DNA of 64,000 nt, from contig CM020618.1 in NCBI GenBank assembly GCA_009829735.1, forward strand, positions 4,400,882-4,464,881. The letters are read 5' to 3'. Every line of letters starts with the position of its first letter. Position 1 is the stretch's first letter. This DNA is from Pyropia yezoensis (lineage: Eukaryota > Rhodophyta > Bangiophyceae > Bangiales > Bangiaceae). A program made the position numbers and the translations under genes. Under the pieces are notes generated by a model, which was given only the letters and a program-made list of their open reading frames with translations, did not search any database and was not told where the DNA came from. Below, one piece after another: positions 1-64,000 of this stretch.

Positions 1-3000
1 AGAGTCCAGCTTCCCCCGGGTCTTGCTATGGTTGTCCACAAAAACCCAGTCGCCACCACCCAGTTCCTTGTTCTTTTCCCGGACACCCTTGTCATAGTCC
101 CGCTTGTATCGCTCCTGGGTCTTTGAGATTGACTCCTTCACTCTGGGGAGCAGGAGCTTCAGTTGTTTCAAGAACGCATCCTTGGCCTTGGGACCTGACT
201 TCAATGCAGGCTGGAGACCGTCTGGTAATCTTTCCAGGGAGAAGTTGGTCAGCCGCCTTGGGGTAACAAAGTCGAGTGGAGCGACTCCCGTTGTCCGGTG
301 AACTCGGGAGTTGTAGGCTAGAGTGAGGACAGCCAGGAGCTCGTCCCAGTCTTCTTGGTGCTCCTCCACGTAGTGCCGTAGCATGTCCACTAGGGTCCGG
401 TTGAATCGTTCCACCTGGCCGTTCGTTTGAGGGTGGTACGTCGTGGTGTACAAGTTCTTGATGCCCATCAGGTCACAGACTCCTTGGAAGAACAGGGATG
501 CAAACTGGGGACCGTTGTCGGTTAAGACGGAGTCTGGAGGGCCGTAGGCAGCTATCCAGTACTCGCAGAAGGCCGACGTGACATCCAGAGCCGTGATGGT
601 TCTCAACGGGATTGCTCGAGTGAACTTGGAGAACCGGTCACAAATGATGAGCAGGTATATGTTGCCACTGGAGGTCTCAGGTAGGGGCCCCAGGATGTCC
701 ATGCTTAAGCTTGCAAATGGCTCCGCCGCAGGGAATAGGCGTAGCTTAGAAGTCTTCTTCCTCTGGGACAACCGGTTCCTTGCACAAGAAATACAAGCCT
801 CCAGGCACTTATGGACGTCACTGGCCATGGTTTCCCAGTAATAATGTCGTCTCATGGAAGCATACATCCGATTGATACCAGGATGTCCGGCCTGGGGAGA
901 CGAGTGCTCCAGGCGTAGGATGTCAGTCCGTAGGCTCCGGGGTACGTAGACTTGAGTTGCCCCATCGAAGGGTGACACCCGTACCAGGAGTCCGTCTGTA
1001 GACTCGGAGAAGCGACTGTTCCGGTTCAGGTCCATTTGGTGGCGAAGCTCCAAGCATTGAGGGTCCGTCAATTGTGCCTCCAGCATCCGGTGAATGGTTA
1101 CCGGTTGATGAGCGTCAGGTGTCTCGTACAGGGGAGCGTGCCAGCCACGTCCGACATTCGGGAGGATGAAGCAAGGTATTTCCTCCGGGATAGGACCGGT
1201 ATCGGCTGCAGGAGTCTCCAGCCGGGACATGGTGTCGGCGCAGTGGTGCTCCCTCCCTGCTCTGGTGCACACCTTGTACTTGAACTCCGAAAGGCGTAGG
1301 CGCCACCGGGCGACCCTTCCTTGACTGCTGTCCATGCATAGCAGCCACCTTAGACTGGCGTGGTCCGTCCGGATGAGGAACTCTTGTCCTTCAAGATATG
1401 GACGTAACAGGAAGCAAGCCCAGACGACCGCCAAGCACTCGCGCTCGGTCGCGGAATAGTTCTTCTCGGCTGGAGTCAGGACGCGACTGTAGTAGCCTAT
1501 CGGGAGGAAGTGCCCATCAGGTTGCTGCTGGAGTAGTGAGCACCCCACCTGGACGCCACAGGCGTCAGTCTCCAGAACAAACTGACCCTCCCGCTTGGGT
1601 AACGCCAGTACTGGAGTGGTGGTCAGGCGCTTCTTGAGCTCTTCGAAGGCTGCTGTCTGCTTCTCGTCGAACACCGGGAGTTGTGCTGGAAGCTTCTTGC
1701 TAGTAAGCTTGGTCAAGGGCCGGGCAATCAGAGCGTAGTCTCGTACGAACCGGCGGTAGACGTTGCACATACCCAGGAAGCTCTTGAGTTCCGTCTGGGT
1801 TTTAGGTTGCCGTGCATGCCGGAGGGCCTTGATGTTCTTCTCATTGACTCGGAGCTCCCCCGGACTCAGCACGTGCCCCAGGTACTCCACCTCAGTCTCA
1901 AACAGGTGGCACTTCTCGGCCTTGAGGGTAACTCCAGCCTTGGACAGGAGGGCCAGGACCTCTCGAAGGTGCTCCAGGTGTTCCGCTGGGGTCTTGGAGA
2001 AAACAATGATGTCGTCCAGGTAGACCAAACATGTTCTCCACCTTAGCCCCGACAGGATGATGTCGATGGCTCTCTGGAAGGTTGCCGGAGCATTAGTGAG
2101 ACCAAAAGGGAGACGCTTGCACCGGAACAGTCCCATGTGGCACGTGAAGGTAGTCTTGTCCTTGTCCTCGTCAGCCAGAGGGATCTGCCAGTAACCGGCA
2201 TTACAATCCAGCGTCGAGAAGAGGGTGGCATCACCAAGAAAGTCGAGGCAATCATCCATCCGGGGTATCGGGTATACATCCTTGACTGTCATCTCGTTCA
2301 GGCGTCTGTAGTCAACGCAGAAACGGAAGTGACCGCCAGGTTTCGGGACGACTACCACCGGGAAAGCCCACTCGCCATCAGACGGCTCGATAACATCCAT
2401 CTTGAGCATCTTGTTAACCTGCTTCTCAATCTCATCCCGGCGATGAGGTCCAGCCCGGTATGGGTGCATGTGCACTGGTTTGGCATCTGGCTTGAGTTGA
2501 ATCCGGTGTAGGGTGGCGTCCATCTTGCCCAGCTCTCCGGACCACAGGTGCCGATGTTCCTGGAGAAGCTTCTCCAGTGCCTCCTTCAAGTCGAGAGGGA
2601 CGTTTTCTTGGTTGACCTTCGGCATTCCGGGCGGTGCTTGTTCGGGCTTCGGAGTAGTACGGCCAGCCTGCTCTTGTTCCGGAGAAACGTCTAAGGCCGT
2701 CAAGTTGGATGCCAGCTCTTGTTGCAGGTTGAAGAGGTCTTCCTTGCTCATAGCGCGGGCGGACCCCCGGTAAGGCTCTGCTGTACCAACTCGAGTGCCC
2801 TTGGCGAGGGTTATTGGCTTCCGGCTCACGTTGACGATCAGCACCGAGAACGGGGTGTGCCTCTCCACCTTCTTGTGGTGTCCGTGGGCTAGGTATAATC
2901 GGTGTTTCGCCAGAAATTCCTTGCGTCCGTAGATCAGGCATTGACCTGCAGTCCGGGTCGTGACTTGAACCTTGGTCTCCGAGCGAGGAGGTAGGAGCAC

Positions 3001-3624
3001 CGGTTTGATGAGAGTCAAGGTAGAGGGTGGAATGCGTTCCCTCTTGTTCTTGGCCACACGAACCTTGGTGTCCAGGTGCTCCAGCACTGGTGACACAAAC
3101 CCATGGTTGAACTGCACCTTTCCTTCTCCGGGTAGGATGCTCTTGACATGCTGCTTCTGGAAGTCCCAGCCTAGGATGAGGGGGACTGATAAGGTCTTGA
3201 CTACTAGAAAGGGAAAAAGCATTGGTTCATTGTTGACATAGATGGCGACGGGAAGACGGCCAAGCGGTCGTAGGGTTTGACCTGATGCGTCTACAATCCG
3301 GGTCTTGGTAGGCGCTCTCCAGGCATGTCGACGCCAGCCCGGAGGTAACAGGTTCTCAGTGATGACGCTTGGTCCGGCTCCCGTGTCGACCACCGGCGTA
3401 ACAGCTTGGGGGAGGCTATCCCCCACACGCATACGAGCATTAATCTTGAGGTTTTCCTTACGCAGGACGAGCAAGGTCCCCTTGAACAAACAGGGTGTCC
3501 AGGCGGCTACCGGTTGAGCAGGTAACTGCCGTCCTTTCTCCCGGCACGCAAGGGGAGAACAGGTAGAAGTACCCTGCCGTTGGAGATTCGGGAAGACACT
3601 TGGGGAGAGCGCCTGCCCTACTCG
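1..3624 (-). CDS. pol: pol polyprotein of element 1 (partial; protease, RT, RNase H, integrase)
   Basis: This frame is open from the frameshift site to the window edge. Visible in order: aspartic protease (VVDTGAGPSV), reverse transcriptase with YLDDIIVF encoded around 2,000-2,025, RNase H (LETDACGVQVG), an integrase zinc finger with HPGINRM and a later CxxC, and the integrase core with SMDILGPLP, DNGPQFAS and NGQVERFN supplying D, D and E. The first in-frame ATG is about 190 bases downstream of the gag stop, close to the protease active site, so a separate start codon is unlikely. I place the N-terminus at the slippery heptamer at 3,624-3,630. No stop or frameshift is visible in about 1,200 codons. 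The protein would make cDNA from the element RNA and integrate it into the genome. Confidence 0.9.
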
Positions 3625-3630
3625 TTTCCC
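3618..3630 (-). promoter_or_regulatory. Probable -1 ribosomal frameshift site, gag-pol junction of element 1
   Basis: In the gag frame the minus strand reads ccG GGA AAC GAG TAG. G GGA AAC fits the X XXY YYZ slippery rule. A one-base backward slip moves ribosomes from the gag frame into the pol frame, which is open through this point. The same heptamer at the same distance from the gag stop occurs in elements 2 and 3. I did not find a convincing downstream stem for this copy by eye. Confidence 0.75.
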
Positions 3631-5378
3631 GGCTCCGAGGAGTCCTTAGAGGTTTCGGTCTCCAGGTCAAAGTCCGTAGGAGCTTCCCTTGCCAGAGCCT
3701 CCGTGATGCTCTGTAAGGTTGCCACTCGGATGGCATGTACCTGTGCCTTGTCCATCTTGGAGGGTGCCCGCCGGTCAGCCCAGTTGACCGCCTTTGCAAA
3801 CACCAGTCCTTGACGCTTGAGTTTCTCCTGGAGATCCTCGGGAATGGTCGGGCACTGGTAGGACATATGATCCTCCTTCTGGCACAGCCAGCAAGACCGG
3901 AACCGCTGGTTCCTGATCTGCTTGGGGGCGACCAGGGAAGGTTGCTCCTTAGAAACGAAGCCGCCCCACTTGTCCCTTGACTCCATGGGTGAGGCCTCGC
4001 CAACTGCGAGTACCGGTACAGGGTTATCACCTCCCTTATACTTGTCGGGTCCGGGACGAACTCGCGAAAACGGCTTGGGGGTTGATACCATAGGAGCCTG
4101 GAGGGCCTTGGCTTGCCGGTGCTTGCCCTGGGTATAGGCCATCAACTGCTGGAAGGTATGTTCTTGATGTTCCTGGTTGTAGTTCTCCGCATCCACTTGA
4201 AGATATTCAGGAAGCCCCTCCGAGAAGATCATCTTGAGCCTGTCCTCAGGGTAAACGTTGCCACAAGCATCGCTCATCTCCCGGACACGACGGGCGAACG
4301 CCTCTGGAGTCTCTTGTCTCTCCATGGTTGCCCGGTTCAGCCTACCGACTGCCTTACGCAGGGAGTCCGCGTCTGCGTAGTTGGACAGGAGCCAGTTGAC
4401 CGCCTCCGGATAACTCGCGACGGTACGTCCAACAATGTGCCCGGCAGAGTCTGGTAGAACCTGTGCAAACCGCTGTTCCGCTTCTCCGGTCATGAAGTTA
4501 ACCAGGAGATAGAGAGCCTTGCCCTCGGACACATCGTTGTCATTGCATGCCTTGACAAACCGGCGCAGGAAGGCAAAGATAAGCGCCGGTCTCTTCCCGG
4601 AAAACTTAGGATGCCCCCCAAAGCTCGGTTGCATTCGCCGGTTCAGGGATGCCATCTTCTTGGCCATCTTCCGGGTGTAACCTTGGTCTTGGTTCTCCAG
4701 CCGGTAGTTACCCCAATACGTGACCTTGTTCAGGGTGGCATCTCCCACTTGGTGGGCAGGGAAGTCGAACTCGACTAGCCTGCGCCGGGTAGGACCGGGA
4801 GATGCATCCCAGTCATATCCCTCCTCAGAGCTGGAGGAACTGGTCTCGCTGATGCTAGAGCGGCGGCGACGACGCCGACGCCTACGGCTGCTCCGGTCAC
4901 CGGTCTTGGAGCTCCCCGCCCCATAGGACGCAAGGGGAGGAAAAGCTTGGCCGGTCCCAGGAGTCGAAGTCTCAGGAAGACCCGTAGAACCAGTCATAGC
5001 GGTGCCTCTGGCACTGCTAGTGCCCACAGGAAGAGGTGTATACACCCAGCTGCCATGTGTGGGTCCAGGAGTAAACACACCAGGGGCTATCCCTGGAGGT
5101 TGAAGAGTAGAACCGACAGGAGGGAGACGTCTGCTGCGAGCGGACTCAAACGCCGTTGACCCCGGGGTGGCTCCCACAGGAGGAACAGCCGGAGGAACGG
5201 GAGCAGGCGGTACTTGGCCGCCTGTAGACTCCAGTCCACTACCGGATGTCACGCCCAGGTCTGCTTCACCCGTAGGGAGAACGCCGGGTTGGGCACCGTC
5301 CCCCGCGGTGACCAGGGATGCGTCAAGGGACGCGGGGTCTACCCCTTCGGGCACCGTCGTGCCAGGGAGGGTAGCCAT
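3618..5378 (-). CDS. gag: gag polyprotein of element 1
   Basis: This is a 586-residue Gag. The N-terminal 150 residues are rich in Pro, Gly, Ser and Thr, followed by an arginine run and a serine/glutamate cluster near residues 160-190. The middle is the capsid-like retrotransposon Gag domain, with NRRMQPSFGGHPKFSG and a conserved FLRRFVKACND motif that recurs in element 3. A CCHC zinc knuckle (CX2CX4HX4C) lies at residues 496-509 and should bind the element RNA. The ATG at 5378 is 188 bases inside the primer binding site. The ORF ends in GNE-stop, like the two other gag genes here. Gag would assemble the virus-like particle in the cytoplasm. Confidence 0.88.
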   Translation of the reverse strand: MATLPGTTVPEGVDPASLDASLVTAGDGAQPGVLPTGEADLGVTSGSGLESTGGQVPPAPVPPAVPPVGATPGSTAFESARSRRLPPVGSTLQPPGIAPGVFTPGPTHGSWVYTPLPVGTSSARGTAMTGSTGLPETSTPGTGQAFPPLASYGAGSSKTGDRSSRRRRRRRRRSSISETSSSSSEEGYDWDASPGPTRRRLVEFDFPAHQVGDATLNKVTYWGNYRLENQDQGYTRKMAKKMASLNRRMQPSFGGHPKFSGKRPALIFAFLRRFVKACNDNDVSEGKALYLLVNFMTGEAEQRFAQVLPDSAGHIVGRTVASYPEAVNWLLSNYADADSLRKAVGRLNRATMERQETPEAFARRVREMSDACGNVYPEDRLKMIFSEGLPEYLQVDAENYNQEHQEHTFQQLMAYTQGKHRQAKALQAPMVSTPKPFSRVRPGPDKYKGGDNPVPVLAVGEASPMESRDKWGGFVSKEQPSLVAPKQIRNQRFRSCWLCQKEDHMSYQCPTIPEDLQEKLKRQGLVFAKAVNWADRRAPSKMDKAQVHAIRVATLQSITEALAREAPTDFDLETETSKDSSEPGNE

Positions 5379-5565
5379 GTTGGTCTCTTGACAGCCACAG
5401 TCCAGTTACCTGCGTGTCCAAAGATCGCAAGACCACAAGAGAGGGGTTGGAGAGCCAGGAATGGGGTTCCCGTGAACGGGTGCAAATAATTCCCAAACCA
5501 CAGAAAAAGACAGAATAGGAACAACGCAACCGCTGCTCCCAAATGTCTCTTCTCAAACACTCCAA

Positions 5566-5583
5566 TCCCCTGCTGCTCCACCA
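5566..5583 (-). other. Primer binding site of element 1
   Basis: The minus strand reads TGGTGGAGCAGCAGGGGA, starting with the TGG expected opposite a tRNA 3' CCA. It lies four bases inside the LTR. The identical 18-mer occurs in elements 2 and 3 and beside the LTR at 8,825. Confidence 0.8.
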
Positions 5584-5587
5584 AATA

Positions 5588-6015
5588 TGTGGTATAAAAC
5601 TCGATCCTCTCAGACACGTGTCAATATCCCTCGGGGGAAAGGGACAGGTAACGCAGAAAGGGGAACTACGAGAATGGTATGCCTGTTGCCTCACGTGCCT
5701 GCTTGCAGGGCAAACAGATACGCACGGTAGTGCACACGGGGAAGAGGAAAGCAAACGCGCAGTTGTCTTTTTCCCTGAGGGCGCGGGCCGAGGGCGCCTC
5801 GCTGTCCCTCTTAACGTGCATCTGGGGGAACCCCGGCACGTTGGCCCGGTAGCCCCCCCCATAACCCCGAGTGGCCCCGACCCGAGTCTAACCTCGTCAG
5901 GTCGGGGGCCACTATCACTACTAATTCTATTCCCACTCACTAATCTCACACTCAAATTCTCTCAAATCAAGTCCCTCACAAATATGCAAAAACACATCAG
6001 AAATCCCTCTCTCGC
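5588..6015 (-). repeat. 5' LTR of element 1 (outer boundary approximate)
   Basis: The inner end is set by the primer binding site and begins TGTGGTATAAAAC on the plus strand. The outer end is not defined: I found no matching TACCACA within a normal LTR length, so the LTR may be truncated or its termini diverged. It resembles neither the element 2 nor the element 3 LTR by eye. Confidence 0.5.
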
Positions 6016-6977
6016 GTGTGGATAGCGTAGTCCACCGCATCCCAGTGCTGGGCACGGGCCACGGCCGCCAACCATCGCCACACGGCGGGCGTGTTCTGGC
6101 ACCTGGTGCCCTCTGGTTGCAGTCCCGGGTCGGCGCCAAGTCGGGGCCAGGGATGCTACACCCCGACCGCCCGACGGGACATGGTCCGTCATGTTGGCCG
6201 TGCGGCACTCGACCTGAACGAAACGATCTCGTTAATAGAAACGGGAACCAAGTAACCAAACGCCACAGAGAAAGAAGAGGGCTGTCCCGATACAAGAGCA
6301 GAGTAAAGCCCTCCCGTGCTGCTCCACCATAAATGTAACGTAATGGGACCCAGATTCCCGGACCCAGAAACCACAACCACACACACAGAGACCACAGTCC
6401 GGAGCCCAGGAAGGAACAGGTAAGAGCCCTTGCTGATCCACTCGCCCGCCACGATACGAGGCAAAGGTAAACAGGACAAAAGCCCGAGGGAGAAGGAACC
6501 CAAAATACTTTTGATATTACAAGATGGCCCCGGGGAGAACCCCGGAGCACCCCTCAAGAACCTCCCCCCCTGGCCCCTCGAGGGGCCCTGAGCGAGGCCC
6601 CCAGAGGGCGCCCCCAGCGGCCCAAGTGCCAGCAACGCACCGGCCGCTCACCGGGCCAACACACAAAAAGCAAGCGAAATCCCCCCACACACAAATGTCA
6701 ATCCCCAAAAAAACCCAGTGGGAAAAAGGGGAACGACACGAAATCACGCAAGGAAAACAAATGCGAAAAATCAAACAAATAACCCGAAGGTCAGCATGCC
6801 CCAACCCGGCAAGTCCACCGCTCCGGGTGACCAATCAGGGCACCGGGCGTGTCGCCACTGCCCCGGGCCACCGATGCAGGGATCCTCGGCCAGCGCGTGG
6901 TTCCACGTAACGCTGCCAGCCGGGTCCCAAGTCAGTCTCCCGGGTTCCAACGGTCCCAGGGGCTCAAAACGCCACAC
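6016..6977 (-). mobile_element. Fragment of another LTR retrotransposon (LTR, primer site, gag start)
   Basis: A primer binding site lies at 6312-6329 on the minus strand, with one mismatch to the 18-mer shared by the other elements. An LTR-like sequence beginning TGTAACG follows at 6334 on the plus strand. About 120 bases on the other side of the primer site an ATG at 6192 opens a short minus-strand ORF (to 5962) that could be the first part of a gag gene; it then runs into element 1 sequence. No protease or RT remains. Both ends appear broken by neighbouring insertions, and the LTR end could not be found. Confidence 0.45.
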
Positions 6978-8598
6978 TCATCAATCACTGGCGTCGCCGG
7001 TAGCAACAGGTGGCCCTGTTGGTCGACCAGTGGTTGATCTTCACCCGTGGGGGCACCCTCGGTCGCCACCAGTACTGGTGCGGCCTTACGTTCCACCTTC
7101 TCTTGCCTCGGTACCCGGGTACGATCGGGCTTGCCCCCCTCGCCCTTGGGCTTCGGGGCCAGGGCAAACTCCGGGTGTAGCACCCGGTAGGCGTCCCCCA
7201 GGAGCTTACACATGTGCATCAGTCGGCTGAAGTTCGTCCGAGCCGTGTTGGCTCCCCGAGCGGATATCTGCACGTAGTTGGGTACTCCTGCGAACAGGAT
7301 GGCCCGTAGCTCCCCTTCTCCGAGGAGCTTCCCCAGCTCGTTGTGGAGCTCTTGGATCCGGCGTCCGAACATCTCCTCATCCTCCCAGGACTGGGCGGTG
7401 GCGTTGCGAAGAGCCCGGTAGTGGTCTTCGCACTTGTCCTCACTGAGGTAGCTGCTAAGAAACTCCTTCAATATACCACGGTAATCCATGGGGGTGGCCG
7501 TGATCCTCATTCCCGGCATCGGGGATGCCTGGCGAAGGATCCCTCGGACCCGTTCGTCAACAAAGAACGGGAGGATCTCCAGCGCCAGCCCCTCGTTGAC
7601 GAGCGCCTTGTCCGCGGCTGCCTTGAAGCTAGTCAAGAAGCCGATGACTGCCAACGGGCGTCCGTTGGGGCCCCCGAACATAGGGACTCCCTTCATAAGG
7701 GTCTGCATAGAGCGGATCGCCCGATGCGAGGTAGTACGCATCGACTCCGATACGGTAGTGGAGCGGTCTTCCAAACGATAACGTTCACGCGTCAGTACCG
7801 ACTTCGTTGACGATCTCCGTGTCGGCGTCCTGGATATCCAGTGGCTTGGCCAGTTGATGAGTAAACCGATCGGACTCCATTCCCTTCAGTAAGCTCGCAG
7901 TAACCTGCGCCGTCATCGCTTGCACCAGTGACGCTGGAACTTCCGGCGTCGGCAACTCGGGTACCCGAGTTGCTTGGCATCCGTCGTTCGGGGGGTACTG
8001 CGATAGGGTACCGCCCCCCCCCATAGCCGACTCTGTTCCGGCGTAATTATCCGCCGGACCGTGTCCGCGGAGTCCGCTCTGGGTGCTCCGAGCGTAGCGC
8101 TCCATGTGGCTACGATCCAACTCGGCTGACGAGTCGGATCCATTACCCGCCGTATCCGGGGGTTGTCCAGGAGTAGCAGCACCGGGGTCGACCCTGGTGG
8201 ACTTCGAAAGTAGCCCGGCCGGTTCGAACCGTATCGGTGTGGGAAGAACACGACGGGGTACCGTCGTGTGGCGCGTTGACATCAGCACAGCCATTGCGTC
8301 CTCCGTACGCTCTTGACGGGCGTCGAGTCCGGTGAACCGGGCCTCGATGAGCGCCAAGGTTGCCATCAGGGAGCCCCCCTGGTGAAGGTGGCGGCGGAGT
8401 GAGGTCCGCAGAGGACGGTTGAGGCGGTCCGCCGCCCCCGGCCGTCCGCGCCGTACCAAACGTCGATCCGGCACCGGAGAGCATCGGCATCTCAATGTTG
8501 TCGATCGGATTACCGATCCCGGTTCCCGGGTTCAGCTCCGGGGTCGGCGTCGACGCCGATCCGTCATCTTGGACGTTCCCCGTCTCTTGGGCAGACAT
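6978..8598 (-). pseudogene. gag: Truncated, frameshifted gag pseudogene of the element 2 family
   Basis: The conceptual protein is close to the gag of element 2 (for example RAIRSMQTLMKGVPMFGG and SYLSEDKCEDHYRAL are shared). The reading frame breaks at about 7,780, where a short deletion relative to element 2 ends one frame at NEVGTDA, and again at about 8,370 in a C run. Similarity to element 2 stops near 6,978, before the zinc knuckle, and no pol follows. The start ATG is at 8598, with its own leader, primer site and LTR to the right. It is a dead 5' fragment of an older copy. Confidence 0.8.
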
Positions 8599-8805
8599 AG
8601 TCACAATCAGTCAACCGACGTAACAGTCACCACGAATAAGGGAGCGAGGAAGTAGGTGGGGGAAGAGGAACAGTAGATCGCGTTCAAACGTAACCACTCA
8701 AAACAATCAACCAGATCGCAACACCACGATTACAAGAAAAGGACCGGATCCCTATCCGTGCGCCAGGGCCGAAGACGGCGTCACCACAAGGGTGACGGAA
8801 ACCCG

Positions 8806-8823
8806 TCCCCTGCTGCTCCACCA
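8806..8823 (-). other. Primer binding site of the truncated element 2-type copy
   Basis: This is the same 18-mer as in elements 1-3 (TGGTGGAGCAGCAGGGGA on the minus strand), one base from the LTR. It shows that the adjoining LTR is the 5' LTR of the gag fragment on its left. Confidence 0.8.
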
Positions 8824-8824
8824 A

Positions 8825-9186
8825 TGTAGCACAATACGTATCCGCTGCACGTCCACTCTCAGGGAACACTCACCAATGGGGATCGGCACCAACGTCACCG
8901 GGAGGCCAAGGTTGCTGTCCTTGGAGCGCAAGCCACGGGACCAAGATGGGAGCCCAAATGGGAGCGGTTTGTTGTTCTACAATGGCCGGCGGTGAATTCG
9001 CCGCCGGCCCCCTCGTTATAAACCCTCGGAGACACTACTAACTACCCTCCACCCCAAGATGCAAGTCCCTCTGGTCATACGTAACTTATAGATACCGTGA
9101 CCAATACGGACTCCCAACTTGAATGTTTAGAGTTAGAAGTAGTCCCCCTGTATTAGGGTCACAATGCGGTCATCCATATTGCTACA
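8825..9186 (-). repeat. LTR of the element 2 family (362 bp)
   Basis: It begins TGTAGCA and ends TGCTACA on the plus strand, the same 7-bp terminal inverted repeat as the element 2 LTRs. It shares most of their sequence, including the TTATAAA promoter-like box, but with many more differences. It is therefore an older insertion. The following bases, GTTGT, would be its target duplication, but the other end is lost. Confidence 0.88.
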
Positions 9187-9311
9187 GTTGTCTCCTTCTT
9201 CGTCGCCACTCGCTTGCACCGGTCGGCGTGCATCCCCCTCTTCCTCACCCTAAGGGTCGGGGTGGCATCCACGTACTTCCCCCCGTCGTCTCCTCTGGAG
9301 AGCGGCCAATC

Positions 9312-11120
9312 ATGGCTTCCACGTTGGGGTCATCGGACGACAACGCCACCATGGGTGACGGCGGCGGACCCGTATCCCTGTCGGCTCCTTCCTCCCTTCG
9401 TGGCCCTTCGGCCACGCGGATGCCACCCGCCGCTCCGGTCGACGTCCTTATGGACGACGCCGGGAGCGGCCGGGGTGATGCCGGCCCGGCTTCGCCGGCC
9501 GAGGTAACTGTACCAGCGCCGGCGGACTCGGAGGAGCCTGGCCCCTTCGGGGAGCTAACCTCCTTCTCGAAAAAGTGGCCTTACCCACACCCTCTTTCCT
9601 GCGTGGTCACCGACCTCTGGGTGCATGTCAACCCCCGCCGTATGGCGGGCGTTTGGACGACGTTTCGTCATCTCTTCCTGGACCTATATGAGATCCCCAT
9701 TGATACTCCCTCGGACTACCCTGTCCTTTGCTTTGCGGATGATTGGAAGGTGGCCCGGCAGATGGAGGAAGCGTGTGACCGCCCTTCTCTGCCGGAGGGA
9801 GCTCTGCTGGTCTTTGACCTGGCATACTATCCGGGACCGCTGCCTCCCATTGAGGAGCGCCTGCGGGGATACTTCTTGCGCCAAGCGCTGGCAGAGCATC
9901 GACATCGTCGGCGCCATGGCATCTTTGCCTGCGCGAAGCAGCGGGAGGTCGAGGGCTTCACCCACGAAGACCGGCTGAAGTACTACCCGGTCATCCCCAC
10001 CTGGTGGAGTGAGTACGAGGTGCCTCGCGGCATGGCCGCGCGGATTGGCAACCTTGTCGCTCTCCGGGGTAGTCGGCTCATGGCCGACGGGCCAGACTCC
10101 GCGGCCAGGGCTACCCTGAACGCCTGCTGGCTTGTCGAGGTGGCGGATGTACCGCTCTCATTTGGTCTGTTCTATGGGCATGCCTGGCTTATCCCTCTTC
10201 CTCTGCTTCGGGTTCTCAAAGAGAGTCCGATTGACGTCCTTTGCCCGGAACACCCTGACCGGGCGGTATACCTTCGGGCCTTTCTTCTCCTCCTTGAGGA
10301 GGTACAGCTTAAGGCTCTACCCTCGTATCTGGGTCTTCCCTTCCGGCCCCGCTTGCTGGTGCGATGTTCGTGGTCTTTGACCTCCGAGGGCGCCCTCCTC
10401 TTTGAGGAGGGGTTGGGGCATGAGAAGCTCCCTTATGCTCCTGGCGTGGAGTCCACGACTCGGGTCCCTGCCCCGGAAACCCGTATGGATGAGGAGGGAC
10501 CCCGCCTCCCTGGTTTTGTTCAGGAGCGGTATGGTCCCTTCTTACTGCCAAACTCTCCTAAGGGGAGTTCCGGAGAGCGTGGGTCGGCGGGCTCATCCGG
10601 CGGTAGGTCTTTTAGACCTCCTCCGCCACGGAGCTTTTCTCCGGGGGAGGAGATCCGGGCGCCGGGTGGCCGCCGTGTTCTTGTGCCGGGGCCTGTGGCT
10701 CCGTTCCTCTGGGGGGCCTCGTCTTTAGCGTTGCCCCGTCCCATCCCGGTTACTACTGTACCCGCTTTGGGGCAGGTCTTTAACCCGCCCCCTCCTGCCC
10801 TCCGGGATGCCGTCGAGGACTCTCTTGTGATGGGGTTATGCCGGGCCTATACGGGCCTAGCCAACGATATGGCGGCGATAGTCGCCACCCGTGGAGACTG
10901 GCTAGACATCCCGCCGGTGGCTTTGCCACTTCTTTCTCTGGAGGCGCTCGCAGAGCACCTGGATCGGGAGCTGGTGAGAGCCAACCTGGATACCATGTTG
11001 CAGGTCCCCAGTCCTTCGCTCCGTGGCGCCGCCGAGGCAGCTAACGGTGGAGGGGGGCATGGCCCTCGTTACTTCACAGGTTCCCATTCTGACGAGAAGT
11101 GGGGGTGTGAGTCTGCATAG
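9312..11120 (+). CDS. Orphan member of the retrotransposon antisense-ORF family (602 aa)
   Basis: The ORF is intact and 602 residues long from the ATG at 9312; an upstream in-frame ATG at 9123 lies inside the LTR and is less likely. The first 80 residues are low-complexity and acidic. The core (about 85-380) aligns with the antisense protein of element 3: KWPYPHP matches RWFYPAW, YYPVIPTWWSEYEVPRG matches YYPKKPEWWPQVEVPYG, CWLVEV matches QWLLEV, and PYAPGVE matches PYAPGVD. Spacing between the W and WW motifs is nearly equal (143 and 146 residues). The tail is Pro/Gly/Ser-rich. No pol or gag accompanies it on the right, so it is either a retrotransposon remnant or a retained gene. I recognise no known enzyme fold. 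Confidence 0.65.
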   Translation: MASTLGSSDDNATMGDGGGPVSLSAPSSLRGPSATRMPPAAPVDVLMDDAGSGRGDAGPASPAEVTVPAPADSEEPGPFGELTSFSKKWPYPHPLSCVVTDLWVHVNPRRMAGVWTTFRHLFLDLYEIPIDTPSDYPVLCFADDWKVARQMEEACDRPSLPEGALLVFDLAYYPGPLPPIEERLRGYFLRQALAEHRHRRRHGIFACAKQREVEGFTHEDRLKYYPVIPTWWSEYEVPRGMAARIGNLVALRGSRLMADGPDSAARATLNACWLVEVADVPLSFGLFYGHAWLIPLPLLRVLKESPIDVLCPEHPDRAVYLRAFLLLLEEVQLKALPSYLGLPFRPRLLVRCSWSLTSEGALLFEEGLGHEKLPYAPGVESTTRVPAPETRMDEEGPRLPGFVQERYGPFLLPNSPKGSSGERGSAGSSGGRSFRPPPPRSFSPGEEIRAPGGRRVLVPGPVAPFLWGASSLALPRPIPVTTVPALGQVFNPPPPALRDAVEDSLVMGLCRAYTGLANDMAAIVATRGDWLDIPPVALPLLSLEALAEHLDRELVRANLDTMLQVPSPSLRGAAEAANGGGGHGPRYFTGSHSDEKWGCESA

Positions 11121-11493
11121 TCCTCCCCCTCGACAGGGGGCGTTATGTGTTTTCTTTCTTTCCCACGCCGGCACCCCCCGGGCGCTGCACGAGGCGCTGT
11201 GTTTCTGGCGCGTTGCAAGGTACGCTTGTGGGTGCTTTGGGAGAGGTGACGCAAGGGTGGCGCGCTGGGGGAGCGACGGGGGGACAGGCTGAGTGCTGGT
11301 GGCGGGTGAGGACTGGGAGGGCCCCACCTGCGTACTTTGGCTCTCCTCTCTGCGCGACAGGAGCGTCCACTCCGCTCGCACCTCTCTTTGGCCTCTACTT
11401 CCCGGCGCCACGGCACGACCGCTGACGCCTTCTCCCCGTCTCCCCGCTGACCTACCGCTCCTGGAATCTTAGAGGGACACTGTGGCTCGTGGT
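11121..11493. other. Spacer upstream of the recombinase gene
   Basis: This GC-rich spacer of about 370 bases separates the orphan antisense ORF from the recombinase gene. The ORFs reading across it on the minus strand are compositional and match nothing I know. It may contain the recombinase promoter, but no TATA-like element stands out. Confidence 0.4.
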
Positions 11494-14436
11494 ATGGGCG
11501 CGCAGGAGGTGGGACGGGCTTCCCGCGCGAGGCGTGGGCGCAGACCAGCAGCTGCAGGGATGAGGGCAGCCGGAGGGCGGCCCGCTGCCGGTGGAGTGGC
11601 CGGGGGATTGCTTGCAGCCCACACCCTCGGGCAAGCCCCTGCGATGGAGGCAGCCCAGCGCCCCCCCCGCAACGGCGGGGGTCCCGCAGCAGCCGCTGAG
11701 CGCGGCTGTGTTGCCGCACCCGCGATCCACGTCTACGGGGGTCCCGCGGGGGCTGTGACGGGGGAGCGGTCAGCGGGCTACGAGCAATGGGAGGACGGCG
11801 CCGCGGGCTACACCCAGCGAAATTTGGTGGCAAAGCTTTTTCTGAACCAGCCTGTCGTTTCCAACCGCCTCATCCGCTTCGGGTCCCTTTACTCTCCTTT
11901 GAGCCGCGAGGGCGGGACGAACGCCGTGGGCGAGGGGGCGCCTGGGGTGGGTGCCCCCCCCGGCGACGACCGCACACCGGCACAGCGGGAGCGGGACAAG
12001 GTGTTCTACGGCAACATTGTGGCGATTGCAAACAACGCTGCCGCCTTTGGGCTCAACTACGCCAACACGCAGGCTGTGGTGCAGCAGGCGCTCCACCTCG
12101 CCGAGACGAACCAGCGCGACGGGGTGGCCGCCGTGACCAGTTTCATTGGCAACAACTGGCAGACGCACACCGACAGCGCCACCAACTCGGGCAAGAAGCA
12201 GACGATGACAACCTACCGCCCGTGCGTGGCTCGGTTTCGTGCCTGGGCAGAGGTTAAGGACGGGACGGACACGCTCATTATTCCCATGAGCCGCAACACG
12301 GTCGTGCCCTTCCTTGAGGCTGAGAAGGAGCGCAGGCGGGTGACAGGCAAGGGGCGGAGGACGGCCGATGGCAGCGATGAGGAGGTTACCGACGGGGACG
12401 ACGCCACCGTGCCCGCCCCGCTCGACCCCCACCGCCCACCCTTGGCCGCCAGCGGCGCACTGCTGCTGGACATTCATGCGGTACCGGCTACCCCTGCACG
12501 GCCTGGTGGAAGAGCAACTGGGGCGGCTCTGGCTCGCACTGACGGGACGGGTGGGACGCCGGCAGCCTAGTCAACGGACCCGCCACGGCGGGCGGGGCCG
12601 ATGGTCGTCAAAAACTGCCTCAACGCGCTGGCCAAAATTGCCAGCACTCTTGACTTGCTGTGGCGCAACAGCAGCTGCCCCTGCTGCTCGCGCTGGCGCG
12701 CGAGGTCGTACGACTCCGCCAGGAGCTTTCCCCGAGCGGTGGCAGTCGTGAAGCAGCGGACGCGGGAGAAGGTGATGGAGAACAGGGCCGTGGGGCTGAA
12801 CAAGGCGCTTGGGAAGAGGGACCCTTCCATTACGGACGCGCAGTGCCGCGAGGTCTTCAAGCGCCTGCTGTTGCCGCCCGAGACGGCTGGGAAGTTCCAG
12901 CTCCAGTCGGTGCTCGCCACACTCTTCGCGATCACGATTGCTCTGGAGGCCCGTGGGGCGACGGTGCGCGGCTTGGTATGGAGCGACCTTGCCGTGCGCC
13001 AGTTTGAGGTCATGTTCTCGGCCAGCGGGGAGGCCCTCGATGTGCTGCGCACGTACATCACCGCCACGAGGACCAAGGAGCGGGGGCTGTTTTGTATCGG
13101 TGCCCTCCCCCATGTGGACCCCGGGCTGTGCCCTTTAGGTGCGGCGGCGGAAGCGCTGGTGGCCCTGTGCCATGGGCCAGGTCAAGACACTTCTGTACCC
13201 CCCAGCCCCCTGGAGCCAGTTTCCAAGCCTACTGATGAGGACCTGCGCGCCCGTGGCGTGAGCCCCGAGCACTATCGGGCGGCGGTCAACGTGTACGGGT
13301 CGCGGGAGTGGTACCGGCTGTTGGTCTTCCCGTCGGCGAGGGGGGGCACGTTTAAGGAGATGTCCCACCGCTACCACTGCGACAACCACCGCAAGGTGAT
13401 GGTTGCGGCCGGCGTGCCCAAGTGGTTGTCGAAGATGCACACTTGTCGGCGAGCGTCCACGCAGAAGACCAAGGAGGCCGGGGCGTCGGAGCAGGACAAC
13501 AATGAGCAGGGGTTGTGGACCGAGGGCGTGGGGGGGGGGGCGTACAACCAGAACATCCCTAACCGGCGGGCCACCCTTGGGCTCTCTGGCCGGGATCTCA
13601 GCTGCATCACCCCGTCCACACCCCGCCTGAAGGTGGTCGTCCCACCGGAGCTGCGGGCCCTGCTCTTCCCCTGGATGGAGGCGGCGGAAGTTGCTTACGC
13701 GCTGCGGCTGGCGGCGGACAGGAAGAACATGGAAGCGTCGCTCGTGGACTTTTTTAAGCTTCTCCATACCATGACGTCCGTGTACGTCCAAACCTGGGCG
13801 GCGCGTTCGGCGGCAGGCGATGTACCCCTGACAGCGTACGTGCTGCGGCACCCCTTGCTCGCTGGCTTTGGGTGTGCCGCCTTTGCAGCCACGATGGTGA
13901 CGGCGCTGAGGAGGGTGGAGGATCGGGCCAACGAGGCGGTCGAGCAGGTGCTGCCGCAGTTGGCGCCGACGGCGAAGGCCGCCATGGAGGCGGTGGTCGC
14001 GTCCATCATGGCGCAACTGCAGGACGCTGAAAACTACATGGCCGCGGAGGTGGACGCCAGCACGCTCGCAGTCCAGGCACACGCCAGGCAAACGGCCGAT
14101 GCTGCCATGGAGCACGCAAACATCGGCGTGGCTCCTGTCAACAAGCACACGGCCGAGGAGGTCGCCGAGCTCCGTAAGGAGGTCTCCCAGCTGCGCGACG
14201 CCGTGCTCGCCCTGCTGCGGGGCCCGAGCCTGGGTGCGGCTAGTGCAGCAGCGGGGCAACCCGCCGCGGATATGGGTGGGCTCGCAAGCGCCCCATCCTG
14301 GCCTGGTCCGTCCGAGGTGCATCCACCCACCCCTGCCGCTTTCCCCTCCATCGCTGTCCCCCCTCCTCCGACCCGTCCCGCCCCCACAACCACTACAGAG
14401 CTCTGCACACAGAGCAGGACTTCGTCATCAGTGTGA
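11494..14436 (+). CDS. Crypton-type (Ndc10-like) tyrosine recombinase, with a probable 90-bp intron
   Basis: Two ORFs in the same frame (11494-12570 and 12571-14436) are separated only by a TAG at 12568. The first carries a recombinase-like N-terminal DNA-binding segment (TYRPCVARFRAWAEV). The second carries the catalytic domain. Numbered from the ATG at 12601, I see Arg123 (TVRGL), Lys159 (RTKERG), His280-x-x-Arg283 (MHTCRR), Trp306 (QGLW) and Tyr315 (GAYNQ), the full Arg-Lys-HxxR-Trp-Tyr set. A possible phase-0 intron 12481-12570 (GTACCG...CCTAG, 90 bases) would remove the stop and give about 950 residues. A short coiled coil (EEVAELRKEVSQLRDAV) is near the C-terminus. Such enzymes cut and rejoin DNA in Crypton transposons; related folds occur in Ndc10 and Gcr1. 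Terminal inverted repeats are not expected and none was seen. A nonsense mutation is the alternative to an intron. Confidence 0.65.
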
Positions 14437-15318
14437 CCATAATGAACTCCGAAGTGCGAAATTCCCAACACCCTCCTCAAGGAGATCATGTGGCAGAGGC
14501 CACGTGGCGCTCCACGAACCGGCTCGCAACCTGAAGCACAACGCAGCGGTGTGGACAGCAATTTTTGTTTTTTTTTCCTCTTCTTTTTCTGCCTGCTTGG
14601 TGCACACGTCTCTCGGCGGTTACTCCAATACACTGCCCCAGCTGTTCATAGCCCACCGGGCGCCAGCGTTCCCAAAGGCGCGGCCGGGCCGCCCCCCTCA
14701 CTATTGTAGCAGTCCCCCCCGTGCCGCCCCGCTCCGCCCCCCGCCGCTATCCACCCAGCCACAGCCGCCCCCTACCTCGAACCAACCCGCACCCCACCGC
14801 TGCCCGCTGCCGCCACTCGAGGCTCTCCCTCGGGCAGCAGCCTTCCCCCCCTCAGCTGCCGCCGCCCAACCCACCGTTCGGCGGCTGCCCCCTGCCCAGC
14901 CGCGGCCACCCCATCCTCAGCAACACCGCGCCCCGACGCCGGCCGCAGCCGCCAGCCGCCGCTTTCTCCCCGCCAGCGGCCGCCCGCTCCCACCGGCCGC
15001 CAGCTCCCACCGCTAGCCGCCTGTGGAAGCCCCCTCCCCGGAAGAGGCCGCCCCACACCCGGCCTCAGTCGCCGCACTCGCGACCGCGGCCGCCCCCCCT
15101 ACCCGGCAGCGGCCACACCCCGCATAAACGCAGCCGCCCAACGCCAGGCAGCCGCCGCCCCCCCCCCCCCCGCAGCAGCAGCCCCTACTCCGGCCGTAAC
15201 CGCGCCCCCCCCAGGCACAGCGGGTGACCCCCCGCCCCGTGTCCCCCTTCCCCCTCCCCGACCAGGCCCTTCACCCTTCCGAAGCGAGCGGGCACCACAA
15301 GGCAACCCCGACGAGGGC
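14437..15318. other. Gene-free, C-rich stretch beside the element 2 insertion site
   Basis: It begins with a pyrimidine-rich stretch (14,560-14,600) and then becomes extremely C-rich (14,690-15,240). The long ORFs reading through it are Pro/Arg/Ser low complexity in more than one frame, which argues against coding. Element 2 is inserted at its right end. Confidence 0.5.
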
Positions 15319-15323
15319 CGCTG

Positions 15324-15686
15324 TGTAGCACAATAGGAATCCGCCGCACGTCCACTCTCAGGGAACACTCACCAAGGGGGATCGGCACCAACGTCACCGG
15401 GAGGCCAAGGTTGCTGTCCTTGGAGCGCAAGCCACGGGACCAAGATGGGAGCCCAAATGGGAGGGGTTTGTTGTTTTACCTTGGCCGGCGGTGGATTCGC
15501 CACCGGCCCCCTCGTTATAAACCCTCGGAGACACTACTAACTACCCTCCACCCCAAGATGCAAGTCCCTCTGGTCATACGTAACTTATAGATACCGTGAC
15601 CAGTTCGGACTCTCAAATTGAAAGTTAAGGATTAGAAGTAGCCCCCCTGATATTAGGGTCACAATACGGACAACCATATTGCTACA
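15324..15686 (-). repeat. 3' LTR of element 2 (363 bp)
   Basis: It matches the 5' LTR at 25,773 at all but one position (T here, C there, in a TGTTyTACC context). On the minus strand it is preceded by the polypurine tract. It ends beside the target duplication CGCTG. Confidence 0.95.
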
Positions 15687-15698
15687 TATCCCCCCCTT
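15687..15698 (-). other. Polypurine tract of element 2
   Basis: The minus strand reads AAGGGGGGGATA immediately before the 3' LTR, the usual position of the plus-strand DNA primer in LTR elements. Confidence 0.75.
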
Positions 15699-16271
15699 AG
15701 ATTCGGCCCGTCCTCGGGTCGAGTTGCATTCGGGTTACCGAATGTAAGTGGGTCGCGTGACTGTTTACCCGTCGGGTGGGGCTTTGCGCCCCGTCGCGAC
15801 AGACACCCCTTTTCGAGGTTGTCCGAGGGGGGTGCCCCCCTTTGTGTGGTACACACACGATCCGTTTTCCGGACCGTTAAATTCCCGATGCGGGTTTTTG
15901 TTCACGACCCCCCTTTCCGAGGGGTGGTGCAAGCGGATCCGCCACCAGGTGCCTGGTGGTAGAGGGGTCCCTCTCGTGTGGACGATTGAGTGGTGGGCGG
16001 GGGCTGCCCGCGTTGCGTGGGGGCGGTTGGGGGTGACTCCCCTTGCTTCCCCCGTGTGTGGGGGTAGCCCCGTCCCGCCCAGGTGCCTGGGTGGGGCGCG
16101 TTCGTAGCCCCGTGGGGCGTGGGTCGACCCGCGTGTTTGTGGCGCTTCTCGTGGCCGTTTGTGGTCATAAGCGCGGGTGCCTGCGCTTCCCTGGCTCGTC
16201 CCGGTTATCCCACCGTACCAGGTCGTAGCCGTCGACGGCTTGTGGGCGCGGGGGACTCTGCACCCGTTATC

Positions 16272-18632
16272 ATGTCCTATCCCCAGGTGCCTGAAGAGGA
16301 GGAAGACCTCCTGATCGGGGAGGAGATGGAGGACGACGCGCCTGTCGGTCCCGACGCCGCGCGTTACGGGGTGAGCTCGTCTGACGACGACGAGCCTGCG
16401 GTGTCCGTCCGTCTGTCGGCCGGAGGACTGTCGTCCGTGTGCAGCGGCACGACGGTGCCGTCGGCCGGAGGTCAACCCGGCGGTCAACCGCGCGTGGCGG
16501 CTTCTACCCCCTCTCTGCCGGCTGCCCGGATGGAGCCTGGTGCCGGTGCCGGCTCACCGCAGCTACCTCAAGATGGTCCGCCCTGCGGCGGAGGTGGCGA
16601 CCCGCAGCCGACTCCGGCTGGTTAAGGTGGTCCGGGTGTCCGGGCGGTGACTCCTCGAGGCGGTCCCGACGTTGACGCGGGTGGTGGTGGCGGTGCGACA
16701 CCCGGTGCGGCGGGTCAAGACGGTGCGGGTGTCCGCACGGCCGGGGCTCCGGCTCCGGAGGCTGTCCAAGTGCCTTCCCCTTCCGAGGCGGGGGCTACGC
16801 CGACGGGTGGTGCCGGCGCCGGTACCGTACCTGCGGTGCCGCGGGCGTCGAGCGGTCAAGACGCTCCTTCTCCCATGGCGGTTGACACCGGGAGTTACTC
16901 CGGGCGGGCGCCCGCCCTTCTTCTTCCTCCTCGGCCTCGTCCATCTCCGACGTCGGCCCCTCTGCCGGTGGTGCGTCCCCCGGCGCCCCCGATTCTTCCT
17001 GATCCTGCCCGGGTTGCCCCGTTGGGTGGCGGCGTCGCCGTGGCGGCGGGTCAACCCGCCATGTCGGTGTCCGACTTGGTGGCTCGGGTTCGAGGCCTCA
17101 CGGTGCAAGAGTCGATGGAGTACGATGGGCGTATGCGGGTGGACTTCCACCTGGTGCATCCCCGTGGAGAGTCCTCCCGCCGCGTTAAGGTGGACCCGAG
17201 CTGGGAGCGGGAGTTGGTGCGGCTGGTCAACCAGCCGAACGCGGTCCGGGTGGAACATCATTGGATCCTGAGTCAGCCGGACGACCGGCATGCGCAGCTT
17301 TGGCGCACCCGGGTGGGACGGGGTGAGGTCTACCTCGACCCCAACTTCGGGGTCTGCGACCTGATTGCCCCCGCGTTGCCGCGGGAGATTGACTACCCGG
17401 CTAGTGCTCGGGGGATTGCGGCGGCGGCGGAGCCGGTTGCGTTTGGGGAGACGGTGAGCCGTACCGGTCGGTATCCCGACTTTGACTACTACCCGGGGGT
17501 ACCCCCGTATCTGTCGTTGACGGCTCCCTACCCGCCCATGGCGGGGTTGAAGTCGGCGTCGAGCTGGCGACGTAACCATGGTGTCATGGCGGATGCGTTC
17601 CGCACGGATATAACGTGTGCGTTGCAGACCGGCAACGGTCGTGCTCCGGTATACACTCCCGTGCGCCCGCCGCTATGGCAGGAGGGGTGGGAACACGCCC
17701 CTGCTTTCCGGTTTGACACCGGCTCCTGCCTCCGATACTTCGGTAGTGTGTTGGCCTCGCGACCGGTCCACCCGTTGCAGGGTACCTTCACCCTTGAGGT
17801 TACCCTCGGGCAGGCTTCATCCTTCTTGCTGTCCGTCCGCCGGCAGGGTCGTCTGTTTCATCTTCCGACGGGTGTCCGTCGGCACATCGCGCAGTTGGGC
17901 GTGGATCTGATAGCCGCCAAGACCGGGTTGGCCCGGGAGTTCGAAGCCCTGCTGGCTGTTCACGATGCCGTGAACTGGGCTGGGGTGTTGGCCTTTCCCC
18001 CGTACCGGGACCCGCAGGCTGGGGCTTCCCCCTTGCCTCGTCACTCGTTGCGTGTCCGGCGTACTCAGCCGGGTGAGCCCCGTTGCCATGGGTGGGCATC
18101 CACCGAGGCTGTTGCTGACCTGGGTATTCCCATGGTTATCCATGACCCTCTTCAGGTCCTTGCTCCGTGGTTCGGTAACCCGATGCCGGCGGCGGTTGGC
18201 CGTCGTCCCCGAGAGTGGGGCTCTGTGGGTGGGGAGCGTGAGGTGTCCCGTCGTCGGGCGGAGTACCGCCGTGGTTACGGTGGAGCCCCTTCGGTAGGGT
18301 CCTACCGGGCCTCGTATCAGGTGCCACCGGCTCCGGTGGTAGCCGTGTCGGCTCCTGTGGCTCCTCTGGCTGCGCCAGTGTCACCTCCCGCCCCTGTCCT
18401 ACATGACGGGGGTTCCCGTCTCTGGTATGAGGGCGTTGACGCCCTTGTTACCCGCGCAATGCGTGGGGGTCTCTCTGTTAGCTGGGGGGATATCCCCCCA
18501 GGTGCTGCGCTGGTTGGGTCAGCGCGTTGCTTCGGTGGCGTGCTGGACCGCCTCCAGAAAGGACGTGGAGGCTGGCCGCAGCACCCTCGTCCAGCTATGC
18601 ACCGAGGTAACTCGGGTGGTCGACCGTCGTGA
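16272..18632 (+). pseudogene. Antisense ORF of element 2 (interrupted by one in-frame TAA)
   Basis: It lies between pol and the 3' LTR on the strand opposite gag and pol. The ATG at 16272 starts an acidic N-terminus (MSYPQVPEEEEDLL); the same frame meets TAA at 16623 and then continues to 18632. Numbering from the GTG at 16647, a segment around residues 340-440 aligns with the antisense protein of element 3: RYFGSVLASRP with DHFGSVMLTAAP, RRQGRLFHLP with QRRGMLWHLP, and HDAVNW with HKFIEW. The first 140 residues after the stop are Pro/Ala/Gly-rich. It may be a single gene with a nonsense mutation, or two exons. The function is unknown. Transcription would converge with pol and end near the 24-bp repeats. 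Confidence 0.6.
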
Positions 18633-19021
18633 CGTTGCCGACCGGTGGAGCACGGAGGTCTACGCGCTTACGCGTGAGTGGCCTCCCTCGGGCAGTGGGT
18701 CTACCCACTGAGGAGTGCTATTGTTTGTGCGGGAGAGGGCCCCGGCAACCCTTATGGTAGCCGGGTAGTAGTGAGTATAAACTCATCCCCTTTGGGGGCA
18801 TTGCTTGCCTCTGTTGCTGCCCTGGGGAGTACTCCTTCTGGCTCAGTGGTGCCTTGCCTCCCGTCCAACTTCTTCCGGTAGGTTCATGCTTGGGGAGGTC
18901 ATCCTCCCTCACTTGGTGTCTTGGCTTGGGGAGGTCATCCTCCCGTGTAAGCTCCCTAGTTACTTCGATATTATCGGAGTTAGCCTTTACCTTTAAGTTA
19001 ACTTATTAAGGTTCAGGTTTT

Positions 19022-19117
19022 ACTTAGTTACCTAAGCTTGACTCTACTTAGTTGCCTAAGCTTGGTTCGACTTAGAAACCTAAGTCTGATTTGACTTAGA
19101 AACCTAAGTCTGCCGTA
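19022..19117. repeat. Four tandem 24-bp repeats with internal dyad, between convergent ORFs of element 2
   Basis: Four consecutive 24-base units each start ACTTAG and contain CTTAG-n4-CTAAG, so every unit can fold back on itself. Units 1-2 and units 3-4 are more alike, as if made by successive duplications. The array sits between the stop of the antisense ORF (18632) and the stop of pol (19189). A role in ending transcription from both sides or in blocking read-through is an inference. Confidence 0.85.
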
Positions 19118-19188
19118 ACCATGTCACACCCTACTTAGTAGGTATAAGCCTCACCCCCCAACAGCCGAAGTCGGTGTCGGTTGGGTTG

Positions 19189-22100
19189 TTACAGTAGGTG
19201 TCGTCGCCTCATGTACGGCATGAGGAGTTGGCGGGGTATATTTGCCGCCTGTTCCCAGGTGGGTGAGTCGTATCCGACCCACATAACCTTGACGTACCAG
19301 GGTCCTGGTAGGTCCGGGTCGGTGTGTCCGACTACGCTCTCTACTTGGTATGGAATCCCATCCGGTCCCACCGGGTCATCTGACCGGTGGGTTGCAAGAG
19401 CTTCATGTAGCAACCCAGCCGGTACCGGCTGAGGCTGTTCCGGCATCGGAGCAGGTGTGACGTCATTCATGCTGATGCGTTGAATCTCCGTATCGGAGTG
19501 TAAGATAACAGAGTGGTCATCTCTGTGGAGGATCTGGTACGGTCCCTTGACCGGTTGCATAAGCTTGTTCCCTCGGAACTTCTGGTGTCTGATATAGACC
19601 CAGTCACCTGTTACCAGGGTTGCGTTGCGCACCCGTAGTCGGGCGTCGAAGTTCTTCTTATATCGAAGTTGTGTTCTGTCAAGGGCACCCTTGAGCTTAG
19701 GAATCATCCACGATAGCTTGGCCAACCAAGCTAGGTGGATGCGTTCGGCGGGTCGGCCCTTCGGTGTATCATACCGAGTGCACCTGCCGGGTGGCAGCGT
19801 CAGGTTACGGACGCCTAGTGGCATGACCCACTCCAGCGGAGCAATGTTTGTGCTCCGATGTGGCCTGGCATTGTATGCCAGGGTGAGTACGGACAGAAGC
19901 CTGTCCCAAGTGTTCGTGTGCTCGGCCACGTAGCACTGTAGCATCTTGACGATGGTGCGGTTGAACCGCTCCACCTGCCCGTTGGACTGTCGGTGGTAGT
20001 CGGATGCCCGACATGGTTCGATACCGAACATGCCCAGGACCTTAGTGCAGAATGCCGACGTAAGGTTTGCTCCGTTATCGGAGAGGAGTTGCTTCATGAC
20101 TCCGTATGCACTGATCCAGTGGTCAACCACTGCGTTCATGATCGTGTATGCCGTATCATTCGGGATGGCTGCCGCTCTTGACAGCTTAGTGAAGCGGTCA
20201 GACATGACCAGGATGTACCTGTTCCCTTCTTCCGTTATCGGAAGTGGCCCGAGTATGTCGATAGCGACTTGCTCGTTGGGCCCATCAGGTGGGAATAGCT
20301 TCATGGCAGACGCCCGCCTATGTAGACTCATGCGGTTACGTGCACAGGGGTGGCATCCCCTTACGTGGTCGACCACGTCGACGGCCATTGCTGGCCAGTA
20401 GAAGAACCTTCGCATTGCTGCGAACATACGTGAACCCCCCGGGTGTCCGGCTGTAGGGTTCTCATGTTCTCGTTTCATGACGGCTTGCCGTAAGGACACG
20501 GGAACCACGACTTGATGTCGTCCATCGGCGGGTGCCCGCCGGTATATGAGTCCGTCTTCGTTCTCGGAGAAGATGCCGGCCGTACCGGCCAGGAGGTTAG
20601 CACGATGACGTCTACAGTCATCGTCGTTGGCCTGTGCCTCGCGGAAGTCCGCGAGGGTCAATGGGTACGCAAGGTGTGCCATGGTATGGTCAGCCATACC
20701 CTGGGTAGCATTACCCACCATGCACACCGGTACCACCGGGATGTCCTCGTCCACCGGGCGGGTATCCCCGCTCGGGGTGTCGAGTCGAGACAACGCGTCT
20801 CCGAGGTGGTGGGTTGACCCAGCCTTATACACCGTGCGGTAGTCGTGCTCGGCCATCTTCAGCCTCCATCGGGCTAGCCTCCCATGGCTATCGGAATCCT
20901 TGTCACCAAGGTTGAGGAGCCATCGTAGGGGTTCGTGGTCGGACCTCACGATGAACCTGGAGCCCTCCAGGTATGGACGGAGCAGTTGCACTGCCCATAT
21001 AACTCCGAGGCATTCACGCTCGGTGGCACTATAGTTCCGCTCAGCCGGGTTGAGTGTCCGGCTGAAGTACCCTACCGGACGTAGGTCCGGGATAACGTTA
21101 TCGGAACCGATCAACGTCTCCCCCTGTAACAGGGTGCATCCCACTTGTGTATCACACGCATCGACATCGATGACGAAGGTACCCCGTCTATGCGGTAACG
21201 CAAGGACGGGTGGGGCTAGTAGGGCTTGCTTCAGCGACTCGAATGCCTCCTCTTCGCTAGGCGAAGGGGGTTGGAGTACCTTGGGCAGGGTACTGCTCGT
21301 AAGAACCGTTAACGGTTTAGCTATCCGAGCGAAGTCCTTGACGAACCGTCGGTATACATTGCACATTCCCAGGAAGCTCTTGAGCTGCGTCTGGGTGTTA
21401 GGGAACCGGGCATCCCGGAGTGCCCGGGTATTGGCTTCGAGTACCCCTAGTTTACCAGGGGTTATCTGGTGGCCCAGATACTCGACCGTCTGTTGGAAGA
21501 AGGCGCACTTCTTCAGACGCAGGGTTACCCCGGCGTTCCTCAAGAGGGTGAGTACCTCGTCAACATGTTGTACATGGTCATCCATGTTATGCGAGAAGAC
21601 GATGACGTCATCGAGGTACACTAGGCAGTTACGCCACTTCACCCCCGACAGTATGATGTCGATAGCCCGCTGGAATGTAGCGGGGGCGTTGGACAATCCG
21701 AAGGGCATCCTTAGGAACTCGTACACTCCACTGTGACAGACGAATGCCGTCTTGGGGATATCCTCGTCCGCCACCGGGATCTGCCAGTATCCGGCATTGC
21801 AGTCGATGGTGGTAAACACCGTAGCCTCCCCCAGGGAGTCGATGCATTCATCCATCCTTGGTAAAGGGTATGAGTCCTTCTTGGTAACCAAGTTGAGGCG
21901 TCGATAATCGATGCAAAACCGAGGGGTTTGATCCTTCTTCGGCACAATAACGACTGGGGCACCCCATTCCGACATCGAGGGTCGGATCACCTTAGCTTCA
22001 CTCATCCTCTTCACTTCTCCATCAACGATCTCTCGTTGCATAGGTCCCGCTCGGTGCGGTTGTGAGCGGGCGGGTCGTGCGCCTGGTACCAGGTCTATAC

Positions 22101-23370
22101 GATGTTGGGTTGCCCCAATGGTCCCCAAGGCCCCGCCTGTCCACATAACGTCATGCTTTCTTAGCATCCGTCGTACCCCTTCGGCTACCGAAGGGGGAAG
22201 GTGGTCGAGGTCAGCCTCGGCCAGTGCCTTCAAGGCCTCTTGGTCCTTTGGCGGCAGGTCCGCCGGAGCCGCAGATGGGTTAGGCTTCCCGTCATCGGGT
22301 TGCTGTCGCTCGGTGGTCTCGGCGACCGCCTGTACTTCAAGTGGTTCCACTTGACCTTCCTTATCAGGGGTAAGGATATCTCCTTCGTAGAGTTCGGCAA
22401 TCCCGAGGATAGTTCCCTTCGGGAGGGTGACTGCCTTACGGCGATAGTTCGCCATCACTAGGAGGGACGACCCTCCTGCTGGGAGGTCTATGAGACCGTT
22501 GGCCATGGTCAACCCATGGCGCTTGTACGTCCGTAGGTTGGACTGGACTCTGCAGATGCCTGCGAGGTCGCAGTTAACCGGGAGGACTGTCTCCGACAAC
22601 GGCTCAAAGCGAGTTCGCTTGGCCAACCGAAGTGTCTTCGGCTCGACGCTTGCGTACACCTCAGCCACGTTAACGTGGCTTCCTTGTAGCGTCAGGTCCC
22701 TGACGATAGCCGTGTGTCCTCGCTTCGTCCCGTCGGCTTCTTGCAGCTCGACGGTCCTCCGGCCTGGCCGGATTGCATCAACGTGAACGTTGATGAAGGT
22801 GCACCCCAGTATGCAGGGCACCGATAGCGTTTCACATACCAGGAAGTCAACTTCCGTGGTGAGATCCCCGATGGTAACCCGCAGCGACATCGCTGCGGTC
22901 GTACGAATGAGTCGACCATTCGCGTCCTTGATGGTGGGTCCCCGAGTCACTCTGACTCGTGGAAGCCACTTGTCCGGGAGGGTATCCTTCCGGATAAGGT
23001 TGGGTCCAGCCCCTGTATCCAGTACAGGGTAGTACGATCGTGTCGACTGGGGGTCAACCCCCAGTGTGGCTGATACCTTGAAGTTCTCCAAGGTAAACAA
23101 CACATGTCCTACACCGATATCCGGTGTAGCTCGGGCATCCTGAACAGGGCCCTTGTCTGGTTCAACGTGACGGGACTTCCCGTCCTCTCCTCCCAACCTT
23201 GGAGGTTGGTCATCAATCCCCTGACGCCGTGTCGTCGGAGCCGGAAGGTGTACCCGGGGGTTGATGCGGCGTCGGCTCAACCGCGCTCTCCGTGGGGCTT
23301 TCCCCGCGGTACTCCGGGGTGGCTTGCTTGGGTAACCCCAGCGCCCCCCGGTCATCCTTCCTCTTACTCG
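19189..23370 (-). CDS. pol: pol polyprotein of element 2 with C-terminal chromodomain
   Basis: The frame is open from the slippery site; an ATG at 23355 gives 1,388 residues. Visible in order: protease (VLDTGAGPNLIRKD, Asp near residue 113), RT (IDYRRLN, YLDDVIVF), RNase H (IDVDACDTQVG), integrase zinc finger (GHPGGSRMF with later HPCARN), and catalytic core (AIDILGPLP, DNGANLTSAF, NGQVERFN). The last 60 residues (YQVESVVGHTD, KVMWVGYDSPTWEQ) have the conserved aromatic and Glu positions of a chromodomain. That places the element among the chromoviruses, whose chromodomain can direct integration toward marked chromatin. No stop or frameshift is present, in keeping with a young insertion. Confidence 0.95.
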   Translation of the reverse strand, partial: RVRGRMTGGRWGYPSKPPRSTAGKAPRRARLSRRRINPRVHLPAPTTRRQGIDDQPPRLGGEDGKSRHVEPDKGPVQDARATPDIGVGHVLFTLENFKVSATLGVDPQSTRSYYPVLDTGAGPNLIRKDTLPDKWLPRVRVTRGPTIKDANGRLIRTTAAMSLRVTIGDLTTEVDFLVCETLSVPCILGCTFINVHVDAIRPGRRTVELQEADGTKRGHTAIVRDLTLQGSHVNVAEVYASVEPKTLRLAKRTRFEPLSETVLPVNCDLAGICRVQSNLRTYKRHGLTMANGLIDLPAGGSSLLVMANYRRKAVTLPKGTILGIAELYEGDILTPDKEGQVEPLEVQAVAETTERQQPDDGKPNPSAAPADLPPKDQEALKALAEADLDHLPPSVAEGVRRMLRKHDVMWTGGALGTIGATQHRIDLVPGARPARSQPHRAGPMQREIVDGEVKRMSEAKVIRPSMSEWGAPVVIVPKKDQTPRFCIDYRRLNLVTKKDSYPLPRMDECIDSLGEATVFTTIDCNAGYWQIPVADEDIPKTAFVCHSGVYEFLRMPFGLSNAPATFQRAIDIILSGVKWRNCLVYLDDVIVFSHNMDDHVQHVDEVLTLLRNAGVTLRLKKCAFFQQTVEYLGHQITPGKLGVLEANTRALRDARFPNTQTQLKSFLGMCNVYRRFVKDFARIAKPLTVLTSSTLPKVLQPPSPSEEEAFESLKQALLAPPVLALPHRRGTFVIDVDACDTQVGCTLLQGETLIGSDNVIPDLRPVGYFSRTLNPAERNYSATERECLGVIWAVQLLRPYLEGSRFIVRSDHEPLRWLLNLGDKDSDSHGRLARWRLKMAEHDYRTVYKAGSTHHLGDALSRLDTPSGDTRPVDEDIPVVPVCMVGNATQGMADHTMAHLAYPLTLADFREAQANDDDCRRHRANLLAGTAGIFSENEDGLIYRRAPADGRHQVVVPVSLRQAVMKREHENPTAGHPGGSRMFAAMRRFFYWPAMAVDVVDHVRGCHPCARNRMSLHRRASAMKLFPPDGPNEQVAIDILGPLPITEEGNRYILVMSDRFTKLSRAAAIPNDTAYTIMNAVVDHWISAYGVMKQLLSDNGANLTSAFCTKVLGMFGIEPCRASDYHRQSNGQVERFNRTIVKMLQCYVAEHTNTWDRLLSVLTLAYNARPHRSTNIAPLEWVMPLGVRNLTLPPGRCTRYDTPKGRPAERIHLAWLAKLSWMIPKLKGALDRTQLRYKKNFDARLRVRNATLVTGDWVYIRHQKFRGNKLMQPVKGPYQILHRDDHSVILHSDTEIQRISMNDVTPAPMPEQPQPVPAGLLHEALATHRSDDPVGPDGIPYQVESVVGHTDPDLPGPWYVKVMWVGYDSPTWEQAANIPRQLLMPYMRRRHLL

Positions 23371-23376
23371 TTTCCC
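23364..23376 (-). promoter_or_regulatory. Probable -1 ribosomal frameshift site, gag-pol junction of element 2
   Basis: The minus strand reads gcG GGA AAC GAG TAA in the gag frame. The -1 frame continues without a stop into pol. A possible 6-bp stem (CCGGGG with CCCCGG) begins 18 bases past the heptamer, which is rather far. An ATG nine bases past the gag stop offers re-initiation as an alternative in this copy. Confidence 0.72.
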
Positions 23377-25547
23377 GCCCTTGGTAGGGTGCTGTCCGCC
23401 GGGACATCCGGCTGAGGAGGTGCCCCCTCGACGGCCAGTACTCCACCTGGAGCTGGCTGCCTACCCGGTGCGGGTCCGGGTGCTCGGGCGGGATACCCCC
23501 CGGTGGATGCCTTGCATTGCGCCGCTGCCCGCCGAGACTCCTCGGGGATGAGTGGGCAGGAAGACACCCAGTGCTGGGGATCCCCACACAACATACATCC
23601 GGACGTGCCGGTCCTCCCTTGAGGTCGCATCGGGGTAGCCCCGTAGCTACGGTTGCCTCCCTCGGGCGCCCGAGTGCCTGCTCCCTGGTAGGCCTTGGGT
23701 CTTTGGGTCAACCGGAACATGGATTCCCCCAACCGGTTGGGTCGGCCCGCAATCTGCGGAGGTGCCTCCGTGCGCACCGCCCATGTTGGCAAGGGTTGGT
23801 GAGGGTTACCCGTCACCGGGGAGTACCCCGTAGTCCGCACATACGGGACGCGCCGTCCCGTTCCTTCGTTGACCTGGAACTGGGTTCCAGCCGGGGCGAT
23901 GTACGCTACCGTACCGTGTTCATCAATCACCGGCGTCGCCGGTAGCAACAGGTGGCCCTGTTGGTCGACTAGAGGGTCATCCTCACCAATAGGGGTATGT
24001 TCGGTCGCCACCAGTACTGGTGCGGCCTTACGTTCCACCTTCTCTTGCCTCGGTACCGGGGTAAGACTGGGCTTGCCTCCCTCACCCTTGGGCTTCGGGG
24101 CCAAGGCACACTCCGGGTGTAGAACCCGGTAGGCGTCCCCTAGGGACTTGCACATATGCATCAGTCGACTGAAGTTCGTCCGTGCCGTGTTGGCGCCCCG
24201 TGCGGATATCCGCACGTAGTTGGGTACTCCTGCGAACAGGATGGCCCGTAGCTCCCCTTCTCCGAGGAGCTTCCCCAGCTCGTAGTCGAGCTCTTGGATC
24301 CGGCGTCCAAACATCTCCTCATCCTCCCAGGACTGGGCGGTGGCAGTGCGAAGGGCCCGATAGTGGTCCTCGCACTTGTCCTCACTGAGGTAGCTGCTCA
24401 GCAGCTCCTTCAATATCCCACGGTAATCCATGGGGGTGGCCGCGACCCTCATTCCCGGCATCGGGGATGCCTGGCGAAGAATGCCTCGCACCCGTTCATC
24501 AACAAAGAACGGGAGGATCTCCAGGGCCAGCCCCTCGTTAACGAGCGCCTTGTCTGCGGCTGCCTTGAAGCTAGTCAAGAAGCCGATGACTGCCAACGGG
24601 CGTCCGTTCGGCCCCCCGAACATAGGGACTCCCTTCATAAGGGTCTGCATAGAGCGGATCGCCCGATGCGACGTATTACGCATCGATTCCGATACGGTGG
24701 TAGAGCGGTCCTCCAAACGATAACGTTCCGGAGTAAGAACCGACCGGAAGACCTCGTTGACGATCTCCGTGTCAGCGTCCTGGATATCCAGTCGCTTAGC
24801 CAGTTGATGAGCGAACTCATCGGACTCCATCCGCTTCAGTAGGCTCGCAGTTACCTGCGCGGTCATAGCTTCCACCACTGAAGATGGTACTTCAGGCGTC
24901 GGCACCTCGGGAACCCGAGTTGCCTGGCCTCCTTCGTCGTGGGGGTACTGCGAGAGGGTACCCCCTCTCCCAATAACTGACTCTCCCCCGGCGTACGTAT
25001 CCGCCGGGTCGTGTCCGCGGAGTCCGCTTCGGGTGCTCCGAGCGTATCGCTCCGTGTGACTCCGTTCCAACTCTGCCGACGAGTCGGACCCATACCCCAT
25101 TGTGTCCGGGGGTTGTCCAGGAGTAGCAACCCCGGGATTGACCCTGGTGGACTCCGAAAGTAGTCCGGCCGGTTCGAACCGTACCGGTGTGGGAGGAACA
25201 CGACGGAGTCCCGTCGTGTGCCGTGTTGACATCAACACTGCCATTGCGTCCTCCGTCCGATCTTGACGGGCGTCGAGCCCGGAAAACCGGGCCTCGATGC
25301 GGGCCAATGATGCCATCAGGGAATCCCCTGGTGAAGGAGGCGGCGGAGTGAGGTCGGTCGACGACAGTTGAGGCGGGCCCCCGCCTCCTGCCGTCCGAGC
25401 CGTGCCAAACGTCGATCCGGCACCGGGAAGCATTGGCGTCTCAATGTTATCGATCGGGTTCCCGATCCCGGTTCCCGTAGTCACCTCCGGAGTCGGCGTA
25501 GACGCCGATCCGTCATCTTGAACGTTCCCCGTCTCTTGGGTAGACAT
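23364..25547 (-). CDS. gag: gag polyprotein of element 2
   Basis: It has 727 residues from the ATG at 25547 (MSTQETGN); the GTG two codons upstream is less likely. The N-terminal third is Thr/Pro/Gly-rich and contains a short helix-prone segment (LARIEARFSGLDARQDRTED). The capsid-like region includes RAIRSMQTLMKGVPMFGG and FGRRIQELDYELGKLLGEG. A CCHC zinc knuckle (CMLCGDPQHWVSSC) is at about 651-664. It ends RAGNE, like the other gag genes. The pseudogene at 6,978-8,598 is an older relative. Gag would form the particle and package the element RNA. Confidence 0.92.
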   Translation of the reverse strand: MSTQETGNVQDDGSASTPTPEVTTGTGIGNPIDNIETPMLPGAGSTFGTARTAGGGGPPQLSSTDLTPPPPSPGDSLMASLARIEARFSGLDARQDRTEDAMAVLMSTRHTTGLRRVPPTPVRFEPAGLLSESTRVNPGVATPGQPPDTMGYGSDSSAELERSHTERYARSTRSGLRGHDPADTYAGGESVIGRGGTLSQYPHDEGGQATRVPEVPTPEVPSSVVEAMTAQVTASLLKRMESDEFAHQLAKRLDIQDADTEIVNEVFRSVLTPERYRLEDRSTTVSESMRNTSHRAIRSMQTLMKGVPMFGGPNGRPLAVIGFLTSFKAAADKALVNEGLALEILPFFVDERVRGILRQASPMPGMRVAATPMDYRGILKELLSSYLSEDKCEDHYRALRTATAQSWEDEEMFGRRIQELDYELGKLLGEGELRAILFAGVPNYVRISARGANTARTNFSRLMHMCKSLGDAYRVLHPECALAPKPKGEGGKPSLTPVPRQEKVERKAAPVLVATEHTPIGEDDPLVDQQGHLLLPATPVIDEHGTVAYIAPAGTQFQVNEGTGRRVPYVRTTGYSPVTGNPHQPLPTWAVRTEAPPQIAGRPNRLGESMFRLTQRPKAYQGAGTRAPEGGNRSYGATPMRPQGRTGTSGCMLCGDPQHWVSSCPLIPEESRRAAAQCKASTGGYPARAPGPAPGRQPAPGGVLAVEGAPPQPDVPADSTLPRAGNE

Positions 25548-25753
25548 AGTCACAATCAGTCAACCGACGCAACGATCACCACGAATAAGAGAGCGAGGGG
25601 GTAGATTGGGGAGAGTAACAGTAGGTCACAGTCACAGGTAAAAGCTCAACACAATCGATCAGGTCGCAACACCACGAGTACAAGAAAAGGACCGGATCCC
25701 TATCCGTGTGCCAGGGCCGAAGACGGCGTCACCACAAGGGTGACGGAAACCCG

Positions 25754-25771
25754 TCCCCTGCTGCTCCACCA
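25754..25771 (-). other. Primer binding site of element 2
   Basis: The sequence TGGTGGAGCAGCAGGGGA on the minus strand lies one base inside the 5' LTR. Its complement parses as the 3' end of a tRNA: CCA, discriminator A, an acceptor strand pairing with GGAGCAG, a T-stem strand CCCTG, then TC. Confidence 0.85.
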
Positions 25772-25772
25772 A

Positions 25773-26135
25773 TGTAGCACAATAGGAATCCGCCGCACGT
25801 CCACTCTCAGGGAACACTCACCAAGGGGGATCGGCACCAACGTCACCGGGAGGCCAAGGTTGCTGTCCTTGGAGCGCAAGCCACGGGACCAAGATGGGAG
25901 CCCAAATGGGAGGGGTTTGTTGTTCTACCTTGGCCGGCGGTGGATTCGCCACCGGCCCCCTCGTTATAAACCCTCGGAGACACTACTAACTACCCTCCAC
26001 CCCAAGATGCAAGTCCCTCTGGTCATACGTAACTTATAGATACCGTGACCAGTTCGGACTCTCAAATTGAAAGTTAAGGATTAGAAGTAGCCCCCCTGAT
26101 ATTAGGGTCACAATACGGACAACCATATTGCTACA
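25773..26135 (-). repeat. 5' LTR of element 2 (363 bp), including a TATA-like promoter
   Basis: TGTAGCA and TGCTACA bound the repeat, and CGCTG follows at 26136-26140. On the minus strand TTTATAA (25970-25964) is a plausible TATA box. An imperfect hairpin (25957-25932, GGCCGG arms) lies where the transcript would start, about 10-35 bases downstream. Confidence 0.92.
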
Positions 26136-27308
26136 CGCTGACAGCTGGACAAGACCGACGGCTCGCCGCATCGTGCCACTCGAGCAATAGCTAGTGTGTG
26201 TCAAATGTTGACCACTCTCGCTGAGATCCAAGGTTCCCGTGGACTACATGAAAAGCACAACACACTTGCTTGTAGAGGAGACCGAGGCGAGTAAGACTTT
26301 TTTTTTTTTTTTCTGAGTGCTTCTGATCTCTCTGAGCTACGAGCGAGAGAAGCCCAACGGACTGTAAGTGTTGCTCCGGAAGTATCGACCAGACCATGAA
26401 GCCAATGGAAATACCCGGAAATGCGATCAGGCCACATCTTGACGGCAGCCGGAAAAGTGCACATGTCTGCCGAGACACAAGGTTATTTCCGTGCTTTTGT
26501 GTCCGTGCACCGGGGCCGTCTTGACGGCCAGGCACAAAGCACACGCACGTGTTCGTGCCTGGTGCGCGCCTGGGAAAATTTACCACCCATTGCAGGCTAC
26601 ATCTAATGCAAGGGCACGCCGTCCGTTGGCTTGATATTTTTGGTTACATCTTCGCTGGAAGCTGTGAGCCACTCATTTGCTCTCTTGGGCGGAGATCGGA
26701 TGCTCAAGGGTGCTTCAGAGTGGTCGGAAGAACACAGTGTTTTTCCGACCACTCGCCCGTCGTGTCGGGCGTGTATGAAACTCTATTTTAATTCTTGCGT
26801 GACTGAGTAATTTTGCTGTGCCCCACAACGTGCTTCCGAGGTGTGCTCGAGGCACGCCTGTGAGTCCGGCCAATGGGAGGGCTCCCTGCCTGTGCTTTGT
26901 GTCTGAGACACTTCTGGGCGCTGCCGTCAAGACAGTGCCTCAATCTGGGTCTGCGGTGCATGGTGAGCGAATCAATCATGCTGAGTGTAGCACGACCACG
27001 CACATTGGGCCACCTGGGTGCTATTTGACGCCGTCAGAAATACACAATGAAGTAGAGAAAAAAGCACAGCGCGGAGGGCATCGACCCCCAGGTGTTGATG
27101 CTGGACCAGAATGTGGACAACGTCTATGTCCATCTGCTGGTGGAAGGTCTCATGCCCAGGTCATGTGAGCTTCTTGTGCTGTTGGATGCAAGCAGCGGAA
27201 AAAAATACATCCTTCAAGAATCGGCCTTCTTGGGGCCGTCAGGCGGGTCGACATTTCCGGCACTGGTCGACATTTGGCACTTACTAAAGCTTTAGCTACA
27301 GGTGCAAC
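26136..27308. other. Gene-free segment between elements 2 and 3
   Basis: This stretch of about 1.2 kb is less GC-rich than its surroundings. It starts with the second copy of the element 2 target duplication. It contains a T run (26,299-26,312), a 12-bp inverted repeat CTTGACGGCAGC (26438-26449 and 26920-26931 inverted) and a strong hairpin at 26719-26753. A short plus-strand ORF at 27,092-27,295 is not recognised. I see no convincing gene. Confidence 0.45.
26719..26753. repeat. Strong hairpin
   Basis: The arms AGTGGTCGGAA and TTCCGACCACT are perfect 11-bp inverted repeats around a 13-base loop, and AACAC/GTGTT can extend the pairing inside it. It lies midway inside the inverted-repeat structure 26438-26931. 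Confidence 0.7.
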
Positions 27309-27313
27309 GTGTG

Positions 27314-27782
27314 TGTGGCAGTATTGACCCCAAGGTAGGGGGGCAACACGTGCCATGCAAGGGGCGGCAGGCCACTAGCCTGATCCGTCCCTCCCCCTGC
27401 ATTTGGGTCCATATTCCCTAAGTTTGGGATAGTTAGCTTAGTAGTAAATCCAACTTGGATTTGAGGGTTTTCTGCATTTATCGTTTTGAATTTTCGTGTG
27501 GCCCGGTGGGCAGGTGCTGGGGTGGGAGATTCTGAGTGGCGAGATTCTGAGTGGACCCTGGGGGGATAAGGGGAGGGACAGCGGGGCTTGGCCCTGCGTC
27601 CCCGTCCCGACCAAGAAACTGTTGGACCACACACCATCCTCTTGTTTGTCCGTGGGGGGTTTGCCCCACAACAGGGACAGAGTGTGTGCGACTTGCACTT
27701 CTTCCGGTTCCCCCGACACGGGAGGCAGCCCTAGCACACCGCCCCAACTTGGGTGCCGTGTGTGCTAGTGGTTTTTGCCACA
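27314..27782 (+). repeat. 5' LTR of element 3 (469 bp)
   Basis: Its TGTGGCA...TGCCACA termini match the copy at 36,221. I count two substitutions close together near position 17, one near 75 and one near 170. It is followed after three bases by the primer binding site. Confidence 0.93.
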
Positions 27783-27785
27783 TTT

Positions 27786-27803
27786 TGGTGGAGCAGCAGG
27801 GGA
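27786..27803 (+). other. Primer binding site of element 3
   Basis: The sequence TGGTGGAGCAGCAGGGGA is the same 18-mer as in elements 1 and 2, though the LTRs are unrelated by eye. Confidence 0.85.
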
Positions 27804-27902
27804 CAGAGGTAAACTTTACCTCCGGGTGCACCCGGGTGTAAGGGGCCCTCTGTCTCAGAGGAACGGTGGTCTTGGACCGTGTCATACGGATCGTCAGCCA
27901 AC

Positions 27903-29849
27903 ATGGCTAGCTCGGACCCCCCGTCGTCCGGGGAGTACACGGGTGACGCACGTACTTCAGTGCCTTTGAATACTGGTGAGACATAGGTGAGTTTACCTGG
28001 GGTCGCAGAGGGACTAGAGGTCCCTCAAGCCAGCAGGACTGGAAGTACGGGCGGGCAATAGGCCACCCCGACTCAGTCGGGAGTTCACTCGGGTGACACT
28101 TCTGATGTGGGTGGGCCGAAGTCTGGCCACCGTGTGGTATACTCAACGGGAACGTCCCAAGGGGTGAGGACTGTCCCCGCGGGTTCCACTCGGGTTGGAG
28201 CCAACTTTGGCTTGGAGTCGTCGCCAACTAGGCTTTCGGAGGACGGTGGACCTCCGTTGGTCGGCGATGGGCTCGCGCCCATGCCCCCGGTTGAGACCCC
28301 TGAGGAACGTGGTTACCCCTCAGGTGGACTGCCGGAGGCGGAACGAGACTCAACTGGAGTCGTCAATCCACTCCTCGCGGAAACTGTCCGTCGGGAGGCG
28401 ACCAATGTGTTGCGGCAGACTTTGCCGGACCTGGTGGTCACGATGACGAATGCTATTCTGAATCAGATTGTGGCGAGTTTGCCAGATGGCCTTAATGTCC
28501 AAACCGGATTGGGGCTTTCGAGCCCGCAGGCGCGGGGGGAATCCCCCCTTACGCCTATCTCTGGTCGCCCCGAACTGGGGGCGACACCTGTGACTCCCAA
28601 CGAGGGAGCCACACCATACTCGGTGGGGCGTACGCCCTTCACGGGGGAGTTCCCCCCGGAAACGCCGGCGGCTACACCAAACGCGCCGCGCCGGACTACA
28701 GGCACTGAGAGTGAACTTACCCCAGTGCCACAGCGGCTGGTCCCTCAACGTGAGGTGCCGCCCAAGATCCAGGTAGCCAACCCGGTCTACCAGAGGATCT
28801 TTGACTGTGAGATCTACGCCCTCCACAACAAGTCGGTGGCGTATGGTCCTGACCAGGCCCGAGCCATGGGCCGTGCCAAGAAGAATGCACTTCATTCTTT
28901 TGGGCACAAAGTGGAGTGGGACGGAACCCCCCCCCTCCGTGTCTTTGAGTTCCTACGTCGTTTCACAAAAGCCTGTGACGACAATGCCATAAGTGAAGGC
29001 ATGGCTTTTTACATGCTACAGGAGTTTACGAAGGGCGACCTACGGACAGAACTTATGTCCGTCATGCCCAGCTCCTCAAGTGGAGGCGCTGGGGAGGTGA
29101 CGTCCTATTTGGAGCTCGTCAACTGGTTGTTGAGAGCCATGGTTGATGAGGCAGCGTTCGCTTCTCAAGTCGAGGAGTTTACGCAAGCCCATCAGGAAGA
29201 GGCGGAGGACGAGTTGTCCTTTGCGGAGCGAGTCCGTAAGCTCAACAATCTTTGTGGGTTTCTTCATCCACAAGCTGTGGTGAAGAGTCGGTTTGTGGAG
29301 GGACTCCATTGGTCAGTCCGGATGGAGACCCGGGAGCATAACACTGCCCGGGCGACCCTGGCCGGGTTGGCCAGGTTCGCCTATCGCAGAGGCGAGGCCT
29401 ACCGCAAGTTGCGGGAGGAACAACGCCAGGAGCGTCAGGCCGAGTTGGCCAAGGAACGGGAGGAGGCGCGCCAGGCCAGAGAGTTGAGAGAGGCACGCCG
29501 AATCCGCAAGAAGAGGGCGGTAGCTGCCGTGGGAACTTCCCAGGGTATCTCTTTGTCTTCCCCAGTTGGGAAGACCCCTCCCGGAACGGACCATCGGTGT
29601 TGGAACTGCAACTCCGATGGTCACTGGGCATATGATTGCCCCAAGTTGAGTAAACGCATCCAACAACTTGTTAGGAATGCGAGTAAAAAGTCGGCTACGA
29701 ACGAAGTACGTTCACGCCGCGAGGGTGGGTCTCGACCGGTCGTTGCGGTCGCCACACCCTCGGCGGAGGAGGCGGACACGTCGTCCTCGGACTCGTCGTC
29801 TTCCTCCCCGCCCTCAGATTCGGACGCCAAGTCGGCGGGAAACGAATGA
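27903..29849 (+). pseudogene. gag: gag of element 3, with two in-frame TAG codons near the N-terminus
   Basis: The ATG at 27903 opens MASSDPPSSG and meets TAG at 27984 and again at 28059. The frame is then open to 29849. The open part contains the capsid-like domain (PPLRVFEFLRRFTKACDDN, shared with element 1), a highly charged helical stretch (EEQRQERQAELAKEREEARQ) and a CCHC zinc knuckle (CWNCNSDGHWAYDC). It ends SAGNE. Initiation at a later ATG (near 28279) would still give most of the capsid and knuckle. The N-terminal damage may therefore be tolerated, or the upstream ATG may not be the real start. Confidence 0.8.
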
Positions 29850-29882
29850 CCGTTGGGGCTGGTCGTCCGAAGCTCACAACGG
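29837..29882 (+). promoter_or_regulatory. Probable -1 frameshift signal with downstream stem, element 3
   Basis: G GGA AAC occupies 29837-29843, followed by GAA TGA. After a 6-base spacer a perfect 6-bp stem can form between CCGTTG (29850-29855) and CAACGG (29877-29882). Heptamer, 5-9-base spacer and stem are the classic parts of a -1 frameshift signal. The gag stop also overlaps an ATG (ATGA at 29846), so re-initiation is possible in this copy too. Confidence 0.75.
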
Positions 29883-32800
29883 CAGCCTCGGCCAAGTGGG
29901 CCAGGAGGACGAACCAACCGTGCCGGATACTGCGGCGACCTAAGGGAGTCCGCCCACCTCGGGTAGGACTCCCCAAGAACGTAAACCCACGTCGGGTCAT
30001 CGCGGTGCTGACGGGTGAGAACTTCCAGGTGGCTGGACGGGTGCAACTTGCCCCCGGCCGTGCATGGTGTACCCGTATCGTACTTGATACCGGGTCGGGA
30101 GCCTCCTTGATACGCAAGTCGCTATTACCAAAGGAGGTGAAGCTCCAACGCTGGAGGTCCAAAGCTGACCATATGATTGACATCAATGGTGGGGTACTTC
30201 CCATCGTTGGTGCCGTGACCCTACCAACTAGGTTGGGGACCCATGAGGTCGACGTGACCTATGGCGTAGTTGAGAATATATCGGTACCCCTGCTTCTGGG
30301 TACCCCTTATGTTGTTACACAAGTGCCTTTGATTTGTGGCCCTGAGTACTGGGTCAAGTTGATGAATGGGGAGACTATCCCCATCCTTGGTAAGGGAAAG
30401 TCTGTGGCTCCTGTGACAGTCTCACAGTCGAAGCCTGTTTGTTCGGTGAGGGAAGGGCTTACTGCTACCCTGCGTTTAGCCCGCAAAGTCACGTTGCCCC
30501 CCAACTCGGTGGCGCACGTTGATGTTGTAACTCATTTTACGGGGAACGGGTTGGTGCACCCTCACCCCCGTCTTGCTCGCAAGCACCAAGTGCATGTTGC
30601 CCTTGGCACGATGGACTCCAAAGCCGGAGTCCCGTGGAGGATCCAGGTGATGAACCTGAGCCCGACGCCCAAGTACTTCAAGTCGGGAGCCAAGTTCGGC
30701 TATATCGACCAACACGAGGGACCGGTAGTAGCGGTCACCCTCAACGCGGGCGCAAGTAGCGACCCGAAGTCCGGAAAGGAGAAGCATCAAGCCAAGTCGG
30801 CCGCCTCTCCTCGACCCCATGTGAACATGGAGGGTGTCCCCCCCAGGTTGAGGGTTCAAGTTGAACGCCTCTTGGACCAATATCACAAGTTGTGGGATGG
30901 TCAATTGGGACTCATGAGAGCCACCCAACACCGGATCGAGTTGAAGCCCGGTGCACCCCCTATACGCCAACAACCGTATAGGGGAGGGCCTCGTTCAAGG
31001 GCCCTCGTTAAGGAGCAAGTTGCTCGCATGGAGGCCCTCGATGTGATCGAGGCCAGCAACGCCGAGTGGGCGAGTCCGGTGGTTATCGTCCCCAAAGTTG
31101 ATGGGACCCCCCGGTTTTGTATCGACTACCGTAAGCTCAACGAGAGCACGGTGAAGGACAGTTATCCCCTACCTAGGATGGATGACTGTCTGGACTCTCT
31201 GGGGGAGGCAAACGTGTTCTCTACCCTGGACTGTAACGCGGGGTACTGGCAAATTCCCATTGCCCCGGAGGACAGGCATAAAACTACCTTTACCTGTCAC
31301 TGTGGTACCTACCAGTGCAAGCGCCTACCGTTTGGTCTGTGTAACGCGCCGGCAACTTTCCAGCGCGCTATGGACATGATTCTGGCCGGAGTACGGTGGC
31401 AGATCTGTCTTGTGTACCTAGACGATATCATTGTGTTCCCCCGAAGTCCGGAGGAACACATTGGCCATCTTGGCCAGGTGTTCAAGCTACTTGCTGACGC
31501 CGGTGTGTCACTGAAGGCGAGTAAGTGCCACCTCTTTACTCAAGAGGTGGAGTACTTGGGACATGTTGTCCATCCGGGGCATCTCAGTGTTAACGAGAAG
31601 AACTTGAGGGCCATTCGTAAGGCTCAGTACCCCCGGACCCAGACCCAGATGAGGAGCTTTCTCGGGATGTGTAACGTGTACCGACGTTTCACCAAGGGCT
31701 TCGCCAAGGTGGCGAAGCCGTTGAATGAGCTAGTGAGCTCAACGCTACCGAAGAACCTGCCTCCCCCAAGTCGGGTGGAGCAGGAATCCTTTGAGACTCT
31801 TCGGGACCTTCTGCTGAAGCCCCCCATCTTGGCTATTCCCAGGTTGGGAGGCCACTCCATCCTGGATGTGGACGCAAGCTACGACCAACTTGGTTGTGTG
31901 TTGCTTCAGCAGCAGCCGGACAAGGAGTACTTGCCGGTGGGATACTTTAGTAAGGGGCTGAACTCGGCCGAGAAGAACTACGGAGTCACCGAGTTGGAAG
32001 GACTCGCAGTGGTGTGGGCGGTGACGTCACTTCGTCACTACCTGGAGTGTGAGAAGTTCCTCATCCGCTGTGACCACCGCGCGTTGCAGTTCATCTTTAA
32101 GACGGACTGTACGAACACTCGTCTCAACCGGTGGAGGGTGCGACTGGCACCCTTCAACTTTGACATTGAATACCGACCTGGCAGGCAACATGCCCTTGCC
32201 GACGGCCTCTCGGGTACCTACCGAGGGGCTGGACACTAACCCAGTCGATGAGGACATCCCCATCGTGGGGGTAGTCACGCGCTCGGGTCAGGCGTTGAAC
32301 CCCGAGGCGCCAGGGAACAAGAAGTACTTGCCCCTGTCCCTGGACGAGGTGGTGAAGGCCCAGGCCGAGGATCCCTTCTGCAAGTCGCAGAGGGATATAC
32401 TGGATACAGTGGTAGAGACGCGTTTCATTCTGGGAGACAATGGCCTCCTCATGAGGAGGGGGGTATTCCAGGGGACCGAACAACTTGTCGTCCCCGCATC
32501 CCTCAAGGACAGTATCCTTGAGAGGGAGCACAACGCTCCCACGGGTGGACACCTGGGGTCTAGTATACTGTACCAGACCCTGAGGACCAGGTACTACTGG
32601 CCGTCCATGGTGGTGGACATCTACAGTTGGGTGGCTGCCTGCACAAGTTGTGCACAGAACCGTCTGATGGAACGGCGGCCTAGTACGGCTATGTTATTGT
32701 TCCCGGCCAAGGAGCCCTTCGCCGCGTTGGCGATGGACATCCTTGGGCCACTGCCAGTGACCGAGGAGGGCAACCAGTACCTCCTGTTCATCTGTGACCG

Positions 32801-33827
32801 CTTCACGAAACTTACGCGAGCGATCCCACTGGCAGAGATCACGGCCATGTCGGTCGTGTCAGCCTTCCTAGATCACTGGGTTGCCGCGTATGGCATCCCA
32901 GATAGTACACTATCGGACAATGGACCGCAATTTGCGTCTGTACTGTTTCAGGGAGTGCTGGATATGTTGGGGGTTCAGGCAAACTATGCCACCCCCTACC
33001 ACCCACAAACTAATGGGCAGGTGGAGCGCTTCAACAAAACTATTGTTAGGCAGCTGCGCCACTATGTGAGTGAGCACGTGAAGACGTGGGACCAATACAT
33101 TTCTATCCTTACTACTGCCTACAATTCGCAGGTTCACTCATCTACAGGGGAAGTACCCCTCGCTTTTGTGACCCCCCGTCGCGTGCGGTCTATTGCCGTG
33201 CGGCGGTCGCTCCCAACTAGGGAGGATGGTGGCAGTACGCCTTCTCCTACTGAGAGTAAGGCGGAGTTCGCTGCTAGGCTTGAACACCTCATCCCTAAAG
33301 TCAGGGCTGAGATGGACAAAGCACAAAAGCGCTACAAGCGTACCTTTGACAAAAAGGTGCGCAATGCTAAACATGTCCCCGAGCAGGGTGACTGGGTGCT
33401 GGTACACTCGCACACCCCAACTGGGGGTAAGCTGGTATTCCAGACGAAGGGACCGTACCAGGTCCTTCGTACTGATGGGCGGCGCTTCACCATCGAAAGT
33501 GACGATGGGGTCCGCACAGTGAACGGACAGGACGTGGTCAAAGTTGCACCACCGCCTGCGGGCGACCCAGCTTGGGCGCGTGCTTTGGAAGCGTGGCGCC
33601 TCCCCTCACTGCCTGCGGCCAAACAGGGCCCGCAGGAGTACGTGTTCGATAAGTTCATCGACCACGGATTGGATGAAGACACTGACCGCCTCATGTTGAG
33701 GGTGCGTTGGTTTGGCTACAAAGCCAAGAATGATACGTGGGAGTATGTGGAGGACCTTCCCGCTGAGAAGGTCCGGGCGTACTGTGCCCGGAATGAGATA
33801 GACCCTAACAGCCCTCCCTCAACGTGA
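29846..33827 (+). pseudogene. pol: pol of element 3, broken by one frameshift between RNase H and integrase
   Basis: The first part (29846-32239) contains protease (VLDTGSGASLIRKS), RT (FCIDYRKLN, YLDDIIVF) and RNase H (LDVDASYDQLGC). Near 32,207-32,213 (GCCTCTCGGG) the homologous frame jumps by +1, consistent with loss of two bases in a short CT run, and the first frame ends at 32239. The second frame carries on to 33827 with the integrase zinc finger (HNAPTGGHLG, CTSCAQNRL), the core (AMDILGPLP, DNGPQFAS, NGQVERFN) and a C-terminal chromodomain (EYVFDKFIDHGLD, VRWFGYKAKNDTWEYVEDLP). No other disruption is visible. Confidence 0.9.
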
Positions 33828-33938
33828 GGGAAGGCCGAGCAACAGTGCAAAGAGAGTGCTTCAAGTCGAAGTGGTACGCAGAGTGGCTTTTAACTACAGC
33901 CCTAACCCTCACACTCTCACAACAAAGGCAGCTACCAA

Positions 33939-35882
33939 CTAGGCACGCATGCTAGACTCTCCCACTCCACGGCCCTCGCCCTCACGTGGAGGCGAGCGGC
34001 GAGACCCACGCCGATAACGGTCTCCACTTGTTGGAGGGGGCGGCGGCTCCAAGTCGGAACCGTCGCGCCCCTCACGGTCGCGCAAGTGGCGCCGACCGTG
34101 GCCACTCTTCTGCCTGGTCTTGCGCGCAAGTTTGCGACGCAGACGCTGGACAGACTCCGTCTCCGACGGGGTAGAGGACTCCGAAACGGAGTAAGACAAC
34201 TCGTCTTCCGATACGGAAGGAGAGCGCCGCGAGTGTCGGCGACGACGGCGAGGAGGCGAGTATGCCCGGCTCGCGCGACGTTTGCCACGCCCAAGTGGGG
34301 CTGGCTGGGGCATAATAGCCCCAATGCGAGCCAACTCGGCTGTCATAAACTCCGCCACCGACTCGCAACTCGCGGTCGCCACTGCAGTACGAACGCGCTC
34401 CTCAAGTTGAGGAGTCTCGGAACTCTGTAGGGTTGCGGTCGACGCGGCCAACCAGGAAATGGTGCGCACCAACGTGGTGATCATCATCTCTGAGGTTAGA
34501 GGCGTGGGCGGCAACACCAACTTGGGGTATACCGTCAGGAGGGTGGCCCCCAAGTTGGGGGACACCGGGGTGGAAGACTCCACGGCCACGCTGATCGGGA
34601 TGTTCCCGTGAGGTTGGAAAGGAACAGGAGGAAGCGGAGGGACCCGCCGAGGTGGCGGTACCCGGGTGTAACTGCGACCCCGACTTGGGGCCTCCGCAGT
34701 GGGTTGAGTCATATGGCCATCATAGGACGGCACGGCCATAACTATGGGCTTGTCCGGGGGTGGCGCAGTGTGGCGATCCACCCCCGGGGCATACGGGTAG
34801 TCCCCGATGCCCAACCCCTCTCGTAGGACCACACGGCCGTCGTGAAGCTCACGAGCGACCCACACGAACTGGCAAAGTGCGCCATCGTCCTTGGGCCCAC
34901 GAGTGGGGCGGCGCAACTTGTGCTCAATGCTCTCCCACTCGATAAACTTATGGAGCCGGAGCATCTCCTCAAGTAGAGTGAGTTGTCCTGATGAGCACCC
35001 CTCAGCAACTAGCTGAGGGGTGAGCTGTTCCAAACCTTGGAGGAGCCGGAGGGGGAGATGCCAGAGCATCCCCCGCCGCTGAACACAGGACACCCAGGTC
35101 GACATGACCTCGAGGAGCCACTGGGTGGCCAACATGGCCCACACCAGGTGATCAGGGGCAGCCGTCAACATGACGGAGCCGAAGTGGTCAAGCAACCGTG
35201 GCAACAACGCCGGGAACCCGTAGGGGACCTCAACTTGAGGCCACCACTCGGGCTTCTTCGGATAGTACTGCTCCTTACTGGCAGCAGACTGTTGAGGAAA
35301 CTCAAGTTGAGCCGAGGTCACCAAGTAGGGACCTCGCCGGAAGTCTTTCTCCATCCGCACATCAAAGTGATGAGTGTGCGGATTGGCCTCGTGGAGGTAC
35401 AGTGGGCGAGTTGCCACAGCGTCCCACGTGAAGGTCGGCAAGTCGCCGGGACCCGGGATAGTTCCCCCGCGGTCCACCATGGCCTTGGCACGCTGAACGT
35501 CCTCAACCTCCTCATCGTCCAGGATGGCAAACTGGTCCGTCCTGAAGCCGGCAGGGAACCCGACCCTACGGGGATACTTCTCCCGTAGGCGGTCCCATAC
35601 CCGGCCCATCGCTGCGCCAAGTCGGCCACAGCGAAGAACAGTCAGCCCCTCCTCATAGAGAGGCCAAGCGGGGTAAAACCACCGCCCCAAGGCCTCACGC
35701 GGGACAACTTGTCCCGCCTCCGGGGGAGACCCCGCCGTCAACCCAAAGCCGGGTGACGCGGGAGTCCCGTCCCCCGGAGCGATCGCGGAGCCCCCGCCGG
35801 AAGTCCCGGCGGGTGCTGCCCCGTAGGAGGTGTCCTCCATGCGCTCGTCAAGAGAGTCCGTCTCCACTCCCGGAGTCGCCAT
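33939..35882 (-). CDS. Antisense ORF of element 3 (647 aa), intact
   Basis: It is encoded on the minus strand between the pol stop and the 3' LTR, convergent with pol, which ends 111 bases away. The first ATG in the frame is at 35882 (MATPGVETDS). Residues 1-60 are acidic and low complexity. The core (65-375) contains RWFYPAWPLY, YYPKKPEWWPQVEVPYG, DHFGSVML, QWLLEV, GMLWHLPLRLLQGLEQL and PYAPGVD, shared in order with the orphan at 9,312 and partly with the ORF of element 2. The C-terminal 120 residues are Arg/Ser-rich with a likely nuclear localisation character. It is uninterrupted even though gag and pol of the same copy are damaged. It resembles no enzyme I know; an RNA- or DNA-binding accessory role is only a guess. 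Confidence 0.8.
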   Translation of the reverse strand: MATPGVETDSLDERMEDTSYGAAPAGTSGGGSAIAPGDGTPASPGFGLTAGSPPEAGQVVPREALGRWFYPAWPLYEEGLTVLRCGRLGAAMGRVWDRLREKYPRRVGFPAGFRTDQFAILDDEEVEDVQRAKAMVDRGGTIPGPGDLPTFTWDAVATRPLYLHEANPHTHHFDVRMEKDFRRGPYLVTSAQLEFPQQSAASKEQYYPKKPEWWPQVEVPYGFPALLPRLLDHFGSVMLTAAPDHLVWAMLATQWLLEVMSTWVSCVQRRGMLWHLPLRLLQGLEQLTPQLVAEGCSSGQLTLLEEMLRLHKFIEWESIEHKLRRPTRGPKDDGALCQFVWVARELHDGRVVLREGLGIGDYPYAPGVDRHTAPPPDKPIVMAVPSYDGHMTQPTAEAPSRGRSYTRVPPPRRVPPLPPVPFQPHGNIPISVAVESSTPVSPNLGATLLTVYPKLVLPPTPLTSEMMITTLVRTISWLAASTATLQSSETPQLEERVRTAVATASCESVAEFMTAELARIGAIMPQPAPLGRGKRRASRAYSPPRRRRRHSRRSPSVSEDELSYSVSESSTPSETESVQRLRRKLARKTRQKSGHGRRHLRDREGRDGSDLEPPPPPTSGDRYRRGSRRSPPREGEGRGVGESSMRA

Positions 35883-36207
35883 GGCTCTCCCCAAGTTGGG
35901 GAGAGACGCTCTGGCTATCGCAGCACGAGACCCGCCTCGAGTTGAGGGGGACTCGGATCGTGGGTATACGGGTGGCCTCCCCAGCGTGGGGCGGCCCAGT
36001 GGAAGGTGAAGGGGAGGTGGTGGTGATAGTGAAGTGTGAACTGAGGAGAGCAAGCTGCCGAGTGGGCAAGCTTGAGGAGAGGGGCGGTCAACGTGACCGC
36101 CTCCACATCCGTGTTACGTACTCGATGGGGGACAGCAAGTCGCGCCCCCAACGCCGAGACGTGCGTTTACGCACCCCCTCACAGGGCCGACCGGGTCGGT
36201 CGGAACT

Positions 36208-36220
36208 GAGGAGAGGGGAG
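36208..36220 (+). other. Polypurine tract of element 3
   Basis: GAGGAGAGGGGAG directly precedes the 3' LTR at 36,221. Confidence 0.75.
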
Positions 36221-36689
36221 TGTGGCAGTATTGACCCACAGGTAGGGGGGCAACACGTGCCATGCAAGGGGCGGCAGGCCACTAGCCTGATCCGTTCCTC
36301 CCCCTGCATTTGGGTCCATATTCCCTAAGTTTGGGATAGTTAGCTTAGTAGTAAATCCAACTTGGATTTGAGGGTTTTCTGCATTTATCGTCTTGAATTT
36401 TCGTGTGGCCCGGTGGGCAGGTGCTGGGGTGGGAGATTCTGAGTGGCGAGATTCTGAGTGGACCCTGGGGGGATAAGGGGAGGGACAGCGGGGCTTGGCC
36501 CTGCGTCCCCGTCCCGACCAAGAAACTGTTGGACCACACACCATCCTCTTGTTTGTCCGTGGGGGGTTTGCCCCACAACAGGGACAGAGTGTGTGCGACT
36601 TGCACTTCTTCCGGTTCCCCCGACACGGGAGGCAGCCCTAGCACACCGCCCCAACTTGGGTGCCGTGTGTGCTAGTGGTTTTTGCCACA
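36221..36689 (+). repeat. 3' LTR of element 3 (469 bp)
   Basis: It has the same length and termini as the 5' LTR with about four substitutions, and is followed by the target duplication GTGTG. Confidence 0.93.
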
Positions 36690-36763
36690 GTGTGGCTGGG
36701 AGCAATTTGATACTGCAAATACGTGGACGAATCAATTGGCGTAAGCGCGACAACAAGCGTTGC

Positions 36764-36811
36764 CACCCCCAGTTAAGACGCCCGGAGAGCGGACACTAGG
36801 GTTCAGAGCGA
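36764..36811 (+). repeat. Left terminal inverted repeat
   Basis: A 14-base terminal block and a 23-base inner block match the right end in inverted orientation, with an 11-base insertion between them here. Confidence 0.88.
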
Positions 36812-37306
36812 TTCCGGATCAGCCATTGGCCCAGAGCGCTGTGTCAGGAGCAAATATGGCATATATTGAAACTTGTGACCCTATTCCAAGGTTCAAACGA
36901 CGTGTCGGATGAGAATTGGAGCACAGCTGCCTGAGGCGCCTGCGGTGGGCCTCTCGGGTTGAAAGTCGACATGGAATCGGCATATTTCTTCTCGATGGAA
37001 GAGCGCTCAGAGCTTTGTGCGCATCAGCACAGCAATGGCTAAGTCACACAAGGGAGCCCAAGAGAGGGAGAGCAGGTCGTCTGAGGCGGAAGGGGGTACT
37101 TGCACGGAAACAAGAGCAGCTTGATCATTCCCCCGTATCCCAGGAGGTCTCTTACAAGGGTTGGTCGTCCGATCCCCCTCCCCTGTATGCGCGCAGGTCG
37201 CACGCGGGGAAGCCGGGGGAAGCTGAGGGAATACATAGGAGCCAGGAAGACGTCCAAGCGGTCGTCCAGAGTGCACAGGTCATGTGAAAGAACAGCCAGT
37301 GTATCT

Positions 37307-39832
37307 TTAATCGTCAAGCAAGATGGCAAGGCACATTTCCTCTGCGGCAGCAAGCAAGGCATCGTCGGCCTCCGCTTCGGCCTCCTCCGCTGCTACTGCC
37401 TTATCCTTTCTCTGACGATAAGCAGCTATCTTGGTCACAGCCCCTGCGGCCGTATTGGTCGCCCACTTGTTCATGTCGTCCTCGCGCATCTCAAGACACG
37501 CTGCCGACTCCCCAGGGCTGCTCCCGGCTGCTATCTTGGCACTAGTCGTGCGCATGTCGGTCTCCTTAGTCGCTTTGCGAGCTCCAGCCGCCGCGGCGGC
37601 CCGACGCTTGCCGAGGTTGAACGATGAGTTGTCTAAGCCGCATCCCACGGCCGCTTTCTGCAGCAGTCGCACACAGCGCTCCAGGAAGGTGGCTCCAACA
37701 AGGGCCTTGTTGTTCTGGTTGTCATGCCCATGCCACGCCTCTAAGCCTTGCTCACTGCAGAGGCCAATGGATCCATGCCGGTCCAGGAAGTCAGGCGCAT
37801 GGCAGCAGAGGATGTGGAACTTGGGGATGACACTGCACCACTCAAAGTCCGCAATGAGGCCGTCAACAAAGGCAGCTACTCGTCGACGGAAGGTGGCTCG
37901 CTCCGCCGGCGGGATGATCTCAGCCCGGTTCATGACGGGGATGATAGAGCCCCAGAGAGTGCACGCATCACGATAGGCACGCGCGCGCGATGCGGGCACG
38001 AAAGTGTCCAGCAGGTCGCACAAGAGCTCCAGCTTAGCAGCAATCTTGTGGCACTGGTTTCCATCGAACGCGCCCCCGTGGTACGGAGCCGGGCATACAC
38101 CCACGCCGGACCGGAGGACCTCGGCCATTGCCATGGAGTACTCAGCCGCCTTCTCCGGCCCTTGATCGAAGACAACCGCTTCAACGCCGAGGATAAGAAG
38201 GTAGCCCGTGCCACCCTGCGTCACGTGCAGCGGCATTGGGGCAATGTCAGCAACGTCAATGACCAGGAGGGGCTTCCGCTCAATGGAGAGGTGCCCGGTC
38301 ATGTCCAAGGGCTCGTCCATGCCCGCCAGCGGCACATCTTGGTACGCAAGCCCCATGTCATCAGCGTTCTGGATCGTACGGAGCCGACCCCCCGCCTTGC
38401 TTCCAGCTTGCATGTTGCCATACTCATGCAGGTGCTCGGCGTTCACCTTCGTTAGCCGCGCCCACGCAGTACAGTACAGGCAAGGCATCCGACACGTGGC
38501 TCCCGCGTGCCCCAGGTGCGTCGTCATGAAGGCATAGTCTCCCATCATGATGAGGTGGACCGGCCTGAGCTGGTCCCCGACAGTCATGCCATTGCTCCGC
38601 AGGTCCTCAATGTCGTCCGAGAAGAGGTCCGCCATTGTTGCTTGAGCGGCGTAGTCATCCTTCCGACAAGGGAAGGCCCCAAAGAGGATGGTGTTCTCCC
38701 GGCTGCAGGGATGCTCCTGGTTGCCACACCCCAAGACCGCCTTGCACGTGCTCTGGGTCCCCCCCTTGTCCATCCCGAAGAGCACAATGACGGCGTTCGT
38801 AGACTTGCCCGCCAGCTCGCGCTCGATGAACATCCCACTCCGCCACAGGCGCTCAACCATCGCCTCTAGCGCTGCCCGAACGCTAGCGAGCGTCGCTCCA
38901 ACCTCCGTGGAGGTCACGAGGTTGCTGCTCTTGGTGTACTCAGCCTTCAACCCGGCACGCATCACCTCTCGGCTGGCCAGGCCGCTGGCGGGTCCACCTT
39001 GGAGACGACGCAGAGCCGCCCACGTCTCCTGGGTCAGGTTCCGAGCAACAACGAACTTGGCCTGCAAATCGACCGGAAGAGGAGCCAGCGCGCGTCGTGG
39101 CACCACCGCAATGACGCCGTCACGTGCAGCCCTCCGGCTGAGGTCGCCAATCAACGTCTGGTACGAGTCCACGCGGGACTCGCACAGGCTCGACAGAGTG
39201 TCCCAAGCGAACGAGGAGCGACGCCGCAGCTGGCGACGACCCACATCTGCACCAAGAGGGACGCTCAGGCGCCGGTACAGCATCGGTCGGCCGTTGCCCC
39301 AGCGCGCCCGCACCTCCAGGGGCTTCATCAGCTCAAGGTACTTCCGCACGATGCCCAGCACCTCCTCACGCTGCGCGGCGTCCATCCAGGAAAAAGATGA
39401 CCGTACGACTGTGATCGCCTCACCAGCCGTGCGGGTGGGGGGAGCGGGCGCCACGTCCAGCGCGCATGCTCCTGCCGTCGTAACGAGACGCGGGGCGGCA
39501 GCGGAGGCCTCACACGCGGCGCAAGGCAGCGCAGCTGCACGTGTACGCAGCCCGTCCACAGGTGCCAACCCACAGCCGCTGTGAGGAGCCTCTCCAGGGC
39601 CACCGTGCTGGGAAGCAAGAGCCCGTCGGGTAGCCAGAGACCGGCATGCACGACAGACCATCATCCGGTCTCGCGGAGCGCGCGCCGCCTGCTCCAGCGC
39701 CACCTGCGGTCCCCAAAGGAGTGCGAGGATACCCGGTGTGGGGGTGATGGTGGGGGGCCCATCGGTCGAAACCAACGGGTGCAGAAGTGAACAGCACGCA
39801 CCAGGGGGAGTGGGGACATCGTGTGGGGCCAT
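37307..39832 (-). CDS. DDE-type transposase, RAG1/Transib-like by motif architecture (841 aa)
   Basis: The ATG at 39832 gives 841 residues. The N-terminal 130 residues include possible zinc-binding pairs (CRAC, CAAC). The central part has FGMDKGGTQSTCK, a candidate for the first catalytic Asp. It is followed by MMGDYAFMTTHLGHAGATC and a CLYC pair in a position like the RAG1 CxxC. Next is VIDVADIAPMPLHVTQGG, a candidate second Asp, with PLH as in Transib proteins. The C-terminal part has PKFHILCCHAPDFLDRHGSIG followed by SEQG, which parallels the RAG1 segment around its catalytic Glu (H...H.P...R.GSIG...SE). The assignment rests on motif order and spacing only. The terminal repeats and position inside them support a transposase. 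The tail is Ala/Glu-rich. No stop or frameshift was seen. Confidence 0.6.
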   Translation of the reverse strand: MAPHDVPTPPGACCSLLHPLVSTDGPPTITPTPGILALLWGPQVALEQAARAPRDRMMVCRACRSLATRRALASQHGGPGEAPHSGCGLAPVDGLRTRAAALPCAACEASAAAPRLVTTAGACALDVAPAPPTRTAGEAITVVRSSFSWMDAAQREEVLGIVRKYLELMKPLEVRARWGNGRPMLYRRLSVPLGADVGRRQLRRRSSFAWDTLSSLCESRVDSYQTLIGDLSRRAARDGVIAVVPRRALAPLPVDLQAKFVVARNLTQETWAALRRLQGGPASGLASREVMRAGLKAEYTKSSNLVTSTEVGATLASVRAALEAMVERLWRSGMFIERELAGKSTNAVIVLFGMDKGGTQSTCKAVLGCGNQEHPCSRENTILFGAFPCRKDDYAAQATMADLFSDDIEDLRSNGMTVGDQLRPVHLIMMGDYAFMTTHLGHAGATCRMPCLYCTAWARLTKVNAEHLHEYGNMQAGSKAGGRLRTIQNADDMGLAYQDVPLAGMDEPLDMTGHLSIERKPLLVIDVADIAPMPLHVTQGGTGYLLILGVEAVVFDQGPEKAAEYSMAMAEVLRSGVGVCPAPYHGGAFDGNQCHKIAAKLELLCDLLDTFVPASRARAYRDACTLWGSIIPVMNRAEIIPPAERATFRRRVAAFVDGLIADFEWCSVIPKFHILCCHAPDFLDRHGSIGLCSEQGLEAWHGHDNQNNKALVGATFLERCVRLLQKAAVGCGLDNSSFNLGKRRAAAAAGARKATKETDMRTTSAKIAAGSSPGESAACLEMREDDMNKWATNTAAGAVTKIAAYRQRKDKAVAAEEAEAEADDALLAAAEEMCLAILLDD

Positions 39833-39891
39833 GGCGGCGGACCCGACATTCACCCGGTAGGATGCCACGGTGCTCGGCGGACGTCACGATG

Positions 39892-40004
39892 TCTGATCTG
39901 ACGGGGAGAGGGAAGGCGCCGCGTGTGACGCTCTGATGTCCGGATCTGACCGTGGGCTCAAGCAGGAGCGGGTGGGGCCGTTTGATTTGCGCTCCGGATC
40001 AGAC
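39892..40004. repeat. Subterminal repeats of the TIR transposon
   Basis: TCTGATCTGAC (39892), TCCGGATCTGAC (39939) and TCCGGATCAGAC (39993) lie about 50 bases apart inside the right end; TCCGGATCAG also occurs at 36813 inside the left end. Repeated subterminal motifs often bind transposase. Here that is an inference. Confidence 0.55.
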
Positions 40005-40321
40005 CGATTCCCGAAAGAGTGTGAAATTTACATGCAAGGGCAAGAGCCCCTGAAAGTTGAATTCGCGCTCGGGGTAATTGCCGAAGCACTCTGAGGTAAC
40101 GCCTTTTTTTGCATGGAAAAAAAGGCCCGCATTATGGGGCATTTTTTGGGTCTATGAGAAGGACAGTGCCGTACCTCTTTGTTCTCTTGTTCCTTCTTTT
40201 GTGTTCTTGCTCCTGTTTTTCTTGTCGTATATAGACGTATATGTTTTCTCTCGTCCAACCAGGAAGCCGTGTCGGGAGAGAAGTGGCCCGAACGTGGCAC
40301 GTGTTGGATGTAATGCAATAT

Positions 40322-40359
40322 TCGCTCTGAACCCTAGTGTCCGCCCTTAACTGGGGGTG
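40322..40359 (-). repeat. Right terminal inverted repeat
   Basis: The reverse complement starts CACCCCCAGTTAAGG and continues into the same 23-base block as the left end. Confidence 0.88.
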
Positions 40360-41129
40360 TGGCTGCTTCACATAGGAGCTTCGCCAATAAGCACGAGCCC
40401 ACGCCTCGGCCTCGGCCTGCCTGACGTGGCTGACCAGCCTCGCTGGCGCGGGACGCTCGGAGCGCAGGCTCGTAGCCAACAACGAGACGTAGGCTTATTT
40501 CCAGGGATGGGTTGGGGGGACAATGCTCTGCCACAATCTGCACCTTTGAGTCTGATGGACGCCGCCAATGGTGCCCGCACCGCACGGGCGCCATCCCCCG
40601 CAGGGTCGTCGAGCGCGGCCCTTGATTGCGGCCTCATCCCGCTGCAGCATGTCGCCTGCGGCAAGTCAACCTGAGTGGGCCCTTGCGCGGCCACCAAGAG
40701 ACGCTGGCAACGATGAACGCCTCGCGTACGTGTAGGTACCCAGGCGGACAGCGCACACAGGGAGACGTGGTTGGCCGGCTGCGCCGTCGCGCGCCGCAAC
40801 GGTGATGGTCGCTGGGGTGTAGTCCGCGCCGTCTCAGCGGCGCGTCGTCGCCCATTGTCACACCGCCCTGAAGCACTGTCTTAGACGGCGGCTAGCACCG
40901 TCGCCACGCTGCTACGCAGCAAGGCAAAAGGCAAGCACGCGAGGCCCTTATATGAGTCGCTCCACCCTTGCGTATGTTCATCAGTCGACATGTGAGCGAA
41001 GGAGGGAGGGCGTGAGGAGAGGGTGACAATACGAAAAAAGGGTGCCTTTTGATATACAAGGGTGCAGGTCCAAGCGAAAAAAACTGTTACTGATGGCAGC
41101 AGCAGAGCAGCAACGCAGCGACCCCCTCG
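40360..41129. other. Intergenic, downstream of phytoene synthase
   Basis: It contains no recognisable gene. Minus-strand ORFs here (for example 40,368-40,799) have no recognised motif. The part after about 40,900 is less GC-rich and probably includes the 3' untranslated region of the phytoene synthase gene. Confidence 0.4.
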
Positions 41130-42728
41130 CTACCCAGAACCAAACGACACAAACGCCTGGTACGCCTCAAACGTGCGCCGCGCGAGCGAATCGGCTGGTT
41201 GGATACGCGCCCACGAGCCAGGCAGGGTGGCGAGCTTGCCCCACTTGCTAACGAAGGCACGTCTCTTGAAATTGTCGTAGCCGTTGAGCTCGAGGACCTC
41301 GAGGATGCCGGCGTACATGTCCAGGCTTGCGCGCACAGGCAGCCGGGCGTCTTCGCTCAGCAGCTCAATGCCAGACTCGGCCTTGGCAAAGTACGCCCGC
41401 GCCCGGGCAATCTGAAACTTCATCAGTGCCCGGTAGCGGTCGTCAAGAACGCCCGCCAGAAGGTCCGCCTCAGAATAGCCAAAGCGCTCCAGGTCCTCCA
41501 ATGGCAGGTAGATGCGGCCACGGAGGCGATCCTCACCAACGTCCCGGAGAATGTTGGTCAGCTGGAGGGCAACCCCTAGCGCCAGTGCCGGCTCTGCGGC
41601 GGCACGCAGGCCCGCTCGGGTGCCGTCCACCGACCCCATAATAGGCAGCGTCATCAGTCCCACCGTGCCCGCCACCCGGTAGCAGTAGAGGTGCAGCTCG
41701 TCCCACGTTGCAAACCGGTCCATCTCCACATCCATGATCATGCCGTCAATCATGTCGGCGAAAGGCGTGACGTCCATGTCTGGGTACCGCACAATCACGT
41801 CGACCAGTGCCAGGTCCAGCGCGTCCCGCGGCGGAGATACCTCCTCTCCTTCCCGCGACCCCCGGCCGGCCGCAAAAATTGCGTCCAGTCGGGTGCGCCA
41901 CCCAGCCAGAACATCACGAAGGGATCCGCTCCGTTGTACCACCCGCGGCCCATCAACAAGGTCGTCCGTGCGGCGGCACCAGGTGTACACGGCCCAGACA
42001 GCCTTGCGCTTGGCCGGGTCCAGGAAGCTGGTGCCCAGATAAAATGTCTTGGCGTACAGCGCAGTAATCCGCTCGCACTCCTCGTACGCCTTGGCCACGA
42101 TTGCACGGCGGCGGCGCACGAAGTCTAGTCGCCGGGCCAAAAACGACAGTCCGTGAGCGCTGGTCGTCGTGTCCCACGGAGCCGGGGGGGACACGCTCGT
42201 GGGCGAGCCCACCACAGGGAGCTGTTCCAAGTCCAGCGCGTCCAGCTCGGGCGTGGACGCGGCAGCCCCGGCCGCCGCCGCGTCCGCAGCGGGGGTTGCG
42301 CTCGACCGGCCCGTGTCAGACGCCGGCAATGGTTGCTTGGATGACAAACCGGCCGCCTGCGACGGCAGAGTGTAGGTGGCTGTGGCAGACTCCAACCACC
42401 CCCGCGAGGCGCCGTCCCCACGAGCCGGCTCAGTAGCCCGCGGGGCCACCTCTTCAAACAGGTGGTCGGGCATCAGCACCGTCGGGTCCGCGTCATAAAA
42501 CGTGTCGACCCCGCCGCTCGAGTCGCCCGTCGCTGGCGCCAGTGCCACCACGGCCGCCCGACAAGACCGCCGACGACTCGCAGGTGCATCGTTTCGCCCG
42601 GGTCCCCGCTGCACAATGGAGCGACCAGAAGCTGACGTGGCCGTTCTGCGGGAAGAAGATGGCAAGGGAGCACCTGCAAACGCCAAGGGCCCCACAACAG
42701 CATCCATTGGCGGCGGATTGAGGCTCAT
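41130..42728 (-). CDS. PSY: Phytoene synthase, plastid-targeted
   Basis: This enzyme joins two geranylgeranyl diphosphates to phytoene, the first committed step of carotenoid synthesis in the plastid. The protein has 532 residues from the ATG at 42728 (MSLNPPP); a second ATG at 42707 is also possible. The first 190 residues are Ala/Ser/Pro/Arg-rich and fit a plastid transit peptide plus a linker longer than in plants. The squalene/phytoene synthase domain follows. Both Asp-rich substrate-magnesium motifs are present: DDLVD (255-259) and DVGED (396-400), with CRRTDD, QLTNILRDVGED and GRIYLPLEDLERFGYS typical of CrtB/PSY. The reading frame is continuous, without an intron. Confidence 0.96.
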   Translation of the reverse strand: MSLNPPPMDAVVGPLAFAGAPLPSSSRRTATSASGRSIVQRGPGRNDAPASRRRSCRAAVVALAPATGDSSGGVDTFYDADPTVLMPDHLFEEVAPRATEPARGDGASRGWLESATATYTLPSQAAGLSSKQPLPASDTGRSSATPAADAAAAGAAASTPELDALDLEQLPVVGSPTSVSPPAPWDTTTSAHGLSFLARRLDFVRRRRAIVAKAYEECERITALYAKTFYLGTSFLDPAKRKAVWAVYTWCRRTDDLVDGPRVVQRSGSLRDVLAGWRTRLDAIFAAGRGSREGEEVSPPRDALDLALVDVIVRYPDMDVTPFADMIDGMIMDVEMDRFATWDELHLYCYRVAGTVGLMTLPIMGSVDGTRAGLRAAAEPALALGVALQLTNILRDVGEDRLRGRIYLPLEDLERFGYSEADLLAGVLDDRYRALMKFQIARARAYFAKAESGIELLSEDARLPVRASLDMYAGILEVLELNGYDNFKRRAFVSKWGKLATLPGSWARIQPADSLARRTFEAYQAFVSFGSG

Positions 42729-44190
42729 CGAGATCGGTGGGCGGGGGGAACAAGGCACGAGGTGAGGGGGTACGACCAGGGGACACTAAGAGCAGAGGAT
42801 GTGGGTGGAAACGAGATGATGGAGCAAGGGATGACGGAAGGGATGGGAAAGGATGCAAAGGGGAGGGATCGGATGCAGAGGAGAGACGTCGGATAGGGAG
42901 GGAGAGGGCAAGCTGAAGTGAAACAGGGACGAAAGAAGATGGCGGAGCGGCGGCCGCGGTTCAGTGGCCAAGAATGCGATATAGGCGCGCGGGCGCGCGT
43001 GACAGCAGCCGACAAACGCCACCCTCCCCAGAGGAGTCGACACCCCACTTCCACGTGCCCCAACGACGCGGCCGATGCAAAATGTGCGGTAGACGACCCC
43101 CTCTGGAACATTGTATGGGGGGGGGTGGTGGCGCAACCACCGAGGTGCACTCGTGCGGCGTCAGGAACCGCCGACGAGAGGCAGAAGTCACCTGGGTGTG
43201 GGGGCGGCGGCCGAGATCAGCGAAGTCCGATCGACTCTGTCTGTGAGCACGGTGTTCGAGACGCAGGAACGAGACAACAATTACAGAAAAGGGGAAATTA
43301 AGAAGAGTGCATCCAATCAATAGCGAAGCTGTCCAGAGGACGCACCAATAAGAGGCTGAGAACTGTTCACCAGCAGTTTATTGTGTTCTTAATTATAATG
43401 CGCTATGAATTACAAGAACCCCATCAAGACACTACTTTTCGAGCTAGGGTTAACTTCATCGTAATCACCGTACGGCTCGGGCGGGCAGGGGTTCTGGCAG
43501 GTGCGCTGGGTGGACGTTCCTCTGTGGCTACAGGCTGGCGGCCGTCATCGGGCCTGGAGAAAGGGGCGGTGGGTGTCGGCCGTGGCGGCGGCGGCGGTGG
43601 CAGCGGTGGCGGCGGAGCGGCGGTGGTGGTGGTGGCGGATGTGGGGGGGCTCACCAGCTGGGAGTGAGGACAGAGCCTTCGTGAGCGTGGGCGCCGCGTC
43701 GCCCGGGGCGAAAGGAGGGTTGAAGGACGCGCCGTGAGCTCCCGCGCCCCGTGAACCACCTCATTGCGCGTCCCCTACATGTCCTTGCTCGGTCACAAAG
43801 CGGCCGTCGCAAACGCCCACTCCCCCAATAGATTCTAGCGTCTTCAAAGGCGGTCATCAGAGGCGCCGCCGCCAACCGCACCGGAACTTCCACGGTCTCG
43901 CAATACAACCCCCTCGGCGACAACCATCTCCACATTCGCCCACGTGACATCAAGGTGGTGGCATATATTGTTCACCCCGTCTGTTGCGGCATCCCTATAG
44001 GCCGCCGTGCCGTCCAGGCGGTGATGGAGGCCGGCGGCGTCTGCCTGTACGGTCGCTGCTGCCGAAAGGCAGGCGGTAGAGGCAGAAGCGTGCCCCTCTG
44101 CTCCGCCATTGGCAGGTCACAACCCCCGCCCGCGTCGCCATGCGTAGCCCGTGGTTGTCAACCCTGCTCGCGTGCACCGCGGTTCACCGT
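42729..44190. other. Intergenic, upstream of phytoene synthase
   Basis: No gene is supported. The segment 43,540-43,660 is a GGC/GGT-type imprecise repeat that makes Gly- or Pro-rich reading frames. A short AT-rich patch lies at 43,370-43,410 (TTTATTGTGTTC). The promoter of phytoene synthase should be in the part next to 42,729. Confidence 0.4.
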
Positions 44191-46089
44191 TCAATGCTCA
44201 CACAGCGAAAACTCCGCCTCATACTCCCCATTGTCTTTTTCCACCTGGATAGCACGGGCCGCCATCAGCCCCTCGCGGTGCCGCCGCGCGCAGGCGATGC
44301 TCATCCACTCGCCAGTGCGGTCAACCACGCCGTCGAGCAGCTCAGGCGGTAGATGGCCTAAGAGATTGGTGCCCGCTGGCAGGCCCTCCAGTTCCGCCAC
44401 GTACCAGTCCGCGTCCTGAGGTGGCACTGTGTCAGCGCTGATGGCCAATGGGTCTGTGGAGTAGGTCGGGTCCACGAGAAAAAACGCCACGATTGACCGC
44501 CGCCCTGGCTTGGAGGGGTCTGCCAAACCGAAAGGAAGCACGCGGTGCTGGATGTTTGGAAACGCCAAGCACCGCCCAGGAATGCCCGTGGAGATGGATC
44601 CCAAGGGCTGGTTCAATGCGTCCTCATCGCGCAGGCCGTACAGCGTCGCCACGCCCTCTTCGTCATTCTGTTCGTAGCTGGGCTCCTGGATGGCAGTTCG
44701 GAATGCAAGGCGGCTGCCGACCGTGTTGGTGTTCTCATAGTAGTAAATGCCAGTGGCGGCAATGCCTTCGGCCGGAACACCTTCCAAATGCCACACTCCG
44801 CCGGGGTAGGTGGGCCGCCCCGAGTTTAACTCGATCCGGCTGACTTTGACAATGACGCGGAGCTTGCGACCATTCAGACTGATGCGCGGCGGCTCAGACG
44901 GTGGCGGCGTGGTCGCCATTTCGGACAGCAGCAGAGGAAGCGCGGCCGCAACACGCGCTTGCCGCCGAGATAGACGTCGCTCCCACAGATCGTCATCGTC
45001 ATCATCGTCCTCGTCCTCATCCTCATCTTCGTCGTCTAAGTTACCTGCCACCTCGTACAGGTCAACAGGATACCGCACGCGGATACCACGAGACGCGTCG
45101 GTGAGCACAGCCTCGAACAGGGGCACGAATGCGGCCAACAAGCGCTCCAGCACCCGGTACAGTGGCGCGTCTGCCACTGGATGCAAGCCAACCAGGTAGT
45201 GGGATAGCACGTCCACGCGCCCTCCGCAAGGGGCTACCCCGACCGTTGAAGGCAGCCACTGATATTGAGGGTTCAAGTCAGGCAGCGGCTTGCCCCACCG
45301 CCCCCGCCGCATCCGAACGCCGCCGACCCCCGAGCCCCCACCACCACCACCATCTCCATCCTCCACAGTCGGCCGAGGCGTGCCGCTAACCAAGAAGTCG
45401 GCCCACGGCAACTCCGCGGCCAGAGCGGGCGTGTCACGCACGCGGCTGACCCCCCGCACGTAGCAGTAGAGCGAGGGGTGTAGCAAGTCCCGCACAATGC
45501 TGTCCGACCCTGGGTGCCAGTCCGCGGGACGAGCCTCCAGCGGCAGCAGTGCGGTAACCAGGTCCGCCGCCAACGCCGGCGGCACCAGCTCGTCCGCTAC
45601 CCACACCAGCTCCACACCAGACGGGCGCGCGCCACCGGGCATGCCTGCACACCGATCAGCGTCGGCTCGCAGTTCAGCCACAGCGGCAGCCAGCATAGGT
45701 CGGGTCAGCGGCGGCGGCCCAAGCATGTTCGTAGCAGCCCCGTCTCCTCCTCCGCTGCTGACACCAGAGGCCCCGCCTGCCTCTTCATCCCGCCCCGAGG
45801 TCGTGGCAAACGCCTCGGCGACCCAACGCTCAACGAGCGAGTCATCAGCAACCTTGTCCACCCAGTTAGTTTTCTCCTTGATGGCCCTCTGAAACGCTAG
45901 CACCCGCAGCTCCGCTCGCGTGCGCGCGGGCGGGGGGAGGCCATGTCTGGGGTGCAGCAAGTGGCGCAGCGGCGGCAGGTCGTCATTGTTTGGACGGTAC
46001 AGGCCGGGTGCCGGTGGAAGGGCAGGTGGCACCGCCACGTCCACGGCATCCACGCCCGGGGGGGTTAGGCGTGGAGAGGGCGCCTCCAT
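44191..46089 (-). CDS. DUF4246 family protein, predicted Fe(II)/2-oxoglutarate oxygenase (632 aa)
   Basis: The C-terminal half matches what I know of DUF4246: GGVWHLEGVPAEGIAATGIYYYEN, CLAFPNIQHRVLPFGLADP and PGRRSIVAFFLVDP. His434-x-Glu436 and His515 would form the iron-binding facial triad, and Arg530 could hold 2-oxoglutarate. The N-terminus carries further family features (REFYFQ-like RELRVLAFQRAIKEK, a WLPS segment and LVWVADELVPP). An acidic run of Asp and Glu near 352-367 comes from a GAY-type microsatellite, and a Gly run lies near 245-257. The substrate is not known; members are common in fungi and algae. The ATG at 46089 is the first in the frame and the gene has no visible intron. 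Confidence 0.85.
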   Translation of the reverse strand: MEAPSPRLTPPGVDAVDVAVPPALPPAPGLYRPNNDDLPPLRHLLHPRHGLPPPARTRAELRVLAFQRAIKEKTNWVDKVADDSLVERWVAEAFATTSGRDEEAGGASGVSSGGGDGAATNMLGPPPLTRPMLAAAVAELRADADRCAGMPGGARPSGVELVWVADELVPPALAADLVTALLPLEARPADWHPGSDSIVRDLLHPSLYCYVRGVSRVRDTPALAAELPWADFLVSGTPRPTVEDGDGGGGGGSGVGGVRMRRGRWGKPLPDLNPQYQWLPSTVGVAPCGGRVDVLSHYLVGLHPVADAPLYRVLERLLAAFVPLFEAVLTDASRGIRVRYPVDLYEVAGNLDDEDEDEDEDDDDDDDLWERRLSRRQARVAAALPLLLSEMATTPPPSEPPRISLNGRKLRVIVKVSRIELNSGRPTYPGGVWHLEGVPAEGIAATGIYYYENTNTVGSRLAFRTAIQEPSYEQNDEEGVATLYGLRDEDALNQPLGSISTGIPGRCLAFPNIQHRVLPFGLADPSKPGRRSIVAFFLVDPTYSTDPLAISADTVPPQDADWYVAELEGLPAGTNLLGHLPPELLDGVVDRTGEWMSIACARRHREGLMAARAIQVEKDNGEYEAEFSLCEH

Positions 46090-46665
46090 CCGTCAGTAGA
46101 AGTGGGGATAGGGGCGGGCGACGTCGCCCACAGGCAAGCGGCCACTGGCAGTGGCCGCTTGCCCACCAAAGGGGGTGACAATGGGTCGGCGGGTGACTGA
46201 GGGAGCCAGTGGCGTGGACGAATGCGCAGCTGATGCTGCAGGCCACGATTGTCTGTCACGGAGCGCCGCATGCAGCTGCTTGCTTGCGGCAGCTGCAGCC
46301 GAGTCAGCTGACGCCTGAAACTGGGACGTGCCCACGTTTCGGGCATCCCAACTTCCTCCAAATTTTACACTTTTGAATGTTTTAGTTGACATTGCGGGGC
46401 AAGTTGCATGCAGTCACTGTCGCGTGACGGCGCCACTCCGCTCCCTCCAGGGCCTTCAAATCCACCAATCGAGGGGGGGGCCCTCATCACGAAGACACGA
46501 CCGAGCCTATTTAGCGTGCGTTGCGTTAGTACCGCGTGCTCTCTGGTTCCACTGCACCGCTCCCTCTCCAGGCTCTTCCGGCGCATCGTAGCCATCCACA
46601 CCCGCGCTTCAACGAGCAGCTGCGAGAGTCCTCGCAGCTTCGTCGAACCAGCTCTGCCCGTGGCG
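46090..46665. other. Divergent intergenic region
   Basis: It lies between the DUF4246 gene (minus) and membrane protein gene A (plus) and should contain both promoters. No gene or clear TATA box is visible. Confidence 0.4.
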
Positions 46666-47257
46666 ATGGGCCGCTCGCAGGTGCTTGGCGCCACGTGGGG
46701 CACCGCTGTCGGCTCTTTCCTGGTCTTGTGCGTTGATGCGGTGGCTCTTCCTCTTCCTGGGACCGCCTCCTCGTCGTCGTTATTTTAGTAGTGTGCGGGC
46801 TCGCGTTCGCGTCCAATAGTTGGGGCTTCGTCCGGCCAAGACTGACCGCAGCATGCTATAGCCTTCAATTCTGTGGCCTGTTCGATGTCACTGTTCTTCT
46901 CTTTTCGGTTGCTTTGTTCTTCCTGGCAGAGGCTTTGTCTCTGAGACTTGCCACCTTATCGGCAGCTGCCCCGCCCGCCCCTTGTACCTGATCATTGCCG
47001 CCGCTGTGTCCATCTTCCTCCTGGGCGCAGCGGTTCTTATGGGCTTGGCGCCGGGCAACGAGATGTTGACCGTCGTCGATCGGGTGGTGTCCTTGCTGTT
47101 GGTGGCGCTGTGGTCAGCGGCAGTTGGGGTGGCCAACAGCTATGAGTTTTCCTTCCAGAGGACGACGGGGCTGTGGGGATCGGTGCTGGCGCTGGCCGGA
47201 TCTGGGGTGCTGGCCGTCGAGGCGTGGGATAAACCTGCGCGCCTGCCTGAACATTAG
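46666..47257 (+). CDS. Small four-helix membrane protein A (two exons), paralogue of gene B
   Basis: Exon 1 is 46666-46727 (MGRSQVLGATWG...) and exon 2 is 46930-47257, joined in phase 2 across a 202-base intron (GTGCGT...GGCAG). The protein is about 129 residues. Hydrophobic segments at about 8-22, 42-63, 73-92 and 103-120 predict four membrane helices, with a loop containing two Cys (SETCHLIGSCPAR) after helix 1. Gene B, 0.6 kb downstream, has the same length of exon 1, the same intron phase, the same loop (SEGCAIIGDCPAR) and the same third helix (LLVALWSAAVGVAN against FLLALWSAGVGVAN). The topology recalls MARVEL- or claudin-like proteins, but I cannot assign a family. The splice sites are inferred from this comparison. 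Confidence 0.72.
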
Positions 47258-47850
47258 TCGCGTATTCTTGTACGCTTTCTCCGCTGCATTCTCTGGCTCC
47301 TTCTTGGGCTTTGTTTTTCCTGCTTGTAGCTTGTTCTTTTGTGGGTGTGTGTACGTAAAGTACGTACACTACAGGGCGCTACACACCTTTAGGACTGCCG
47401 GCATCCTCGCGTATCTGCGTGCGCACGCGTTGCAAACATGGGCGGTGGGCCTGCAAATCTCGATGCGCTTGGGCGTAGGTCGGTTGCCAGACTTGTCGGC
47501 TGTCATGTGTGGCACTGTTGGACCAATGAAATTTGTGCGCTTGGCTGAACGAATGGCTTGTGAAGGACGATACGGTACATACGCAAGTGCAACCGGGAGC
47601 CGGAGGGCCTGCCAAGCATCTTCCTGTGGGATCAGACCTGCAGCCCTGTTGTTGTGGAAGCGGGGTCTTGTCCTCTCCCGACCCGTTGCACACACACCTG
47701 GGTGTAGCCTCTTCTACAAACGTATGTATTCCTCTCCCTATCGCGACGACGAGCACCCTGTCCCCCCGGTCGTCCTTGCTCCCACCGCCACGTCGCCACC
47801 CCCCCCTACACTCCTTGCTGTTCGTCGGGTTGCGACGGCTGTGCTGCGCG
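47258..47850. other. Spacer between the paralogous membrane protein genes
   Basis: No gene is supported. It holds the 3' region of gene A and the promoter of gene B. A dyad (TACGTAAAGTACGTA) lies near 47,350. Confidence 0.4.
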
Positions 47851-48502
47851 ATGGTCCGTCAAACGCAGGTGTACGCCATCGGCGCGCTCACCCTGGGGTC
47901 GTGCCTGGTACTGTATGTTGGCCCCCACCTTGGTCGCGCTGTGTGTTGGCCCCTAGCTCCCTCTCTCCCCCTACCTTTAGTCCGCTCTTTCCCAGAAGTG
48001 GTTTCCCCTCTTGGAAGATAGTGGGACTTGATTCCACTGCCCGGCCAGTTCATTCCGGGCTACGCGCCTGTTTTCTCACACCCGTAGCGCTCCTGTGAAG
48101 CTCGTTTATACCCGTTTTTTCCTCTTCACTCCTTTATGGGGGCGGGGACCCCTCTGATTGTTATCTGTGGCTCGATGTGGCAGGGGCTACACCTCGGAGG
48201 GGTGTGCGATCATTGGCGACTGCCCTGCCCGGATCGTCTGGATGATTGTGGCGTCGGCCATGTCCCTGATCACCCTGATTGCCCTTGCGGCCGTGATCCT
48301 CTTCCTCCCGTCGGGGACGGCGTCGACCACCGTCAACCGAGCCGCGTCGGCATTCCTGCTGGCGCTGTGGTCGGCGGGGGTGGGGGTGGCCAACTCGCCG
48401 TCCACCGGCGTGCAGGCCAGCTCGATGCTGTGGGGGGCGGTGCTGGCACTAGCCGCCGCTGGGGTTGTCGCGTGGGATGCGTGGGCGCAGCTGCTGTCGT
48501 AA
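47851..48502 (+). CDS. Small four-helix membrane protein B (two exons), paralogue of gene A
   Basis: Exon 1 is 47851-47912 (MVRQTQVYAIGALTLG...) and exon 2 is 48184-48502, with a 271-base intron (GTATGT...GGCAG) in phase 2, exactly where gene A has its intron. The product is about 126 residues with four predicted membrane helices and a two-Cys loop after helix 1. The last helix ends in VAWDAWAQ, close to VAVEAWDK in gene A. The two genes are a tandem duplication that has diverged considerably while keeping gene structure. The function is unknown; a membrane location is certain from composition only. Confidence 0.75.
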
Positions 48503-48739
48503 AAAAACCGTTTGTCAGGGATTACGAGACACGGGGTACCCACCGTGCACGTGGAGGGGAGGGGGGGGGGGACGGGCTGCGTGTCTGGCGGCGGCGGATG
48601 GTGGGCGTGCCGCGGGGTGAGCACATCCGCAACATCAGGGAACAGTGGGCGCTCTCGTACTAGGTCCGCCCTGCTCATACGGGGAGGTCGCCCCAAAGGG
48701 GGCAGGCAACTCCAACAGTCAGCCCCGCGCGGCGGCTCG

Positions 48740-49753
48740 CTAGTCGAGCAGCCGACCCGGCCAGGTCACGCCCAAGCGCAAGACGGTGCGCTCCCCCCCC
48801 CCCCCCCGCTCCCCCTGCCCCTCCCCCCCAGCGGGCTCAAACGACAGCACCCCCTCCGCGGCCCCCCGGGCGGGCTCGTGGAACCCATCGTCCAGCACCA
48901 CCGTGTCTGACAGCGCGCACGTGCCCGCGGCGGTGCACACCAGCGGCGACCGCCCCGCCATCTTGACCACCGTGCTACGACGGGAGCCGGGCGAAAAGAC
49001 CAAGTACGAGTAGGTGACCATCGCCTCGTCGGCAAACGCCACGCCGTCGGGGCCGCCCCAGGTGCCCCGCAGGGTGACGCCCTCCCCCTCGGCCGCCCAG
49101 CCCCCCCACATGGCCAGCGTGTCGGGGCAGTCGACCAGCCGGCCGCTGTCCGCCACCTTGGCCAGCGGGAAGGCCAGCGCGTACGCAAAGGCGATAAACT
49201 TGCCATCGCGCGACGTGTACAGGCCAGCAGACGCGTTGTACTTTGCGCCCGTCAGGTCCACCCCAAAGCGGTCCCGAAAGTGGTGGAACGCCTCGTCGCG
49301 CGACGCGTCCACCTGCGCGGCCGAAAAGCGGCGGGTGCGGCGCAGGAAGGTGGTCGACGCGTCGAGCAGGATGGTCTCCTCCGCGGGTGCCACCATTTCC
49401 CCGGCGAGGAACATGCCACGCTGCAGCTCGTACTTGGCCTTGCACTCGCCGCCGCCGCCCTTGCCGTCGCCCTTGCCGCCGCCCTCCTCGTCGTCATCGC
49501 CCTCCTCTGGCACCCGCAGTGAGGTGGACGCGCGAGACCCCCCGCCAAAGACGGGGTGGAGGGGGCGGCCACCTGACAGGGCCGCCGCCGCCGCCGCCAC
49601 CTGTGCCGCCCCGGCTACCCGGCCGCCGCTCAGACGCAGGAGCGTCCTCTTTGCGGCGGTCGGCACGGCCGCGTCGGCCACCACCACCGCCACCACCACA
49701 AACAGCAACACCACCAGACGGCAAGCAGGGGCGGAGCCACTGCGGGAGGCCAT
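48740..49753 (-). CDS. Predicted secreted protein of unknown function (337 aa)
   Basis: The ATG at 49753 opens MASRSGSAPACRL, followed by about 15 hydrophobic residues (VVLLFVVVAVVV) and an Ala-rich cleavage region near residue 28, a good signal peptide. The mature part has a Gly/Lys/Asp/Glu-rich linker at about 80-105 and then a compact region with HHFRDRFGVDL, GKFIAFAYALAFPL and MWGGWAAEG. Four Cys residues could form disulfides. The C-terminus contains a Gly/Glu run. I recognise no family. The gene is convergent with membrane protein gene B and divergent from the small gene at 51,454. Confidence 0.65.
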   Translation of the reverse strand: MASRSGSAPACRLVVLLFVVVAVVVADAAVPTAAKRTLLRLSGGRVAGAAQVAAAAAALSGGRPLHPVFGGGSRASTSLRVPEEGDDDEEGGGKGDGKGGGGECKAKYELQRGMFLAGEMVAPAEETILLDASTTFLRRTRRFSAAQVDASRDEAFHHFRDRFGVDLTGAKYNASAGLYTSRDGKFIAFAYALAFPLAKVADSGRLVDCPDTLAMWGGWAAEGEGVTLRGTWGGPDGVAFADEAMVTYSYLVFSPGSRRSTVVKMAGRSPLVCTAAGTCALSDTVVLDDGFHEPARGAAEGVLSFEPAGGEGQGERGGGGERTVLRLGVTWPGRLLD

Positions 49754-51453
49754 GGCGCCCGGCGGGGGGGGGGGGGCTCCCACGGGAGCCAGGGCACGCA
49801 CTCGCGAACAAGAAAAGGGGGCAACTACGTCACGGGGCCGGGAGGTAAAGGCGAGCGTTGGGCTGGCCGGGGGTCAGTGGCTGCGACGCCCGCCCGCTGA
49901 GGTCTGGGTGACGCGAACGGTAACAGGTGGGGGTATGACAGGCAGGCCGACGGGTAGGCTGTGAACGGCTGGCGCCCGGTGTCTCTGGGGGGTGCGCCAC
50001 ACCCATCTTCCCAGTGACCGGCACGCTCTTGTAGGCCCCGGCGGTCACGCGAGGCGGCACAGCCGGGCGCGGCACGGCCTATCTCCACGCAGCGGCACGC
50101 CCACCAGCCGCACCGCCGTCCCCCGCGTCCCGCCCTCGACCCCCGCCCGCGGCCGACGGGCAGTGTCCCCTGTACGGGCACGCAGGACAGCAGGCGAGTC
50201 GCCGCGGCTCTGCCGGCGGCAGCTGCCGGATGTCCCCCGCACCCACCGACGCCCGCCCGCTGGCATCACGAACCCCCGCCGCTGCCCGCCCGCCGCCGGC
50301 ACCCCGGCGGCCCGTCGGGTGGCCGGCACGGGCGGGCGGGGACGCCCAGCGGAAGCACCGTGGGAGCACCCCCCCCCACCAATCCCCCCGCCACCACCAC
50401 CACGCTCCTATCATGCAAGCCTTGATGGCCATTCCCGCGGCCGGCACTGCCGCTGCCGTCCCTCCCCCCCCCAGGTGAGCCAGGGCTTTTCCCCCCATCG
50501 GCGGGCGCGCGGGGGGGGGGAGGGAGCGCGCGGAATCCAGAGATGGGTGGGCTCCTCGCCCGCCCATGCGTCATGACTGTCTGGGGGGGGAGGGGGGGGC
50601 GTCGTCCTTCCCCCTCTCCCTGTCGTCCGTCCCCCCTCTCCCTCTCGTACTCTACCCGCCATCAGCACGAAGCCGGGGCCCGTTCGTGCAGTGCCGCCGC
50701 GCGTCAGCGCGCCGCACGCCCCTGCCGCGCGCCCCCCAGCGCGGGGTGTCAGCCACCTCCCCCCCCACCCCTCCTCCCCGCCGCAGCGGGATCTGCGGCA
50801 CCACCCCCCGCGCGCCGCACCGCTCCCGTTGCCCAACCTCCCGCGCGGCATCACCCCCCCCCATCTTGGCGAATGGGGAGCCAGTCGGTCCACACAGGAG
50901 GCACGAGCCGGCCCCACGCCGGGCGTGTGGCGGCTGGGTGCCGGTGGGGGACCCCGCACCACCGACGCGGGGGGAGGGAGGGCGGGAGGCCGTCCGCCAC
51001 CGGCGCGGGGGGAGGGGGAGGGGAGGCACCGACGGCCCCCCCCCCCCAGGGGTGTGGCCGAAGGAGCTGCTGCAAAGCCACCGAGGACTTGTCGTTCGTA
51101 GCTGTAGCCGCGACGCATGGAAGCGACAGCGCCAGTCGGGGCTCCACGGCGTTGATCGCCACGTGTCTCCCAGCACCCGCACTTCGTGCAGCGGCGGTGG
51201 TCGCCGCGGCCGGGCCTTGTCCGCGGCGGCCGCACGCTCCCTCCCCCCACCACCACGCGTGCCCCCCGCTACCGGGTGTGTGCCGCCCGCGGTCCTTTGT
51301 TGGGTACGGTCGGCGGGTCGTTCCCCCTCCCACCCGTGTGTTTGTGGTGTTCTTTTGCGCTCCGGGGGCAACGCCAGGGGGAGGGGGGGGGGGTGGTTGG
51401 GAGGGGAGGGGAGCCGTCGGCCGGCCGACGCTCCCGCGAGCGCCCGCGCGGCC
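49754..51453. other. Divergent intergenic region of extreme GC content
   Basis: This region of about 1.7 kb has many runs of seven or more C or G (for example near 50,370, 50,510, 50,590, 51,040 and 51,380). Long ORFs occur in all frames because stops are rare, and none shows a motif. It should hold the promoters of the secreted protein gene and of the small gene at 51,454. Several G-run clusters could form quadruplexes. Confidence 0.45.
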
Positions 51454-52146
51454 ATGGCCGCCTCGTGGGGGCGGCTCAAGAACGGCGTACGTTGCGAGAA
51501 GAGGAGGGGTGGGAGGTAGGTGGAGTACCTGTACTGCCCTGCCCTGCCTCTGCTTTCCTTTTTGGTTCCGTCTTGCGGGCGCGGCGTCCCGTCGCGGGGG
51601 CTCGACAACGTCCTGGCAGGGTGCCGCCGCTGCCAGACCCGTGGTGTGTGCGGCGCCACCGCCGGAATGCTTCGCCGTCGATTGGGGCCGCCCTCCCCTT
51701 CCGAGCCCCCTTGCGCTGACGCGGTGCAACCCCACCCCCCCTACACCCCCTCTGTTTTCTTTTCCCCGCTCTGCCCGCCGTCCTCTCCCCCCACCCACCC
51801 ACCTACCACACCACCACAGGTCCTGGTATGGGGTGCCTCTGCCGCCCTCTTTTACCAGTTTGTCTACCTCCCCGACGCGGCCGCCCGCGACGCCGCCCGC
51901 CGGCCGGCGGTGGTGCTGGACTCGGTGGCGGACCGGCTGGGCACCGGCGGGCCCGCCGCCCGCCGCGCCGCCGCCGCCGAGACGGACCGCCAGCGGCGGG
52001 AGGCAGACGCCCGGGGCGCCGCCGCAGAGGCCGCGGCGGCCGCGGCAGCGTCGGCCACAGCGGCGGCAGCGGCTGACGCCGGCGGCGGGCGGCCGACGCG
52101 GGGTGCAACGACCGACGGGGCGGGCGTGGCACCCCCACCCGCGTGA
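51454..52146 (+). CDS. Small single-pass membrane protein with one intron (119 aa)
   Basis: Exon 1 (51454-51486) encodes MAASWGRLKNG. A 333-base intron (GTACGT at 51487, CCACAG at 51819) is followed by exon 2 (51820-52146), in phase 0. The spliced N-terminus continues VLVWGASAALFYQFVYLPD, one membrane helix preceded by basic residues. The rest is a charged, Ala/Arg-rich, probably coiled-coil tail. Size and layout suggest a small organelle inner-membrane protein, but this is a guess. The donor and acceptor fit the consensus well; the low-complexity tail makes homology search difficult. Confidence 0.55.
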
Positions 52147-52696
52147 CGACGCCGCAGGGGGAGGGCGGGGGGGGAGGGTAGGGACGACGGCGGCGGCGGC
52201 ACGTCGTGTGGGCGGCGACAGGCGCGCGGCGCGCGGCGCGCGGCTCGGCGAGGTTGGCCATCGGTTGCGCGGGGAGGGCGTCGGCGCCGACCGCGGCCTC
52301 GGCGGTGGGGACACGCGAGCCCCGCGGCGGGCGCGCCGCGCCGTCTGCGACCACGCACGGTGGTCCGTATGGACAGGGAGGGTAGGGGTCCCGACGAGTG
52401 CCTTGTCTTTCCTTCCTCGTTTTTTTTTCCCCTGTGGTCTATCCGGCGCTTGCATGTTGCTACGGTCCGCCCGCCCACCCAACCGGGTCGTAAGCCCAGG
52501 TGCGCCACGAGGCCCCCGCCATCATCCACCATCCGGTAGTGGCTTGGCACCCAGGAACCACCGACCCCACTCCTCCCGACCGCCAAACCACCTCCCACCG
52601 CTCCCCACACCATAGAACAGCCACCCTGGCTTCGCCCGCGCCCCCTTCACCTCTTCCCCCTCCCCCCCCCCCTTCCCCTCCGCCGTCAGTCCATCT
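52147..52696. other. Convergent intergenic region
   Basis: The region between the small gene (plus) and XRN1 (minus) shows no gene. It includes a T-rich stretch near 52,420-52,440 that could belong to the 3' end of the small gene transcript. Confidence 0.4.
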
Positions 52697-55600
52697 CTAC
52701 GCGCCAATCACAGCACCGCCCGCCACGGCCGCAACGGCCCCGTTCGCCACGGGCGGCGGCGCGGCGGCCGCGGCGGCAGGGGCATCAGCGCTTCCACCTC
52801 CCGCGGCGGCAGCGGCGGCGGCGGCGGCAGCGCCCCCATCCGCCCCACCACGGCGCGCGCCGCCGGCACGGCGGTTGCGTCGGCGTCCGCGACCGGCCGT
52901 GGCGCCCGCCGTCGCCGCTGTCGCCGCTCCCGCCGCCGTCAACACGGGGCCGGGCGCCACCCCGGTCGCGGCGGCAGCGGCGGGCGCCGCCTCTGGGTTC
53001 CCACTGGGTGCGGCGTCCACAGCGACGCCACCAGCAGCGGCAGCCACCCCCCCACGGGGGACGACTCCCCCCCCACCACGACGCCCGTGGCGCCCACCAC
53101 CCCGGACACCACCCCCACCACTCCCACCGCCGCCACCACCACCTTGTACGTTGGAGGTGGTGTGCTCCTGCTGTAGCGCCGCCCAATACGCCGACTCGTC
53201 CAGCACCCCCGCGGCACCCGGCGACCGCGCCTCAGCAACAGGCACACCCGGTGACCTCACCGGCACCGGGAGCACGCCCTGGTCAAGCACGACGCCGGCT
53301 GGCGCCGCGGCCGAAGGTACGGATGGCGTGGGCGCCGCCGCCACGGCGGGGCCGCCTACGCCAAGCATATTCTTCAGGTCCATCGTTGCGGCCACCGCCA
53401 CGCCCCCAGCAGGGCCGGTGGCGCCGGCGGCGGGTGGAGGGGGTGCCCTCGTCGCGGCGCCGCCCCTGCCGCCCGACGAGTGCCTTGCCCCGGAAACGCC
53501 CATCAGCAGCACAGACTTTTGGCGCCCGGTCGTCGAGGGCGCGGCGCCAGAGTGCAGCCGCAGCGACTGAAGCGCCGCGCTCACGTCCACGCCCGCAGCA
53601 GAAGCACCCGCCGAGGACGCGGGCGCGCCAGCAGCCGCCCCCGCCGCCGAGCCCCCGCGCGCCGCTGCGGCGCCCATCCGTGGCGGCCGGCCGCCGCGAC
53701 GCCCGCCAGGGGCGCCCTCCTGGCCGGCCATGCCCGCCACTGCAGCAGTGACTGGTGCAGCGGCAGGTGACGTCGGCGTAGCGGCCGCACGCGAGCCAAG
53801 AACGCGCACCACCGGAGGTGCCGCGCGGCCTGAAGCAAAAGATGGGAGAGGCAACTGGCTCGGGTCGGGCATCACCACCGGAGGCGCCGTCGGCCCGGAT
53901 GGCGGCGCACCGCGAGCGCCTGCTGCACCAGCTGGAAGTGCGCCACTACCGCCACCAGTGGCGGCACCGCCGCGACCACGAGACCGGAAGGATGCTGCAC
54001 TTGCTCGTGCCGCGCTTGCCGGCGGCCCGGCTGGGGCGGCCGCCTTAGGACCAGCCCGAGAGGCAGCCCGAGAGGCAGCCCCGGCCGCCCCATCGTCACG
54101 ACGGGACAGCTCCCCCCAAGAAAGGGGCTTCCACACACCCGTAGCGCCCGCCGGCAGAGGTGGCCTGACAGAGGCCGCGCCACCGGCTGCAACCGACGGC
54201 GCACCCGTCCTAGCGGCTCCGCCGCCGCCGGTACCATTGCGGCCACCGGCACCGGCACCACCACCACCACCGCGAGAAGCCGATGGCGGTGCCCGTGCGG
54301 CCGTGGACGCGGCCCCTGGTGCGGGCACAATGGAATTGAGGCCCGCCGACGTCGCGCCAACATACGACGTCGCCCCCGCCTTGGCGCCCGCGGCAGCACG
54401 CCGCGACGGCGGCGGCGGCAGCGGGGACGACTGCTTCACTGCCGGCACCTTGGCATTCTCAGATTGCCACAGCCGCCGGTAAACAGAGTCATTCGACTCG
54501 GGTCGCAGCATGACCAGCTGTGACGCGGCCATCGCCTTGCCCCGCTGCGATGAGCAGCGACCATGAAGACTGCCGCCGCCCACAAAGCCTGCATCGAACA
54601 CCACCTCCACCATCGCTTCAGTCGAAGGTGCTCCGACGCCGCCACCACCGCTGCCGCCACCACCTGAGCGGCCACCCCCACCGCTACCGCCACCCCCGTA
54701 GCTGCCGCTGCGACCTCGGCCAGCTGGGCCACCACCCAGCACGGGCAGTGGAGGTGGACCTGCACTTGCCACTGATCCAGGCGGAATGACCCCTACCACA
54801 GTCCCACGGAGGCCTAGTGGCACGGGCCCAGTGACGGAGCGGTTGACGACCCGGTCGCCGGCGCGGACACCCAAACCGTCCAGCCCCAGATGAGGCACCC
54901 ACCCAGCCGACCGGGCGGCGGCCGCAGCACCCGCAATGGCGGCGGCACCCACGTTGCGAGGCTCGGTGCCCAGCAACACCGCCGAGCGCGGTACGACCAG
55001 GCTGCTAGAGCCAGCACCTGTACCCGTCGCGCGACTGGCCTGCACTCGCGAAGCCACCTTCGCCTCGCGCTCCAGGGCTAGCACCGTACCACGACTGACC
55101 ACGTCCGCCGAGATGGACACAAGCGGCAGCCTGGGCAGCTCAGACGCACCCAACCAGGCAACCGCATCCGCAACAACAATGGCTGCTTGCGAAGCGGGAC
55201 ACTTGAGCAAAGTAGCGGCGTCAAAGATAGGTTCCCCCCCACCCGCGCCGCGCGACTCCTGGGCCGCCTTCGTCAACGCCAGAAAAAGCGCAGGAAAAGC
55301 CGCACGATAGGCACCCAGCACCTCAGCGCACCGACGCGAATACGTGAATGGCCCGGATGAGCCGCCCTCTTGGCGAGCATAACCGGGCATGATGAGCCCA
55401 CGGCCTGTGTACTTCACACCAAGCCCCAGATCCACCTCATCCCGCCCGCGGCCACCAGACACGGTGAAGCGTAATGAGCCCACCGCGCGAGAGGCCAGAG
55501 CAGGATGAACACCCGCCTTCGCGGCCATCTTGGCCAGCGGCAGCCAATTCGCCTGCCGCTCCACCGCAACAACGCGGTACCCAAAAGCAGGTTCCTTGGC

Positions 55601-58585
55601 CGCTGATGTCGGGAAGGGGAAGCGTAGTTCCAGGCGGTTGCCACCGTCCAGTGTCTTCATCACTGTCGCGGCCGTGCCAAAGAAGGGGCCATCCCCAGTG
55701 AATAACACGCGGGAACCCACCCGCAGCGGGGGAGCACTGCACCCACCATCCGCACGGGGCGCCAGGGACGCCGGGCATGGAAGCGAAGTGGCCGCAGAAA
55801 ACGACCCAACAGTCGGGGCCAGCGCGTTTACCACGTCCGTCAGTGGGTCACGTCCAATAGCAGGGCGTGCCTGGATGACCACGCGAACATTACCAACGTC
55901 GAGTGCCCGCCGCTCCATGGCCTCAGCTGCTACGGTAGCAGCCAGGCGACTGAACTTGGACTTCTCAGTCTTGGACTCGACGGTGGCAGCCTGCCAAGGC
56001 ACAGGCGCCACCCCGCCAGACGCTTCAAAAACGGCGCGCTCCGCGGGACTCATCTGCACAGTCGTGTTGGTGTCCATTACCGCCTCAACCAGAGCTGGGC
56101 AGCGCCACGGGAAATCCACCAGCACGTAGCTGCCGACACCCATGCCAGCGGCCACCACGTCCCCAACAGACTTGCAAGTGACCAGTACTGACAGCTTCGC
56201 ATGGCCATTGGAGCTCTTTTTGACGGCATGACCACCATCCCCGTTGGCAGGGGTCGGCCCGTCAGCGTCATCATCAGACTGAGACGCGTTGTCGAAAAAG
56301 ATGAAATCCTTGGGCGGCCGCGTCTTGGAACCAAGCGCAACCACCAAGGACTCGCCACGGGAGGGCATCCCAAACACGTTCACGTTCACGTTGCCTGTGC
56401 GGCTTGTGACCGGAATGGGGCGGATGGCAGGCCAACTTGCACCCGCCACAAACGCTTCGGGCCCGTCATCCGGTGGCAGCTCCGCCACAAAGCCGACCCC
56501 AGGAGGCAGCGGCGGTAGAATGTGTGAGGCAACACCCCCTGCAGTGTGCAGTGGGGGCAGCAGGTCTGGGAACGGAGATGGTACCACTCGCTCGGGCGTG
56601 CCAGGCAGCGGGGCGGTGTACAGAATGGCCTCACCAAACGTGTTTCGCCGCCGCTCATCGGCAGTCAACTGCTCCAGCGGCACGCTCGCCATAGCCTTCA
56701 GTAGCGCCTGCTCGTCCACAAACGGCAGCAGCACCACAGCTTCCCAAGCGTTCTTCTTCGAGTTCATATCCGTATCAAAGGTCAGTGGGTAAAAATGTGC
56801 AATCGGCGACCGCGGGTCCGTCATCAGCGCCGCAAACGGCTTCGGAAGGCACCACGACGACGAGGCCGGCAGCACACTCAACAGCTGCTCCTGCGGGAAA
56901 AACGGGACCCCCCGCTCAAACGTCACCCCCGTCAGCAGGTCGGTCAAGTTGACAAGGTCGGACGCCATCGGCGCGTAGTGGAACGGATAAAACCACCGCC
57001 ACGACGCGCATCCGTGGTAGTAGTACCGCAGCGTCCAGACCAGGCCCTCAATGTAAGCCTTGCGGAGTGCGTGGTGGCCCGCCGCGTCATCCTTCAGCAG
57101 GTTCATCTTTTCCCGGTAATAGTTCTCCTTAACGGGTGCCAAGGCGGCGGCATCGGAGCGTGCAACCCCCAACTCGAGGACAGAAGTCAGCTCCACCGCG
57201 TCCCACGCGAGGGGGCTTTTGGCTTTTCTTCTGCGCGGTGGAGTAGCGCCATTGCCGGGAACAGCCGCAGGGTCCGTGCCCGCTCCGGCCCGCGCCACCT
57301 CCATCAGCTCTTCTTCCTCCTCCTCAAAGCTGTCCATATCCGATCCCAGATGGTGGGGCGTGAAGCCCCACAGCGCGTCAAAGTCCGATGCCACCCCCGC
57401 AATGGTGGATTTGGACCCGCCACCGCCGCGGCCACCGCCATGACTCCTCTTGTTTGCGTCCCCGCGGCGTTTGAGGACGACTGCCTCCAGCTGCCCCAGC
57501 TTGGAAATGAACACCTCGAAGCGGGACGGATGAATTGTGCCCGCGTCCGAGAGGTAGCCGCCAAGGCGGGGGATGAGGCCCTTGTACAGCTGAATCATCA
57601 CATTTAGCGCCCCCTCCTTGATGTCCATTGTTGGCAAGTTGGGCAAAAAGTCGTTGCCGACCAAGAACATCATGAAGACAAAGTCGTCCACCACCCGCTC
57701 AACATCGTAGTCAGGAAGGCTAGCCAGTGCCTGCCGGAACTCGAGGTCAATGTACTCGCGAAGAACTCCGATGGAGAGCAGCTCAAACTCGCCAAAGGTG
57801 GCGGTGTCGAGCTTGGCAACCGACCGGGGCTTGCTGCGCTTGCGTGCGAAGGCGGTGTAGTCCACCTTTTCCCGGAGCAACACAAAGTGGCGCTCGTGAG
57901 TGACGAGCCCAAGCATGATCAGGTCCGCGTCAAGGCCGTAAAGGCAGTGGCGAGCGTGGGGCCCCAACGCACCCGACAGCTTTTGCTGACGGATGAACTC
58001 CATAATTTTGTGCTCGCCCTCGCCGGGTACCTCGGCGCCAGAGAGCACCACCGACAAGCCCGCCCAGGATGCGTCCTCCGCAAGTTTCTTCTGCGCAAAG
58101 TACTGCAGTACCTGCGTCAGACGGGCCATGAAGACAGTGCCAGGCGTAATGCAGTTCGAGTCAAACGGTGGAGACGCGTCCGCTGCCGCGTACGGGTCGG
58201 CCGCCGCTGCCGCCGCGTGTTCCTCTGCCCGCTCCTGAGCTGACCGGAAGCGCCGGGAGCGCTGCTGGTTCATCTTGGCACGAGGGGCCACCCCGTCAAT
58301 GGCCATGTACAGGAGCGCCCGCGGCCGCACTAGCGTGACCAACATGTCAATGTACTTGAAGACGGCGAGCAGCATTTCGTCTTGCGTTGGTGCCGCCGCC
58401 GAGGCACTCATTACGTAGCGACCGTCGCCGTCGTCGACGCCCGCCGCACGCGCGCAGTTGTGGACAACGCCATTCATGTCCAGGTACAGGTTGTCAATGG
58501 CAGGGGCACGGCATGTGCCATTCAAAGGTGTGTTGATCAGCGGGTATCGTTCCGACACCCAGCGGTAGAACTTGGGGACGCCCAT
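52697..58585 (-). CDS. XRN1: 5'-3' exoribonuclease 1 (XRN1-like), with a long low-complexity tail
   Basis: XRN1 degrades decapped mRNA in the cytoplasm. The ATG at 58585 gives MGVPKFYRWVSERYPL, the classic XRN start, and 1,962 residues. The first 600 residues hold the conserved nuclease blocks: LYLDMNGVVHNC, MAIDGVAPRAKMNQQRSRRF, FDSNCITPGTVFM, GAEVPGEGEHKIMEFIR, GLDADLIMLGL and FLVGNDFLPNLP, with the acidic residues for the two metal ions. The middle has XRN1-type accessory domains (LGVKYTGRGLIMPGYAR, FTYSRRCAEVLGAYRAAFP), which favour XRN1 over nuclear XRN2/Rat1. The final 600 or so residues are Ala/Gly/Pro-rich with Arg-Gly clusters near the end (RGRRRNRRAGGARRGG) and may bind RNA or partners. 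The gene is without introns. Confidence 0.93.
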   Translation of the reverse strand: MGVPKFYRWVSERYPLINTPLNGTCRAPAIDNLYLDMNGVVHNCARAAGVDDGDGRYVMSASAAAPTQDEMLLAVFKYIDMLVTLVRPRALLYMAIDGVAPRAKMNQQRSRRFRSAQERAEEHAAAAAADPYAAADASPPFDSNCITPGTVFMARLTQVLQYFAQKKLAEDASWAGLSVVLSGAEVPGEGEHKIMEFIRQQKLSGALGPHARHCLYGLDADLIMLGLVTHERHFVLLREKVDYTAFARKRSKPRSVAKLDTATFGEFELLSIGVLREYIDLEFRQALASLPDYDVERVVDDFVFMMFLVGNDFLPNLPTMDIKEGALNVMIQLYKGLIPRLGGYLSDAGTIHPSRFEVFISKLGQLEAVVLKRRGDANKRSHGGGRGGGGSKSTIAGVASDFDALWGFTPHHLGSDMDSFEEEEEELMEVARAGAGTDPAAVPGNGATPPRRRKAKSPLAWDAVELTSVLELGVARSDAAALAPVKENYYREKMNLLKDDAAGHHALRKAYIEGLVWTLRYYYHGCASWRWFYPFHYAPMASDLVNLTDLLTGVTFERGVPFFPQEQLLSVLPASSSWCLPKPFAALMTDPRSPIAHFYPLTFDTDMNSKKNAWEAVVLLPFVDEQALLKAMASVPLEQLTADERRRNTFGEAILYTAPLPGTPERVVPSPFPDLLPPLHTAGGVASHILPPLPPGVGFVAELPPDDGPEAFVAGASWPAIRPIPVTSRTGNVNVNVFGMPSRGESLVVALGSKTRPPKDFIFFDNASQSDDDADGPTPANGDGGHAVKKSSNGHAKLSVLVTCKSVGDVVAAGMGVGSYVLVDFPWRCPALVEAVMDTNTTVQMSPAERAVFEASGGVAPVPWQAATVESKTEKSKFSRLAATVAAEAMERRALDVGNVRVVIQARPAIGRDPLTDVVNALAPTVGSFSAATSLPCPASLAPRADGGCSAPPLRVGSRVLFTGDGPFFGTAATVMKTLDGGNRLELRFPFPTSAAKEPAFGYRVVAVERQANWLPLAKMAAKAGVHPALASRAVGSLRFTVSGGRGRDEVDLGLGVKYTGRGLIMPGYARQEGGSSGPFTYSRRCAEVLGAYRAAFPALFLALTKAAQESRGAGGGEPIFDAATLLKCPASQAAIVVADAVAWLGASELPRLPLVSISADVVSRGTVLALEREAKVASRVQASRATGTGAGSSSLVVPRSAVLLGTEPRNVGAAAIAGAAAAARSAGWVPHLGLDGLGVRAGDRVVNRSVTGPVPLGLRGTVVGVIPPGSVASAGPPPLPVLGGGPAGRGRSGSYGGGGSGGGGRSGGGGSGGGGVGAPSTEAMVEVVFDAGFVGGGSLHGRCSSQRGKAMAASQLVMLRPESNDSVYRRLWQSENAKVPAVKQSSPLPPPPSRRAAAGAKAGATSYVGATSAGLNSIVPAPGAASTAARAPPSASRGGGGGAGAGGRNGTGGGGAARTGAPSVAAGGAASVRPPLPAGATGVWKPLSWGELSRRDDGAAGAASRAASRAGPKAAAPAGPPASAARASAASFRSRGRGGAATGGGSGALPAGAAGARGAPPSGPTAPPVVMPDPSQLPLPSFASGRAAPPVVRVLGSRAAATPTSPAAAPVTAAVAGMAGQEGAPGGRRGGRPPRMGAAAARGGSAAGAAAGAPASSAGASAAGVDVSAALQSLRLHSGAAPSTTGRQKSVLLMGVSGARHSSGGRGGAATRAPPPPAAGATGPAGGVAVAATMDLKNMLGVGGPAVAAAPTPSVPSAAAPAGVVLDQGVLPVPVRSPGVPVAEARSPGAAGVLDESAYWAALQQEHTTSNVQGGGGGGGSGGGGVRGGGRHGRRGGGGVVPRGGVAAAAGGVAVDAAPSGNPEAAPAAAAATGVAPGPVLTAAGAATAATAGATAGRGRRRNRRAGGARRGGADGGAAAAAAAAAAGGGSADAPAAAAAAPPPVANGAVAAVAGGAVIGA

Positions 58586-59826
58586 GATGGCAGGCAAGCA
58601 GGGGCGGAAAGTCCGTCGCTAGAACTGTTGCAGCTGCTGGAGCAGTTGCGGTGTTCCTCCAGGGTCAATCAAAGAGACAGCCAAAACAACGACGTCAACG
58701 TAGCCGCCTCAGGGCGACAAGCGTGAACCTCCCGGCGTTGACAACGGGCAAAAACTACCTACCGCTCCCCAAGGAAGGAACGTGCAGGTGAGATGGAGCG
58801 CTTCCCCCCCAGCAGCAGCGTGTCACGTGGCTGGACGTCGGTTGTGGGTGCGGCGATCGGAAAACGGCCGCCAACGCCAGCGCGCGCGGTATCCAGGCCC
58901 ACGTTGAGCGACTCCTGCTGGCCCTCGTGGGTGTTCGTATCAAGTCCGCTATCGCTAAATAGCTAAACGATGAGCATAGCTCAGTAGAAAGGTAATATGT
59001 AATTATACATAACTAATAGGTATGACATATTGTGTATGCATTTTCTATAGAACCGATTTGCGAATCAGCCGAAAAGATCGTACATGATCTAATTGGTTTA
59101 GTCTTCACGTGGCCTCGTGTGCCCGTGAGTCCTCATTTATCAAAAGCGACGTTGGCGTCCTCGCCGGGAACTACCGCCCGCCAGCTTCGCCCCATCTTAC
59201 AAACGTCGTGAGCACCGTTCTTCCCCGCAATCGTGCCGTCAAGCTGCCGAATGGCGGTTGAGCGTCTTGTAGACCGTGCTGCTGCGTGACCAGGTACGTG
59301 TAGGCTGCTTTTCGGGGTGCCTGTGGTATGTGTGCTTTCCCTGGGTAGAGATGCGCCCCTGCTTCCCAGCGAGCAACACTGAGAGGATGACTCTTTCCCC
59401 GTAAGATCGACTATGCTTCAAATGCGCGGAGCGTCGCGCGTGCAAACTTTCAAGCCATGCACGCGGGCGGAGACTGATCGTTGTTGCTGGCGGGTCGGCC
59501 CTGTCGGGCGATCTGTCGCCCTGTGGGACGTCAACCATGGAGGTGGGGTCAACTACTCGTTGCACACGCCATGATCGTGTGCTAATGCCGCTCAAGCTCT
59601 AATGGCGTCGAGCTCTATGGTGTGATTGGCGTCGACTTGTGATGAACTACCTGTGATCTCTTGGCGCAGACGTTCTCTCATGTGATTGTACATGAAGGTG
59701 ACGGTTCTCATGTGGCGTTGCCTGCACCTTTCAGTATAGTCTCAGAACCGTTCCGTCTTCGGTTCTACCTCAAGCACGGCTTGGCACAGTTGTGTCTGTT
59801 GCGCGACTGTGCGTCAGCTCAGCGTC
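58586..59826. other. Divergent intergenic region with an AT-rich island
   Basis: No gene is supported. A sharply AT-rich island lies at about 58,940-59,110 in otherwise GC-rich DNA. The remainder has ordinary composition. Promoters of XRN1 and of the gene at 59,827 should be here. Confidence 0.45.
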
Positions 59827-60333
59827 ATGCCTCGCCGGCCACCAACGTTGCGCCACCGCGCCGCCATTGGTCGCCGCCGTCTGGTAGGTGAGATCCGACA
59901 CTTGCGAGCGGCCGAGCAGCTGCTTGTGCGGACCCTCCGCGCTCTCTCCGTGGAGGGTGCAGCGCTACAAGCGCTCGTGGATGCCGAGCTCTCAGGTGCT
60001 GCCGCCCCAGCGTCTGCGACCGCGGTCTCGACCGTGCTGGCAGGAGTGCCGCTGCCGGCGTCTTCGATGGTGGGTGTGGGTGATGTACTGGCCTCGAATG
60101 ATGAGCGAGCGTTGGACTTAGCGCCGGCGGCCGAAGCCGTGGAAGCGGAGACAGTCGCGTCAGCTCTGGCTTCTGTGGGTGCTGGCTTGATGGCCGCTGG
60201 GGGTCTGACATCTGCGGACTCTGCCAGTGGCAGTGCCGCAGTCTTGTCAGCTAGAACAGTGGAGCATTCCGGGGTGGGCCACGTTAGGAACGCATTTGGC
60301 CTGGACGAGGATGAGGACGATTTTGACTTCTGA
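59827..60333 (+). CDS. Small protein with helical N-terminus and acidic tail (168 aa), unknown
   Basis: The ATG at 59827 opens a basic start (MPRRPPTLRHRAAIGRRR), then a helix with heptad-like Leu spacing (GEIRHLRAAEQLLVRTLRALSVEG). Ala/Ser-rich low complexity follows, and the end is strongly acidic (GLDEDEDDFDF). It ends 139 bases from the convergent gene at 60,473. I cannot assign a family. The contrast between basic start and acidic end and the single continuous ORF favour a real gene, but the evidence is compositional. Confidence 0.5.
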   Translation: MPRRPPTLRHRAAIGRRRLVGEIRHLRAAEQLLVRTLRALSVEGAALQALVDAELSGAAAPASATAVSTVLAGVPLPASSMVGVGDVLASNDERALDLAPAAEAVEAETVASALASVGAGLMAAGGLTSADSASGSAAVLSARTVEHSGVGHVRNAFGLDEDEDDFDF

Positions 60334-60472
60334 TGCGTCGCTCCCAGGACGGACGAGCAAAGCGATTAAAGATGATGTGTACCGCCCGCATGCGACTGGA
60401 CTGATGACCACGACGTCCAAACGATGTGGTCCTTCACTCGTCAAGAGTTACTTCCGCCACGTTGATGCCTGG

Positions 60473-61828
60473 TCATGTTGTCGAGGAGAACAGGTCGGCT
60501 ACTGCCAGCGCCATGATCTGGTTTTCCTCCGACCCGTACCTCTCCGTCGCGTTTTCGTAGGTGTACTTGGCCACAGGAAAAAGGAAGGGCCCCTTGTACA
60601 CGTTGATGCGCCCCTTGTTGGCGCCCCCCCCGACCGTCCCACCTGCCGCTCCCGCCGAAGGCGCATTGTCCAGCGTCGGAAAGTTGTCAAACACAACGTA
60701 CCGTGCGGCGCCTGACGTGTGAAGGGAACGGAACAGACGCATGGAGCTAATGAGGCTTTGCCCCACAAACGCCCCCACCGCCAGCACCACGTCCAGCCGC
60801 GGCGGGTAAGCTGCCGCTGCGTCCGGCGCAAACGGGTCAAACGTCATGAAGGAGGTCTTGGCGTCGACAGATGCGTACTTGGCGCGTGCGGCCGCCAAAC
60901 GGTCCTCGTTGCGCTCGGCGCACACAAAGCGGATGGAGCGGAACTCGCGGCGGAGATGAGAAAACACCACAGGGAGGAAGTCTGCGTTGGCGAGGCAATT
61001 GACGTCCATGACCGACACCGCGTCCAGACGCTTGATGGCGCGGTACACACCTTTGCAGGCCACCCAGTAGGGGCGCTCGCAGCCCCACCAGCCCTGGGGC
61101 TTGCGCACCGTGTACACTGATGACGGGGCGGTCTCCATGCCGGGTGATGGTGCAGAGGATGCCGCACGCAGGAACGGCGGAACTCCCTCCCCGCCTACTG
61201 TAGACGGAGACACGGCCCAAGCCGAAAAGCGAGTGTGGGTAGGAGCTGCACCGCCGACGGATGTTGCACCGTCATCCGCAGTCGCGGCCCCGGTACCTTC
61301 CGAGGTGAGGCTAGGCAGCGGATGCACGCCTTCCGGTACGGGGACCACGCCAAACCCGGGACGCCCCGCTGACGCCGCAGTGGGCCGCCCCGAGCCGCTA
61401 GCACCGCCGGCACCGGTGCTGTCACTCCCAGACCGCGACGCCCCCTCATCGCGGTACCAGTTGGCCTGCCGTAAAGGGGCGCGCCCCCCTCCGCCCCTTC
61501 CCCCTCGCCATGGCAACGACCACTTCACAGCCGACAGGTTCCGGGTCAGGCCGGTGACCAGCGCGGGTTGGTACAGCGACAGCGTCTGGTGGAGGAAGAC
61601 AAACACGGAGAAGGCAAAGATAAGGCCGGCGCGGCCAGTCGGGGAGTGAAGGACGCCTTTGACCACCCCCAGCGCGGACGCTACGTGCTGGCGTCCCAGG
61701 TGACGGCCGTCGTCCTCGACGTGGGACCGCCTCCGTGAGCCACCGCCGCCGAAATTGTCGTCCGTGCGACCATGAGCTGTGGTAGAAAGCGGCGGGCGGC
61801 GCCCCGACGAGCGGGGTTGACGGCCCAT
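60473..61828 (-). CDS. Type II membrane protein with a methyltransferase-like domain (451 aa)
   Basis: The ATG at 61828 (MGRQPRSSG) starts a 65-residue polar, basic segment, then one membrane helix (about 66-86, AGLIFAFSVFVFLHQTLSLY) and a Pro/Gly/Ser/Thr-rich stem, the layout of a Golgi type II protein. The C-terminal 200 residues resemble SAM-dependent methyltransferase-fold proteins. SVMDVNCLANADFLP fits the first strand and loop, and VCAERNEDRL the second. RLDVVLAVGAFVGQ, SSMRLFRSLHTSGAARYVVFDNFP and GRINVYKGPFLFPVAKYTYEN match the layout of a family often annotated as polysaccharide-associated methyltransferases. The substrate is unknown. The classic GxGxG is replaced by DVNCLAN, so activity is not certain. 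Confidence 0.55.
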   Translation of the reverse strand: MGRQPRSSGRRPPLSTTAHGRTDDNFGGGGSRRRSHVEDDGRHLGRQHVASALGVVKGVLHSPTGRAGLIFAFSVFVFLHQTLSLYQPALVTGLTRNLSAVKWSLPWRGGRGGGGRAPLRQANWYRDEGASRSGSDSTGAGGASGSGRPTAASAGRPGFGVVPVPEGVHPLPSLTSEGTGAATADDGATSVGGAAPTHTRFSAWAVSPSTVGGEGVPPFLRAASSAPSPGMETAPSSVYTVRKPQGWWGCERPYWVACKGVYRAIKRLDAVSVMDVNCLANADFLPVVFSHLRREFRSIRFVCAERNEDRLAAARAKYASVDAKTSFMTFDPFAPDAAAAYPPRLDVVLAVGAFVGQSLISSMRLFRSLHTSGAARYVVFDNFPTLDNAPSAGAAGGTVGGGANKGRINVYKGPFLFPVAKYTYENATERYGSEENQIMALAVADLFSSTT

Positions 61829-62941
61829 GATGCGACAAGGGGGCACAGGGGGGGGGAGGGGTGTCAGCTACCCCGCCACAGATGCGCAGCACCGTGTGCG
61901 GGCGGTGCGCGTGGTGTGCCACTTCCCCAAAAGCTTGAACCTCGACTGGCGGTGCGGGTGTTGCGATCCTCGTCCCTACCCAGACCGCGTGGGCACGTCA
62001 GGATACGTACACGGCCACCCCACCGCGCCACACCACCGAACGGTGGTCACCACCCACACCACCGTGGCTGTGAGAGAACAACCGCCAGCGTGCGCCAGCC
62101 ATCAGGGAGGGGGGAGACCGTCTGCTTCTGGGATGGGAAGCCAGGGCGCAGCAGGCGAGGGGGGAGAGCCGTCGTCTGCCGTGGCGGTACTCGGCGCCAG
62201 CTCATCAGCGGGCCATGATCGGCGCCTGCGCACCTTGGGGACACGCCATGACTTGATCACCCCCACTCGGCGAGGGAGCCGTCGCGGCCAAACCGCCACG
62301 TTGGGGTGGCTGGCCCGCCGGTGAGGCAAGCGTGCATTCGAGGGGAGGTGAAATGCAGAGGCTGCCCTCGGGCGAGCCAGATGAAGCGCAAAAATGTGCC
62401 AGACAGTGGCGTGGCGTTCCCGAATTCGGACTTAGACTCGGAACTTCAGTCCAACGAGACCACCCTGAATGAAATGTATCGTTTACCTGTCTTTTCACCG
62501 CCTGCCGCGTCCCCTCTTCCGCCGTTGGGCGGGCGGTCGCGGTCGCCGGCAGCTGCAGCTGCGCCATGACGAGGCGACAATACCTCCATACCAGCCAAGC
62601 AACCCGCGGCCTCTTTTGCGCGGCCTGCATCGAGGGTGGGTGGAAGTGGGCGAGGAAGAGAGAGCAGCTTTGAACAGTGTTGGTAGTGAGCGAGACAACA
62701 CAACCCCCCCCCTCCCCGCCCCAAGAAACACATGGTATTCTCTGCACCCAACGGCCGCAGCCGCAGAGCCAAGACGAGACCAACAGCAAAGAGAAACGAA
62801 TACAGGCCCAGAAGCAATACCAGACGTCGTGAGGCTCAGCCCCCAACAGCCATCCAGAACGTGGCTGTCGCACGATCCCCTCCGCCCGTGTCGAGCGGGC
62901 ACATCACACCGTCCCCCACGTCCCCCCCCCCCCGCCTCCCC
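61829..62941. other. Intergenic region upstream of the methyltransferase-like gene
   Basis: No gene is supported. Several ORFs on both strands are shadows or low complexity. It should contain the promoter of the methyltransferase-like gene and the 3' end of the gene at 62,942. Confidence 0.4.
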
Positions 62942-64000
62942 TCATCCACCGCTCGACGTGCTGTCGTCGCTGCTGTCCGCCGCCGCCGCTGCGCGCGCGC
63001 GAGCGGCCAGGAACTCACCGCGGTAGTGGACCGACCGCTTGGCCTGGAAAACCTTCTTTTCAACTGGGGCCTCGCCGGTCCGGGCACCCCCGTCAGCAGA
63101 GCCGGATGCATCTGCAGAGTCGGATGCCAGTGAGACACCCACTCCCCCCCTTGCCCCGACTGGTCTTGCAGCGGCCGCCCCCAACACCGACCCCGTGTCG
63201 ATGGAAACCGTGCGCTTGACGCCCGCCCGTCGTCGTGGCTGCCGCGCCTCGGGTCGCAGCGCGTCGCCAGCCGCCCACCGTTGGGCAAATGTGAGGGCGG
63301 CGGGGCCGCGCTTGGACTCATCGTCCGAGTCAGAGGAGGACGAGGAGGTGCCCTCCCGGTCTGCATCCATCGAGTGGGTGGAGGTGCTCGGGCCTAGGTG
63401 TCCGCCGCGATCACCCGAGGCCGCCGCCGTCGCAGCCGCCGCGGCGCTGTCGGTCTTGCCGTCGGCAGAACCCCCGTCAGCCACACCGTCGGCGGCCGTG
63501 CCGTCGCCGGCTCCCGTCAGCACAACCGCTGCAACGGCAGAAGCAACGGAATCGGTCGGACCACGAGCACTGCTTGGGCCGCCATCGTCCTCTTCTTCCT
63601 TCTCCGCTTCCTCGTCCTCCTGCCGCCCAGGCGAGGGCATGGCCCCATCCAGGGAGCCACTCGAGCGGGAAGATGGGTACGATCCCGTCCGCGCCGCGAG
63701 GGACCGCTCCAAGGAAGAAAAGCCAACCAGCTTGGCCTCGTCCAGGAAGGGCGGCGCCCCACCGCTCCCACCCCTCCGCGCCCCTCCCATCGACACGTCC
63801 TGCCCCCCCGCCCCACCGCCGCTGCCGCTCCCGTCGCCGCCGCTGTCGGTTGCCCCACCGGCGGCACCCCCGGAGACACCATCGGCCCGCCTGCCCCGCC
63901 CCCCCCCCGAGCGGCCGCCACCGGCGCGAGCCGCGGCGGCTAACGCCGACGCTGACGAGGCGGGCGGCGACGGCGGCGCGGACCCCCCCGACGTGGTGGA
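62942..64000 (-). CDS. Protein phosphatase inhibitor 2-like protein, possibly running off the right edge
   Basis: An ATG at 63790 gives 282 residues, but the frame is open to the window edge, so the gene may begin beyond base 64,000. The C-terminal segment KKVFQAKRSVHYRGEFLAAR followed by an acidic SSDDS stretch resembles the KxHYxE...AR motif of phosphatase inhibitor 2, which docks on PP1. PPFLDEAKLVGFSSLERSL near the ATG may be the counterpart of the N-terminal docking region. The middle is Ala/Gly/Ser/Asp low complexity, as expected for a disordered inhibitor. The family assignment is tentative; the part upstream of 63790 is Gly/Ser/Ala-rich and may be non-coding. Confidence 0.45.
   Translation of the reverse strand, partial: STTSGGSAPPSPPASSASALAAAARAGGGRSGGGRGRRADGVSGGAAGGATDSGGDGSGSGGGAGGQDVSMGGARRGGSGGAPPFLDEAKLVGFSSLERSLAARTGSYPSSRSSGSLDGAMPSPGRQEDEEAEKEEEDDGGPSSARGPTDSVASAVAAVVLTGAGDGTAADGVADGGSADGKTDSAAAAATAAASGDRGGHLGPSTSTHSMDADREGTSSSSSDSDDESKRGPAALTFAQRWAAGDALRPEARQPRRRAGVKRTVSIDTGSVLGAAAARPVGARGGVGVSLASDSADASGSADGGARTGEAPVEKKVFQAKRSVHYRGEFLAARARAAAAADSSDDSTSSGG

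Follow-up and report, generated by a model that had tools for sequence, protein, structure and literature searches.

Reports of antisense open reading frames (ORFs) in long terminal repeat (LTR) retrotransposons of plants go back to the 1990s and have come with no known function (PMC7264820). According to the same review, the type represented by Grande gene23, RIRE2 and PvRetro13 is conserved to a degree similar to that of other element proteins, gene23 possesses its own antisense promoter and a nuclear protein, Boty (Botrytis, Sclerotinia) provides a non-plant example of an antisense ORF in that slot, and HTLV too has antisense genes and a promoter for them (PMC7264820). Among the titles and abstract openings that searches of the open-licence PMC literature listed, none names an antisense ORF of a red algal retrotransposon. 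Here I discuss such ORFs from Pyropia yezoensis, starting from a stretch of 64,000 nucleotides (the window); their proteins make up a new family, and the ORFs belong to a kind already known, the antisense additional ORFs.

Antisense frames in the Pyropia window

Elements 2 and 3 of the window are both Ty3/gypsy LTR elements with target duplications, the former on the minus strand with gag and pol both open and 99.7% identity between its two LTRs, the latter on the plus strand. The features, including target-site duplications (TSDs), are as follows.

6797-9186, minus strand: remnant of the element-2 family (gag and 5' LTR), its LTR abutting the ORF at 9312-11120
9312-11120, plus strand: third family member, 602 aa
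15324-15686, minus strand: element 2 3' LTR, TSD CGCTG at 15319-15323
16272-16625, plus strand: upstream open stretch in the element 2 antisense frame, from ATG 16272, 117 codons
16626-18632, plus strand: element 2 antisense ORF, 668 codons stop to stop, core about 17154-18200
19189-23355, minus strand: element 2 pol (protease-like, RT, RNase H, integrase)
23364-25553, minus strand: element 2 gag, single open ORF
25773-26135, minus strand: element 2 5' LTR, TSD CGCTG at 26136-26140, primer-binding site 25754-25771
27314-27782, plus strand: element 3 5' LTR, TSD GTGTG at 27309-27313, primer-binding site 27786-27803
28107-29849, plus strand: element 3 gag, single open ORF with zinc knuckle
29846-33827, plus strand: element 3 pol, broken across two frames near 32.2 kb
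33939-35882, minus strand: element 3 antisense ORF, ATG at 35882, 647 aa
36221-36689, plus strand: element 3 3' LTR, TSD GTGTG at 36690-36694

An earlier note, made from the letters of this DNA, had proposed that elements 2 and 3 encode a conserved protein family antisense, in the slot that separates pol from the 3' LTR, and the LTRs, TSDs and ORF strands all agree with that placement, which is the arrangement termed aORF-3R (an ORF that follows pol, precedes the 3' LTR and runs counter to gag-pol). The single ORF that it drew at 16272-18632 holds as an open antisense frame from 16626 only, since an in-frame stop at 16623-16625 splits the interval into the 117-codon stretch and the 668-codon frame; the upstream stretch is probably the N-terminal part of the same antisense gene, interrupted in this copy, and most scored element-2 ORF copies have a longer frame than the window copy, the commonest length being 909 aa. 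Similarly, of the damage to gag and pol attributed to element 3, the split in pol stands and gag proves to be one open ORF, while the antisense frame does stay open as claimed, from the ATG at 35882 to 33939 (647 codons). Chromodomain matches at the pol C-terminus (E = 3e-4 in element 3 and a weak 0.03 in element 2) both lie under Pfam's cut-off score. A study that used the 2012 data for Porphyra yezoensis reported no retrotransposon chromodomain there (PMC3350952). Rows from a slice of the second half of element 3 pol that had been cut out of frame were left aside.

The ORF at 9312-11120 I take as the relic of an older element: no pol was found adjoining it in the window, while pol does occur, on the other strand, at its nine relatives (L002-L010, 78-88% identity). 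The neighbouring LTR at 8825-9186 was considered as part of its element and rejected, being the 5' LTR of the remnant and having no polypurine tract after it.

One protein family in one antisense frame

The protein of the 9312 ORF matches that of element 3 at E = 4e-16 and the element 2 protein matches element 3 at 1e-8, or a profile of ten members at 95% probability (E = 2e-8). Directly compared, the element 2 and 9312 proteins reach only E = 0.039, their slots give no match in the six-frame test and element 2 is missed by a profile built from eight members other than element 3; the membership of element 2 in the family therefore rests on element 3 and on profiles. When slots were compared in six frames, the antisense frame gave the matches (2e-15 and 2e-8) with a weak shadow (0.002) in one sense frame of one pair, and DNA alignment of the slots returned only chance matches of 17-19 bases. 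The longest stop-free runs in simulated slots (order-2 Markov, 300 simulations per slot) were 400, 425 and 501 codons vs 643, 668 and 724 observed. A chance ORF in GC-rich DNA is rejected because of the one-frame homology, these simulations, and the copy counts and dN/dS given below.

The motifs first proposed as a shared core (FGSV, LEV and HxxxxW) do not extend to the whole family; the residues invariant in all 11 members compared are instead R199, Y225, P226, P229, W231, E236, S254, P295, L325, G369, P374 and P416 (9312-ORF numbering). That the protein was not recognized is borne out by searches of Pfam, PHROGs and PDB sequences, none of which gave a significant domain match (the best sub-threshold matches being DUF6214 at 0.05-0.06 and one PDB chain at 0.07), and by two AlphaFold2 models with mean pLDDT of 36 and 38 and no usable fold; a RING-type match at 0.009 falls within the opening 27 residues of the 9123 frame, upstream of the ATG at 9312. 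The element 3 protein has an acidic N-terminus, a conserved core and a basic, Arg/Ser-rich C-terminus, but the last 80 residues are net negative in four of the five other proteins examined, which gives no support to a basic, nucleic-acid-binding tail as a common feature. JGI metagenomes hold relatives at 35-41% identity, and none was confirmed in IMG/VR or prokaryote genomes.

Within the genome, and counting best candidates only, at least 68 copies of the element 3 ORF were scored, 61 of 68 without a stop, and the element 2 core is open in all 116 copies scored, so the slot is open in other copies and not filled with stops, the outcome that the earlier note had named as refuting its reading. 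At 24 of the 30 loci surveyed for the position and strand of pol, it adjoins the ORF and is read from the other strand (LTRs having been mapped in the window elements only), and at least five element groups show the antisense arrangement. In several diverged groups of red-algal elements this antisense slot holds one and the same protein family, as homology in the antisense frame and copies across the genome confirm.

Constraint on the ORF, and hairpins in the elements

Among 21 copies of the element 3 ORF pooled pN/pS was 0.126, a value to be read knowing that the test copies come mostly from the top of the protein-score ranking (18 of the first 20), a choice that depresses pN; shared variants were 38 synonymous to 5 nonsynonymous and private variants 65 to 49 plus two stops. 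With two low-ranked copies added (7 synonymous, 12 nonsynonymous and 1 stop, and 56 to 13, relative to the window copy), the 23 copies gave 72 to 7 for shared and 37 to 55 plus three stops for private variants, a contrast with Fisher p = 1.2e-12 in which variants of the same lineage are not independent. This pattern is the one expected if the replicating lineage is under selection and inserted copies then drift, and the many near-identical open copies make it possible to see from shared vs private variants that the antisense ORF is selected as a protein.

The suggested dN/dS check across copies likewise came out well below one, at 0.38 (8 copies), 0.36 (6 copies, core only) and 0.34 (6 copies) in three further groups. 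On the same four copies the ORF stood at 0.42 vs 0.64 for pol, and gag gave 0.39 (3 copies); in the 85% group the pol end, at 0.17 (3 copies), is more constrained than the ORF at 0.34 (6 copies). Two shifted frames of one group (4 copies) gave 1.08 and 1.57, and a reverse-strand frame 0.59 (3 copies), so part of the constraint signal is not frame-specific. Identity between groups by codon position was 0.81/0.87/0.54, 0.47/0.54/0.37 and 0.48/0.51/0.34. Selection on the antisense ORF is purifying, and presence in most copies with conservation like that of gag and pol, another mark of an aORF-3R, was found among the best-candidate copies scored. By one-frame homology, intactness of copies and purifying selection, the antisense ORFs are real genes.

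Hairpins are also in strong excess in the elements, with a loop size specific to each family: the short perfect palindromes are mostly G-NNNN-C in element 2 and NASTN in element 3, and three other element groups have palindromes with 3-base or 4-base loops. Element 1, whose slot lies just left of the window, is free of such hairpins. Maintenance by RNA pairing was rejected, as the hairpins of element 2 and element 1' show no compensatory change and G-U mismatches are not in excess over A-C; on this point polymorphism in the 23 element 3 ORF copies (5.7% in stems, 16.2% in loops, 8.7% in the rest) is suggestive only. I know of no explanation for family-specific hairpins in such elements. That antisense protein and hairpins make up one system, with a putative recognition by each protein of its own family's palindromes to mark, package or protect nucleic acid, is a very doubtful idea.

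Proposed role and the known systems

The reading I favour, at a probability of roughly 55%, is that of an accessory protein family of bangiophyte chromodomain-type Ty3/gypsy elements (the chromodomain matches being below Pfam's cut-off), encoded by an antisense gene with a putative promoter of its own and having a putative nuclear role with nucleic acid; my best guess for that role is nucleic-acid binding, and the roles suggested in the earlier note (regulation of sense transcripts, binding of nucleic acid, export) are guesses likewise. Each element carries, between pol and the 3' LTR, a separate antisense gene for a protein of 600-900 residues. A dedicated antisense promoter, within the 3' LTR or adjacent to it, would drive this gene; the protein would enter the nucleus, bind the element's own RNA or DNA and help or regulate a step of the cycle, such as the balance of transcripts, their export from the nucleus, or import with integration. 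On the ORF strand a TATA-like box lies at -756 upstream of the element 2 antisense ORF, and none was found upstream of that of element 3.

It is possible, if unlikely, that the protein, instead of aiding replication, holds its own family in check or competes with others, given that the ORF is conserved in many-copy families, several of them in one genome; nothing found separates help from restraint, but self-restraint would be harder for selection to maintain in a selfish element. I would also rate as improbable a gene captured from another mobile element or the host that rides along and has its home elsewhere. In its favour, nine of the ten weakest rows that a P0006 search gave (29-32% identity, 373-512 aa frames) lack a stop, and two of the ten lie in L027 and L029, of a free-standing group (L027-L029) whose 10 kb loci match neither gag nor pol, to which the other eight may belong; however, pN/pS of about 1.05, 0.79 and 0.64 for L027, L028 and L029 indicates little constraint and leaves this group unsupported as a constrained gene, and since the antisense slot is common to at least five element groups, any capture would be old.

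An envelope-like or other structural particle protein seems quite improbable: some plant elements do have envelope-like ORFs between pol and the 3' LTR, as the review notes (PMC7264820), but those are sense-oriented. The present ORFs are antisense, and a hydropathy scan gave little sign of signal or transmembrane segments, the largest 19-residue value being 1.23-1.47 for the three proteins of the window, though one metagenome member out of three reaches 2.02. Kinship to gag is rejected by profile comparison (hhalign probability 0.1%). The proposal that the antisense strand acts as RNA only, tuning or silencing the sense transcript as antisense or double-stranded RNA with the frame a by-product of high GC, can draw on non-coding antisense transcripts of other elements (PMC7264820) and on long frames being commoner at high GC (400-501 codons in simulated slots), but is very hard to reconcile with amino-acid constraint absent from the two shifted frames, with the 72 to 7 shared variants and with protein homology spanning groups whose DNA no longer aligns.

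The sequences form a compact set for binding and localization work. Among known systems, the antisense ORFs called TRP28 (Transposase_28, PF04195) belong to Retand, a flowering-plant element lineage outside the chromoviruses, whereas the red-algal elements show a chromodomain match below Pfam's cut-off; no PF04195 match appeared at E up to 5 with 11 members or up to 10 with trimmed cores, under HMMER filters that would miss very remote kinship. HBZ, the antisense regulator that HTLV-1 expresses from its 3' LTR, may be compared only in how it might work, as an antisense gene starting at the 3' LTR, HTLV-1 being a retrovirus with env. The comparison with Grande and RIRE2 drawn in the earlier note is apt for arrangement: the antisense ORFs of Grande (gene23), RIRE2 and PvRetro13 share slot and strand with those described here, although host and element lineage differ. 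The antisense ORF of Boty can be likened by arrangement too, occupying the same slot as the red-algal ORFs, which extend this arrangement beyond the plants and fungi named in the review (PMC7264820).

Elements 2 and 3 and the antisense genes they carry

The window holds LTR elements, part of them nested, amid host genes, and the features that matter here are the following:

15324-15686 and 25773-26135, minus strand: LTRs of element 2, 99.7% identical to each other
27314-27782 and 36221-36689, plus strand: LTRs of element 3, with target duplication GTGTG
16626-18632, plus strand: open antisense frame of element 2
35882 to 33939, minus strand: antisense ORF of element 3, from its ATG, 647 codons
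9312-11120, plus strand: third antisense relative, homologous to the element-3 protein
11482-14436, plus strand: ORFs adjoining the third relative, weak NDC10_II match (E = 0.0019)
37307-39868, minus strand: 853-aa ORF, weak DUF1280 match (E = 0.0013)

Element 2 has TG...CA ends, the target duplication CGCTG at both flanks, and open gag and pol. The earlier note held gag and pol of element 3 to be damaged, which is right for pol, split once near 32.2 kb, and wrong for gag, which is open; it also began the element-2 ORF at 16272, a range that contains an in-frame stop at 16623. The C-terminal ends of pol match a chromodomain, in element 3 at E = 3e-4 and in element 2 at 0.03, both under Pfam's cut-off. 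One primer-binding site is common to elements 2 and 3, element 1 (5566) and a remnant of the element-2 family (8806), and the same tRNA would serve as primer for elements 1, 2 and 3; five copies of the site lie at 5566, 6312, 8806, 25754 and 27786, and the 6312 copy has a mismatch. The ORFs at 11482-14436 look like a tyrosine recombinase, presumably that of a Crypton-like element, and the 853-aa ORF is perhaps a transposase.

The element-3 protein matches the third protein at E = 4e-16 and the element-2 protein at 1e-8, and the element-2 and third proteins compared directly reach no better than 0.039. A ten-member profile recovers the element-2 protein with 95% probability and a profile built on element 3 and P0001, a protein retrieved from databases, does so at 1e-4; an eight-member profile without element 3 did not find it. 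When the slots were compared in six frames the strong matches came from the antisense frame, with one sense frame in one pair at 0.002, and alignment of the slots as DNA gave no match above chance. G+C by codon position dips at position two in the ORFs, as in gag and pol.

Two initial protein searches returned one near-identical protein and nothing else; the core of the third protein retrieved P0002 (84%) and six JGI metagenome proteins at 35-41% identity. In an alignment of eleven members 12 residues are invariant, with Y-P-x-x-P-x-W-x(4)-E at their centre, and none of the eleven gave a significant match when scanned against Pfam, PF04195 included. Two AlphaFold2 models of the core were too weak for use. 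The largest 19-residue hydropathy is 1.23-1.47 in the three window proteins and 2.02 in one metagenome member; the element-3 protein has a basic, Arg/Ser-rich tail, and of five other proteins examined four carry a net negative charge over their last 80 residues.

Copies across the genome and selection

A search of the 107.5 Mb assembly (contigs of 43.6, 34.3 and 29.4 Mb) found at least 68 copies of the element-3 protein, window copy included, full or nearly full length and at least 98% identical, these being the best candidates scored out of 3573 at first look; 61 of them have no stop and seven have one each. None of the 116 element-2 copies scored, again best candidates only, has a stop in the core, and their open frames run from 541 to 1021 aa, most commonly 909. 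For the third protein at least 77 matches, the best ones listed, range from 30% to 100% identity; many are fragments, and 29 are stop-free. Flanks were examined for 30 of these 77 (L001-L030: the ten best, and twenty picked for length, intact frames and variety), and pol adjoins the ORF on the opposite strand in 24 (L002-L024 and L030), so five groups or more have the antisense slot in common: element 2, element 3, and three that are about 85%, 70% and 35% identical to the third protein. The six loci with no such adjoining pol are the window copy (L001), L025 and L026, where sequence next to the ORF matches copies of the element-2 or element-3 family, and L027-L029. These last are 10-kb stretches with several kb in common at about 93-97% identity; the repeats encode a protein of 342 aa that is related to the antisense protein and whose variation among the three copies is near-neutral. 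No gag or pol match falls within the 10-kb stretches, and about ten loci in the genome stand at this identity level.

The antisense ORF is a gene, and it is under selection. Across the window copy of element 3 and 20 of its 67 other copies (18 top-ranked, two picked for carrying a stop) pooled pN/pS is 0.126, and 54 nonsynonymous and 103 synonymous variants stand against 107 and 47 expected under neutrality from the observed mutation spectrum (Fisher p = 6e-10, the expected numbers being treated as counts). Shared variants number 38 synonymous and five nonsynonymous, private ones 65, 49 and two stops. Choosing copies that rank high by protein score biases pN downwards, so two low-ranked ones were included as well, and among the 23, variants in at least two copies number 72 synonymous and seven nonsynonymous, private ones 37, 55 and three stops (p = 1.2e-12, although many newly shared variants show up once the second diverged copy is included and so are not independent events). 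In element 3, then, older variants are filtered and younger ones hardly so. The earlier note had called for dN/dS across copies, and in three other groups it lies well below one, at 0.38 (8 copies), 0.36 (6 copies, core only) and 0.34 (6 of 10 copies, leaving aside four that were split or partial). In one set of four copies it is 0.42 for the ORF and 0.64 for pol, every pol piece having one in-frame stop; gag gives 0.39 (three copies), and the pol end in the 85% group 0.17 (three copies), below the ORF value. In the 70% group shifted frames give 1.08 and 1.57 (4 copies) and the reverse strand 0.59 (3 copies).

An excess of short hairpins

Short perfect hairpins (arms of at least six) are in large excess over 20 dinucleotide shuffles in elements 2 and 3, both inside and outside the coding parts, and their loop size and core are specific to the family. 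In element 2 those with a 4-base loop number 62 against 3.9, closed by G-C in 55, and element 3 has 21 with a 3-base loop against 3.2 and 14 with a 5-base loop against 1.7, their centre mostly NASTN. In element 1 and in 27 kb of host DNA the numbers stay at chance or close to it. Against 100 synonymous-codon shuffles each (totals for loops 3-8), gag, pol and the antisense ORF of element 2 have 22, 50 and 16 against maxima of 10, 18 and 8; gag, the first part of pol and the antisense ORF of element 3 show a weaker excess (11, 12 and 10 against 7, 8 and 8), and in the ORF of the third protein the total is 9 against 7. Other ORF-bearing groups have an excess too, each with a single dominant loop size (3 bases in L011, 30 against 2.6, and L003, 16 against 1.2; 4 bases in L021, 38 against 3.2); L027 has 10 against 2.2 at loop 7 and no excess at loops 3-6. 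Since the hairpins gave no G-U preference, and the el2/el1' comparison no compensatory change, a DNA-level process fits them better than RNA folding under selection, and snap-back copying during reverse transcription is perhaps a candidate. Separately, a perfect palindrome with 15-base arms lies at 46133-46163, in host DNA close to a DUF4246 gene.

Likeness to known antisense genes

Plant and fungal elements carry antisense additional ORFs in the same arrangement as seen here (PMC7264820). Among these, gene23 of Grande is driven by an antisense promoter of its own and its product is nuclear (PMC7264820), and DNA binding is predicted for Retand TRP28 (PMC11963269). From this likeness we infer the transcript, the location and binding of the protein and the step it may serve: an antisense transcript would be expected to start from the 3' LTR region, and its product to be a nuclear, nucleic-acid-binding accessory protein.
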